64,000 bases of DNA, taken from positions 4,094,501-4,158,500 of the forward strand of contig OX359192.1 of the NCBI GenBank assembly GCA_947172415.1. The letters run 5' to 3'. This document shows, piece by piece, positions 1 to 64,000 of the stretch. The notes under the pieces were generated by a model, which saw nothing but the letters and a program-made list of their open reading frames with translations, searched no databases and was not told the origin of the DNA. Source of the stretch: Chondrosia reniformis (Eukaryota > Porifera > Demospongiae > Chondrillida > Chondrillidae). Position numbers and translations under genes: made by a program. Within the stretch, counting starts at the first letter, position 1; every line of letters begins with the position of its first letter.

Positions 1-2
1 CT

Positions 3-2729
3 GAGAATTTTGCTGATCCTCATTACTTTCAGGATGACACTGAGGGTGCAGGAAATTTAGATGAAGGGATTATAAATGATGACGACAATGCCATTGGGGC
101 AATGATTAGATGCACCCTTCCTGATGAGGTCTTTCGGCAACTAGTTGCAAACCTCAATACACAACAACGGGTTCCATTTGACATAGTTGTTCAGTACACT
201 CGAGAATTACATAAGTACCAAATGAAGCTACGCCCAAAAGCTCCAGAAGCTTTTCATCTGTTTGTGACAGGTGGAGCGGGCACTGGTAAATCACACGTAA
301 TTAGAGCAATTAAAGAGCATTTGGAGCGCTCGGTCTCCAGTGGGCCAGACAAGCATGCATGCATCTTGATGGCACCTACAGGGGTTGCAGCTTTTAACGT
401 TGGAGGCCTAACCATCCACAGAGCCCTGAGACTGCAAGTAGAGCATGGCAAGACGGCCCATCAGTTACAACTGCATGCTTTAGCATTGCATGATTTGAGA
501 AAATTGTGGCAAGGGGTGCACACTATCATAATTGATGAAATTAGTATGGTTTCATACCAGATATTGAAGTCTGTACACAGCCGTCTGTGTGAAATTTATG
601 GCAATGATGAAATATTTGGTGGTTTGAATGTGATAGCTGTGGGAGACTTATACCAGCTGTCGCCTGTGAATGGGAGCCATGTTTTCAGTAAGAAACCTGG
701 TCGTTCATCAGGCCGATTGTCTTCACACCTTTGGAGAGATTTCTTCAAGGTCGTTGAATTAGAAGTTAATATGCGGCAGCAAAAAGATGCTACCTTTTCA
801 GATATCCTTAATCGTGTCAGAATAGGCAACCACACGGTTGAAGATGTTAAAGTTTTGCACACACGGTTGCTTTCCAGTGGATCTGTGGATTTACTGGCTC
901 CCCCATTTGAAACTGCCCTCAGATTGTATCCTCGTTCAGTGGATGTAGAAGGATATAATGAAACCCAGATTACATGTTTGGCAAAAGACAATCAACTGTA
1001 TAGAATTGATGCAGAACATGCAATTCTACAGAGTCGAGGACAATTCTATGCCCATGTTAATTACAATGAGGTTCCTGAACGCCTCATTCCACAGGATGAC
1101 AAAGATTGTGCTGCATTACCTCGTCAATTGAAGTTAGCAATTGGTGCCAGAGTGATGCTTCGCCGTAACATCAACTGTGGTGATGGCCTTGTGAATGGTG
1201 CCAGAGGTATAATTGTGGGATTCAAATGGCCAGGAAAAACAAATAATCAGAGAAAACCTGGTGAAATGCCTACAGAGGTGTATGTCAAATTCTTTGATCC
1301 AAATGTGGGAAGCCTCTCAAAGGTGACAATTGCCTCTGGTGATCAGGAAGTTGTGCCGATTGCAGCAATTTCAGCATACTTCTATGGAAAGGAAGGCACA
1401 CTCTTGCAGAGAACACAGATTCCTTTGATTCTCTGCTGGGCAGCCACTGTGCATAAAGTGCAAGGTTTGTCACTTGATGCAGCAGTCATGGATCTTGGTA
1501 AGGACGTTTTTGAACCTGGTATGGCCTATGTAGCTCTCAGTCGCGTGCGTACTCTAAATGGAGTGGCCCTACTGAACTTTGAGCCACAAAAGATGACAGC
1601 AAACAAGAGAGTTCATGAGGAAATGGCAAGGCTGCGACAACAGTCTACTTGTGGTAGTGTATTGCAAAGTGACGGGCAGACATCAGATCTATTGGTTCAG
1701 AACTGCAAACGTCCTGACAAATCAAACAGTGAAAACAGGGCCAATCCTTTGGTGGAGGACAAAAGTGCTGCATTGCATAGTGAGAAGCAGACATTGTCTA
1801 CTAAAAATAGGGATAATGAGTTACAAGGCAAGCAGAAGCCTATAGTAGTCCACATGGAAGTCAGTCAATCTGTACACTTAAATCCGATTGTTAATGTTGA
1901 TGCACAGCTGGTGTCCTCACTGAAAACGGCACTAGAAGTGATAGTAAATGAAAATAGTCCAACTGTTGAGTCGATAACAAAATGGGCAAACTCTCACAGC
2001 CATGAACTAGACTGTATTTTAAAAGTGATAAATATACCTTGCAGGGCTACATTTAGCAACTGTCATCTAGTAGATATTTTGGAAAAAGAAAAGATCTTTG
2101 CAGCTCTTACTTCTCAATATGTCCCAGTGTGCACTAAAGGAGATGGTAATTGCATGTATAACATGCTTTCCCTATCACTTTCTGGTACTGAGCAGTATAT
2201 GTGGCACTTGAGGTTGTTGACTGCTTATAGTATAATTGTACATCGAGAACGCATGATAAAAGTCATACAACCAGTTGCAGGAATACATATACCGCCAGGG
2301 GAACGAGAGCCTCTTGCAGTTGCTAAGGCAGCAGAGAGACAATGGTTGGAAATCCTTTGTAGTTCAATCCACGATAAAGCATGGGGTGACCAATTTCATT
2401 TGTATGCCCTAGCTCTGATTTTAAAAAGGCCTATCTGGTTGTATGGTGTGATGTGCAACAGAAGTCTCTATCATGAAGGGGAAAGGCTCCAACCAATTAA
2501 GCATGACATTACACAAGCTGAATTAAAAGATCTTTTTAAAATGAGAGATAAGAGATTAAATAACAATTATTGCTATTGTCCTGACTCAGTCCTGGAAGAT
2601 AAAGTGCCACTTTTAGGTTTTTTGGATTCCTCTCATTTCACTGCCTTACTTCCAGTAGAATCTGCAAAGATTTTAACAGATTTTGCTCCATTTGCCACCT
2701 TTTTGTCACAGTGTGGTCCTGAAGAATGA
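3..2729 (+). CDS. Helitron-type PIF1 helicase fused to OTU domain (5' partial)
   Basis: The reading frame is open to the left edge, so the protein begins upstream; the first ATG inside the window is at 102 and residues are counted from it. A PIF1/RecD-like SF1 helicase occupies roughly residues 1-490: Walker A GGAGTGKS at 57-64, Walker B with D145-E146, and a late VALSRVRT motif. After a low-complexity linker (about 500-620) comes an OTU-type cysteine protease-like domain with D681-G-N-C684 and a C-terminal SHFTAL histidine at 845. Helicases of this type are encoded by Helitron elements, where they support rolling-circle transposition; OTU domains are known in the Helitron2/Helentron branch. 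The HUH nuclease (Rep) part is not visible and would have to lie to the left. Stop TGA at 2727-2729. A second, 5'-truncated relative lies at 41927-44017. Confident in domains; element class is inferred. Confidence 0.88.
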   Translation, partial: ENFADPHYFQDDTEGAGNLDEGIINDDDNAIGAMIRCTLPDEVFRQLVANLNTQQRVPFDIVVQYTRELHKYQMKLRPKAPEAFHLFVTGGAGTGKSHVIRAIKEHLERSVSSGPDKHACILMAPTGVAAFNVGGLTIHRALRLQVEHGKTAHQLQLHALALHDLRKLWQGVHTIIIDEISMVSYQILKSVHSRLCEIYGNDEIFGGLNVIAVGDLYQLSPVNGSHVFSKKPGRSSGRLSSHLWRDFFKVVELEVNMRQQKDATFSDILNRVRIGNHTVEDVKVLHTRLLSSGSVDLLAPPFETALRLYPRSVDVEGYNETQITCLAKDNQLYRIDAEHAILQSRGQFYAHVNYNEVPERLIPQDDKDCAALPRQLKLAIGARVMLRRNINCGDGLVNGARGIIVGFKWPGKTNNQRKPGEMPTEVYVKFFDPNVGSLSKVTIASGDQEVVPIAAISAYFYGKEGTLLQRTQIPLILCWAATVHKVQGLSLDAAVMDLGKDVFEPGMAYVALSRVRTLNGVALLNFEPQKMTANKRVHEEMARLRQQSTCGSVLQSDGQTSDLLVQNCKRPDKSNSENRANPLVEDKSAALHSEKQTLSTKNRDNELQGKQKPIVVHMEVSQSVHLNPIVNVDAQLVSSLKTALEVIVNENSPTVESITKWANSHSHELDCILKVINIPCRATFSNCHLVDILEKEKIFAALTSQYVPVCTKGDGNCMYNMLSLSLSGTEQYMWHLRLLTAYSIIVHRERMIKVIQPVAGIHIPPGEREPLAVAKAAERQWLEILCSSIHDKAWGDQFHLYALALILKRPIWLYGVMCNRSLYHEGERLQPIKHDITQAELKDLFKMRDKRLNNNYCYCPDSVLEDKVPLLGFLDSSHFTALLPVESAKILTDFAPFATFLSQCGPEE

Positions 2730-2742
2730 TTAAAAGGAGCAG

Positions 2743-2765
2743 TGCAGTGGCAATGGGCCACTGCA
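2743..2765 (+). other. Short perfect hairpin after helicase stop
   Basis: TGCAGTGG (2743-2750) and CCACTGCA (2758-2765) form a perfect 8-bp stem with a 7-nt loop, starting 14 nt after the stop codon. Helitrons carry a hairpin near the 3' end, but I see no CTRR end at the usual short distance, so its role is undecided. Confidence 0.45.
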
Positions 2766-3587
2766 TTGGGATATGATTAAAGACAACCGTGGTGGTGATA
2801 TATACATTCACATTAATTGTCCAGCAATACAGGGTGTTGATTTAAATGCATGCCTGTTAGTGATTGTGCATATTTTGTTTGCATGTTATAAGAGGTAATT
2901 TGTTTTGTATACTTTTTAATTGTATGTATGTAGATGTGTTCACATACTTTTCTATTTCTATTGCAAAGAAGGATAAGGAGGAGTAAAGTCACTCGTAAGC
3001 CAATTATTAATCATTTTTTAAATTGCAATGAATATTTAATCATTTCAGGGAAGTTTTATTTAATTGCAGGTTATCCAGTTTTATAGCCACTTAAATTTAA
3101 GTCTGCACAATAAGGAAAATGTAGATCAAGTTACACTTAGTGATTCTGGAGATGTCATGGAAAAGAAGCATTTTATTTATTGTCACATGGTAAGTATAGA
3201 TGCTTTACACTATTGTTGGTTTGCACACATCATACATTCTGTGTTAAAATCTCTTTCTTTATACAGGGGAGACTAATTCTTGCAAACCCAAATTTGATAA
3301 ACTGGACAAGTCATTTTGGAACCAGCCTGCTACTAATTTCTACATGGTTATAGTCACTTACATTAACTTAACTCGGAACTTCAAGGTTCCTGACAAATTT
3401 ATTTTTCCCACTAACTTTTGGTAACACTCTTTTAGAGGCTGTGTTTATTAGTTCCATTTACTGTATTCATTTCTAAGTATTTCATATCATATCATAGATA
3501 TATATGATAATACACATTCTACAATTTACATCTTGAGAATATCTTAAGCTTAGAATATGACAGTATACAAAATCATCCGAAAGCCGC
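2766..3587. other. Non-coding tail between helicase gene and array 1
   Basis: AT-rich sequence with no ORF I can support and no recognisable RNA gene. It is probably the 3' part of the Helitron-like element or degraded sequence next to the satellite. Confidence 0.5.
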
Positions 3588-3649
3588 CAAGTAGTTCGAG
3601 TGCGTGGGAGGCGGCAGCCCCCACGAGTTTTTTTAACTCGAACTACTTG
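3588..3649 (+). repeat. Foldback hairpin A at left edge of satellite array 1
   Basis: CAAGTAGTTCGAGT (3588-3601) pairs perfectly with ACTCGAACTACTTG (3636-3649). Between them lies a GC-rich inner hairpin (GGGAGGCGGCAGCCC core) and an ACGAG/T-run segment. The first satellite monomer follows directly (TTTCTTTTCAGGACC). The same element recurs at 45233 and 61724, again at array edges, and once in reverse orientation at 28131. Confidence 0.85.
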
Positions 3650-6600
3650 TTTCTTTTCAGGACCAAACCTGGTATTGAACCAGGGCATCCTCGTACGACG
3701 ATGTTATCCGTAACACCATCGGTCACGTGGGTTTCACCATGTATCTTGTAAATGAAGTCCTATTTATATACCACTCACTTTTGACTCTACATATATATGC
3801 AATATATCAGATTTATAATATGCATATGAGTTATATACAATATATATTACATATTAGATATATAATACATATATAAGTTGTTTTCTTTTTTCTTTTCAGG
3901 ACCAAACCTGGTATTGAACCAGGGCATCCTCGTACGACGATGTTATCTGTAACACCATCGGTCACGTGGGTTCCTAAATGTATCTTGTAAATGAAGTCCA
4001 ATTTATATACCACTCACTTTTGACTCTACATATGTATGCAATATATAAGATATATAACATGCATATAAGATATGTACAATATATATTACTTATAAGATAT
4101 ATAATACATATATAAGTTGTTGCCTTTTTTTCTTTTTTCTGGACCCAACCTGGTATTGAACTAGGGCATTCTCGTACCTTGTATCCAGACGATGTCATCC
4201 GTAACACCATCGGTCACGTGGGTCACCCAATATATGTTGTAAATGAAGTCCTATTTATATACCACACACATTTGACTCTACATATATATGCAATATATAT
4301 ATATAATATGCATATAAGATATATACAATATATGTTACATATAGGATATATAATACATATATATTATGTATGCTTTTTTTCTTTTTTCAGGACCCAATCT
4401 GGTATTGAACCAGGGCATCCTCGTACGACTATGTTATCCGTAACACCATCGGTCACGTGGGTTTCACCATGTATCTTGTAAATGAAGTCCTATTTATATA
4501 CCACACACTTTTGATTCTACATATATATGCAATATTTATATATATATATATATATATATTACATATAAGATATATAATACATATATATTAAGCATGGTTT
4601 TTTCTTTTTTCAGGACCCAACCTGGTATTGAACCAGGACATCCTCGTACCTTGTATCCAGACGATGTTATCTGTAACACCATTGGTCACGTGGGTTCCAC
4701 AATATATGTTGTAAATGAAGTCCTATTTATAAACCACTCACTTTTGACTCTACATATATATGCAATATATAAGATTTATAATATGCATATAAGATATATA
4801 CAATATATAATACATATAAGATATATAATACATAAATAATTTGTTTGCTTGTTTTCTTTTTTTCTTTTTTCAGAACCCTACCTGGTTTTGAACTAGGGCA
4901 TCCTCATACCTTGTATCCAGACGATGTCATCCGTAACACCATCGGTCAAGTGTGTCACCCAATTTATGTTGTAAATGAAGTCCTATTAATATACCAATCA
5001 CTTTTGACTCTACATATATATGCCATATATATATATATATATATAATATGCATATAAAGATATATACAATATATATTACATATAACATATATAATACATA
5101 TATAAGATGTATGCTCTTTTCTTTTTGGTTTTTCAAGATCCAACCTGGTATTGAACCAGGGCATCCTCATACCTTGTATCCAGACGATGTCATCCGTAAC
5201 ACCATTGGTCACCTGTGTCACCAATATATTTTGTAAATGAAGTCCTATTTATATACCACTCACTTTTGACTCTACATATATATGCAATACGTAAGATATG
5301 TAATATGCATGTAAGATATATACAATATATATTACATATAAGATATATATTACATATATAAGATGTGTGCTTTTTTTCTTTTTTCCTTTTTTCAGGACCC
5401 CACCTAGTATTTAACCAGGGCATCCTCGTACGATGATGTTATCCGTAACATCATCGGTCATGTGGGTTCCACAATGTATCTTGTAAATGAAGTCCTATTT
5501 ATATATCACTCACTTTTGACTCTACATATATATGCAATATATATGATATATAATATGAATATAAGATATATACAGCATATATTACATATAAGATATATAA
5601 TACCTATATAAGTTGTTTGCTTTTTTTTAGGACCCAACCTGGTAATGAACCAGGGCATCCTTGTACGACGATATTATCCGTAACACCATCGGTCACGTTG
5701 TTTCCAAAATGTATCTTGTAAAGAAAGTCCTATTTATAAACCAGTCACTTTTGACTCTACATATATATGCAATATATAAGATATATAATATGCATATAAG
5801 TTATATACAGCATATATTACATATAAGATATATAATATATATATAAGATTTATGCTTTTTTCTTTTTTTCTTTTTTTAGAACCCCACCCAGTATTGAACC
5901 AGGGAATCCTTGTACGATGATGTTATCCGTAACATCATTGGTCACGTGGGTTCCACAATGTATCTTGTAAATGAAGTCCTATTTATATACGACTCACTTT
6001 TGACTCCACATATATATGCAATATATAAAATATATAGTATGCATATAAGATATATACAATATATATTACATATAAGATATATAATACATATATATTATGC
6101 ATGCTTTTTTTCTTTTTTCATGGCCCAACCTGGTATTGCACCAGGACATCCTCGTACCTTGTATCCAGACGATGTTATCCGTAACACCATCGGTCACGTG
6201 GGTTCCACAATATATGTTTTAAATGAAGTCCTATTTATATACCACTCACTTTTGACTCTACATATATATGCAATATATATATATATAGAATATGCATATA
6301 AGATATATACAATATATATTACATATAAGAAGAATACTACATATATATTATGTATGTTTTTTTCTTTTTTCAGGACCCAACCTGGTATTGAACCAGGACA
6401 TCCTGGTACCTTGTATCCAGACAATGTTATACGTAACACCATCGGTCATGTGGGTCACCCAATATATGTTGTAAATGAATTCCTATTTATATACCACTCA
6501 CTATTGACTATACATATATATGCAATATATAAGATATATTATATTCATATAAGATATATTCAATATATTTTACATTGAAGATATATAATACATATATAGG

Positions 6601-9600
6601 TTGTGTGGTTTTTTCTTTTTTTCTTTTTTCAGGACGCAATCTGACATTGAATCAGGGCATCCTCATACCTTGTATCCAGATGATGTCATCCGTAACACCA
6701 TCGGTAACGTGGGTTCCACAATATACGTTGTAAAAAAGTCGTATTTTATACCACTCACTTTTGACTCTACATATATATGCAATATATAAGATTTATAATA
6801 TGCATATAGGATATATACAATATATAATAGATATAAGATATATAATACATAAATAAGTTGTTTGCTTGTTTTCTTTTTTTCTTTTTTCATAACCCTACCT
6901 GGTTTTGAACTAGGGCATCCTCGTACCTTGCATCCAGACTATGTCATCCGTAACACCATCGGTCACGTGGGTCACCCAATTTATGTTGTAAATGAAGTCC
7001 TATTAATATACCAATCACTTTTGACTCTACATATATATGCAATATATATATGTATATATAATATGCATATAAAGATATATACAATATATATTACATATAA
7101 GATATATAATACATATATAAGATGTGTGCTTTTTTCTTTTTTCCTTTTTTCAGGACCCCACCTAGTATTTAACCAGGGCATCCTCGTACGATGATGTTAT
7201 CCGTAACATCATCGGTCATGTGGGTTCCACAATATATCTTGTAAATGAAGTCCTATTTATATACCACTCACTTTTGACTCTACATATATATGCAATATAT
7301 AAGATATATAATATGAATATAAGATATATACAATATAAATTACATATAAGATATATAATACCTATATAAGTTGTTTGCTTTTTTTTAGGACCCAACCTGG
7401 TAATGAACCATGGCATCCTTGTACGACGATATTATCCGTAACACCATCGGTCACGTTGTTTCCAAAATGTATCTTGTAAATGAAGTCCTATTTATAAACC
7501 ACTCACTTTTGACTCTACATATATATGCATTATATAAAATATATAATATGCATATAAGATATATACAGCATATATTACATATAAGATATATAATACCTAT
7601 ATAAGTTGTTTGCTTTTTTTAGGACCCAACCTGGTAATGAACCAGGGCATCCTCGTACTACGATATTATCCGTAACACCATCGGTCCTGTGGGTTCCACA
7701 ATTTATCTTGTAAATGAAGTTATATGTATATACCACTCACTTTTGACTCTACATATATGTGCAATATATAAGATATATAAAATGCATATAAGATTTATAC
7801 AATATATATTACATATAAGATATATAATACATATATAAGTGGTTGGCTTTTTTCTTTTTTCAGGACCCAACCTGGTATTGAACCAGGTCTTCCTCGTACG
7901 ACGATGTTATCCGTAACACCATCAGTCACGTGGGTTCCACAATATATGTTGTAAATGAAGTCCTATTTATATACCACTCACTTTTGACTCTACATATATA
8001 TGCAATATATATATATATATAAAATGCATATAAGATATATACAATATATACTACATATAAGATATATAATACATATATATTATGCATGCTTTTTTTCTTT
8101 TTTCAGGACCAAACCTGGTATTGAACCAGGACATCATCGTTACTTCTATCCAGACGATGTTATCCGTAACACCATCGGTCACGTGGGTTCCACAATATAT
8201 GTTTTAAATGAAATCCTATTTATATACCACTCACTTTTGACTCTACATATATACAATATATAAGATATATAATATGTGTATAAGATATATAAAATATATA
8301 TTACATATAAGATATATAATACATATATAAGTTGTTTTCTGTTTTTTCTTTTTTGTTTTTTTAGGACCCAACCTGGTTTTGAACTAGGGCATCCTCGTAC
8401 CTTGTTTCCAGACGATGTCATTTGTAACACCATCGGTCACGTGGGTTTCACAATATATGTTGTAAATGAAGTCCTCTTTATATACCATTCACTTTTGACT
8501 CTACATTAGATATGTAATATATATATATATAATATGTATATAAGATATATACAGTATATATTACATATTGGATATATAATACATATATATTATGTAACCT
8601 TTTTTCTTTTTTCAGGACCCAACCTGGTATTGAACCAGGACATCCTCGTACCTTGTATCCAGACAATGTTATCCGTAACGCAATCGGTCACATGGGTTCC
8701 ACAATATATGTTGTAAATGAAGTCCTATTTATTTACCACTCACTTTTGACTGTACATATATATGCAATATATGTATATATATTATGCATATAAGATATAT
8801 ACAATATATATTACATATAAGATATATAATAAATGTATAAGATTTATGCTTTTTTTTCTTTATTCAGGACCCAACCTGGTTTTTAACCAGGGCATCCTCG
8901 TACGACGATGTTATCCGTAATATCATCGGTCATGTGAGTTCCACAATATATCTTGTAAATGAAGTCCTATTGATATACCACACACTTTTGACTCTATATA
9001 TATATGCAATATATATATATATATATAATATGCATATAAGATATATACAATATATATTACATATGGGATATATAATATATATATATTATGCATGCTTTAT
9101 TTTCTTTTTTCAGGACAAAACCTGGTATTGAACCAGGACATCCTCTTACCTTGTATCCAGACGATGTTATCCGTAACACCATTGGTCACGTGGGTTCCAC
9201 AATATATGCTGTAAATGAAGTCCTATTTATACACCACTCACTTTTGACTCTACATATATGTGCAATATATAAGATATATAAAATGCATATAAGATTTATA
9301 CAATATATATTACATATAAGATATATAATACTTATATAAGTGGTTGGCTTTTTTCTTTTTTCAGGACCCAACCTGGTATTGAACCAGGGCTTCCTCGTAC
9401 GACGATGTTATCCGTAACACTATCAGTCACGTGGGTTCCACAATATATGTTGTAAATGAAGTCCTATTTTTATACCACTCACTTTTGACTCTACATATAT
9501 ATGCAATATATATATATATATATAAAATGCATATAAGATATATACAATATATACTACATATAAGATATATAATACATATATATTATGCATGCTTTTTTCT

Positions 9601-10995
9601 TTTTTCAGGACCAAACCTGGTATTGAACCAGGACATCCTCGTTACTTCTATCCAGACGATGTTATCCGTAACACCATCGGTCACGTGGGTTCCACAATAT
9701 ATGTTTTAAATGAAAACCTATTTATATACCACTCAATGGTGACTGTACATACATATGGAATATATAAGATATATAATATGCATATAAGATATATAAAATA
9801 TTCATTACATATAAGATATATAATATATATATTAGATGGTGGCTTTTTTTCTTTTTCAGCACCCAACTTTGTATTTAACCCGGGCATCCTCGTACGACGA
9901 TGTTATTTGTAACACCATCGGTCACGTGGGTTCCACAATATATCTTGTAAACGAAGTCCTATTTATAAACCACTCACTTTTGACTCTACATATATACAAT
10001 ATATAAGATATATAATATGCGTATAAGATATATAAAATATATATTACATATAAGATATATAATACATATATAAGTTGTTTTCTTTTTTTTTTTTTTCAGG
10101 ACCCAACCTGGTGTTGAATCAGGGCATCCTCGTGCGACGATGTTATCCGTAACATCATCAGTCATGTGGGTTCAACAATATATCTTGTAAATAAAGTCCT
10201 ATTTATAAACCACTCGCTTTTTACTCTACATATATATGCAATATATAAGATATATAATATGCATATAAGATATATTCAATATATATTACATATAAGATAT
10301 ATAATACATATATAAGTTGTTGGCTTTTTTCTTTTTTCAGGACCCAAACTGGTATTGAACTAGGGCATCCTCGTACCTTGTATCCAGACAATGTCATCCG
10401 CAACACCATCGGTCACGTGGGTCACCCAATATATGTTGTAAATGAAGTCCAATTTATATACCACACACTTTTGACTCTATATATATATGCAATATATATA
10501 TATATTATGCATATAAGATATATACAATATATATTATATATAAGATATATAATACATATATATTATGCATGCTTTTTTTCTATTTTCAGGACCCTATCCG
10601 TTATTGAACCAGGACATTCTCGTACCTTGTTTCCAGACGATGTTATCCGTAATACCATCGGTCACGTGGGTTCCACAATATATGTTGTAACTGATGTCCT
10701 ATTTATATACCACTCGCTTTTGATTCTACATAAATATGCAATATATAAGATATATAATATGCATATAAGATATATACAATATATTTTACATATAAGATAT
10801 ATAATACATATATAAATTGTTGGCTTTTTCCTTTTTTCAGGACCCAACCTGGTATTGAACCAGGACATCCTCGTACCTTGTTTCCAGATGATGTTATCCG
10901 TGACACCATCGGTCACGTGGGTTCCACAATATCTGTTGTAAATGATGTCCTATATATATACCACTCACTTTTGACTCTACATATATATGCAATAT
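3650..10995 (-). repeat. Satellite array 1, segment 1 (tRNA-like ~250 bp monomer)
   Basis: About 30 tandem monomers. Each starts on the plus strand with a pyrimidine tract and CAGGACCC (for example near 3658, 3898, 4388, 4612), continues with CCTGGTATTGAACCAGG, CATCCTCGTAC, ATCCGTAACACCATCGG, CACGTGGG and GTCCTATTTATATACCACTC, and ends in a TA-rich block with GCATATAAGATATATAC. Read on the minus strand, the first half resembles a tRNA: T arm CCTGG-TTCAATA-CCAGG, acceptor strands GACCCAC and TTGGGTC (6 of 7 pairs in one subtype), and a D-arm/A-box-like TGACCGATGGTG. A long subtype has an extra CTTGTATCCA; the short subtype lacks it. I infer a SINE-derived satellite. The strand given is that of the tRNA-like part. 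Short ORFs through it are not genes. Confidence 0.9.
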
Positions 10996-12767
10996 CACTG
11001 TTAAAAATGCGGTGTGACGATCACACCAATTTACGCTCACACCAACGGTGTGATCGGTCACACCGCAGGTTTAGTGTGACGATCACACCGAACGGTCGCC
11101 ATTTCTACAGTTACGCAACCGTGCCCTGCCCTCTGCTCGTTGCGCAAACATTGCGAGCACGTATCCTAGGTAACGAGTTCTTTTTAGAGAATGGCTACCG
11201 ACTGAACGAGTGGACGGTTCAGGAATTGGTCGTTTGTGTCAGAGTACATACGGTTCTAGAGGCAAATAAAGACAACAAAGACAACAAAGGTACACTGCAT
11301 GTGTTACACACTATTTAAAGCCATTTCTCAGTTTTCGTTCTCGCGTAAGGTAAAACGGGGTAACTTAGAACAATATTTTGTTTTCCGTACCTTGTTTTCA
11401 GACAAATTTTGCAAACTTGGAACGCTGTTTTTAAAGATGTGTCGCTTCCCCCATGAGCCGCCAATAACCTGAATGGAAGGTTCGGCATGCAGGTAGCAAT
11501 TATAACTTGCTATGTAATTACTCGTATGTATTTTGGCGTTGTGTGAAGTCAAGCAAAACAGATTATTTTATTACTTTAAATCGTCGTAAAAGTTGCACCG
11601 AGCTTCTCAGGATGCCGAACGAGGAACAGTGAGTTGTAGGCAACTCAGTGACCATCGTAGAAGGAGGTTCATTGCAAGATATGGCATTATCACTGGTTTC
11701 GCGCCTGTTTCAGAATTTGATTTCGTTGTATTATCGCTAGCGTGTCACACTTAGCTATTAACTTAACTTAACAATGGTGAACACCAATGAATCTAAAGAT
11801 CATGAATAATAAAATAAGATGGTGAGAAAGTGAATACAACATAAAAGGTCAGAAGTTAACTTCAGCAATTTCCTGAAGTTTGACCAAGTAGCCCTGCAGG
11901 TAGTAGAGAATCAATACGTACATGCAGTTAAGCTACGCATTCGTGCATACACTGTCACTTGCAATACAGGATCCTGGCCAGGTATTCAGCATCCATGGCT
12001 TTCTCGAGATGTATCCATTCTTGACCAAGTATGATCAAGTATGTTCGAAAAACTGTATAATTTTAATTATATTCACACAACAGTTGGGTGTATGCACGTG
12101 TGCATATGTGTAATGTATATATACAACTTTACAAATGCAGATCCAGCAAGAGTTTGATCGTGTGGTTGCTGAACAGCATGCGACCTTCCTTTCAGTTAAA
12201 CTGCGTTGGCTAGAGTTACAGCCGCAGTTTCTAGAACTGGCTACATCTGAACAAAACAGGCAGCTAATTTCAATGTTGGACAGACCTCCTTTTTTGTCTT
12301 CAACATCAGCTACCCAATTGGCACTACGTCCCTTTTTCAGTTCCTAGAAACTGTGTTTTTGAAAGCCAAAGTACCAAAGAAGCCAAGGCTTCAAAAGTTT
12401 ATTGCCAGACTTGCTCTTTAATATTATTTTTGTATCATTCACTGTACTGCTTTTACTATGCTGTATCTATCCTTCACATGTGTTTCTTATGATGTGTGTC
12501 AGTCTACACTAAACTGCAATTCAGCTAGAGGCATGCATGCATGGAAAAGTCAATGCATGTGTATGTAAACTGCATGAGGTTGTGAGAATTTGAACTGGAA
12601 CCTGGATTTGTGGGAGATTATGTTCTGGTGAGGTTTACACTTTACAAAGAGTGATTCTCACACCATTATGCTAGGAGTGACTATCACACTGAAATCTGGT
12701 GTGAGCCCTGTAGCAATCAATTCACACCAATTTTTGGTGTGATCGTCACCCCACATTTTTAACAGTG
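10996..12767. mobile_element. CACTG-ended DNA transposon (EnSpm/CACTA-like), probably non-autonomous
   Basis: The element begins CACTGTTAAAAATG and ends with the inverted match CATTTTTAACAGTG; the inverted repeats run about 32 bp with few mismatches. It is flanked by TAT on both sides, a 3-bp target duplication. Subterminal regions are packed with GGTGTGA/TCACACC motifs in both orientations. CACTA/CACTG ends, 3-bp duplication and subterminal repeats are typical of the EnSpm/CACTA superfamily. No transposase is visible in its 1.77 kb. It sits in the AT-rich half of a monomer, directly beside the pogo-like MITE. Confidence 0.75.
11922..12347 (+). pseudogene. Possible two-exon gene fragment inside the CACTG element
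   Basis: An ORF from 11922 runs to a donor-like CAA|GTATGT near 12038-12046; an acceptor AAATGCAG at 12133-12140 opens a second frame to a stop at 12345-12347. Both junctions are phase 0, so splicing would give a protein fragment of about 110 residues. The second exon is rich in Gln, Leu and Glu (EFDRVVAEQHATF, LELQPQFLELATSEQ). I do not recognise the family; it may be a transposase remnant or captured exons. Confidence 0.35.
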
Positions 12768-12893
12768 TATAAACAGTGAAACCTCCGAATAACGAACACG
12801 TTCGGACCCACCATTTTATCCTTTATTCAGAGGTTGTCCTCTTCTCGGAGGTCGGCCCATAACCACCCTCTAAACAACTAATTGTGTAATAGC

Positions 12894-12904
12894 AACTAGC
12901 CACC
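12894..12904. repeat. Target-site duplication, left copy, of Penelope insertion
   Basis: AACTAGCCACC here is repeated exactly at 19082-19092. The empty-site equivalent in the second MITE copy (near 46081, AACTAGCTACC followed by AGTTATATATG) has a single copy, so this is an 11-bp duplication made by the insertion. Confidence 0.9.
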
Positions 12905-12989
12905 ATGTGAAGGACTTCTGCGTGGCTAGGTTCTTGCATATCGGTACGATCGAGGGAAACCACACTAGCCAAAATCAACTTAGAATAGA

Positions 12990-13031
12990 TTCCAAACGTT
13001 TCGGTCCAATCCAGGACCTTCATCAGTGGAA
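12990..13031 (-). ncRNA. Hammerhead-ribozyme-like motif (left outer pLTR)
   Basis: On the minus strand: stem I strand TTCCA, core CTGATGA, a 5-bp stem II (GGTCC/GGACC) with a 6-nt loop, core GAAA, then CGTT and the stem I partner TGGAA. Stem III would be only 2 bp (AC/GT). One extra A lies between CTGATGA and stem II. Hammerheads with very short stem III are known in Penelope-like elements. Confidence 0.7.
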
Positions 13032-13389
13032 ATAACACTTACAAAACTGAGATGGCAGACTTTATATTCATGAAAAAAAGGCGGGAATAAGGTGTGAATA
13101 AATGTGTTGCTAGGGGATGACAGCTTGCATGCATGAGGTATAAGTCCTATTGTTAACTGTTATGTGATATACTGGTATAATGGAATATAAAGTAACTGAA
13201 ATATGCTAACAATGCAGTGACACAGTCTAATAATCAAGAGGGTGTGTAGAGGTGGATAAGTGGGTTGTACACCCCTGGCAACGGGCCTTCATCTCGGTTC
13301 ATCTTATGCCGTTCTGTTCGGATGTGCCAGGCTTCAAGGGTGCATCTCTGGCGGTACCGATGGTTGTGGTCCACCACTTCTGCATCCTC

Positions 13390-15723
13390 TCACTTGATGG
13401 TGTGGTCCTCCTCCATGGCATGCTCTGCCACCGCTGACTGGGCTGCCTCGCCCAACCTCAGGGCCCTCTTGTGCTCTGTGAGGCGGTGCTTCAACGTCCT
13501 GCTGGTCTGACCGATGTAGACTTTGGGGCAGTTTCCACAGGGAATCCTGTAGACTACACCAGTTCTTTGCGGTGCCGGGGTTGGGTCCTTCACTCTGACC
13601 AGTGACTGTCGCAGTGTGCAGTGTGGTCGGAAGCATGTTCGAATTCCCAGTGGGCTGAGAATCCTCCGGATGCATTCCGATAGATGGCGGATGTAGGGGA
13701 GGGTTACGGTGGCCTTCGGCACATCCTCGTCAGGGTTGCAAGGTGGGGAAGTTGAGGGGTGCCAGTCCCTAGCAACTAGGCTTCCAGGATAGCCATTGTT
13801 GTGGAGGGCCTGTGCAACGTGCTTCTTCTCCTTCTCTCTGTCTGGTACATCAGTACAGATCTTCTCCGCTCGATGGAGTAGAGTGCGTGCCACCGACACT
13901 TTGTGGGCCAAGGGGTGGTGCGAATGGAAGTCTAGGTACCTATCCGTGTGTGTGCTCTTACGAAATACAGTAGTTGTCAGGGAGCCGTCTGTGTGGTGGG
14001 TGATCTTTGTGTCCAGAAATGGTAGGGTGTTGTCTGTCTCTTCTTCAACTGTAAACTGGATGGATGCTTCGATGGTGTTCAGATGTGAGTGGAAGGCTTT
14101 GACCTGGTCTTGGGGCAGGGCAGTTACTGTGTCGTCCACGTACCTCTTCCAGAAAGGGACTGGGGACTGGTACGTGGACAGTGCTCTCTCTTCTACACTC
14201 TCCATGACCAGGTTGGCCACTGTCACCGACACTGGGGAGCCCATGGCTGTGCCGAACGTCTGCTTGAAGAACTCTCCTCTGTATGCAAGGTAGGTCGCAT
14301 CCAGGCAGAATTTAAGGAGCTTCACTACCTGATCCGCTGAGAGTGCTGTTCGTTCAGATAGTGAGCTGTCCGCCTTGAGTCTCTCACCAGCCACACTTAT
14401 TGCAAGGTCAGCAGGAACTCTCGTAAAGAGAGACACTACATCAAATGACACCAGGATCATCCCACTGCTGAGGGTCTGACTTGCAATAAAGGAGGCAAAT
14501 TCCGCTGAGTTCTTCACGTGCGAGGTGGACTTGCCAACCAGCGGTGAAAGGATGGACACCAGGTGTTTGGATAGCCCATATGTTGGGGAGTTTAAGAAGG
14601 ATACAATTGGCCGAAGGGGGGTCTCCGGCTTGTGTATCTTCGGCAGTCCATACAAAAGAGGGACCTTTCCCGCTGAGCTGCGCAGTCGGTTGTACAAGGT
14701 GGTTGGGATTGCCCCCTTCCGTGTCAGGGAAAGGAGTAGGGCATTCATTTTCCTTTCCAGTGCTGGTGTAGGGTCTCTGGGCAGGGCCTTGTACGTGTCT
14801 GCGTCAGCCAAGAGGGTCCTGATCTTTCTATCATATGTTGTGCGGTCAATCACCACGGTGGCGTTCCCCTTGTCTGCTGGGGTGATGATGATGTCTTCCG
14901 CTTGCTTTAGGCTTCTGATGGCTTTCTGTTCTGCTGGGGAAAGATTGGTAGGGGGAGGTCTCGCCTTGGCCAAGCACCCCGTTATTCTTGTCCTGGCCAG
15001 CTGTGCTACTGCAGATCCTATCCTGCTGAGACCTCCTTCCACCGCTGCTACGATGTCCCGGAACGGGATTCTTCTGGGGGCCGGGGCAAAGTTCAGGCCC
15101 TTCGCCAGTACACTTTCTTCAGCTGTGGACAGGGGCCTGGACGAAAGGTTCACCACCCATTTATCCTTAGAGCGACGTGCGCGTGCATCTCCCGTTCCGC
15201 GGTTGAGCAACTTTTCTAACTTTCTGTTCTGTCTTTCTTTACACTTCGTTGTTTTCTCTCGGAAAGACCGCTCTCGTATCATCTCCATTGCTTCCGCGTC
15301 CGGGGGGTGCAAGTGGAATCGCAGTTGACGTCGCTGGAAGAGCAAGTCCAGCTCGAGGTTCCGCACGGTCCTCGCGTTCTGTGCGATCCGAGCCATTAGG
15401 AAGCGTCTGCTTGCTCGGTTCGCGATGTCTCTCCCTTCTTGGCTGTTGACGAGCGGGCGCACCCACAGGCTGCGGGGGAGCAATCCATAGCGTTTCAGTC
15501 TCAAATTGAAGGCGAGGTGTTGTCTGTGTGCTGCCGTCCTCTCCGCTGTACGTGTATACCGTCTTGCCATATCCAGTAGTGTAGGGTCATAGTTGTCGCG
15601 AATCATGTGAAGGACTTCTGCGTGGCTAGGTTCTTGCATATCGGTACGATCGAGGGAAACCACACTAGCCAAAATCAACTTAGAATAGATTCCAAACGTT
15701 TCGGTCCAATCCAGGACCTTCAT
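13390..15723 (-). CDS. Penelope-like reverse transcriptase with GIY-YIG endonuclease (copy 1)
   Basis: A 777-residue ORF from the ATG at 15723, which lies inside the hammerhead-like core; a GTG lies five codons upstream and another ATG at about codon 29. Its translation appears identical to the plus copy at 16298-18631. Reverse transcriptase motifs: SFDVVSLFT (426-434), GTAMGSPVS (from 491), catalytic YVDD (528-531) and LPFLDTKI. The C-terminal GIY-YIG nuclease shows VVYRIPC (about 723-729) and VYIGQT (735-740). It would copy RNA primed from DNA nicked by the GIY-YIG domain. The frame ends at a TGA just after HTIK, with 51 further sense codons beyond it; see the second copy. Confidence 0.93.
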   Translation of the reverse strand: MKVLDWTETFGIYSKLILASVVSLDRTDMQEPSHAEVLHMIRDNYDPTLLDMARRYTRTAERTAAHRQHLAFNLRLKRYGLLPRSLWVRPLVNSQEGRDIANRASRRFLMARIAQNARTVRNLELDLLFQRRQLRFHLHPPDAEAMEMIRERSFREKTTKCKERQNRKLEKLLNRGTGDARARRSKDKWVVNLSSRPLSTAEESVLAKGLNFAPAPRRIPFRDIVAAVEGGLSRIGSAVAQLARTRITGCLAKARPPPTNLSPAEQKAIRSLKQAEDIIITPADKGNATVVIDRTTYDRKIRTLLADADTYKALPRDPTPALERKMNALLLSLTRKGAIPTTLYNRLRSSAGKVPLLYGLPKIHKPETPLRPIVSFLNSPTYGLSKHLVSILSPLVGKSTSHVKNSAEFASFIASQTLSSGMILVSFDVVSLFTRVPADLAISVAGERLKADSSLSERTALSADQVVKLLKFCLDATYLAYRGEFFKQTFGTAMGSPVSVTVANLVMESVEERALSTYQSPVPFWKRYVDDTVTALPQDQVKAFHSHLNTIEASIQFTVEEETDNTLPFLDTKITHHTDGSLTTTVFRKSTHTDRYLDFHSHHPLAHKVSVARTLLHRAEKICTDVPDREKEKKHVAQALHNNGYPGSLVARDWHPSTSPPCNPDEDVPKATVTLPYIRHLSECIRRILSPLGIRTCFRPHCTLRQSLVRVKDPTPAPQRTGVVYRIPCGNCPKVYIGQTSRTLKHRLTEHKRALRLGEAAQSAVAEHAMEEDHTIK

Positions 15724-15731
15724 CAGTGGAA
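15690..15731 (-). ncRNA. Hammerhead-ribozyme-like motif at start of PLE copy 1
   Basis: Same fold as at 12990-13031: TTCCA, CTGATGA, GGTCC/GGACC stem II, GAAA, CGTT, TGGAA on the minus strand. The ATG of the ORF is the ATG inside CTGATGA, so the motif overlaps the beginning of the coding region. Confidence 0.7.
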
Positions 15732-16289
15732 ATAACACTTACAAAACTGAGATGGCAGACTTTATATACATGAAAAAAAGGCGGGAATAAGGTGTGAATA
15801 AATGTGTTGCTAGGGGATGACAGCTTGCATGCATGAGGTATAAGTCCTATTGTTAACTGTTATGTGATATACTGGTATAATGGAATATAAAGTAACTGAA
15901 ATATGCTAACAATGTAGTGACACAGTCTAATAATCAAGAGGGTGTGTAGAGGTGGATAAGTGGGTTGTACACCCCTGGCAACGGGCCTTCATCTCGGTTC
16001 ATCTTATGCCGTTCTGTTCGGATGTGCCAGGCTTCAAGGGTGCATCTCTGGCGGTACCCACTTATCCACCTCTACACACCCTCTTGATTATTAGACTGTG
16101 TCACTGCATTATTAGCATATTTCAGTTACTTTATATTCCATTATACCAGTATATCAGATAACAGTTAACAATAGGACTTATACCTCATGCATGCAAGCTG
16201 TCATCCCCTAGCAACACATTTATTCACACCTTATTTCCGCCTTTTTTTCATGTATATAAAGTCTGCCATCTCAATTTTGTAAGTGTTAT

Positions 16290-16331
16290 TTCCACTGATG
16301 AAGGTCCTGGATTGGACCGAAACGTTTGGAA
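16290..16331 (+). ncRNA. Hammerhead-ribozyme-like motif at start of PLE copy 2
   Basis: TTCCA 16290-16294, CTGATGA 16295-16301, stem II 16303-16307 with 16314-16318, GAAA 16319-16322, CGTT 16323-16326, TGGAA 16327-16331. All core positions match the hammerhead consensus CUGANGA...GAAA, apart from one extra A at 16302. Confidence 0.7.
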
Positions 16332-18631
16332 TCTATTCTAAGTTGATTTTGGCTAGTGTGGTTTCCCTCGATCGTACCGATATGCAAGAACCTAGCCACG
16401 CAGAAGTCCTTCACATGATTCGCGACAACTATGACCCTACACTACTGGATATGGCAAGACGGTATACACGTACAGCGGAGAGGACGGCAGCACACAGACA
16501 ACACCTCGCCTTCAATTTGAGACTGAAACGCTATGGATTGCTTCCCCGCAGCCTGTGGGTGCGCCCGCTCGTCAACAGCCAAGAAGGGAGAGACATCGCG
16601 AACCGAGCAAGCAGACGCTTCCTAATGGCTCGGATCGCACAGAACGCGAGGACCGTGCGGAACCTCGAGCTGGACTTGCTCTTCCAGCGACGTCAACTGC
16701 GATTCCACTTGCACCCCCCGGACGCGGAAGCAATGGAGATGATACGAGAGCGGTCTTTCCGAGAGAAAACAACGAAGTGTAAAGAAAGACAGAACAGAAA
16801 GTTAGAAAAGTTGCTCAACCGCGGAACGGGAGATGCACGCGCACGTCGCTCTAAGGATAAATGGGTGGTGAACCTTTCGTCCAGGCCCCTGTCCACAGCT
16901 GAAGAAAGTGTACTGGCGAAGGGCCTGAACTTTGCCCCGGCCCCCAGAAGAATCCCGTTCCGGGACATCGTAGCAGCGGTGGAAGGAGGTCTCAGCAGGA
17001 TAGGATCTGCAGTAGCACAGCTGGCCAGGACAAGAATAACGGGGTGCTTGGCCAAGGCGAGACCTCCCCCTACCAATCTTTCCCCAGCAGAACAGAAAGC
17101 CATCAGAAGCCTAAAGCAAGCGGAAGACATCATCATCACCCCAGCAGACAAGGGGAACGCCACCGTGGTGATTGACCGCACAACATATGATAGAAAGATC
17201 AGGACCCTCTTGGCTGACGCAGACACGTACAAGGCCCTGCCCAGAGACCCTACACCAGCACTGGAAAGGAAAATGAATGCCCTACTCCTTTCCCTGACAC
17301 GGAAGGGGGCAATCCCAACCACCTTGTACAACCGACTGCGCAGCTCAGCGGGAAAGGTCCCTCTTTTGTATGGACTGCCGAAGATACACAAGCCGGAGAC
17401 CCCCCTTCGGCCAATTGTATCCTTCTTAAACTCCCCAACATATGGGCTATCCAAACACCTGGTGTCCATCCTTTCACCGCTGGTTGGCAAGTCCACCTCG
17501 CACGTGAAGAACTCAGCGGAATTTGCCTCCTTTATTGCAAGTCAGACCCTCAGCAGTGGGATGATCCTGGTGTCATTTGATGTAGTGTCTCTCTTTACGA
17601 GAGTTCCTGCTGACCTTGCAATAAGTGTGGCTGGTGAGAGACTCAAGGCGGACAGCTCACTATCTGAACGAACAGCACTCTCAGCGGATCAGGTAGTGAA
17701 GCTCCTTAAATTCTGCCTGGATGCGACCTACCTTGCATACAGAGGAGAGTTCTTCAAGCAGACGTTCGGCACAGCCATGGGCTCCCCAGTGTCGGTGACA
17801 GTGGCCAACCTGGTCATGGAGAGTGTAGAAGAGAGAGCACTGTCCACGTACCAGTCCCCAGTCCCTTTCTGGAAGAGGTACGTGGACGACACAGTAACTG
17901 CCCTGCCCCAAGACCAGGTCAAAGCCTTCCACTCACATCTGAACACCATCGAAGCATCCATCCAGTTTACAGTTGAAGAAGAGACAGACAACACCCTACC
18001 ATTTCTGGACACAAAGATCACCCACCACACAGACGGCTCCCTGACAACTACTGTATTTCGTAAGAGCACACACACGGATAGGTACCTAGACTTCCATTCG
18101 CACCACCCCTTGGCCCACAAAGTGTCGGTGGCACGCACTCTACTCCATCGAGCGGAGAAGATCTGTACTGATGTACCAGACAGAGAGAAGGAGAAGAAGC
18201 ACGTTGCACAGGCCCTCCACAACAATGGCTATCCTGGAAGCCTAGTTGCTAGGGACTGGCACCCCTCAACTTCCCCACCTTGCAACCCTGACGAGGATGT
18301 GCCGAAGGCCACCGTAACCCTCCCCTACATCCGCCATCTATCGGAATGCATCCGGAGGATTCTCAGCCCACTGGGAATTCGAACATGCTTCCGACCACAC
18401 TGCACACTGCGACAGTCACTGGTCAGAGTGAAGGACCCAACCCCGGCACCGCAAAGAACTGGTGTAGTCTACAGGATTCCCTGTGGAAACTGCCCCAAAG
18501 TCTACATCGGTCAGACCAGCAGGACGTTGAAGCACCGCCTCACAGAGCACAAGAGGGCCCTGAGGTTGGGCGAGGCAGCCCAGTCAGCGGTGGCAGAGCA
18601 TGCCATGGAGGAGGACCACACCATCAAGTGA
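16298..18631 (+). CDS. Penelope-like reverse transcriptase with GIY-YIG endonuclease (copy 2)
   Basis: Apparent perfect protein match to copy 1 in opposite orientation: RT motifs SFDVVSLFT, GTAMGSPVS and YVDD, then a GIY-YIG domain near the C-terminus. The ORF stops at TGA 18629-18631. Reading on in frame gives 51 sense codons with family-like content (EDAEVVDHNHRYRQRC, LEAWHIRTERHK) to a second TGA at 18785-18787. Penelope GIY-YIG proteins usually have a tryptophan after the H-x-I motif, so TGG to TGA is the likely change, present in both copies. The domain core is intact, so the shortened protein may still work. Neighbouring pLTR blocks supply the hammerhead motifs. Confidence 0.93.
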   Translation: MKVLDWTETFGIYSKLILASVVSLDRTDMQEPSHAEVLHMIRDNYDPTLLDMARRYTRTAERTAAHRQHLAFNLRLKRYGLLPRSLWVRPLVNSQEGRDIANRASRRFLMARIAQNARTVRNLELDLLFQRRQLRFHLHPPDAEAMEMIRERSFREKTTKCKERQNRKLEKLLNRGTGDARARRSKDKWVVNLSSRPLSTAEESVLAKGLNFAPAPRRIPFRDIVAAVEGGLSRIGSAVAQLARTRITGCLAKARPPPTNLSPAEQKAIRSLKQAEDIIITPADKGNATVVIDRTTYDRKIRTLLADADTYKALPRDPTPALERKMNALLLSLTRKGAIPTTLYNRLRSSAGKVPLLYGLPKIHKPETPLRPIVSFLNSPTYGLSKHLVSILSPLVGKSTSHVKNSAEFASFIASQTLSSGMILVSFDVVSLFTRVPADLAISVAGERLKADSSLSERTALSADQVVKLLKFCLDATYLAYRGEFFKQTFGTAMGSPVSVTVANLVMESVEERALSTYQSPVPFWKRYVDDTVTALPQDQVKAFHSHLNTIEASIQFTVEEETDNTLPFLDTKITHHTDGSLTTTVFRKSTHTDRYLDFHSHHPLAHKVSVARTLLHRAEKICTDVPDREKEKKHVAQALHNNGYPGSLVARDWHPSTSPPCNPDEDVPKATVTLPYIRHLSECIRRILSPLGIRTCFRPHCTLRQSLVRVKDPTPAPQRTGVVYRIPCGNCPKVYIGQTSRTLKHRLTEHKRALRLGEAAQSAVAEHAMEEDHTIK

Positions 18632-18989
18632 GAGGATGCAGAAGTGGTGGACCACAACCATCGGTACCGCCAGAGATGCACCCTTGAAGCCTGGCACATC
18701 CGAACAGAACGGCATAAGATGAACCGAGATGAAGGCCCGTTGCCAGGGGTGTACAACCCACTTATCCACCTCTACACACCCTCTTGATTATTAGACTGTG
18801 TCACTGCATTGTTAGCATATTTCAGTTACTTTATATTCCATTATACCAGTATATCACATAACAGTTAACAATAGGACTTATACCTCATGCATGCAAGCTG
18901 TCATCCCCTAGCAACACATTTATTCACACCTTATTCCCGCCTTTTTTTCATGAATATAAAGTCTGCCATCTCAGTTTTGTAAGTGTTAT

Positions 18990-19031
18990 TTCCACTGATG
19001 AAGGTCCTGGATTGGACCGAAACGTTTGGAA
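18990..19031 (+). ncRNA. Hammerhead-ribozyme-like motif (right outer pLTR)
   Basis: Fourth copy, offset exactly 2700 nt from the one at 16290, with identical stems and core. It lies downstream of the ORF, so an RNA starting in the inner pLTR and running through would carry hammerhead motifs at both ends. Confidence 0.7.
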
Positions 19032-19081
19032 TCTATTCTAAGTTGATTTTGGCTAGTGTGGTTTCCCTCGATCGTACCGAT

Positions 19082-19092
19082 AACTAGCCACC
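19082..19092. repeat. Target-site duplication, right copy, of Penelope insertion
   Basis: AACTAGCCACC, exact match to 12894-12904. The pogo-like MITE sequence continues after it. Confidence 0.9.
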
Positions 19093-19816
19093 AGTTATAT
19101 ATGTCATGCGCAAAGTACGGATTCGGACAATCCACAGATTGGCCTGCGCAAAGTGTTAATCCACACTATATTACGGTTCATGATCAAGATCCAAGAGATG
19201 CAATAAATACTCACCAACAAGTTATAGGAAGCTACAAACACTAACATTTTACTAACATAACGGTTTACTAACTTAAAGGTTATGCTGGGCACGATCCTCA
19301 GAAGCAGGACTTCCTATTAGATGGTTTGGTACGAGTGGTTTTAGGACAGTTAAAATGAACAACTACCAAATGTATAAATCATTCGCTTAGACCAATCAGG
19401 TTTAAGGCCACTTTTATCGACCTTTGAATAGTTGAAAAGTAGGAGCGCAATGAGCTAGCGGGCGGAACCGAAATTCCCTTGAGACTACTGTACGTACGAT
19501 CCGCTGGACATCTGTAGCTATTTTATGTAGCTAGATACTTATGACTTACGTTAATTTTGTTCACTGTACTATTATCGTTTTATCGTATTAGTTTCGTCTC
19601 GTCTTTAGTTTAACTGTCTGCTTTCGGTGGTTAGTATGTATTGTCAGAGATCAGTCTGAGGCTTGGTTAGTGTCGGTTGTCCGGAGTTCGGAGGTGCCGC
19701 TACTCGGAGGTTCGAAATGTACTAGTACTATGGGAAATTCAATTGGGGGCGTAAGATTTGTCTGCTGTACAAAGGTTGTCCGCTTTTTGGAGAGTCCGCT
19801 AATAGAGGTTTTACTG

Positions 19817-20922
19817 TATATATAATATGCATAAAAGATATATACAATATATATTACATATAAGATATATAATATATATATAAGTTGTTTTCTTTTTTCT
19901 TTTTTCACAATCCAACCTGGTATTGAAACAGGGCATCCTCGTACGACGTTGTTATCCGTAACACCATCGGTCACGTGGGTTCCAAAATGTATCTTGTAAA
20001 TGAAGTCCTATTTATATACCACTCACTTTTGACTCTAAATATATATGCAATATATAAGATATATAATATGCTTATAAGATATATACAATATATCTTACAT
20101 ATAAGATATATAATACATATAATAGATTTATGCTTTTTTCTTTTTTCTTTTTTCAGGACCCCACCTGGTATTGAACCATGGTATCCTCGTACGACGATGT
20201 TATCCGTAACACCATCGGTCATGTGGGTTCCCCAATGTATCTTGGAAATGAAGTCCTATTTATATACCTCTCACTTTTGACTCTACATATATATGCAATA
20301 TATAAGATATATTGCATATAAGTTATATTCAATATATATTACATATAAATATATAATACATATATAAGTTGTTGGCTTATTTTCTTTTTTCAGGACCCAA
20401 CCTAATATTAAACTAGGGGATCCTCGTACCTTCTATCCAGACAATGTCATCCGTAACACCCTCGGTCACATGGGTCACCCAATATATGTTTTAAATGATG
20501 TCCTATTTATATACCACACACTTTTGACTCTACATATATATGCAATATATATATATATATAATATGCATATAAGATATATACAATATATATTACATATAA
20601 GATATATACAATATATATTACATATAAGATATATACAATATATATTACATATAAGATATATACAATATATATTACATATAAGATATATAATACATATAAT
20701 AGATTTATGCTTTTTCCTTTTTTTCTTTTTTCAGGACCCAACCTGGTATTGAACTAGGGCATCCTCGTACGACGATGTTATCCGTAACACCATCGGTCAC
20801 GTGGGTTCCACAATGTATCTTGTAAATTAAGTCCTATTTATATACCACTCACTTTTGACTGTACATATATATTCAATATATAAGATATATAATATGCATA
20901 TAAGATATATTCAATATATATA
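19817..20922 (-). repeat. Satellite array 1, segment 2
   Basis: About four monomers in the same orientation and phase as segment 1, continuing it after the nested insertions. Around 20570-20690 the AT-rich block is itself expanded: a ~30 bp unit ending ACAATATATATTACATATAA is repeated about four times. Confidence 0.88.
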
Positions 20923-21489
20923 CAGTGGGCTCTGGTTTATCCGGCCTCGATTTATCCGGAAACCTGTTTTATTCGACTGGAAGTGTGGGGAACCAAAAGT
21001 ATCGTGTACTATTGTATAGCAATTACCCTGGTTTATCCGGACCTCGTTTATCCGTATCCAACGTTAGTGCTTGTGCGACGAAAGGCCGTTGTCCCATATG
21101 TATTGCCTTTTTCTATCCGGCAAGGCTCGACATCGGGCGTACGAACTGCGATCTTCTTCGTGGAGCTACTGTCCTCTGCGCTGCGCCGTTTCTTGGACTC
21201 TCGAAGGATGTCGCTAATAGTGGTTACGCTCAGCTGGAGGAAGCGCTGTGGGTTTTGTTCGGAAACATCCGCTCCAGACGCCTAGCGATTTCGGACGAAA
21301 TGTTTCGGGTAAATCGAAGGAATTTGGGGAGACTATGTGGATCAGTGGACTGTTTACTGCATGTAATACTGTACTTTCTATTAATATCCATGCCACTATA
21401 CAAATAGAAGATACTTTTTTTATCTGACATCTGATTTATCCGACAAGTTTTGAGGGAACAGATGATGTCGGATAAATCAGAGCCCACTG
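20923..21489. mobile_element. Tigger-like MITE with CAGTGGGCTCTG ends
   Basis: Left end CAGTGGGCTCTGGTTTATCC; right end is its inverted form GGATAAATCAGAGCCCACTG. TA is duplicated on both sides (20921-20922 and 21490-21491). Internal TTTATCCGG motifs repeat near the left end. At 567 bp it has no convincing transposase; a 160-codon frame in it is not supported. It sits at the exact junction of the satellite and the next transposon. Confidence 0.85.
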
Positions 21490-21491
21490 TA

Positions 21492-21518
21492 ATTCATTTC
21501 ACCATAAAGTTACCAAAT
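21492..21518 (+). repeat. Left terminal inverted repeat of DDE transposon
   Basis: 27 nt beginning ATTCATTTCACCATAAAG; 25 of 27 positions match the inverted right end at 25485-25511. It marks the boundary of the element carrying the 4-exon transposase. Confidence 0.85.
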
Positions 21519-21921
21519 GCAGATATTGCACCAATAAGTGATGACAGGCGAAAAAAGTGACCAAAACACTGTTATTGAAGCACTTTTAAATCATAAAATT
21601 GTCGAGAAGGTGTTTAGGCTAATATTTTTTATGCGAGTTGCGTTGCCATAGCGACGCATTGATTACGCAATCACATTTAGTAGAGGAAGAAGAAAATGTC
21701 TTTTCTTTTGATTTGTAGAAATTTAAAGCTTTTGGGACACATTTGTAAGTTGAATAAAGTATCAATTTATAGATTAGGCAGTCCTTTATAATCGCAAGTA
21801 TGCTTAAGCGATTCAAAGAAAGGAAAGAGAAGTTATTGACCTACATGCGCTAAGCGGCGATTTGTTTTAGTGAGAAATTTCTTTAGTAAGAGTTTTAGTT
21901 ACATTATTGCCAATTTAGTGC

Positions 21922-21927
21922 TTTATT
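21922..21927 (-). promoter_or_regulatory. Possible polyadenylation signal
   Basis: AATAAA on the minus strand about 320 nt downstream of the transposase stop. The hexamer is common in AT-rich DNA. Confidence 0.25.
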
Positions 21928-22245
21928 CTTTAGATAATGATATTAAACAGATTCTGGAGTAGGTTTAAGTCGGTTTGTCCCTTTTCGATGGAGATATAAG
22001 TCACAATATATTCATAAACATTTTCGGGTTAGTTCTCTTAGCTAATAGTTAGTGAACTGGCGATAAATGTGCTAAATTAGTGTTAGTTCAGCTTCTAAGA
22101 TGTTGCTAAGTTCCATGCAATAAAATATTTTGTCCATGTAGTAAATGTTGATCTACGGAGAAGGAAAGAAATATAATAATGACTGTGATTTAGATGATCA
22201 TGATGTTGACTTCATACCTTTAATTAGTAATGTACAAAATAAGTT

Positions 22246-24971
22246 CTAATTATTCTGTGATACTTCGTGGTGTGCCTTGTAGATCTTAACCTACAAAATT
22301 GACAATGAAACAACAACTAGTACTGTAGCTCACAAAATATAGGCAATTCAGCTAGACTATATGAGTATACATATATGAAAGTATACGTATATGTACATGT
22401 TAATGTTTTTATATGCATACATTATTTTTACCTGTTTATCAGCCTCATTGCCTGTCATCATTCCTTCTATGTAGGCTTTATGATAATCGCGAACCTTTCG
22501 AAGGTATTGTCTAATCAGATCAACAGTGACAGATTCTAGGGCAATTGGCACAGTTTCCCTCAATCCATTCATTGTATAGTTACAGTTGGATCTTGCATAT
22601 TGTTTAGCTTTACCCCAGCATCTCTCAATGGGGTTGAGCTCTGGGTGAAACTATATAGCAGAAGTAAGTAAGATGCCATTAGATGCATATATACATACAT
22701 TTACATGTATGCTGTAGGTTGTATATATTTGTGTAATGTATATTCTTGTACCTTGGGAGAGAATAGACATCGATGATTTTTTGATTTCAAGTACACTTCA
22801 ACACTGCTGACTTCATTCTTAAAATCCTTGAATATCTGGAGCCTACGAACCATATCAATCTTCACCATACCAGTGGTGTCCACACCCCTCTCTCGCAAAA
22901 CCAGCTCCAACCCCTTAGGAGTGCCATTTGGTAGACACATCTCCTGTAAATTGCCATTAGGTAATCTCCCATCCCGCATCACCGGCTGATTCCCACCTGG
23001 CTTTACATTCATTCGTGTGGCTACTAATGCATTGTCATTATATGCCTGGTGACCACTGCTGTGGTCAAAGATCCATACAAGATCATATTTTTCTCTTGGA
23101 TACTTGAATTGGGCTATCATTGCTGCCGCTTTAATTTGATTCATGAACTTAGCATTGTCCCAATAGCCATCTCTCTGATGTTCGGTAATCTTTCTGGCTT
23201 CCTTTGGGCAAAAGGGATATTCTCGTTGCACAGCTCTGTGCTCTTCATCCGTAAGGCGGAGATAGCCAGAAAACTCATCGATAAAGTCGCTTATCATAAT
23301 ACCTTGCCCTTTGCCTTTTGGTCGAACCTCACTACTACCACATGGATCCACCCAAACTGATGGTTTGGCATCATAGGCATTAAAAGTAGTCTCGTCATGA
23401 TAGATGAATACCACATTTTTTGCCCTTGAATTGCTGCCACTGTTCCATGATGATATGTTGTCTTCACATGTGGGTGGAGGTAAATGGGATGCCTCAAAAA
23501 TCTTTACCTTCTTTAAATACAGCTTTCTGTATTCTACCACGTCTTCCCTCTCATGGCCATCTGCGTAGCCCTGCTTGTATCGTCTGTGAGTAAAACCTAA
23601 CCTTTTCATATACCTAAAGGCAGTAGCTTCTGAAACATTCTTTTTAATGGTATCTGGGAACTCCAGCTTTTGAAGATATTCATTTAACCATGTCTGAAAT
23701 CTCTTGTGAGTCAGGTTGAATTTTCTGTCATGAACTTTCTCCCTCAGCCATCTGACAGCTTTTCTGGTGACATCTTCTTGATCTAGTACAGTATCTCTTT
23801 TGTACTTACCCCTTTCAGAAGTTGCAAATTCACCTCCATTTCTACAGTATTGCCGTACCCATTTGTAGATGGTCTGTCTGGAATATCCCAATGCTAAACC
23901 AGCACTCTGAGCTGCCTTGGTCTTGTCTGGTTCATACATCTTGTGCAAATGGTGATATAGCAGAACTGCTATTTTCTTACGATCCCTTGATGGCATTGTC
24001 TTCATCCAATCAGTTAAATGAGGCACTGAATCATCTAAGTTGAAATCATCCTCATCATTGCTACTGCTCTCTCCACTTTCAACTTCCTGTATATATATTA
24101 AAAAAGTACATTTTACATTTACAATTACTACTTGTGGTGAAATCTCTAGTACTGTACTAGCCAGCCTGAAATTGGGCTGTTGGATTTGTTAATAAACAAA
24201 ACGCTTTGACCCCAATCCAGGGGTCTTTATCAGTTGTAATGATCTGCGTACAAGGCAAGCACTCTTTGGTACCCCTAGATTGGGGTCAAAACGTTTGGTT
24301 TATTAAATAATCCAATTGCCTGGCTAATGTAGTATCAGAGATTTCACCATGTCAATACCTAGCCACACAGAATCTTAAGAAATTATTACTTATTTAATAT
24401 TGTTCCATCCTATAGGACAAGCAAGCTCAGGATTCAAGATTCAACTGACATTTTCATTTGTAACTTTATAAACCTATTGTAAATTATGTAATTTGTAAAT
24501 TTATATATAATATGCATTGCATGTTCATGTGTGCTATATACTGAACATACACAGGCAAGTTAATAAAGAATTTTATTGTATATGGATACATGTGGCCTGT
24601 AAACTAACTTCTGAATCAAGATCTGAAGTTGAGAAGGGACCATATTGAAGTAACAAACTCTCTTCTGCCTCCCCACTTAAGCTGCTAGGTAAGTCATCTG
24701 GAGTGTTTTGCCACATGGGATGCTGGTTTGCAATGGGACTAGTGCTAGCATGGAATAGGACTGTTGGTTGTGGATTCCAGCCTTTATTTATGGCTGTATA
24801 TCCTCTGGCAGAACGCTTTCTTTTGCCTTTCCATGGTGCTTGAGGTGAACTCAATTTTAAATTAATTGAATGACAACTGCTAGGTCCTGGAGTCGATTGC
24901 AGATTGCTTCGCAAAACTGAATTATCATGATGGCTGTCAGTATTGTTTCTTTCTTCCGTATTATCAGACAT
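22246..24971 (-). CDS. DDE transposase, four exons, all introns phase 0
   Basis: Exons on the minus strand: 24971-24609, 24086-22752, 22650-22432 and 22290-22246, giving about 653 residues. The start ATG is in context CACCATGT. Donors and acceptors are GT/AG (GAA|GTTAGT, ACAG|GAAG; AAG|GTACAA, ATATAG|TTTC; CAG|GTAAAA, TTGTAG|GTTA) and every junction keeps frame. N-terminus: acidic/serine-rich, then a helix-turn-helix (AQSAGLALGYSRQTIYKW). Catalytic triad: YHDETTF, WIFDHSSGH and, in exon 3, HPELNPIERCWG. About 113 residues separate the second Asp from the Glu; that stretch contains a SAP-like segment (LRERGVDTTG, KIDMVRRL). The C-terminus VKIYKAHHE matches what I recall for related DDE proteins, which are also common in fungi. 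The gene looks intact. Splice sites are predicted by eye. Confidence 0.85.
24180..24330 (-). other. Degenerate hammerhead-like inverted pair in intron 1
   Basis: On the minus strand around 24196-24238: ACAA, CTGATAA, stem GACCCC/GGGGTC with loop TGGATT, AAAGCGTT, TTGT. This is the Penelope motif layout with two core changes. A second, plus-sense partial copy (CCCCTAGATTGGGG then TCAAAACGTTTGG) follows at about 24274-24305. It is probably a decayed retroelement end inside the intron. Confidence 0.45.
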
Positions 24972-25484
24972 GGTGAGCTTTTAAACCCCTTAAGGATCCT
25001 TATTAGAGTTGTTATGCTATTGTGATAGACGATATTTGCTTTACAAGCTTTTCCAAAGATGAAAAAGCTTACGTATTTAAAGATCAAAAAGCACCTTAGT
25101 ACAAAAAGCTTCAAAGCGCCTCCCGCAATCGCAGGCCGCTCTTATATCTTCTTCGGGAGGGTAACTAAAAGAAAACGCTGAATTTAAGGCTCCTTCTTAG
25201 CATTTAAAGCCGTACATAATACAAAAGTATTATCCTGATTAACACTGTGTGCATTATCAATGCGTTATCACTAGTGTTATGCCTCATTATATATGCAAAC
25301 GTGACGAACTTCTCAAATCTGATTCGCCGATATAGTTACACCTACGTTTTGATTCCTTTCTCCCTAACGGAATGAGATACTTCAAATCCGAAAGCATCAT
25401 CTGAAAGCTGAATACATTCTCTATCAAATGATATATTATTTGGTACCAACTATTGCTAACTTTACCTAGATTAGCTTTAAAGAA

Positions 25485-25511
25485 ATTTGGTAACTTTATG
25501 ATGAAATGAAC
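25485..25511 (-). repeat. Right terminal inverted repeat of DDE transposon
   Basis: Inverted match to 21492-21518 with two mismatches; satellite sequence resumes at 25512. Confidence 0.85.
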
Positions 25512-26416
25512 TATATTACATAAAAAATATATAATATATATATAAGTTGTTGGCTTATTTTCCTTTTTCAGGACCCAACCTGGTATTAAACAAGGGCATC
25601 CTCGTACCTTCTATCCAGACAATGTCATCCATAACACCTTCGGTCACGTGGGTCACCCAATATATGTTGTAAATGATGTCCTATTTATATACCACACATT
25701 TTTGACTCTACATATATATGCAATATATATATATATATATATAATATGCATATAAGATATATACAATATATATTACATATAAGATATATAACACATATAT
25801 ATTATGCATGCTTTTTTCCTATTTTCAGGACCCTACCTGGTATTGAACCAGGACATCCTCGTACCTTGTTTCCAGACGATGTTATCCGTAACACCATCGG
25901 TCACGTGGGTCACCCAATAAATGGTGTAAATGAAGTCCTATTTAGATACCACACACTTTTGACTCTACATATATATGCAATATATATATATATATTATAG
26001 GCATATAAGATATATACAATATATATTACATATATATTATGCATGCTTTTCTCCTTTTTTCAGGACCAACCTGGTATTGAACTAGGGCATCCTCGTACGA
26101 CGATGTTATCCGTAACACCATCGGTCACGTGGGTTCCACAATGTATCTTGTAAATGAAGTCCTATTTATATACCACTCACTTTTGACTCTACATATATAT
26201 GCAATATATAAGATATATAATATGCATATAAGATATATATAATATATATTACATATAAGATATACAATACATATATATTATGCATGCTTTTTTCCCATTT
26301 TCAGGACCCTACCTGGTATTGAACCAGGACATCCTCGTACCTTGTTTCCAGATGATGTTATCCGTAATACCATTGAACACGTGGGTTCCACAATATATGT
26401 TGTAAATGATGGCCTA
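25512..26416 (-). repeat. Satellite array 1, segment 3
   Basis: About four monomers, same orientation, mostly the long subtype. It ends inside a GTCCTATTTATATACC segment where the next transposon inserted (TA target). Confidence 0.88.
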
Positions 26417-27690
26417 CACAGGTGCCATATGACTGATCTGCGTGTTTTTACTTTTTTTATAAACACTTTTAAAAGCAAGTTTCGTTCTAATAGAAACGAT
26501 TTGCTAACTTAAACTGGTATACATCGAAGCGCTTATTTAAATGTCAGCGAAATCAAAAATTTGAGCGAGATTGAACAACCAATATCGAAGATATAACGTG
26601 TTAAAAGGGCCAATTTTAAAACTCTCAAACACTATGCGCTTAGTCTAGGAAAAAGCTAGAACTACGTTCTATACTTTATTGGAAAAGTTACAATGTATTC
26701 TAACAAAATTAAGAAGTCCCTTTCGATTCGCCCATCCGTTGAGAAGAAAACTGTGAAAATACACTTTTAATAGATTAGTAAATGCTATTTAATCTTTCAT
26801 ATCTTGGGAAATAAAGCTCAGACGCAAACCGACTTCTTAATTCTTACTATCACTAATGGATTCAGTGAGTGTCATCTCACTGAATCCATTTAAGCTGACT
26901 ACGCGACTATGAGGATCTTCTAAGTTAAGCGCATAGGCAATTTTCCTTCACTTCTGCAACAGACGCCATTTCTTAACATTTAAATCATATTCATTAGCAA
27001 ATAAGTTTATTCATGGGATGATTTACACATTTGAAACGCAAACGGTTAAATTTTATAGCCGGATGTTAATATTGCGCAAATCCTAAGTTGTGTAACTGGT
27101 ATACATGTATGTATGTATGTTGACGCAAGTGATCGAGGATCGCCGTAAGGTGTTATTCACACTAAGGATCACCAATTTTCGAATTTTCGTCTACAACAGA
27201 GAATATTATGCCCCCCAAAAAGGCAAGAGGGATATCAGTCGATAATCAGATTGCTCTGAAGTTCAACTGTGGCTTTGCAAGAGTTGCTGCATACGAATTA
27301 TTCGTTAAGAAAAGGTACGTAAAAAGTAAGTATTCCACGTTAGCTAGAGAAGTGAATAATTTTATAGCTTTACATTAATTGTATAATACAATACGTACGA
27401 AGTGAGACGATTAAATAAAACATTAATAGGATACGAAGTGAGACGATTATAAAGACAATGATACGAAGCGAGATGATTATATACGATATGTAAATCAATT
27501 AAGCCACAGGATGCTATAACCAATTTAACAATGGACGATTTTAAATTCCTTCCGGTGTGTAACCGATAACACTAAATGACACATTCACTCTTAACGATTG
27601 AAAATGAAAATTCTTTATTAATTATCGCTTGTTACGTGTTGATCGCTATAAGGCAGTCTATCCCTAAGGAACAGTCATAAGGTACCAGTG
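26417..27690 (+). mobile_element. 1.27 kb deletion derivative of the 47711-54612 transposon
   Basis: Ends CACAGGTGCCATATGACTG and inverted CATAAGGTACCAGTG, flanked by TA on both sides; removal restores CCTATTTATATACC. Reverse-complement comparison shows about 1.1 kb matching 53430-54612 and about 145 bp matching 47711-47855, so the whole middle of the parent is missing. The junction is near 27540. It keeps the first transposase exon and three subterminal ATACGAAGTGAGACGAT repeats (27393-27477). Confidence 0.85.
27208..27314 (+). pseudogene. Orphan first exon of the large transposase
   Basis: ATG at 27208 opens MPPKKARGISVDNQIALKF and continues to AAAAG|GTACGT at 27314/27315. Same phase (2) and nearly the same sequence as exon 1 of the parent at 53724-53818. 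The downstream exons are deleted. The N-terminal basic residues are in frame here, whereas a length change in the parent puts the equivalent upstream ATG out of frame. Confidence 0.7.
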
Positions 27691-27784
27691 TATTTATATA
27701 CCACTCACTTTTGACTCTACATATATATGCAATATATATATATATAATATGAATATAAGATATATACAATATATAATACATATA
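27691..27784 (-). repeat. Satellite array 1, segment 4 (partial monomer)
   Basis: Second half of one monomer, from TATTTATATACCACTC to the TA-rich block, isolated between two insertions. Confidence 0.85.
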
Positions 27785-28130
27785 CGCATGTGTGACATGT
27801 CCACAAATTTCCGATTTTTGTAAATCGTCTTATTAGCGCTTTCAAAGGTGTCACATTCCAGGTGGAAGTGTCTCTAGCATGTGACCTGCGCTTGAAGCGG
27901 AGCACAAGCCACTGAAACGTCACGAGTCATCACTAGTCGTTATGATGTTAAATTATCAATTTTGAAACTTATGAGCAATTTATATAGTATAGTGGAGGAA
28001 GGCCAACGACAGAGGAAGGCCAATAAAGGCCTACGTGACCGAAACGTTTTATTTTTCTCTTGATTATACTACGTTAATAATCAAAAGAATAGAACGTTTT
28101 TCTTTTGATTATAATACGTTAATAATCAAA

Positions 28131-28195
28131 CAAGGAGTTCGAGTTTAAAAAACTCGTGGGGCGCCAGGCGCCCCTAAGTAAACTCGAACTGCTTG
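28131..28195 (-). repeat. Foldback hairpin B (reverse orientation)
   Basis: CAAGGAGTTCGAGTTT pairs with AAACTCGAACTGCTTG with one mismatch; the inner hairpin is GGGGCGCC-A-GGCGCCCC. It is the reverse complement arrangement of hairpins A, C and D and is not beside a satellite array, which suggests the hairpin is an independent small mobile or structural unit. Confidence 0.75.
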
Positions 28196-28499
28196 GTTGC
28201 TTCTCATAGATATCCGGTTAACCGATTTCGGATCGACTCTTGTTGGCCGTCAATTTTTCAAGGCCATATCTCGTAGAAAACGTTTTTGCGCAAGCTTCAC
28301 GTTACATAGTATTAGTAAGGGTGGTTTTTAAGTCCATTTCGTTCGTTCACTGTTCTACGCTAAGGAAGAGAAAGCTAATTTTAAGCTAGAAAACGAAAGT
28401 TATCCGAACGTCCGCCATTTTTTGACAGATATATATATATATATATACAAGACTACGAACAGGAAGCCATACGTTAACATAATTTCTGAAAACAATATA

Positions 28500-28518
28500 G
28501 GGGCGCCTGCGGCGCCCC
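28500..28518. other. GC-rich perfect hairpin
   Basis: GGGGCGCC-TGC-GGCGCCCC, 8-bp stem in strongly AT-rich surroundings. It resembles the inner loops of foldback hairpins B and C and the stem at 61357-61379. Confidence 0.6.
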
Positions 28519-28524
28519 AAAAAG

Positions 28525-28567
28525 AATAGAACGTTTCTGTCACGTAAGCCTTAATTCCTCAGCTATT
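28525..28567 (-). ncRNA. Hammerhead-like motif, left arm of palindrome
   Basis: Minus strand: AATAG, CTGAGGA, variable middle, GAAA, CGTT, CTATT. AATAG and CTATT pair perfectly as stem I; CTGAGGA fits CUGANGA. Stem II is poor. Faces the copy at 28581. Confidence 0.5.
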
Positions 28568-28580
28568 ATTAACCTATTAT

Positions 28581-28623
28581 AATAGCTGAGGATATAAGGC
28601 TAATGTGACCGAAACGTTCTATT
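28581..28623 (+). ncRNA. Hammerhead-like motif, right arm of palindrome
   Basis: AATAG 28581-28585, CTGAGGA 28586-28592, GAAA 28611-28614, CGTT, CTATT 28619-28623. Same stem I/core layout as in the Penelope pLTRs but with a different, still complementary stem I. Confidence 0.5.
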
Positions 28624-29461
28624 TTCTTTTGATTATACTTCGTTAATTGCTCATACATTTTCGCCATTGATAATTACTTAGATATTAGTAGACATGCAAT
28701 ATGCTTACTGTTTCCACTTACCTCTTACAACAACATTAAACTCCGATCAAAGAAACTGTATCGCTACCGCGAAGCCTTACTTGACATATCAACTTCGGAA
28801 GTCTAATGTTTGTACCAAATATTTGGGTGCATATTAAACGTCATAAGACGTCATTGTATGATGGCTCAGGTATACTACTAATTTTGGCTGACAATCACGT
28901 GACAATACCATTACTCGAAGGAGAAGAGACAAACGGAAAACGAACCGATTATTAGACAGTGGAGAATTGTATATCTAACCATTTTTTGACATCAATCTCT
29001 TCAGTAAGTAACAGCCTAAAAGTTGTATGTATACTCCTGGAATATTCCCTTGTTTAACTGAGATATTAAGTACTAGAGGCGCCTGATAAAGGTACGAAAA
29101 TACGTTTTCGATTATAATTTAAAAACTAAAGGGGAATTTTAAAGGAGTATACATACCATCGTTAGATATCATTATCCTTCATAGGTTGGTGTCACCATTT
29201 ATTCTATATTCGTATTTTCCACTGTCTAATAAAACATTTTTGGCGAGTTGGCACCTATCACTTACGGCCGCTTACGTTCTCCTTTAAGGCTGCAATCGTG
29301 ACATTCTTGTAGCCAAACTATTAAGAAAGAATAGCACTTCAATTCTATATAATTTGTTTAGTGATATGATGTTTCTAAAGTAAAATAGAATAAATTAAAA
29401 AGAGTGTTAGTTAGCGACTTTAATCGTAAATTTCCGGAAGTATGGACATGTTCCACTAGCG

Positions 29462-30137
29462 TAAGATATATAATACATATATAAGTTGTTTTCTTTTTTC
29501 TTTATTCAGGACCCAATCTGGTATTGAACCAGGGCATCCTCGTACGACAATGTTATCCGTAACACCATCGGTCACGTGGGTTCCACCATGTATCTTGTAA
29601 ATAAAGTCCAATTTATATACCACTCACTTTAGACTCTACATTTATATGCAATATATAACATATATAATATGCATATAAGATATATACAATATATATTACA
29701 TGTAAGTTATATAATACATATAATGGATGTATGCTTTTTTCTTTTTTCAGGACCCCACTTGGTATTGAACCATGGTATCCTCGTACGACGATGTAAACCG
29801 TAACACCATCGGTCACGTGGGTTCCACAATGTATCTTCTAAATGAAGTCCAATTTATATGCAACTCACGTTTGACTCTACATATATATGCAATATATAAG
29901 ATATATAAAATGCATATAAGATATATACAAAATATATTCCATATAATATATATAATAAATATATAAGTTGTTGGCTTTTTTCTTTTTTCAGGACCCAACC
30001 TGGTATTGAACCAGGGCATTCTCGTACACCGATGTTATCAGTAACACCATCGTCACGTGGGTTCCACAATATATGTTGTAAATGAAGTCCTATTTATATA
30101 CCACTCACTTTTGACTCTACATATATATGCAATATAT
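29462..30137 (-). repeat. Satellite array 1, segment 5
   Basis: Nearly three monomers, same orientation. It breaks off at GCAATATAT, resuming after the foldback insertion with AAGATATATAATATGC at 31086. Confidence 0.88.
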
Positions 30138-31085
30138 CAGAGAGTACGGTAGTACTCTCTAAGTAGGAATGGCCTGAAAAAAATGGCCGCCCTATCCAAT
30201 GTATTAGCAATCAACACCTAATAAATCGCCAACGAAGCGATTTTCGGATAAATTCGGTTATTTGCAGCGATTAATGCACGTTTTCCTAAATGCCAAAACA
30301 TGTTTCGACGCCCTACACGCTCTATAGCAATCAAAAAGCGGCTAACTAGGAATAGACCCACTTCCAAAATTCATTTTTTCTTCTTCTTCATCTTCTTCTT
30401 CTTCTTCTTCTTCTTTTATTGAATAGACTAGCGCTAATATGTGAACTTATGCGGGCACGTACTAGTTATAAATCGTCATAGATATTTCGGAACTAGGGAA
30501 TAGACAGCCCTAAATCTGAATCCGTTCTACAATAAGCATGTTAATTGTGAAGAGCGAAAATTGTGGTCTTCTCGGATGCCATTTTTTAATTAAGAGATCA
30601 TGGTTTTAGGCATATTTCTCTTGTCTAAGACGTTATTTTGAGATCTTCGCCAAGAAAACTTTCAAATCAATTTAAAATAAGTAATATTAAGAGGAAAAAA
30701 GGGGGAATACAAGTAAATAAAAAACATTTACAAAAATGATGTTAGAAGTAGTAATGGCAGTGTTCACTAATACATCTGCAAAAAGTATCGAAACAAGACA
30801 CTGATTATACGATAAGGCTAATCATACAGAAGTTGCATATATACTGAAATTTAAGTAACTTAACCATACACTTCTGTGTTTGGGCGCACCATTCCTACTT
30901 AAGGTTAGTGCGCCCAAACACAGAAGTGTATGGTTAAGTTACTTAAATTTCAGTATATATGCAACTTCTGTATGATTAGCCTTATCGTATAATCAGTGTC
31001 TTGTTTCGATACTTTTTGCAGATGTATTAGTGAACACTGCCAGTACTACTTCTAACATCATTTTTGTAATTTTTTTTTATTTACT
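30138..31085. mobile_element. Foldback insertion ending in a 178-bp palindrome
   Basis: Begins with the hairpin AGAGAGTAC-GGTA-GTACTCTCT (30139-30160). AAGTAGGAATGG at 30161-30172 is inverted at 30889-30900. The right part is a near-perfect inverted repeat: 30712-30889 with 30908-31085, spacer 18 nt. No ORF. No clear target duplication, so the mechanism is unknown; it may be a rearranged foldback or snap-back transposon. Confidence 0.65.
30377..30415. repeat. (TTC)n microsatellite
   Basis: About a dozen TTC units with one CAT interruption. Confidence 0.85.
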
Positions 31086-32893
31086 AAGATATATAATATG
31101 CATATAAGATATATTCAATATATATTACATATAAGATATATAATACATATATATTATGCATGCTGTTTTTTCTATTTTCAGGACCTTACCTGGTATTGAA
31201 CCAGGACATCCTCGTACCTTGTATACAGACGATATTATCCGTAATACCATGGGTCAAGTGGGTTCCACAATATACGTTGCAAATGATGTCCTATTTATAT
31301 ACCACTCACTTTTGACTCTACATATATATGCAATATATATATATATAATATGCATATAAGATATATACAATATATATATATATACTATGCATATAAGATA
31401 TATACAATATATATATATATAATATGCATATAAGATATATACAATATATATTACATATAAGATATATAATACATATATAAGTTGTTTGCTTATTTACTTT
31501 TTTCAGGACCCAACCTGGTATTGAACCAGGGCATCCTCGTACGACGATGTTATCCGTAACACCATCGGTCAAGTGGGTTCCTCAATGTATCTTGTAAATA
31601 TAGTCCTATTTATATACCACTCACTTTTGACTCTACATATATATGCAATATATAAGATATATTATATGCATATAAGATATGTACAATATATATTTCATAT
31701 AAATATATAATACATATATAAGTTGTTGGCTTTTTTCTTTTTTCAGGACCCAACCTGGTATTGAACTAGGGCATCCTCGTACCTTGTATCCAGATGATGT
31801 CATACGTAACACCATCGGTCACGTGGGTCACCCACTATATGTTGAAAAAGAAGTCCTATTTATATACCACTCACTTTTGACTCTACATATATATGCAATA
31901 TATAAGATATATAATATGCATATAAGATATATACAATATATATTACATATAAGATATAAAATACTTATATATTAAGCATGCTTTTTTTCTTTTTCAGGAA
32001 CCAACCTAGTTTTGAACCAAGACATCCTCGTACCTTGTATCCAGACGATGTTATCTGTAACACAATCGGTTACGTGGGTTCCACAATATATGTTGAAAAT
32101 GAAGTCCTATTTATATACCACTTACTTTTGACTGTACATATATATGCTATATAAAAGATATATAATATCCATATAAGATATATACAATATATATTACGTA
32201 TAAGTTATATAATACATATGTAAGTTGTTGCCTTTTTTCTTTTTTCAGGACCCAAGCTGGTATTGAACTTGGACATCCTCGTGCCTTGGATCCAGACGAT
32301 GTCATCCGTAACACCATCGGTCACGTGGGTCACCCAATATATGTTGTAAATGAAGTCCTATTTATATACCACACACTTTTGACTTTACATATATATGCAA
32401 TATAGATATATATATAATATGGATATTAGATATATACAATATATATTACATATAAGATATATAAAACATATATATTATGCATGCTTTTTTTTCTTTTTTC
32501 AGCCCACAACCTGGTATTGAACCAGGACATCCTCGTACCTTGTATCCAGACAATGTGATCCGTAACACCATCGGTCACGTGGGTCACCCAATATATGTTC
32601 TAAATGAAGGCCTATTTATATACCATTCACTTTTGACTCTACATATATATGCAATATATATATATATAATATGCATAAAAGATATATACAGCATATAAGA
32701 TATATAATACTTATATATTATGTATGCTTTTTTTCTTTTTCCAGGAACCAACCTGCTATTGAACCAGGACATCCTCGAACCTTGAATCCAGAAAATGTTA
32801 TCCGTAACACAATCGGTCACATGGGTTCCACAATATATATTGTAAATGAAGTCCTATTTATATACCACACACTTTTGACTCTACATATATATG

Positions 32894-32930
<37 letters not shown>

Positions 32931-35900
32931 GCATATAACATATATACAATATATATTACATATAAGATATATAATACATATATATTATGCATGCTTTATT
33001 TTCTTTTTTCAGGACCCAACCTGGTATTGAACCAGGACATCCTCGTACCTTGTATCCAGACGATGTTATCCGTAACACCATCGGCCACGTGAGTTCCACA
33101 ATATATGTTGTAAATGAAGTCCTATTTATATACCACTCACTTTTGACTCTACGTATATATGCAATATATAAGATTTATAATATGCATATAAGTTATATGC
33201 AATATATATTACATATAAGATATATAATACATATATGTTGTTTTCTTTTTTTTTTTCTTTTTTCAGGCCACAACCTGGTTTTGAACCAGGACATCCTCGT
33301 ACCTTTAAGTCCTATTTATATAACACTCACTTTTGACTCTACATATATATGCAATATATAAGATATATAATATGCATAATATGCATATAAGATATATACA
33401 ATATATATTACATATAAGATATATAATACATATATAAGTTGTTGGTTTTTTTTTCAGGACCCAACCTGGTGTTTAACTAGGGCAGCCTCGTACCTTGTAT
33501 CCAGACGATGTCATCCGTAAAACCATCGGTCACGTGGGTCACCCAATATATGTTGTAAATGAAGTCCAATTAATATTCCGCACACTTTTGACTTTACATA
33601 TATATGCAATATATATTGCATATAAGATATATAAAACATATATATTTTGCATGCTTTTTTTTTCTTTTTTCATACCACAACCTAGTATTGAACCAGGACA
33701 TCCTCGTACCTTCTATCCAGACAATGTCATCCGTAACACCATCTGTTACGTGGGTCACCGAATATATGTTGTAAAAAAGTCCTATTTATATACCACTCAC
33801 TTTTGACTCTACATATATATGCAATATATATATATATATAATATGCATATAAGATATATACAATATATATTACATATAAGATATATTCTTTTTTTTCTTT
33901 TTTTCTTTATTCAGGACCCAACCTTTTCTTGAACCAGGAACCAGGGCATCCTTGTACCTTGTATCCAGACGGTGTCATCTGTAACACCATCGATCACCTG
34001 GGTTCCCCAATATATGTTTTAAATGAAGTCCTATTTATATACCACTCACTTTTGATTCTACATATATATGCAATATATAAGATTTATAATATGCAAAGAA
34101 GTTATATAGAATATATATTACATATAAGATATATAATACATATATAAGTTGTTTTCTTTTATCTTTTTTTCTTTTTTCAGGACCCAACCTGGTATTGAAC
34201 TAGGGCATCCTCCGACCTTGTATCCAGACGATGTCATCCGAAACACCATCGGTCACGTGGGTCACCCAATATATGTTGTAAATGTAGGCCTATTTATATA
34301 CCACTCACTTTTGACTCTACATATATATGCAATATATATATATATATATATAATATGCATATAAGATATATACAGCATATAAGATATATAAAACTTATAT
34401 ATTATGTATGCTTTTTTCTTTTTTCACGACCCAACTTGGTATTGAACCAGGACATCCTCGTACCTTGTATCCAGACAATGTTATCCGTAACACTATCGGT
34501 CACATGGGTTCCACAATATATGTTGTAAATGAAATCCTATTTATGTACCACTCACTTTTGACTGTACATATATATGCAATATTTGTATATATAATATGCA
34601 TATAAGATATATACAATATATATTACACATAAGATATATAATAAATGTATAAGATATATGCTTTTTTTCTTTTTTTCTTTATTCAGGACCCAACCTTTTA
34701 TTCAACCGGGGCATCCTCATACCCTGTATCCAGACGGTGTCATCCGTAACACCATCGGTCACCTGGGTCCCCAAATATACTTTGTAAATGAAGTCCTATT
34801 TATATACCACTCACTTTTGACTCTACATATATATGCAATATATATGCAATATATATAATATGCATATAAGATATATACAATATATATTACATGTAAGATA
34901 TATAATACATATATAAGTTGTATGTTTTATTTCTTTTTTTCAGGACCACAATATATGTTGTAAATGAAGTCCTAATTATATACCACTCACTTTTGACTCT
35001 GCATATATATGCAATATATATTTATATAGAATATACATATAAGATATATACAATATATATTACATATAAGATATATAATAAATGTATAAGATATATACTT
35101 TTTTCTTTTTTTCTTTATTCAGGACCTAACTTTTATTGAACCAGGGCATCCTCGTACCCTGTATCCAGACGATGCCATCCGTAACACCATCGGTCACCTG
35201 GGTCCCCCTATATATTTTGTAAATGAAGTCCTATTTATATACCACTCACTTTTGACTCTACATATATATGCAATATATATAATATACATGTAAGATATAT
35301 ATAATATACATTACATATAAGATATATAATACATATATAAGATGTGTGCTTTTTTCCATTTTTTCTTTTTTCAGGACCCAACCTGGTATTGAACCAGGGC
35401 ATCCTCGTACGACGATGTTATCCGTAACATCATCGGTCATGTGGGTTCCACAATATATCTTTTAAAAGAAGTCCTATTTATATACCACACACTTTTGACT
35501 CTACATATATATGCAATATATATATTTATATATATATATATATATATATATTATGCATATGACATATATACAATATATGTTACATATAAGATATATAATA
35601 CATATATATTATGCATGCTTTATTTTCTTTTTTCAGGACCCAACCAGGTATTGAACCAGGACATCCTCGTACCTTGTATCCAGACGATGTTATCCGTAAC
35701 ACCATCGGTCACGTGGGTTCCACAATATATGTTGTAAATGAAGTCCTATTCATATACCACTCAGTTTTGACTCTACGTATATATGCAATATATAAGATTT
35801 ATAATATGCAAATAAGTTATATGCAATATATATTACATATAAGATATATAATACATATATGTTGTTTTGTTGTTTCTTTTTTCTTTATTCAGGCCACAAC

Positions 35901-38900
35901 CTGGTATTGAACCAAGACATCCTCGTACCTTGTATCCAGACAATGTCATCCGTAACACCATCGGTCACGTGGGTCACCCAATATATGTTGTAAATTAAGT
36001 CCTATTTATATACCACTCACTCTTGACTCTACATATATATGCAATATATAAGATATATAATATACATATAAGATATATACAATATATATTACATATAAGA
36101 TATATAATACATATATAAATTGTTGGGTTTTTTTCAAGACCCAACCTGGTATTGAACTAGGGCAGCCTCGTACCTTGTATCCGGACGATGTCATCCGTAA
36201 AACCATTGGTCACGTGGGTCACCCAATATATGTTGTAAATGAAGTCCTATTTATATACCACTCACTTTTGACTTTACATATATATGTAATATATATATAT
36301 ATAATATGCATATAAGAAATATACAATATATATTGCATAAAAGATATATTAAACATATATATTAGGCATGCTTTTTTTCTTTTTTCAGGCCACAACCTAG
36401 TATTGAACCAGGACATCCTCGTACGTTGTATCCAGACAATGTCATCCGTAACACCATCTGTTACGTGGGTTCCACAATATATGTTGTAAATGAAGTCCTA
36501 ATTATATACCACTCACTTTTGACTCTACATATATATGCAATATATATATATATAGAATATACATATAAGATATATACAATATATATTACATATAAGATAT
36601 ATAATAAATGTATAAAATATATGCTTTTTTTCTTTTTTTGTTTATTCAGGTCCCAACCTTTTATTGAACCAGGAACCAGGGCATCCTCGTACCTTGTATC
36701 CAGACGATGTCATCTGTAACACCATCGGTCACCTGGGTCCCCCAATATATGTTTTAAATGAAGTCCTATTTATATACCACTCACTTTTGACTCTACATAT
36801 ATATGCAATATATATATGTATATCTATAATATGCATATAAGATATATACAATATATATTACATATAAGATATATAATATATATATAAGATGTGTGCTTTT
36901 TTCCTTTTTTTCTTTTTTCAAGACCAAACCTGGTATTGAACCTAGGCATACTCGTACGACGATGTTATCCGTAACATCATCGGTCACGTGGGTTCCACAA
37001 TATTTCTTTTAAAAGAAGTCCTATTTATATACCACACACTTTTGACTCTACATATATATGCAATATATATATTTATATATATATATATATATATTATGCA
37101 TATGACATATATACAATATATGTTATATATAAGATATATAATACATATATATTATGCATGCTTTATTTTCTTTTTTCAGGACCCAACCTTGTATTGAACC
37201 AGGACATCCTCGTACCTTGTATCCAGACGATGTTATCCGTAACACCATCGGTCACGTGGGTTCCACAATATATGTTGTAAATGAAGTCCTATTCATATAC
37301 CACTCACTTTTGACTCTACGTATATATGCAATATATAAGATTTATAATATGCATATAAGTTATATGCAATATATATTACATATAAGATATATAATACATA
37401 TATGTTGTTTCTTTTTTCTTTTTTCAGACCACAACCTGGTATTGAACCAGGACATCCTCATACCTTGTATCCAGACAATGTCATCCGTAACACCATCGGT
37501 CACGTGGGTCACCCAGTATATGTTGTAAATTAAGTCCTATTTATATACCACTCACTTTTGACTCTACATATATATGCAATATATATATTTATATATATAT
37601 ATATATATATTATGCATATGACATATATACAATATATGTTATATATAAGATATATAATACATATATATTATGCATGCTTTATTTTCTTTTTTCAGGACCC
37701 AACCTTGTATTGAACCAGGACATCCTCGTACCTTGTATCCAGACGATGTTATCCGTAACACCATCGGTCACGTGGGTTCCACAATATTTCTTTTAAAAGA
37801 AGTCCTATTTATATACCACACACTTTTGACTCTACATATATATGCAATATATATATTTATATATATATATATATATATATTATGCATATGACATATATAC
37901 AATATATGTTACATATAAGATATATAATACATATATATTATGCATGCTTTATTTTCTTTTTTCAGGACCCAACCTGGTATTGAACCAGGACATCCTCGTA
38001 CCTTGTATCCAGACGATGTTATCCGTAACACCATCGGTCACGTGGGTTCCACAATATATGTTGTAAATGAAGTCCTATTCATATACCACTCACTTTTGAC
38101 TCTACGTATATATGCAATATATAAGATTTATAATATGCATATAAGTTATATGCAATATATATTACATATAAGATATATAATACATATATGTTGTTTCTTT
38201 TTTCTTTTTTCAGACCACAACCTGGTATTGAACCAGGACATCCTCATACCTTGTATCCAGACAATGTCATCCGTAACACCATCGGTCACGTGGGTCACCC
38301 AGTATATGTTGTAAATTAAGTCCTATTTATATACCACTCACTTTTGACTCTACATATATATGCAATATATATATTTATATATATATATATATATATTATG
38401 CATATGACATATATACAATATATGTTATATATAAGATATATAATACATATATATTATGCATGCTTTATTTTCTTTTTTCAGGACCCAACCTTGTATTGAA
38501 CCAGGACATCCTCGTACCTTGTATCCAGACGATGTTATCCGTAACACCATCGGTCACGTGGGTTCCACAATATTTCTTTTAAAAGAAGTCCTATTTATAT
38601 ACCACACACTTTTGACTCTACATATATATGCAATATATATATTTATATATATATATATATATATATTATGCATATGACATATATACAATATATGTTACAT
38701 ATAAGATATATAATACATATATATTATGCATGCTTTATTTTCTTTTTTCAGGACCCAACCTGGTATTGAACCAGGACATCCTCGTACCTTGTATCCAGAC
38801 GATGTTATCCGTAACACCATCGGTCACGTGGGTTCCACAATATATGTTGTAAATGAAGTCCTATTCATATACCACTCACTTTTGACTCTACGTATATATG

Positions 38901-41744
38901 CAATATATAAGATTTAAAATATGCATATAAGTTATATGCAATATATATTACATATAAGATATATAATACATATATGTTGTTTCTTTTTTCTTTTTTCAGA
39001 CCACAACCTGGTATTGAACCAGGACATCCTCATACCTTGTATCCAGACAATGTCATTCGTAACACCATCGGTCACGTGGATCACCCAGTATATGTTGTAA
39101 ATTAAGTCCTATTTATATACCACTCACTTTTGACTCTACATATATATGCAATATATAAGATATATAATATGCATATAAGATATATACAATATATATTACA
39201 TATAAGATATATAATACATATATAAATTGTTGGGTTTTTTTTCAGGACCCAACCTGGTATTGAACTAGGGCAGCCTCGTCTTTTGTATCCAGACGATGTC
39301 ATCCGTAACACCATCGGTAACGTCGGTCACTCAATATATGTTGTAAATGAAGTCCTATTTATATACCGCACACTTTTGACTTTACATATATATGCAATAT
39401 ATATATATATAATATGCATATAAGATATATACACTATATATTACATATAAGATATATAATATATATATAAGATGTGTGCTTTTTTCCTTTTTTTCTTTTT
39501 TCAAGACCAAACCTGGTATTGAACCTAGGCATACTCGTACGACGATGTTATCCGTAACATCATCGGTCACGTGGGTTCCACAATATTTCTTTTAAAAGAA
39601 GTCCTATTTATATACCACACACTTTTGACTCTACATATATATGCAATATATATATTTATATATATATATATATATATATTATGCATATGACATATATACA
39701 ATATATGTTACATATAAGATATATAATACATATATATTATGCATGCTTTATTTTCTTTTTTCAGGACCCAACCTGGTATTGAACCAGGACATCCTCGTAC
39801 CTTGTATCCAGACGATGTTATCCGTAACACCATCGGTCACGTGGGTTCCACAATATATGTTGTAAATGAAGTCCTATTCATATACCACTCACTTTTGACT
39901 CTACGTATATATGCAATATATAAGATTTAAAATATGCATATAAGTTATATGCAATATATATTACATATAAGATATATAATACATATATGTTGTTTCTTTT
40001 TTCTTTTTTCAGACCACAACCTGGTATTGAACCAGGACATCCTCATACCTTGTATCCAGACAATGTCATTCGTAACACCATCGGTCACGTGGATCACCCA
40101 GTATATGTTGTAAATTAAGTCCTATTTATATACCACTCACTTTTGACTCTACATATATATGCAATATATAAGATATATAATATGCATATAAGATATATAC
40201 AATATATATTACATATAAGATATATAATACATATATAAATTGTTGGGTTTTTTTTCAGGACCCAACCTGGTATTGAACTAGGGCAGCCTCGTATTTTGTA
40301 TCCAGACGATGTCATCCGTAACACCATCGGTAACGTCGGTCACTCAATATATGTTGTAAATGAAGTCCTATTTATATACCGCACACTTTTGACTTTACAT
40401 ATATATGCAATATATATATATATAATATGCATATAAGATATATACAATATATATTGCATATAAGATATATTAAACATATATATTATGCATGCTTTTTTTC
40501 TTTTTTCAGGCCACAACCTAGTATTGAACCAGGACATCCTCGTACCTTGTATCCAGACAATATTATCCGTAACACCATCTGTTACGTGGGTTCCACAATA
40601 TATGTTGTAAATGAAGTCCTAATTATATACCACTCACTTTTGACTCTACATATATATGCAATATATATATATATAGAATATACATATAAGATATATACAA
40701 TATATATTACATATAAGATATATAATAAATGTATAAGATATATGCTTTTTTTCTTTTTTTGTTTATTCAGGTCCCAACCTTTTATTGAACCAGGAACCAG
40801 GGCATCCTCGTACCTTGTATCCAGACGATGTCATCTGTAACACCATCGGTCAAGTGGGTCCCCCAATATATGTTTTAAATGAAGTCCTATTTATATACCA
40901 CTCACTTTTGACTCTACATATATATGCAATATATATATGTATATCTATAATATGCATATAAGATATATACAATATATATTACATATAAGATATATAATAT
41001 ATATATAAGATGTGTGCTTTTTTCCTTTTTTTCTTTTTTCAAGACCCAACCTGGTATTGAACCTAGGCACACTCGTACGACGATGTTATCCGTAACATCA
41101 TCGGTCACGTGGGTTCCACAATATATCTTGTAAATGAAGTCCTATTTATATATATACCACTCACTTTTGATTCTACATATATATGCAATATATAAGATTT
41201 ATAATATGCATATAAGTTATATAGAATATATATTACATATAAGATATATAATACATATATAAGTTGTTTTCTTTTTTCTTTTTTTCTTTTTTCAGGACCC
41301 AACCTGGTATTGAACTAGGGCATCCTCCGACCTTGTATCCAGACGATGTCATCCGAAACACCATCGGTCACGTGGGTCACCCAATATATGTTGTAAATGA
41401 AGGCCTATTTATATACCACTCACTTTTAACTCTACATATATATACAATATATATATATATAATATGCATATAAGATATATAATACTTATATGTTATGTAT
41501 GCTTTTTTTCTTTTTTCAGGATCCAACCTGGTATTGAACCAGGACATCCTTGTACCTTGTATCCAGACAATGTTATCCGTAACACTATCGGTCAAATGGG
41601 TTCCACAATATATGTTGTAAATGAAGTCCTATTTATATACCACTCACTTTTGACTCTATATATATATGCAATATATATGTATATAGTATGCATATAAGAT
41701 ATATACAATATATATTACATATAAGATATATAATATAAGGTACG
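31086..41744 (-). repeat. Satellite array 1, segment 6 (longest uninterrupted block)
   Basis: About 43 monomers with no insertion. Both long and short tRNA-like subtypes occur. A typical short-type unit begins at 31504 and a typical long-type unit at 33010. The array stops inside the AT-rich block at about 41744. Confidence 0.9.
36200..41108 (-). repeat. Higher-order repeats within the satellite
   Basis: Near-identical multi-monomer blocks recur at fixed offsets: 786 bp (37154-38313 region repeated at 37940 and 38726), 1013 bp (38726-39314 region at 39739-40327) and about 4121 bp (36219-36987 region at 40340-41108). These are 3-, 4- and roughly 17-monomer units, the mark of recent unequal exchange or amplification. 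Confidence 0.8.
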
Positions 41745-41926
41745 TACACACATGTCTATTACTTGCATACGTACATAATACATATTGTATATACTACAGT
41801 ATATTTACTGCAAAGGGGAGTTTATTGTACTTAAGCCTCTGCTAGGCAATCATTGCAAACAATAAACATCACTGGTTTCCACAAATAGGACTTCGGTCCC
41901 CCAGCCAAGTAGACGATTGTCACTTA
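41745..41926. other. Unassigned spacer between array 1 and helicase remnant
   Basis: AT-rich, no ORF or structure that I can support. Confidence 0.5.
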
Positions 41927-44017
41927 GTTGGTTGGTACCAACTGTCCCCTGTAAATGGACATTATATATTCAGCAGTGCAAAGGTGCCATCAAGGAGGCT
42001 TGCATCCCATTTGTGGAAAGACTTCTTCAGTATGATTGAATTGGAAGATAACATACGCCAGCACAATGATCAGTCTTTCTCATCACTGCTGAATAGAATT
42101 CGAATAGGAGACCACACTCAGGAAGACATTGCCATCTTAGCAACTCGCAAGACATCAGACAATCAAGTGGATCTTTCGTCATCACCATTTTACAATGCAC
42201 TTAGACTGTTCCCTCGGGTTTCTGAATGTGACCTCTCTAATGACCAGGAGCTGCACAAATTGACTTCTGCAACAGTGCAGTTGTTTGAAGCATCACATGT
42301 GATTTTGGAGAGTCGCAGATGCACACATGGGGCAGTATCCTATGAGCATATACGAGAAGAACTCATTCCCAATGATGACAAAGAGTGTGGTGGCTTACCA
42401 AGGCGTTTGAAACTGGCTGTTGGGTCGGAAATTATTTTGAGAAGAAACATAAAATGCGGAGATGGACTTGTGAATGGTGCTCGAGGTATCATAGTAGGAT
42501 TTAAATGGCCAGGAAACGTAAAAAATCAACCAAGCCCAGGTGCACTACCTGAGTATGTTCTTATCAAATTTCATGATCCTCGAGTTGGACAACTAAACAA
42601 AGTTCCAATTGAAAATGGACACCAGGAAGTGGTGCCAATTGAACCAATGTCAGTCAGGTTCTATGGACGACAGGGTACTGTGCTTCAGAGAACACAGTTA
42701 CCTCTCATTCTTTGTTTGGCTGCTACTCTACACAAGGTTCAAGGTCTGTCATTAGATGCAGCTGTGCTGGACCTGGGAGAAAAAGTGTTCGAACCAGGGA
42801 TGGCATATGTGGCCTTGAGTCGTGTTAGGACTCTAAATGGCATGGCTCTATCAAGCTTTGAACCACAGAAGGTCAAGGCTAACAAACGAGTGCATGCAGA
42901 AATGGCCAGGTTACGGAAGAGAAGTGGTTCACATGATACATCAGACAATGAGTCACAAACATCCCACCTCTTGGTGCACAGTAGTTCCTCTCTATCCAAC
43001 AAACCCAATCAACCAATGACCAGTTCCGTTCCTGTCGTTGCTACTCCAGTACCCTCAGTGCAGAGGAATTCTTCTCCACCCATCCAAACCAACTCGCCAA
43101 CCAAATCTGCTCCAGGTACACACATGCCCTCGGTGCAGAATAATTCTTCTTTAATAATCCAACCCCAGACCCCAATCATTTCTGTTCCCCATGTTGCTTC
43201 ACCAGTACTGTCACTTCAAGAAGAGTTAGAAACTATGGTGAACTGTGAAAATCCGGCTACTGATTTGATCAGCAATTGGGCAAAGTGTCATGAGGGTGAT
43301 ATTACAGCTACTTTGATAGAAGTAAATCAGCCATCCCGTGCAATTCTCAGCAGCTTCCACAGTACAAATGTTGGCGTGAGGGAAAAACTTTTACCTGCCT
43401 TTACATTGTTTTATGTTCCAGTGTACACTACAGGAAGTGGAAACTGCATGTACAACATGATTTCATTAACCCTTACTGGAACAGAGCAGTACATGTCTCA
43501 CTTGAGGTTGCTGACTGCCTACAGCCTCATTACACATCGAGAACATATGTTTGAGGTCATTCAACCAACTGCAAGAATTCTTCTACCCTTAAATGGACAA
43601 AGTGCAGCTTCAGTTTTTAAGGAAGCAGAAATTCAGTGGTTGGACCTCATTCGCAGTTCACTACAAGATGGATCCTGGGGGAATCAATTTCATTTACACG
43701 CCCTCTCTATTGGTTTGGAGAGGTCAATTTTCCTGTATGGAGTTATGCATAACAGAACGGTTCAACATCAAGGCAGGCAGTTGCAACGCATTGATGTGAC
43801 TACTTCAGCAGCTGAATTACAGAACCTCTTTGATGCTAAAGACAAGCGACTGAACAACAGCATTATTTACCATCCAAATGTGGAAAAATATTCCCCACTT
43901 TTAGGATTCTTTGATGCAAGCCACTTCACTGCTATTTTACCATCAAATGCATCACGTAACTCCACAGAATGTTCTCCATTCACCACCTTTGCCTCCCTCT
44001 GGACTCCTGAGGAATGA
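41927..44017 (+). pseudogene. 5'-truncated Helitron-type PIF1 helicase-OTU
   Basis: Homology to the protein at 3-2729 begins at about VGWYQLSPVNG (41927) and runs to the same C-terminal end (TPEE). The Walker A and B motifs are missing, so it cannot be a working helicase as it stands; the usual GDLYQ is altered to GWYQ at the break. The later helicase motifs (HKVQGLSLDAA, VALSRVRT) and the OTU domain remain uninterrupted over about 690 codons. In the OTU motif the usual DGNC reads SGNC (Cys codon at 43445), so the aspartate is lost; the SHFTA histidine is kept at 43922. Divergence from the first copy shows a distinct element. An upstream exon elsewhere cannot be excluded. Stop TGA 44015-44017. 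Confidence 0.82.
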
Positions 44018-45232
44018 TATCTAGAGTGTGTGTTTCAATAACTATCTAACTATTTATGACAATCTTTGGAAGTGACATACGTTAATGGTACATGCAAATA
44101 TGGCTAGCTGCCAAAGCGTGATGTATATGACAGTGGGCGGAATACCTTTTATCATGACATTGATATTGGCAAAAGAGAGAGACCCAGATTGTGTTAGACT
44201 AGCATTTTGAGCAGTCATATTTTTAAGAATCTCACTTAACTTTAATTGACATTTAACAAAATAAACTTTTTGTTTAGTTTCTATTACAAGTGGCATAATG
44301 ATGATCCAGTGATGACTATATATACATACATTAGTATTACAAGGTCAACAGAACAAGTAATTTACAAAATTGTATGTAACAAATCTCCCTATTATAATAT
44401 AATGAATAATTGAAACTATTTGTTTTGGATTACGTACACAAATATGAATTTAACATTTTACCGTTTTAATAATTAATAGACGATTGTACAACAAAAAAGA
44501 AGAGACATTTCGGTATGAATTTAAATTTTACATAATAGATAGGTATACACATAGTTAATGCGTTGGTATAATTATTTATTTAATCGCTATATGTATAATT
44601 GTATAATTATATGTGTTATTGTATATTATATGTGTGTTTATATATATTTGTGTTTATATAGTATATGTGTAATTATATTGTATATATTTGCACATGCATA
44701 TGCATGTCTTTTACACATTTTCATGTGACTGATACATGCCTTTGTAAAGTATGTGTGTAGTAGCTGACACTCTCCTGCACAATTTAGCAGGATAATAGGT
44801 GTTAGAGCTACTACTTATAACAGACTAAGTAAGATCTGTTCATGAATGTATTAGCATTCTACAAACTTAGACAAAATGTCTTCATGTTTGTGCAACTTTT
44901 GCACACTATATTAGTGAGTACTTTATGCTCACTTTGTCCAACTAACTGTGTTTGGTTACAGTACATTGATTCTAATTTTACATTTTCCTTTAATGCAGGC
45001 ACTTCCAAGACATGCACTAAACATGTCACACTGGCTACCACAGCCATCTGTACATGCTCCATTACATCCAGGGCTGGTAACAAGCTTACGGGCATCCACT
45101 TGCCCATCGAAAGCAAACACCTCCCTGTGGGATGCATTCATGCCTACCTCTGCGTGGTGCATCCTGGGATCACTCTAGCTATTAAGGTGCTGCTAAATGG
45201 CATGAGTAAAGGTGACATCTATGAAATACGCA
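44018..45232. other. Non-coding tail between helicase remnant and array 2
   Basis: 1.2 kb, AT-rich. Contains an imperfect hairpin at about 44757-44815 (AGTAGCT with AGCTACT, CTCCTGC with GCAGGA). A 214-codon frame starting at 44842 has no recognisable content and runs into the satellite, so I do not call it. Confidence 0.5.
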
Positions 45233-45296
45233 AAGTAGTTCGAGTTTGGATAGGGGCGCCAGGCGCCCCCACGGGTTTTTCAAACTCGAATTACTT
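45233..45296 (+). repeat. Foldback hairpin C at left edge of array 2
   Basis: AAGTAGTTCGAGTTT (45233-45247) with AAACTCGAATTACTT (45282-45296), one mismatch; inner hairpin GGGGCGCC-A-GGCGCCCC. CATTTTTCAGGACCC of the first monomer follows immediately. Confidence 0.83.
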
Positions 45297-45960
45297 GTCA
45301 TTTTTCAGGACCCAACCTGGTATCGAACTAGGGCATCCTCGTACCTTGTATCCAGACAATGTAATCCGTAACACCATCGGTCACGTGGGTCACCTAATAT
45401 ATGTTGTAAAGGAAGTCCTATTTATATACCACACACTTTTGACTCTACATATATATGCAATATATATATATATAATATGCATATAAGATATATACAATAT
45501 ATATTACATATAAGATATATAATACATATATAAGTTGTTTTCTTCTTTTCTTTTTTCAAGACCCAACCTGGTATTGAACCAGGGCATCCTTGTACGACGA
45601 TGTTATCCGTAACACCATCGGCCACGTGGGTTCCACAATGTATCTTGTAAATGAAGTCCTATTTATATACCACTCACTTTTGACTCTACATATATATGCA
45701 ATATATAAGATATATAATATGAATATAAGATATATACAATATATTTTACATATAAGATATATAATACATATATAAATTGTTGGCTTTTTTCTTTTTTCAG
45801 GACTCTACCTGGTATTGAACCAGGACATCCTCGTACCTTGTATCCAGACGATGTTATCCGTGACACCATCGGTCACGTGGGTTCCACAATATATGTTGTA
45901 AATGATGTCCTATTTATATACCACTCACTTTTGACTCTACATATATATGCAATATATATA
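45297..45960 (-). repeat. Satellite array 2, segment 1
   Basis: Nearly three monomers, same orientation as array 1, ending in GCAATATATATA where the MITE inserted. Confidence 0.88.
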
Positions 45961-46814
45961 CAGTGAAACCTCCGAATAACGGACACGCTCGGACCCACCA
46001 TTTTATCCTTTATTCAGAGGTTGTCCTCTTCTCGGAGGTCGGCCCATAACCACCCTCTAAACAACTAATTGTGTAAAAGCAACTAGCTACCAGTTATATA
46101 TGTCATGCGCAAAGTACGGATTCGGACAATCCACGGATTGGCCTGCGCAAAGCGTTAATCCACACTATATTACGGCTCATGATCAAGATCCAAGAGATGC
46201 AATAAATACACACCAACAAGTTATAGGAAGCTACAAACACTAACATTTTACTAACATAACGGTTTACTAACTTAAAGGTTATGCTGGGCACAATCCTCAG
46301 AAGCAGGACTTCCTATTAGATGGTTTGGTACGAGTGGTTTTAGGACAGTTAAAATGAACAACTACCAAATGTATAAATCATTCGCTTAGACCAATCAGGT
46401 TTAAGGTCACTTTTATCGACCTTTGAATAGTTGAAAAGTAGGAGCGCAATGAGCTAGCGGGCAGAACCGAAATTCCCTTGAGACTACTGTACGTACGATC
46501 CGCTGGACATCTGTAGCTATTTTATGTAGCTAGATACTTATGACTTACGTTAATTTTGTTCACTGTACTATTATCGTTTTATCGTATTAGTTTCGTCTCG
46601 TCTTTAGTTTAACTGTCTGCTTTCGGTGGTTAGTATATATTGTCAGAGATCAGTCTGAGGCTTGGTTAGTGTCTGTTGTCCGGAGTTCGGAGGTGCCGCC
46701 ACTCGGAGGTTCGAAATGTCCTAGTTCTATGGCAAAGTCAATCGGGGGCGTAAGATTTGTCCGCTGTACAGAGGTTGTCCGCTTTTTGGAGAGTCCGCTA
46801 ATAGAGATTTACTG
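45961..46814. mobile_element. pogo/Tigger-like MITE copy 2 (uninterrupted)
   Basis: CAGTGAAACCTCCGAATAAC at the left, AATAGAGATTTACTG at the right, TA on both sides. 854 bp, nearly identical to copy 1 and in the same orientation at the same monomer position, and carrying the empty site for the Penelope insertion near 46081. Confidence 0.85.
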
Positions 46815-47710
46815 TATATATAATATGCATATAAGATATATACAATATATATTACATATAAGATATATAATGCATATATAAGTTTTTTTTTTTTCACAAC
46901 CCAACCTGGTATTGAACCAGGACATCCTCGTACGACGATGTTATCCGTAACACCATCGGTCACGTGGGTTCCACAATGTATCTTGTAAATGAAGTCCAAT
47001 TTATATACCACTCACTTTTGTCTCTACATATATATGCAATATATATATATATATAATATGCATATAGGATATATACAATATATATTACATATAAGATATA
47101 TAATACATATAATTGATGTATGCTTTTTTCTTTTTTTTTTCAGGGCCCCACCTGGTATTGAACTATGGTATCCTCGTACGACGATGTTATCCGTAACACC
47201 ATCGGTCACATGGGTTCCACAATGTATCTTGTAAATGAAGTCCTATTTATATACCACTCACTTTTGACTCTACATATATATGCAATATATAAGATATATA
47301 ATATGCATATAAGATATATTCATATATCTTACATATAAGATATATAATACATATATAAGTTGTTGGCTTATTTTCTTTTTCAGGACCCAATCTGGTATTG
47401 AACCAGGGAATCCTCGTACGACGATGTTATCCATAACACCATCGGTCACGTGGGTTCCACCATGTATCCTGTAAATGTAGTCCAATTTATATACCACTCA
47501 CTTTAGACTCTACATTTATATGCAATATATAAGATATATAATATGCATATAAGATATATAATTCATATAATAGATGTATGCTTTTTTCTTTTTTCTTTTT
47601 CAGGACCCCACCTGGTATTGAACCATGGTATCCTCAAACGATGATGTTATCCGTAACACCATCGGTCAAGTGGGTTCCACAATGTATCTTGTAAATGAAG
47701 TCCAATTTAT
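46815..47710 (-). repeat. Satellite array 2, segment 2
   Basis: About four monomers, short subtype dominant. It ends in AATTTAT, continued at 54613 by ATATACC after the next insertion. Confidence 0.88.
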
Positions 47711-47925
47711 CACTGGTACCTTATGACTGTTCCTTAGGGATAGGCTGCCTTATAGCGATCAACACGTAACAAGCGCTAATTAATAAAGAATTTTCGTTTT
47801 CAATCGTTAAGAGTGAATGCGTTATTTAGTGTTATCGTTTACACACCGGAAGAAATCAAAACCGTAACCCAGCGTTACCAGGTATTCAATCTCAAACACT
47901 TGCACGTGGTGTGTGACCAATTGAA

Positions 47926-48110
47926 GCCTCGCCAGCTAGCGATGAAGAAGCCTCGCCAGCCAGCAAAGAAGAAGCCTCGCCAGCGAAGAAGAAGAAGCCT
48001 CGCCAGCAAAGAAGAAGAAGCCTCGCCAGCAAATAAGAAGAAGCCTCGCCAGCGAAGAAGAAGAAGCCTCGCCAGCAAAGAAGAAGAAGCCTCGCCAGCC
48101 AGTGAAGAAT
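47926..48110. repeat. Minisatellite, ~24-27 bp unit
   Basis: GAAGCCTCGCCAGC followed by variable AAAGAAGAA, about seven copies. It produces Lys/Arg/Pro-rich frames on one strand and Leu-rich frames on the other; neither is likely a gene. Confidence 0.85.
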
Positions 48111-48602
48111 TTAGCCCTTCAATTGGTGAGTTCGCTCTTACTTTGACACGCTGTTGTTTTAAGGGCTTCATAGTTTTAGTTCACGCCGTTTTTTATATTT
48201 CTTCTAGTAAATGCCTTTAGGAAATGTATATTCTGTTCCTTCATATTGTTTGTGTGTATTCTATTAAAGGTATTCTGGCCAATTTTTATGTTGTTGTTTT
48301 AAAGTGCTTTCCGTGTTATTGATAGCATGTGTTATTTGGATATCATCAAAAGGCTTTTTTGAAAGCCACTACTGACAAAGGACTACACTGATATTTTATC
48401 TGTTTATTATACTTCTATACTTATACTTGGTATATATATGTTGCTTATATGATGCTTAGGGCCTTTATTTTTATTAAAAAGGCTTTTTTAAAGCCATTAC
48501 ATTCAAAAGATGGACTTGACTGGGACTTGATGTATAATAAAAGTTGTAATGTAAAATATATTATGTAATAGACATGCAAGTATTAAGTTAGTAGTATAGT
48601 TC

Positions 48603-49058
48603 CTATTTGTTATTTATTTCTCTGAGGACTTCCTTAATTAGTGTTTTCAATAGCTGAGCCCGATTCTCCTGTTCTTCCTTTTCTTTTTGTTTTTTCTCCT
48701 TCTCTTCCTCCTCTATCTGCTCCATTCGTATGTTTTCTTCCTTTTCTTTTCGTGCTTCTTCCACTAGTCTCCTCTGCACTTCTTCCTCTATCCTTTTTTT
48801 TATTTCTTCTTCTTTTTGCCTCTCTTCTTCTCTTTTTTTCTTCTCCTCTTCAGCCTTCTGCTTTTCTATTGTCATTCTCCTGCTGACTTCTTCTTCCACC
48901 TTCATTGTAATCAAGGAATTTACTCCCCAGTCATTAAATCTTTGGTTTTTTCTATTTTTTCTCTTTAAGTATTGTTGCCGATTGTGCCATTTATAGGGCT
49001 TTCTGTAACTTCTTGATGGGAATCTCCCTGATGTTGACTGATAGTATCCATTTTCCAT
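48603..49058 (-). CDS. Charged coiled-coil protein encoded in the transposon
   Basis: 151 codons from an ATG in good context (AGAATGG) at 49058. The N-terminus is Tyr/Arg/Asn-rich and basic (about residues 1-45); from about residue 52 it is a continuous Glu/Lys/Arg helix (VEEEVSRRM, RIEEEVQRRLVEEARKEKEE) to the end. Composition resembles ARGLU1-like splicing-associated proteins, but low-complexity helices look alike, so function is open. Same strand as the transposase, 0.5 kb downstream of it. Confidence 0.5.
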   Translation of the reverse strand: MENGYYQSTSGRFPSRSYRKPYKWHNRQQYLKRKNRKNQRFNDWGVNSLITMKVEEEVSRRMTIEKQKAEEEKKKREEERQKEEEIKKRIEEEVQRRLVEEARKEKEENIRMEQIEEEEKEKKQKEKEEQENRAQLLKTLIKEVLREINNK

Positions 49059-49600
49059 TCTTAGCTGTTTTCTATTCAATATGATTTCTGTCTTTAGTCA
49101 TCTATATTTCTACTTGTTAGGAGGATACCTTGGAAAATAAGTTATCCAATCAGATTAATGATTAGGGTAGGATACCATGAAATTGTGTTAGCCAATGAAG
49201 TTGTGACTTAAAGAACCAATCAGATTAGCTCAAACTGATGATGTTTCATCACCTAAGCATGCATTAACTGGCTATGAATACAGTCGTAATTAACACATGA
49301 AATATTTATTATAATGTATGTCTAAAGGAAAAGCTAATGAAGTATGGTACAAAAATACTGTTTAATTATTATTGTATTGTTTGAAGCCATATTAATGAAT
49401 ATGTATTGTATTATATTGTAGTGTTGAACACGTCTCCCAATGTTCCATCCTGTGTACACGGGTTACAAAAAGGTATAGCAACTTTGTGTACTTAGCAGAT
49501 GTTATTTACTTACTGCATCTTTAAACTTGAACTTGATGTGTTGCTTGTTGGTTGTCCACTGCCACTCCAAATCAGGAACCACCATCAGTACACTATAGCA

Positions 49601-49873
49601 CTATTCAGGCTCTAGCCTAAACTCCCTTAGTAGCTTCATAATTCTTCTAAATTTTTTTTCTACTGCCTTGTATATGTCATCATTCTCTGTTGATAGGTCT
49701 TTTTCACTTATATTGGCTTGAATCAACCTGTCCAATTCTTTTTTGGTATCTACCTTAAGCTTGAAAAGTTGGCTTTTCAATTTACGCATGAGGTACTTGT
49801 GGGTTTGCCTAATATCTAGGGGTATTGGCCTAAGTACTTTTAGCTGTTTTCTACACCTGTCCAATTGTAGCAA
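49601..49873 (-). CDS. Short basic frame directly after transposase stop
   Basis: About 90 codons in the same frame as ORF B, separated from it only by a TAA (49876-49874) and starting with TTG, not ATG. Rich in Lys, Leu and Arg (RKQLKVLRPIPLDIRQ, KKFRRIMKLLREFRLEPE). It could be the C-terminal end of the transposase cut off by a nonsense change, or untranslated. Function unknown. Confidence 0.4.
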   Translation of the reverse strand: MLQLDRCRKQLKVLRPIPLDIRQTHKYLMRKLKSQLFKLKVDTKKELDRLIQANISEKDLSTENDDIYKAVEKKFRRIMKLLREFRLEPE

Positions 49874-51358
49874 TTAATTTGATGGACCAAGTACTTGGTG
49901 AAGTGCCCTTGCCAAACTACAAGTATAGCATTCACCTGTAGTGTCTGTACATACATTGGCATACGTCAGTACTTCTTTTGTGGGCTCAGGCTCCCAGTTT
50001 GTACCATCTTCTTCAGTTATAGGACTGATTGCAATATTAGTTTGCAATTGTGGTTGATAGTGGGTAATGGGGGTAGACATAGATGGACCCTGATTGGAGC
50101 TATCTGTACTTAATGGTACGTCAATACTTATTTCTAAGTTGGATTTCGGAGGTGGTGTACTACAATCATCTGGCTCTTCGTTAGTACAGATGTCCATTTC
50201 ATCCATATGACTACAATAACCTCTAACATTTTGTGGATGTCCAGGAATTGTTTCTGTTACTTGGCCCTGTTCATTGTAAATTTTTATCCCAAAACTTGGA
50301 ATATCAACATTTCCATTTAACAGTTGGAGCCATTCACCTCTAGTCCGTGTGACTACATCTTGTAATGTAGAATCCCTAAAATGTAAAAGGCTAGGTCCCT
50401 TCTCAATATAATTAGGATGAATGTCACCATCATGAAAGATGATGTCTGACTCACTTTGGTTAATGTCCCACCACTGACCTTTACCTGGTGTTAGGAAAGG
50501 TGCTATTCTTTCCAAATGTGCTTGCCAGCTGTATGGCCTCTCTCTTATGTATTTGAGTGGTATTTCAGTGCCACTGAATTGTTTTAGAAATTTTGCAGCC
50601 TGTTTGACTCTAGTGTCACTTTCATGCACAGTTACTGAGGTTGAGCCATATAATATCTCTTTGGCCTCTAATCTTATCAGCAGATTAGGAATCAGAGTGT
50701 CTGATTTTCTATTACTAGTATCCCTTACACACCTTTTTGCCTTTTGGAAGATCTGCTCTTCACTTTCAGTGTTGACAGACCTATTATTGATAATCTCTTG
50801 CTGAACAGGGCCATGATTTAACAAGGCATGGAAATAGACTCCATGTAAGGCAGTTTCATGTGGGTTTGGGAATAAATCCACACTTAGTTCATGATGTAGC
50901 CAGCAGCAGTTGTAAAATCTCAATATTTGTTTAGGGCACCTCTCAACATCTTCAGAATAAAGACATTGGCTTATTTGAACTAGAGTCAAAAACAGTGTTT
51001 GGATTTTCCAACTTGCTTTAGCATTTGATAACATTTGATAAATATGTATAACAGCACACCTAATATCAGATCCTGAAACATGTTCACCCTTAAGAGCCCT
51101 AACAATGTAAGCCCTAACATCATCCCTTAAAACAACAGGCAAGTGATGGCTCTTAGAGGTCTCAGTAAGTAGATGCATGGCATACCCTTTGAAATCATGA
51201 AGAGGTTCACAGTCTAATACACAATATTTTTGTAAGTTTACAGTTTTTAGAGACTCCATGGGATAGGGCAAAATTAAAGCTGGAACTCTTTGAACACCCT
51301 TTAATTCATTTACAAGTTTACTTTCTAGCTGAGGTTTTGTAAAGTCATAAATGTCCAT
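49874..51358 (-). CDS. Large DDE-type transposase, C-terminal part (ORF B)
   Basis: 494 codons beginning MDIYDFTKPQLESKLVNELKG. Conserved-looking blocks: VQRVPALILPYP, CEPLHDFKGYAMHLL, GSDIRCAVIHIYQML, ERCPKQILRFYNCCWLHHEL, HGVYFHALLNHGP, RSVNTESEEQIFQKAKR and SWQAHLERIAPFLTPGKGQWW. The D of EPLHD and the E of NTESEEQIF are candidates for catalytic acids by analogy with other large DDE enzymes (inference). It overlaps ORF A by 34 nt in the -1 frame; see the slippery run at 51367. Ends at TAA 49876-49874. Confidence 0.75.
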   Translation of the reverse strand: MDIYDFTKPQLESKLVNELKGVQRVPALILPYPMESLKTVNLQKYCVLDCEPLHDFKGYAMHLLTETSKSHHLPVVLRDDVRAYIVRALKGEHVSGSDIRCAVIHIYQMLSNAKASWKIQTLFLTLVQISQCLYSEDVERCPKQILRFYNCCWLHHELSVDLFPNPHETALHGVYFHALLNHGPVQQEIINNRSVNTESEEQIFQKAKRCVRDTSNRKSDTLIPNLLIRLEAKEILYGSTSVTVHESDTRVKQAAKFLKQFSGTEIPLKYIRERPYSWQAHLERIAPFLTPGKGQWWDINQSESDIIFHDGDIHPNYIEKGPSLLHFRDSTLQDVVTRTRGEWLQLLNGNVDIPSFGIKIYNEQGQVTETIPGHPQNVRGYCSHMDEMDICTNEEPDDCSTPPPKSNLEISIDVPLSTDSSNQGPSMSTPITHYQPQLQTNIAISPITEEDGTNWEPEPTKEVLTYANVCTDTTGECYTCSLARALHQVLGPSN

Positions 51359-53311
51359 AAAACCTCTTTTTTTAGCTCTTCTAGTAACTCTTTCTTTTTA
51401 AGTTTATCAAAAGGTTTAAGTGAATTAGGCTGCTTACCAGCATTACCACCAATTGCTAAGAGTTGCATTTCAGTCAGTGACCTAGGAGGTTGTCTTAGTG
51501 TTACAGCTTGATCTATGAATCTACTAAGGTGTACACCACAGCTACAAGGATAATTTCCTCCCTGTTGGGTCCCGCGTTCAAACTGGACTGCAGGTTTATC
51601 ACCAATAAAGAACTGTAATACATCAGTGATCTCAATTCCATTAGACGTTTTTACTCTCTCACTAATCTCTGATAAGCAATCTAACCTGTCGGAGATAAAA
51701 TTAGCTTGTGAGCTGTGACTAGAAGTTGAAAAACCAACAAGGTGAATTTCAGGTTTTTCAACTATTTCCTGAATTGAAAGCTTCCTTTTTTTATCAGGAA
51801 CTTCAGAATTTGTATAAAATACTGCTGGATCATATGCAGTTTTAACTGTTATCAGTAAGAGACCATAGGAAAGTAAAGTAGAATGGTCATGCCACATTAT
51901 TAGGTGTCTCTTTCTTTGCAACTTTTTGAATGTATGTTCTATTTCAGGTCTAGAAAGGGATTCACAATTACTAATGTATTTGCTAACTTCTGATCTAAGA
52001 TAGGTAAGAGACATTTTTGTAATTTCCTCATCAGTAGTTAATCTCATATATTTACTATGTTTGTCCAATAGTTTCTGGCGTAGCTCTGTTAATGGAATTT
52101 TATTCCCATGAGCCTGGACTATTTGTACATTGCCATCAGGCATGTACCTTTCTAAGGCCATTGGTGCACGTGGTTGCCCAACATTCAACTGACCTTCCAC
52201 TAACATTTTTGCTATGTCCTTATTGACCTCATCTAAGCTAGGAGGGCAGGGGAATGAAATTCTGCCGTGACTACCAGGCATCTTTGGTAATATTCTCCTA
52301 TGCCTTTTTGTTTCAGTGGATTTTGTTTCCCCTTCTAGTTTAGTTATATTCAAACCATTTTCCATGGCAAATATTTTGACTCTTGCACCAGAATCTGAAC
52401 TGTTCAATCCACATTCTGAAGCAAACGACTTCCATTGAATAGTCCTTTCTTCTTCAATAGCTTTAGTTAGTTTTTGGAGGACGGTTTCAGCAACTCGTCC
52501 CTTTAAATATGATTTTTTCCTTTTTGGTGTGTCACACACATTTTCCTGAAAGTACAAAGCCTTTCTTTTTCTGTTGTATGAACTTTTTGATTCATTTTCT
52601 GCTAACATAGTCAAGGCTGCATTTTGTTTATAGAAACTATTAGCATTATCTCTTATTTTGCTTAGCAATTCAATATTGTTTTGCAATTTTTCTTTGGCAG
52701 ATTCCCTTAAACTTAGTTTTTTGTCGTGTAGGTCAACCAGTGTATTGAAGCTCTTTCCTGTGGAAGAGGCTACACTAGTGTTAAGCACCTGTAATGCTTT
52801 TCTAGTACCAGCAGCAGGATTATTAATTATGCCATCTACAAGACTATTTATGGTAGTCTCTCTGTGTTCCGTGTTAGGTTTGCAACTATTGAACACAGGC
52901 TTAAGTGGGAAAACCTCTTGTACTGACAGGTATTCCATGCAGCAAGCCTCACAGTAGCTCAGGGAATGTCTTATTTTGTTACATTCACTTAGAGCCTCCC
53001 ATATCACTATGGGGAAAGTTTCTAGATAAGTCTCCCTAGCCTTAGACGATCTCCAGTCACTTTTTAAACCTTTTAGAATATTCTCAAGTAACTTGTCAAA
53101 AGGAGTGGACTTACGGGAGTAATAGTCTGTAAACATAGAATCGTCTAGACCAAATTTGGGGCTCCTAAATAAATCTCTGAATTTTTGTATCTTTTGCTTG
53201 TAGGTAAGTTCTGTTTGAATGTCTTCTATACCTGATTTTGTGGTTTCCTGAGTTGGAGTGGCTTCATCATTTGTTGGAGAATTTGCTTTTTTTCTGTCTT
53301 TGTGAATATGT
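51325..53311 (-). CDS. Large DDE-type transposase, N-terminal and central part (ORF A, exon 2)
   Basis: Opens after an acceptor TTATTATAG at 53312 and runs to a TGA at 51325. The first nucleotide completes the codon left by exon 1 (phase 2), so the exons join in frame; the ATG at 53136 is internal. Features: Cys-rich segment (YCEACCMEYL), a basic region (NRKRKALYF, PKRKKSYLKG), a likely catalytic block IMWHDHSTLLSYGLLL, TAYDPAVFYT, EIHLVGFSTSSHS, and QFFIGDKPAVQFERG with a CSCGVH motif. After KPFDKLKKKELLEELKK the frame ends; the homologous protein continues in ORF B. Confidence 0.75.
51367..51373 (-). promoter_or_regulatory. A7 run: candidate -1 frameshift site or 1-nt deletion
   Basis: On the minus strand CTAAAAAAAGAGG. 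Read straight, ORF A continues 14 codons past the run and stops. A -1 slip on A-AAA-AAA gives KKRGFMDIYD and joins ORF B in frame. The 34-nt overlap and heptamer resemble frameshift sites of insertion sequences, but a simple missing A in a homopolymer explains it equally well. Confidence 0.45.
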
Positions 53312-53522
53312 CTATAATAATTTCAATGAATATCATTTGTTAAACTATCTGATCTATTCTGTAGGTTGCCAATATGCAAGATGAAGATTTTTTTAAATCT
53401 ATTTTTGTATTATTTATTTGTTTATTAATTTATTTAAAATCGTCCATTGTTAAATTGGTTATAGGATATAGACTTAAAACAGCAGGCATCCTTTGGCTTA
53501 ATTGATTTAAGTATTGTGTATA

Positions 53523-53604
53523 ATCGTCTCGCTTCGTATCGTTGTCTTATATCGTCTCACTTCGTATCTTATTAATGTTTTATTTAATCGTATCACTTCG
53601 TACG
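53523..53604. repeat. Three subterminal direct repeats
   Basis: ATCGTCTCACTTCGTATC-like 18-mers at 53523, 53551 and 53587, conserved as inverted equivalents in the deletion derivative (27393-27477). Conservation near the end suggests transposase binding sites. Confidence 0.55.
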
Positions 53605-53723
53605 TTTTGTATTATACAATTAATGTCTAATATAAGTGAAAACGACTTTTCAGGGCTCTTTGCATAGTAGCTCTAACATGATTTACTTCTCTAGCTATCG
53701 TGGACTACTTATGTTTTACTTAC

Positions 53724-53818
53724 CTTTTGTTAACGAATAGTTCGTATGCAGCAACTCTTGCAAAGCCGCAGTTGAACTTCAGAGCTATCTGATTATCGAC
53801 TGATATCCCTCTTGGCAT
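53724..53818 (-). CDS. Large DDE-type transposase, exon 1
   Basis: ATG at 53818 (MPRGISVDNQ), 31 codons plus 2 nt to a consensus donor AAAAG|GTAAGT. Splicing to 53311 keeps frame (AG+A). A further upstream ATG seen in the derivative copy is out of frame here because of C/A-run length changes, so this start was chosen. The segment contains IALKFNCGFARVAAYELF, of unknown function. Confidence 0.65.
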
Positions 53819-54612
53819 TTTTTTGGGGGCATAATCTTCTCTGTTGTAGACGAAATTTCGAAATTTGGTGATACTTAGTGTGAATAACACCTTACGGCGA
53901 TCCTCGATCACTTGCGTCAACGTTTAGTATACCTGTATATAATATCCCAGTTACACAACTTAGGATTTGCGCAATATTAACATCCGGCTATAAAATTTCA
54001 CCGTTTGCGTTTCAAATGTGTACATCATCCCATGAATATACTTATTTGCTAATGAATATGATTTAAATGTTGAGAAATGGCGTCTGTTGCAGAAGTGAAG
54101 GAAAATTGCCTATGCGCTTAAGTTAGAAGATCCTCATAGTCATGTAGTCAGCTTCAATGGATTCAGTGAGTGTCATTTAGTAAAAATTAAGAAGTCCGTT
54201 GGCGTCTGAGCTTTATTTCCCAAGATATGAAAGATTAAATAGCATTTACTAATCTATTAAAAGTGTATTTTTACAGTTTTCTTCTCAACGGATGGGCGAA
54301 TCGAAACGGACTTCTTAATTTTGTTAGCATACACTCTAAGCTTTTCAATCAAGTATAGAACGTAGTTCTAGCTTTTTCCTAGACTAAGCGCATAGTGTCT
54401 GAGAGTTTTAAAATCGGCCCTTTTTAACACGTTATATCTTCAACATTGGTTGTTCAATCTCGCTCAAATTTTAGATTTCGCTGATATATGAATAAGCTAT
54501 TCGATGTATACCAGTTTAAAGTAGCAAATCATTTCTGTAAGAAAGAAACTTGCTCTTAAAAGTGGTTATAAAAAAACGTAAAAACACGCGGAACAGTCAT
54601 ATGGCGCCTGTG

Positions 54613-54868
54613 ATATACCACTCGCTTTAGACTCTACATTTATATGCAATATATAAGATATATAATATGCATATAAGATATATAATTCATATAATAGATG
54701 TATGCTTTTTTCTTTTTTCTTTTTCAGGACCCCACCTGGTATTGAACCATGGTATCCTCAAACGATGATGTTATCCGTAACACCATCGGTCAAGTGGGTT
54801 CCACAATGTATCTTGTAAATGAAGTCCAATTTTTATACCACTCACTTTTGACTCTACATATATTTGCA

Positions 54869-54899
<31 letters not shown>

Positions 54900-57800
54900 G
54901 CATATAAGATATATACAATATATATTACATATAAGATATATAATACATATATATTATGTATGCTTTTTTTCTTTTTCAGGACCCAACCTGGTATTGAACT
55001 AGGGCATCCTCGTACCTTCTATCCAGACGATGTCATCCGTAACACCTTCGGTCACGTGGGTCACCCAATATATGTTGTAAATGAAGTCCTATTTATATAC
55101 CTCACACTTTTGTCTCTACATATATATGCAATATATATATATATAATATGCATATAAGATATATACAATATATATTACATATAAGATATATAAAACATAT
55201 ATATTATGCATCCTTTTTTTCCTATTTTCAGGACCCTACTTGGTATTGAACCAGGACATCCTTGTACCTTGTTCCAGACGATGTTATCCGTAACACCATC
55301 GGTCACGTGGGTTCCACAATGTATCTTGTAAATGTAGTCCAATTTATATACCACTCGCTTTAGACTCTACATTTATATGCAATATATAAGATATATAATA
55401 TGCATATAAGATATATAATTCATATAATAGATGTATGCTTTTTTCTTTTTTCTTTTTCAGGACCCCACCTGGTATTGAACCATGGTATCCTCAAACGATG
55501 ATGTTATCCGTAACACCATCGGTCAAGTGGGTTCCACAATGTATCTTGTAAATGAAGTCCAATTTTTATACCACTCACTTTTGACTCTACATATATTTGG
55601 AATATATATATATATCATATGCATATAAGATATATACAATATATATTACATATAAGATATATAAAATGTATATATTATGCATGCTTTTTTCCTATTTTCA
55701 GGACCCTACATGGTATTGAACCAGGACATCCTTGTACCTTGTTTCCAGACGATGTTATCCGTAACACCATCGGTCACGTGGGTTCCACAATGTATCTTGT
55801 AAATGAAGTCCTATTTATATACCACTCACTTATGACTCTACATATATATGTAATATATATATATATAATATGAATGTAAGATATACACAATATATATTAC
55901 ATATATGATATATAAAACATATATAAGATGTTTTCTTTTTTTCTTTTTTCAGTACCCAATCTGGTATTGAACCAGGGAATCCTCGTACAACAATGTTATC
56001 CGTAACACCATCGGTCAAGTGGGTTCCACAATGTATCTTGTAAATGAAGGCCAATTTATATACCACTCACTTTTAACTCTACATATATATGCAATATATA
56101 AGATATATAATATGCATATAAGATATATACAATATATATTACATATAAGATATAAAATACATTGAATAGATGTATGCTTTTTTCTTTTTTCTTTTTTCAG
56201 GACCCTACCTGGTATTGAACTATGGTATCCTTGTACGACGATGTTCTCCGTAACACCATCGGTCACGTGCGTTCCACAATGTATCTTGTAAATGAAGTCC
56301 AATTTATATACCACTCACTTTTGACTCTACATATATATGCAATATATAAGATATATATTATGCATATAAGAGATATTCATATATATTACATATAAGATAT
56401 ATAATACATATATAAGTTGTTGACTTATTTTCTTTTTTCAGGACCCAATCTGGTATTGAAACGGGGAATCCTCGTACGACGATGTTATCCGTAACACCAT
56501 CGGTCACGTGGGTCCCACCATGTACCTTGTAAATGTAGTCCAATTTATATACCACTCACTTAAACTCTACATTTATATGCAATATATAAGATATATAATA
56601 TGCATATAAGATATATAATTCATATAATAGATGTATGCTTTTTTTTTCTTTTTTCAGGACCCACCTGGTATTGAACCATGGTATCCTCGAACGACGATGT
56701 TATCCGTAACACCATCGTTCAAGTGGGTTCCACAATGTATCTTGTAAATGAAGTCCAATTTATATACCAATCACTTTTGACTCTACATATATATGCAATA
56801 TATATATAAATATATTATATGCATATAAGATATATACAATATATATATATTACATATAAGATATATAATACATTTATATTATGCATGCTTTTTTCTTTCT
56901 TCAGGATCCAACCTAGTATTGAACTAGGGCATCCTCGTACCTTCTATCCAGACGATGTCATCCGTAACACCTTCGGTCAAGTGGGTCACCCAATATATGA
57001 TGTAAATGAAGTCCTATTTATATACCTCACACTTTTGTCTCTACATATATATGCAATATATATATATATATAATATGCATATAACATATATACAATATAT
57101 ATTACATATAAGATATATAATACATATATAAGATGTAAGCTTTTTTTTCTTTTTTCAGCACACAACCTGGTATTGAACCAGGGCATCCTCGTACGACGAT
57201 GTTATCCGTAACATCATCGGTCACGTGGGTTCCACAATATATCTTGTAAATGAAGTCCTATTTATAAACCACTCACTTTTGACTCTACATATATACAATT
57301 TATAAGATAAATAATATGCATAAAAGATATATAAAATATATATTATATATAAGATATATAATACATATATAAGTTGTTTGCTTTTCTTTTTTCAGGACCC
57401 AACCTGGTTTTTAACTAGGGCATCCTTGTAACTTGTTTCCAGGCGATGTCATCCGTAACACCATCGGTCACGTGGGTTTCACAATATATGTTGTAAATGA
57501 AGTCCTCTTTATATACCACTCACTTTTGACTCTACATATATATGCAATATATATATATATATATAATAGGTATATAAGATGTATATAATATATATTATGC
57601 ATGTTTTTTTCTTTTTTCAGGACCCAACCTGGTATTGAACCAGGACATCCTCGTACCTTGTATCCAGACCATGTTATCCGTAACACCATCAGTCACGTGG
57701 GTTCCACAATATATGTTGTAAATGAAGTCCTCTTTATATACCACTCACTTTTAACTCTACATATTTATGCAACATATAAGATTTAAAATATTCATATAAG

Positions 57801-60375
57801 TTATATACAGTATATATTACATATAAGATATATAATACATATATAAGTTTTTCTCTTTTTTCTTTTTTTCCTTTTTCATGACCCAATCTTTTATTGAACT
57901 AGGGCATCCTCGTACCTTGTATCCAGACGATGTCATCCGAAACACCATCGGTCACGTGGGTCACCCAATATATGTTGTAAATGATGTCCTATTTATATAC
58001 CACTTACTTTTGACTCTACATATATATGCAAGATATATATATATATAATATGCATATAAGATATATACAATATATATTACATATAATATATATTATAAGT
58101 GTATAAGATATATGCTTTTTTTTCTTTATTCCGGACCCAACCTTTTATTGAACCAGGGCATACTCGTACCTTGTATCCAGACCATGTCATCGTTAACACC
58201 ATCGGTCACCTGGGTCCCCCAATATATGTTGTAAATGAAGTCCTATTTATATACCACTCACTTTTGACTCTATATATATATGCAATATATATATATATAT
58301 ATTTATATAATATGCATATAAGATATATACAATATATATTACATATAAGATATATAATACATATATAAGATGTGTGCTTTTTTCGTTTTTTCTTTTTTCA
58401 GGACCCAACCTGGTATTGAACCTAGGCATACTCGTACGACGATGTTATCCGTAACATCATCGATCATGTGGGTTCCACAATATATCTTGTAAATGAAGTC
58501 CTATTTATATACCACTCACTTTTGACTCTACATATATATGCAATATATAAGATTTAAAATATTCATATAAGTTATATACAGTATATATTACATATAAGAT
58601 ATATAATACATATATAAGTTTTTCTCTTTTTTCTTTTTTTCTTTTTTCATGACCCAATCTTTTATTGAACTAGGGCATCCTCGTACCTTGTATCCAGACG
58701 ATGTCATCCGAAACACCATCGGTCACGTGGGTCACCCAATATATGTTGTAAATGATGTCCTATTTATATACCACTCACTTTTGACTCTACATATATATGC
58801 AGGATATATATATATATAATATGCATATAAGATATATACAATATATATTACATATAAGATATATAATAAGTGTATAAGATATATGCTTTTTTTTCTTTAT
58901 TCAGGACCCAACCTTTTATTGAACCAGGGCATCCTCTTAGCTTGTATCCAGACCATGTCATCCGTAACCCCATCGGTCACCTGGGTCCCCCAATATATGT
59001 TGTAAATGAAGTCCTATTTATATACCACTCGCTTTTGACTCTACATATATATGCAATATATATATATATATATAATAGGTATATAAGATGTATACAATAT
59101 ATATTATGCATGTTGTTTCTTTTTTCAGGACCCAACCTGGTATTGAACCAGGACATCCTCGTTCCTTGCATCCAGACCATGTTATCCGTAACACCATCGG
59201 TCACGTGGGTTCCACAATATATGTTGTAAATGAAGTCCTCTTTATATACCACTCACTTTTAACTCTACATATTTATGCAATATATAAGATTTAAAATATT
59301 CATATAAGTTATATACAGTATATATTACATATAAGATATATAATACATATATAAGTTTTTCTCTTTTTTCTTTTTTTCTTTTTTCATGACCCAACCTTTT
59401 ATTGAACTAGGGCATCCTTGTACCTTGTATCCAGACGATGTCATCCGAAACACCATCGGTCACGTGGGTCACCCAATATATGTTGTAAATGATGTCCTAT
59501 TTATATACCACTCACTTTTGACTCTACATATATATGCAAGATATATATATATATATAATATGCATATAAGATATATACAATATATATTACATATAAGATA
59601 TATTATAAGTGTATAAGATATATGCTTTTTTATCTTTATTCAGGACCCAACCTTTTATTGAACCAGGGCATACTCGTACCTTGTATCCAGACCATGTCAT
59701 CGTTAACACCATCGGTCACCTGGGTCCCCCAATATATGTTGTAAATGAAGTCCTATTTATATACCACTCACTTTTGACTCTATATATATATGCAATATAT
59801 ATATATACATTTATATAATATGCATATAAGATATATACAATATATATTACATATTAGATATATAATACATATATAAGATGTGTGCTTTTTTCGTTTTTTC
59901 TTTTTTCAGGACCCAACCTGGTATTGAACCTAGGCATACTCGTACGACGATGTTATCCGTAACATCATCGATCATGTGGGTTCCACAATATATCTTGTAA
60001 ATGAAGTCCTATTTATATACCACTCACTTTTGACTCTACATATATATGCAATATATAAGATTTATAATATGCATATAAGTGATATACAATATATATTACC
60101 TATAAGATGTATAATACGTATGTAAGTTGTTTTCTTTTTTTCTTTTTTTCTTTTTTCAGGACCCAACCTGGTATTGAACTAGGGCATCCTCGTACCTTGT
60201 ATCCAGACGATGTCATCCGAAACACCATCGGTCACGTGGGTCACCCAATATATGTTGTAAATGAAGTCCTATTCATATACCACTCTCTTTTGACTCTACA
60301 TATATAAGCAATATATATATATATATATAAAAGGCATATAAGATATATACAGTATATATTACATATCAATATTTG
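54613..60375 (-). repeat. Satellite array 2, segment 3
   Basis: About 24 monomers, same orientation. It ends in the AT-rich half at about 60375, where a reverse transcriptase remnant begins. Confidence 0.9.
57600..60000 (-). repeat. Three-monomer higher-order repeat, about three copies
   Basis: The segment with AAGTTTTTCTCTTTTTTC and CTTTTATTGAACTAGGG recurs at about 57845, 58615 and 59353 (spacing ~770 and ~740), each followed by the same two further monomer types. Confidence 0.75.
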
Positions 60376-60378
60376 TCA

Positions 60379-60843
60379 ATTAAGGATATTTACCCCTAAG
60401 AACTTATTCTTAAAAAGACAAATACCAGCCCTAAAAAATCCCCCTTTTTAGACTTAGATATAACCATTACTAAGAATCAATTTATCACTAAAGTATATGA
60501 TTAGCGAGAGGACTTGAACTTTGATATAGTAAACTTCCCCCATTTTGATAGTAATATTCCTAATACCCCAGCCTATGGCGTCTTTATTTCACAACTTATT
60601 AGGTATTCCAGAATATGTAGTGACTTCTCCAGTTTTCAGGCTAAAAGTTTGCAGTTATGCAATAGGCTTATTAAGCAGGGTTACAAATACTTTAAGCTAA
60701 AATCAACCTTTAAAACCTTCCTATCCCGGCAGCCTCTAGTTAGAATCAAGTATAAGCAGAAAGTAGCTAGTATGCTTACGGGCTGTCTTGTGTTACCCCT
60801 TATTGTGTTACCCCACCTCCAAAGAAATGTTATACACTACTAG
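60379..60843 (+). pseudogene. C-terminal fragment of a retroelement reverse transcriptase ORF
   Basis: Translated from about 60390: IFTPKNLFLKR, FLDLDITITKNQFITKVYD, an in-frame TAG at 60502-60504, then REDLNFDIVNFPHFDSNIP, YGVFISQLIRYSRICSDF and KSTFKTFL. This FLDLDI ... DFNF-IVNFP ... SNIP ... YGVYISQLIRYAR arrangement is common at the end of retroelement RT proteins in invertebrates; I do not assign the class. The catalytic RT core is absent. Broken by truncation and the stop. Confidence 0.65.
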
Positions 60844-61314
60844 AAGACCTAAGGGTAGACTTACGTAATATGTCCTACTTTTGTCTATAGTTATGCTGAG
60901 TCTGTTTTACCTGTACAAGCAAGTTTACTAATAGATTTATAATTAATTCATAAAAGTTAATTGGACCTACATTCCTTTCATAAAATTAAATTTCATCATG
61001 TGTCTTAGTTAACACCTTATTTAACTTTTGGCGCCAAAATAGTGTATATAAGGCCCCTAGATTTAGCATAGAGAGACAAGGATTCACAGAAGATCAAGAT
61101 AAAGAAAAAGACAAAGACTCCCAGGATCACTGATGAAGGGTGGAATTCCCAGAAACGGCTGTCTGACCCAGTGGAGAAGAAGATGAAAGAAGGGAAAAGA
61201 AGGAAGAAAAGACTCCTGTATCTTCATCTAAAGCTCTCTTTAGGTTTAGTTCCCCTATAGGCTCTTTTTACAGAATAGGCATATAGCATGTAGGAAAATG
61301 GTATATTAGATTTT
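60844..61314. other. Retroelement 3' region, non-coding
   Basis: No ORF. Contains a purine-rich stretch (61080-61220) and the hammerhead-like motif at 61130. Probably the 3' end of the element whose RT fragment lies upstream. Confidence 0.45.
61130..61157 (+). ncRNA. Degenerate hammerhead-like motif
   Basis: CTGATGA 61130-61136, stem GGG/CCC around TGGAATT, GAAACG 61152-61157. Stem I pairing is poor and the stem III pair is lost, so it is likely decayed. Position downstream of the RT fragment parallels the Penelope pLTR arrangement. Confidence 0.35.
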
Positions 61315-61379
61315 TCATATAAGATATATAATACTTATATATTATGTATGCTTTTTAGGGGCTGCCTGTGGCAGCCCCT
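61315..61379. repeat. Satellite fragment joined to GC-rich hairpin
   Basis: 61315-61356 is an AT-rich piece of a monomer ending GTATGCTTTTT; it runs directly into the perfect 10-bp stem AGGGGCTGCC-TGT-GGCAGCCCCT (61357-61379). Confidence 0.6.
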
Positions 61380-61429
61380 TATATTGTTTTCATTTGCCGA
61401 TTACGTTGTACGGCTTCATGTTACGGAAA

Positions 61430-61595
61430 GATATATATATAGATATATATATATATATCTATATATATAATACGGGTTCATACGCAACTGTTATAACACT
61501 TTATTTATACGTCGATATATATTTAATACAGGTTCATATATACGCAACTATTATAATACTTTATAATACTTAATTTATACATCAATACATCGTTT
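61430..61595. repeat. TA/GATA palindrome and ~58 bp tandem duplication
   Basis: 61430-61468 is a near-perfect palindrome of AT with central GATA/TATC. Then GGTTCATA...ACGCAACT...TTATAA appears twice (about 61473 and 61531). No coding content; the rest to 61723 shows nothing I can support. Confidence 0.6.
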
Positions 61596-61723
61596 TGCAA
61601 ATGGCGGCGTTCAGGAAGCTTTAGTTAACGAAGCTTTTCTGTCGCTATTTATAGTGTTCAGGACACTTAAGCGTCTTCAATCGTTAGTATTACGAATATA
61701 TATATTAAATGCCAACGATACGG

Positions 61724-61786
61724 CCAAGTAGTTCGAGTTGATTCGGGGGGCGGCAGCCCCACGAGTTTTTAAACTCGAAATACTTG
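61724..61786 (+). repeat. Foldback hairpin D at left edge of array 3
   Basis: CCAAGTAGTTCGAGTT (61724-61739) with AACTCGAAATACTTG (61772-61786), inner GGGGC-GGCA-GCCCC, then CGAGTTTTTAAACTCG which can pair alternatively. The satellite starts immediately after it (TTTTCTTTCTTCAGGACCC). Confidence 0.83.
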
Positions 61787-64000
61787 TTTTCTTTCTTCAG
61801 GACCCAACCTGCTATTGAACCAGGGCATCCTCGCACCTTGTATCCAGACAATGTTATCCGTAACACTATCGGTCACATGGGTTCCACAATATATGTTGTA
61901 AATGAAGTCCTATTTATAATCCAAACACTTTTGACTCTACATATATATGCAATATATATATATATATATATAAATATAATATGCATATAAGATATATACA
62001 ATATATATTATATATAAGATATATAAAATATATATTACATAAAAGATAGAGAATACCTATATAAGTTTTTTGCTTTTTTTCAGGACCCAACTTCGTATTG
62101 AACTAGGGCATCCTCGTACCATGTATCCAGACAATGTTATCCGTAACACTATCGGTCACATGGGTTCCACAATATATGTTGTAAATGAAGTCCTATTTAT
62201 ATACCACTCACTTTTGACTGTACATATATATTCCATATATAAGATATATAATATGCATATAAGATATATACAATATATATTACATATAAGATATATAATA
62301 CATATATATTATGCATGCTTTATTTTCTTTTTTCAGGACCCAACCTGGTATTGAACCAGGACATCCTCGTACCTTGTATCCAGACCATGTTATCCGTAAC
62401 ACCATCGGTCAAGTGGATTCCACAATATATGTTGTAAATGAAGTCCTATTCATATACCACTCACTTTTGACTCTACATATATATACAATATATAAGATTT
62501 ATAATATGCATATAAGATATATGCAATATATATTACATATAAGATATATAATACATATATGTTGTTTTCCTTTTTCTTTTTTCTTTTTTCAGGACCCAAT
62601 CTGGTATTGAACTAGGGCATCCTCGTACCTTATATCCAGACGATGTTATCCGTAACACCATCGGTCACGTGGGTTCCACAATATATGTTGTAAATGAAGT
62701 CCTATTCATATACCACTCACTTTTGACTCTACGTATATATGCAATATATAAGATTTATAATATGCATATAAGTTATATGCAATATATATTACATATAAGA
62801 TATATAATACTCATATAAGTTGTTTTCTTTTTTTCTTTTTTTCTATTTTCAGGACCCAACCTGGTATTTAATCAGGGCATCCTCGTAGGACGATGTTATC
62901 CGTAACATCATTGGGCATGTGGGTTCAACAATATATCTTGTAAATGAAGTCCTATTTATATACCACTCACTTTTAACTCTACATATATATGCAATATATA
63001 TATATATAATATGCATATAAGATATATACAATATATATTACATATAAGATATATAATAAATGTATGATATATGCTTTTTTTCTTTTTTTCTTTATTCAGG
63101 ACCTAACCTTTTTTTGAACCAGGGCATCCTCTTACCTTGTATCCAGACGATGTCATCCGTAACACCATCGGTCACCTGGGTCCCCCAATATATGTTGTAA
63201 ATGAAGTCCTATTTATATACCTCTCACTTTTGACCCTACATATATATGTGATATATATATATATATAATATGCATAAAAGATATATACAATATATATTAC
63301 ATATAAGATATATAATATGTATATATTATGCATGCTTTATTTTCTTTTTTCAGGACACAACCTGGTATTGAACCAGGACATCCTCGCACCTTGTATCCAG
63401 ATGATGTCTTCCGTAAGCCCATCGGTCACGTGGGTTCCACAATATATGTTGTAATTGAAGTCCTCTTTATATACCACTCACTTTTGACTCTACACATATA
63501 TGCAATATATAAGATATATTAATATGCATATAAGATATATACAATATATATTACATATAAGATATATAATACATATATACGTTGTTTTCTTTTTTCTTTT
63601 TTCAGGACACAACCTGGTATTGTACTAGGGCATCCTCGTACCTTGTATCCAGACGATGTCATCCGTAACACCATCGGTCACGTGGGTCACACAATATATG
63701 TTGTAAATGAAGTCCTATTTATATATCACTCACTTTTGACTCTACATATATATGCAATATATAAGATATATTAATATGCATATAAGATATATACAATATA
63801 TATTACATATAAGATATATAATACATATATGATGTATGCTTTTTTCTTTTTTTAGTACCCAACCTGGTATTGAACCAGGACATCCTCGTACCTTGTATCC
63901 AGACCATGTTATCCGTAACACCATCGGTTACGTGGGTTCCTCAACAAATGTAGTAAATGAAGTTCTATTTATATACCACTCACTTTTGACTCTACATATA
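61787..64000 (-). repeat. Satellite array 3 (continues beyond window)
   Basis: About nine monomers, same orientation; still in the satellite at the right edge. Confidence 0.9.

What the first reader, a model, noticed from the sequence alone, without database searches (positions are those of the whole stretch)
3650..64000. A ~30 kb satellite whose monomer looks like a tRNA-derived SINE with a composite promoter on the minus strand
On the minus strand of each monomer: T arm CCTGG-TTCAATA-CCAGG (B-box fit GGTTCAATACC), directly followed by TTGGGTC. Upstream is GACCCAC, pairing 6 of 7 with it in the subtype with GGGTCACCC, then a D-arm-like GACC...GGAT with an A14/GG-containing loop and A-box-like TGACCGATGG. 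In the short subtype the cloverleaf is about 73 nt with A-to-B spacing of about 44, as in real tRNAs. TATATAAATA lies about 37 nt upstream. The anticodon arm is replaced by CATC/GATG with a 10-nt loop. About 120 copies all point the same way. Tandem satellites born from SINEs are rare.
Basis: partly seen in the sequence, partly recalled or inferred. Interest (0 to 1): 0.75.

Follow-up and report, generated by a model that had tools for sequence, protein, structure and literature searches.

The report
Sponge mid-chromosome satellite with tRNA-like segment
This is a tandem repeat seen in one zone near the middle of 11 of the 14 chromosomes of the kidney sponge, so it is a good candidate for centromere-region DNA; it carries a worn tRNA-like stretch, but it does not look like a former jumping SINE.

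Summary
The repeat is real. The window (sponge Chondrosia reniformis, chromosome 4, 46% along it) holds 119 near-full monomers of about 252 bp, all on one strand, in 11 islands of about 30 kb in total, with other sequence, largely transposon-like, between them. The tRNA-like segment is real but weak. A covariance model from this sponge's own tRNAs finds it on the claimed strand at up to 20-21 bits (E about 0.001; median copy about 9 bits), against 57.6 bits for a tRNA left out of the model and at most 11.8 bits elsewhere in the DNA searched. ARAGORN and Rfam do not call it. B box fair, A box poor, no TTTT terminator, almost no compensatory changes. The TATA spacing is truly tRNA-gene-like here: tRNA genes of this sponge carry TATA near -34 (31 of 55). 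The SINE reading fails its key test: no dispersed copy was found, and 183 of 183 places in three complete pattern listings lie mid-chromosome. Best reading: a (peri)centromeric satellite library whose unit contains a decayed tRNA-gene-like segment. It was not found on chromosomes 1, 9 and 12.

The parts
3658..11088 (+). satellite island 1, 30 monomers
19906..20982 (+). satellite island 2, 4 monomers
25569..26427 (+). satellite island 3, 3 near-full monomers and a partial one (end taken from the partial hit)
29507..30239 (+). satellite island 4, 3 monomers
31179..34934 (+). satellite islands 5 and 6, 8 and 6 near-full monomers with a degenerate monomer between
35120..41767 (+). satellite island 7, 26 monomers, with near-identical multi-monomer duplications (for example monomers at 37177/37963/38749)
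45306..46048 (+). satellite island 8, 3 monomers
46895..47851 (+). satellite island 9, 4 monomers
54725..60407 (+). satellite island 10, 23 monomers
61798..64000 (+). satellite island 11, 9 monomers; the array runs on past the window (36 further hits in the next 10 kb, L093)
6373..6447 (-). tRNA-like segment of one monomer, as matched by the tRNA model (17.7 bits)
6381..6397 (-). T-arm-like hairpin with B-box core GGTTCAATACC in the same monomer
6450..6456 (-).
6484..6493 (-).

Best explanation
It is a mid-chromosome, probably (peri)centromeric, satellite DNA family of the sponge Chondrosia reniformis. The unit is about 252 bp: an AT-rich half, a T-rich tract, and a half with more G+C that holds, on the minus strand, a decayed tRNA-gene-like segment with its upstream TATA region. 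Shown: tandem arrays in one zone per chromosome on 11 of 14 chromosomes, subfamilies A, B and C with a chromosome bias, local multi-monomer duplication, and interruption by other sequence. Inferred: the unit began as a tRNA gene or pseudogene with its 5' flank that was duplicated in tandem; it spread by unequal exchange and transfer between equivalent zones of different chromosomes, not by retrotransposition; it now serves as heterochromatin or kinetochore-region DNA, and the tRNA-like part is more likely a relic than a working Pol III gene.
For: All 183 places in three complete listings lie at relative positions of about 0.28-0.57 of chromosomes 2-8, 10, 11, 13, 14 (lengths). Partial listings agree (first 100 of 876, of 168, of 107 and of 1553), as do the DNA searches. 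Subfamilies B and C. Duplications: 18 of 5565 monomer pairs at 0.97 identity or more. tRNA ancestry: 80 of 85 tRNA-model matches at E up to 10 in the window are on the satellite's minus strand; A-plus-B box score reached by 1, 5 and 20 of 300 shuffles for A, B, C; TATA at the tRNA-gene spacing.
Against: No copy was found on chromosomes 1, 9 and 12. No CENP-A, FISH or Hi-C evidence was at hand. The tRNA model gives the median monomer only about 9 bits, far below the Rfam gathering score of 29. A box poor. The TATA match weighs little because 48% of 25-nt windows of the unit hold a TATA-like string, and it is about 9 bases off in the model's own register. No parent tRNA stands out. The longest island in the window has 30 monomers, small for a centromere core.
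Confidence: 0.6

Rival explanations
1. One reading: the unit is a tRNA-derived SINE that became tandem, with an internal A/B-box promoter and an upstream TATA.
For: tRNA-like segment on one strand; an A-rich tract follows it on the minus strand (GAAAAAAGAAAAAAA); such satellites are known in squamates and a limpet.
Against: No dispersed copies in any listing (complete; others partial). The TATA region, upstream of the would-be RNA, is part of the unit and its best conserved zone. Exact TATA-zone 19-mers outnumber exact T arms (1553 against 876), so there is no room for many head-only copies.
Confidence: 0.12
2. The tRNA-likeness is a coincidence of an inverted-repeat-rich unit; it is simply a mid-chromosome satellite of unknown origin.
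For: Low scores; no compensatory pattern; the lowest-energy fold is two hairpins and not a cloverleaf; Rfam and ARAGORN silent; B and C lack the better A box.
Against: Model E of about 0.001 in 64 kb for the best copies, all on one strand and at one place in the unit; global alignment of the long form to 54 tRNA sequences beats 200 of 200 shuffles, its reverse strand only 138 of 200.
Confidence: 0.3
3. The plus strand is (or was) an exon: a T-rich acceptor CAG followed by an open frame (RTQPGIEPGHPRTLYPDDVIRKIIGHVG...), so the satellite descends from a gene.
For: CAG at the core start in 96 of 119 copies, 95% pyrimidines in the 14 bases before it; frame open in the A, B and C consensuses; consensus differences in codons 1-21 are synonymous except one D/E site.
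Against: Within families the synonymous share equals the neutral expectation (A 668 of 2504, 0.27; B 22 of 89; C 38 of 129; expected 0.25-0.29). Over all 40 codons the consensus differences are mixed (A-B 3 synonymous, 5 not; A-C 5 and 7; B-C 5 and 4). No Pfam match for two forms of the peptide. PGIEPG is also what an antisense T arm spells.
Confidence: 0.06

Closest known systems
SINE-derived satellites (sSats) of squamate reptiles (PMC10702118; abstract and Discussion read)
   Same: Tandem repeat family with a possible tRNA-related origin, tending to gather in particular chromosome regions.
   Different: Those derive from SINE families that are present dispersed in the same genomes and prefer subtelomeric regions; here no dispersed relative was found and the arrays are mid-chromosome.
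PcH-sat of the limpet Patella caerulea (PMC11121367; passages read)
   Same: AT-rich marine invertebrate satellite, pericentromeric on a subset of chromosomes (5 of 9 pairs), linked by its authors to a SINE.
   Different: 179-bp unit matching a 3' part of Nin-SINE without A and B boxes; here the resemblance is to the tRNA-like head and the TATA flank, with no SINE found.
Centromeric satellites in general (established knowledge, recalled)
   Same: AT-rich unit of one to two nucleosomes' length, chromosome-biased subfamilies, local multi-monomer duplication, transposon-like sequence among the arrays.
   Different: Short islands here, not found on 3 of 14 chromosomes, centromere proteins not tested.
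tRNA genes of the same sponge
   Same: B-box-like core, TATA spacing in one register, minus-strand match to the tRNA model.
   Different: No TTTT terminator (59 of 60 tRNA loci have one within 25 nt), poor A box, scores of about 20 bits against 43.6-74.4 for the 63 Rfam tRNA matches of this genome (other model).

Membership tests
satellite DNA | long head-to-tail arrays of related units | tested here: met
   119 near-full monomers in 11 islands, mean identity 0.81
tRNA-derived SINE | tRNA-related head with A and B boxes | tested here: inconclusive
   model up to 20-21 bits; B box 9.9-12.9 against 11.3-18.1 in 22 tRNAs; A box -0.9 to 4.8 against 8.9-16.6
tRNA-derived SINE | dispersed copies in the genome | tested here: not met
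   183 of 183 places in complete listings mid-chromosome; exact patterns would miss decayed copies
tRNA-derived SINE | target-site duplications | not testable with these tools
   no isolated copy found to examine
tRNA-derived SINE | A-rich or LINE-like 3' tail | tested here: inconclusive
   A-rich tract follows on the minus strand; LINE tails not compared
tRNA gene | recognised by tRNA finders above their cut-off | tested here: not met
   ARAGORN 0 genes; Rfam 0 at gathering, no tRNA at E<=10 in 3600-10990
tRNA gene | TTTT terminator just downstream | tested here: not met
   none in the A, B, C minus consensuses; TTTT within 60 nt in 14 of 119 copies
tRNA gene | TATA at about -34, as in this genome's tRNA genes | tested here: inconclusive
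type 3 (snRNA-like) promoter | proximal element shared with U1/U6 genes | tested here: not met
   best match 11 of 18, reverse strand 10, U6 itself 11; no shuffle control made
centromeric satellite | one zone per chromosome | tested here: met
   11 chromosomes, relative positions 0.27-0.58; zones are up to about 1.2 Mb wide
centromeric satellite | present on every chromosome | tested here: not met
   not found on chromosomes 1, 9, 12 in any listing; assembly gaps or diverged units not excluded
centromeric satellite | bound by cenH3/CENP-A | not testable with these tools
   no chromatin data

The most novel reading that the evidence does not exclude
The satellite is a tandemly multiplied tRNA-gene promoter: thousands of TATA plus B-box units that bind TFIIIC/TFIIIB without making a tRNA, and so mark or insulate the centromere region of an early-branching animal.
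Probability: 0.1. Interest if true: 0.8.

Novelty: new member of a known kind. Interest (0 to 1): 0.5.

Why it matters
I saw no described centromere-region satellite of a sponge in three searches of the paper library (listings, and passages of one paper). This family gives concrete probes for 11 of 14 chromosomes. If confirmed, it would show what centromere-region DNA looks like in an early-branching animal, and give a case of a satellite that may descend from a tRNA gene with its own promoter and not from a SINE. It also brought out that tRNA genes of this sponge carry a positioned upstream TATA box.

Tried and rejected
Tried and rejected. ARAGORN and Rfam on the window and Rfam at E up to 10 on 3600-10990 only: no tRNA; the 13 weak matches are microRNA families on AT-rich stretches and RAGATH-25, taken as chance. 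Alignment to 54 unique tRNA sequences, repeated tRNA-like family included: long form beats 200 of 200 shuffles globally and 196 locally, short form 176 and 199; best partners Arg, Val and Phe, no clear parent. Exon idea: codon statistics and Pfam, not supported. snRNA-type promoter: U6 and U1 compared, nothing convincing. Ribozymes: none in Rfam. A CACGTG motif like yeast CDEI (recalled) was set aside as too short. Copy number: scaling the 119 monomers by exact T arms (37 of 876 in the window) or TATA-zone 19-mers (41 of 1553) gives roughly 2,800 to 4,500 in the genome.

Limits. The genome search lists at most 100 places of a pattern, so searches are partial; 50, 54 and 63 are complete. Exact patterns miss decayed copies. 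In one search one of the two control tRNAs (L031, 85.0 bits) was in the model; the other (L054, 57.6) was not. One search used 337 copies that passed length filters (303 A, 10 B, 24 C). The 'short' counts per locus use a loose cut-off; I use only the exact-length classes. The spans typed into one search were set before one search was read; a few one search places on chromosomes 4, 6 and 14 lie up to about 10 kb outside them. The 60 tRNA loci are the 63 matches less 3 mitochondrial ones; one search scored only the best candidates. My first notebook entry calls the two Penelope-like ORFs identical; the proteins are, the DNA differs at 1 of 2349 bases. The wording on T-arm conservation, compensatory changes and the median model score was mended; the confidences are set afresh here.

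Full report
What genome it is. The window lies at 4,094,501-4,158,500 of contig C4 in an assembly of 117,379,552 bases in 15 contigs. Contig lengths (for example C7 8,459,200 and C13 6,903,244) and the 17,451-base contig C15 match the table and figure legend of the Chondrosia reniformis genome note (PMC12181767; outline, section 7 and a term search read). The window is at 46% of chromosome 4 of a sponge.

The observation. A profile search with the core of the unit finds 124 hits in the window, all on the plus strand, 119 near full length. They form 11 islands of 3 to 30 monomers with a summed length of about 29.9 kb, so '~30 kb' is right although only about half of 3650-64000 is satellite. The 106 complete monomers (those with a neighbour at 200-300 bp) range from 216 to 283 bp, with a 252-bp consensus. 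Mean pairwise identity is 0.81; 18 of 5565 pairs reach 0.97, 16 of them within an island at offsets of 3, 4, 6, 7 or 10 monomers, which shows local multi-monomer duplication.

Is the segment tRNA-like? ARAGORN and Rfam say no. A model built from 22 tRNA sequences of this genome says weakly yes: of 85 matches at E up to 10 in the window, 80 fall on the satellite's minus strand, 23 of them at E up to 0.01, the best at 20.0 bits and E 0.00091; the other five reach at most 7.3 bits. The median of the 119 monomers is only about 9 bits. In nine genome stretches and two tRNA loci, the tRNAs score 85.0 (in the model) and 57.6 (not in it), the best satellite copy 21.0, the best non-satellite stretch 11.8. 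Box scores agree: an A-plus-B score as good arises in 1 of 300 shuffles for family A, 5 for B and 20 for C; the B box (9.9, 12.9, 9.9) is near the low end of 22 real ones (11.3-18.1), the A box (4.8, -0.9, -0.9) is below all of them (8.9-16.6).

What speaks against a preserved RNA. T stem 0.89 and acceptor-like strands 0.91 are no better conserved than the unit as a whole (0.90) and worse than positions 101-160, the TATA zone and beyond (0.96); the T loop, that is the B-box core, is 0.97. Across 106 monomers the T stem holds only two cells with a change on both sides that keeps a pair, one at each of two pairs; pair 14-24 is Watson-Crick in 62 of 106 and mostly broken by one-sided changes. The lowest-energy fold is not a cloverleaf, although the minus strand folds better than its shuffles (z -3.4 short form, -2.5 long form; plus strand -1.1). 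The minus-strand consensuses have no TTTT, whereas 59 of 60 tRNA loci of this genome have one within 25 nt downstream.

Subfamilies show which features may be old. L094 (chromosome 2, 5.40 Mb; subfamily B) and L100 (chromosome 3, 2.55 Mb; subfamily C) carry related but distinct units. The short form on which the 73-nt cloverleaf rests is seen in none of 27 classifiable B and C copies, and the GG of the D loop in none of 34. B has the more canonical core GGTTCGATACC. The tree of the subfamilies was not rooted, so which state is ancestral is inference; the simplest reading is that the short form is a deletion within A.

The TATA box. Upstream of tRNA genes of this genome a TATA-like hexamer starts between -40 and -26 in 31 of 55 loci, against 0 and 1 of 55 in two control stretches of the same size (5 loci of a repeated tRNA-like family set aside from 60). 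This is a point for a tRNA gene with its 5' flank, and against a SINE, as ancestor. Its weight is limited: 48% of 25-nt windows of the unit hold a TATA-like string, and it is about 9 bases off in the model's register. A snRNA-type element was not found.

Where the family lies. Three patterns with complete listings gave 66, 28 and 89 places. All 183 lie in mid-chromosome zones of chromosomes 2, 3, 4, 5, 6, 7, 8, 10, 11, 13 and 14; none lies on 1, 9 or 12. The partial listings agree (first 100 of 876, of 168, of 107, of 1553), as do the DNA searches. Over all listings the zones span relative positions of about 0.27 to 0.58 and up to about 1.2 Mb. In one search one place, C2:5,358,719, stands 46 kb from its nearest neighbour, still inside the zone. 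So there is no sign of a dispersed SINE population, within the limits of exact patterns. B-type T arms sit on chromosomes 2, 5, 8, 11 and 13, the 42 C-type matches all on chromosome 3, which shows a chromosome bias.

How it most likely works. One mid-chromosome zone per chromosome, AT-rich units of about 250 bp, chromosome-biased subfamilies, local duplication and transposon-like neighbours are what one expects of centromere-region satellite DNA (established knowledge, recalled). The step from location to centromere function is inference: cenH3 data are lacking and three chromosomes show no copy. Origin from a tRNA gene or pseudogene with its flank is also inference, at about 0.6 in my judgement. 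That the tRNA-like part works today as a promoter is possible but not supported.

Comparison with known kinds. SINE-derived satellites are known in squamates (PMC10702118; abstract and Discussion read) and a SINE-linked pericentromeric satellite in a limpet (PMC11121367; passages read). There the claims rest on known SINE relatives; that test fails here. I saw no report of a sponge centromere satellite (searches, listings only; passages of PMC10232365 estimate centromeres in unicellular relatives).

Scores. As a candidate centromere-region satellite of a sponge it is interesting (0.5), but a new member of a known kind. The SINE reading should be dropped unless related species supply a dispersed element.

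Noticed in passing
tRNA loci L031-L060 and L062-L091: tRNA genes of this sponge carry a positioned upstream TATA box: 31 of 55 loci have a TATA-like start in -40..-26, against 0 and 1 in two control stretches.
   Followed up: partly
L103-L109 (upstream of U1 genes): All seven U1 matches share a block beginning AACCACAA about 55-60 bases upstream, a likely proximal sequence element.
   Followed up: no
window 13390-15738 (-) and 16283-18631 (+): Two Penelope-like ORFs of 782 aa (weak RVT_1 and GIY-YIG matches, below Pfam cut-offs) in inverted orientation, with identical proteins and 1 difference in 2349 bases.
   Followed up: partly
window 3-2729 (+) and 41984-44017 (+): Helitron-type ORFs: the first has PIF1 helicase and OTU matches; the second resembles its later part by eye and seems shortened at its start. 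Both lie near satellite islands.
   Followed up: no
window 3588-3649: A perfect 14-bp inverted repeat (3588-3601 and 3636-3649) directly before the T tract of the first monomer, as if a Helitron-like element ended in that tract.
   Followed up: no
L077, L083, L084, L086, L087: A repeated tRNA-like family (CTTCTTAGCTC... with an unexpected Cys/Arg anticodon call) with partly shared upstream sequence; a possible true tRNA-derived repeat of this genome.
   Followed up: no
window 22701-24026 (-), 49874-51358 (-), 51325-53136 (-): Further long ORFs among the arrays: the first has weak helix-turn-helix matches, the other two no Pfam match above cut-off.
   Followed up: no
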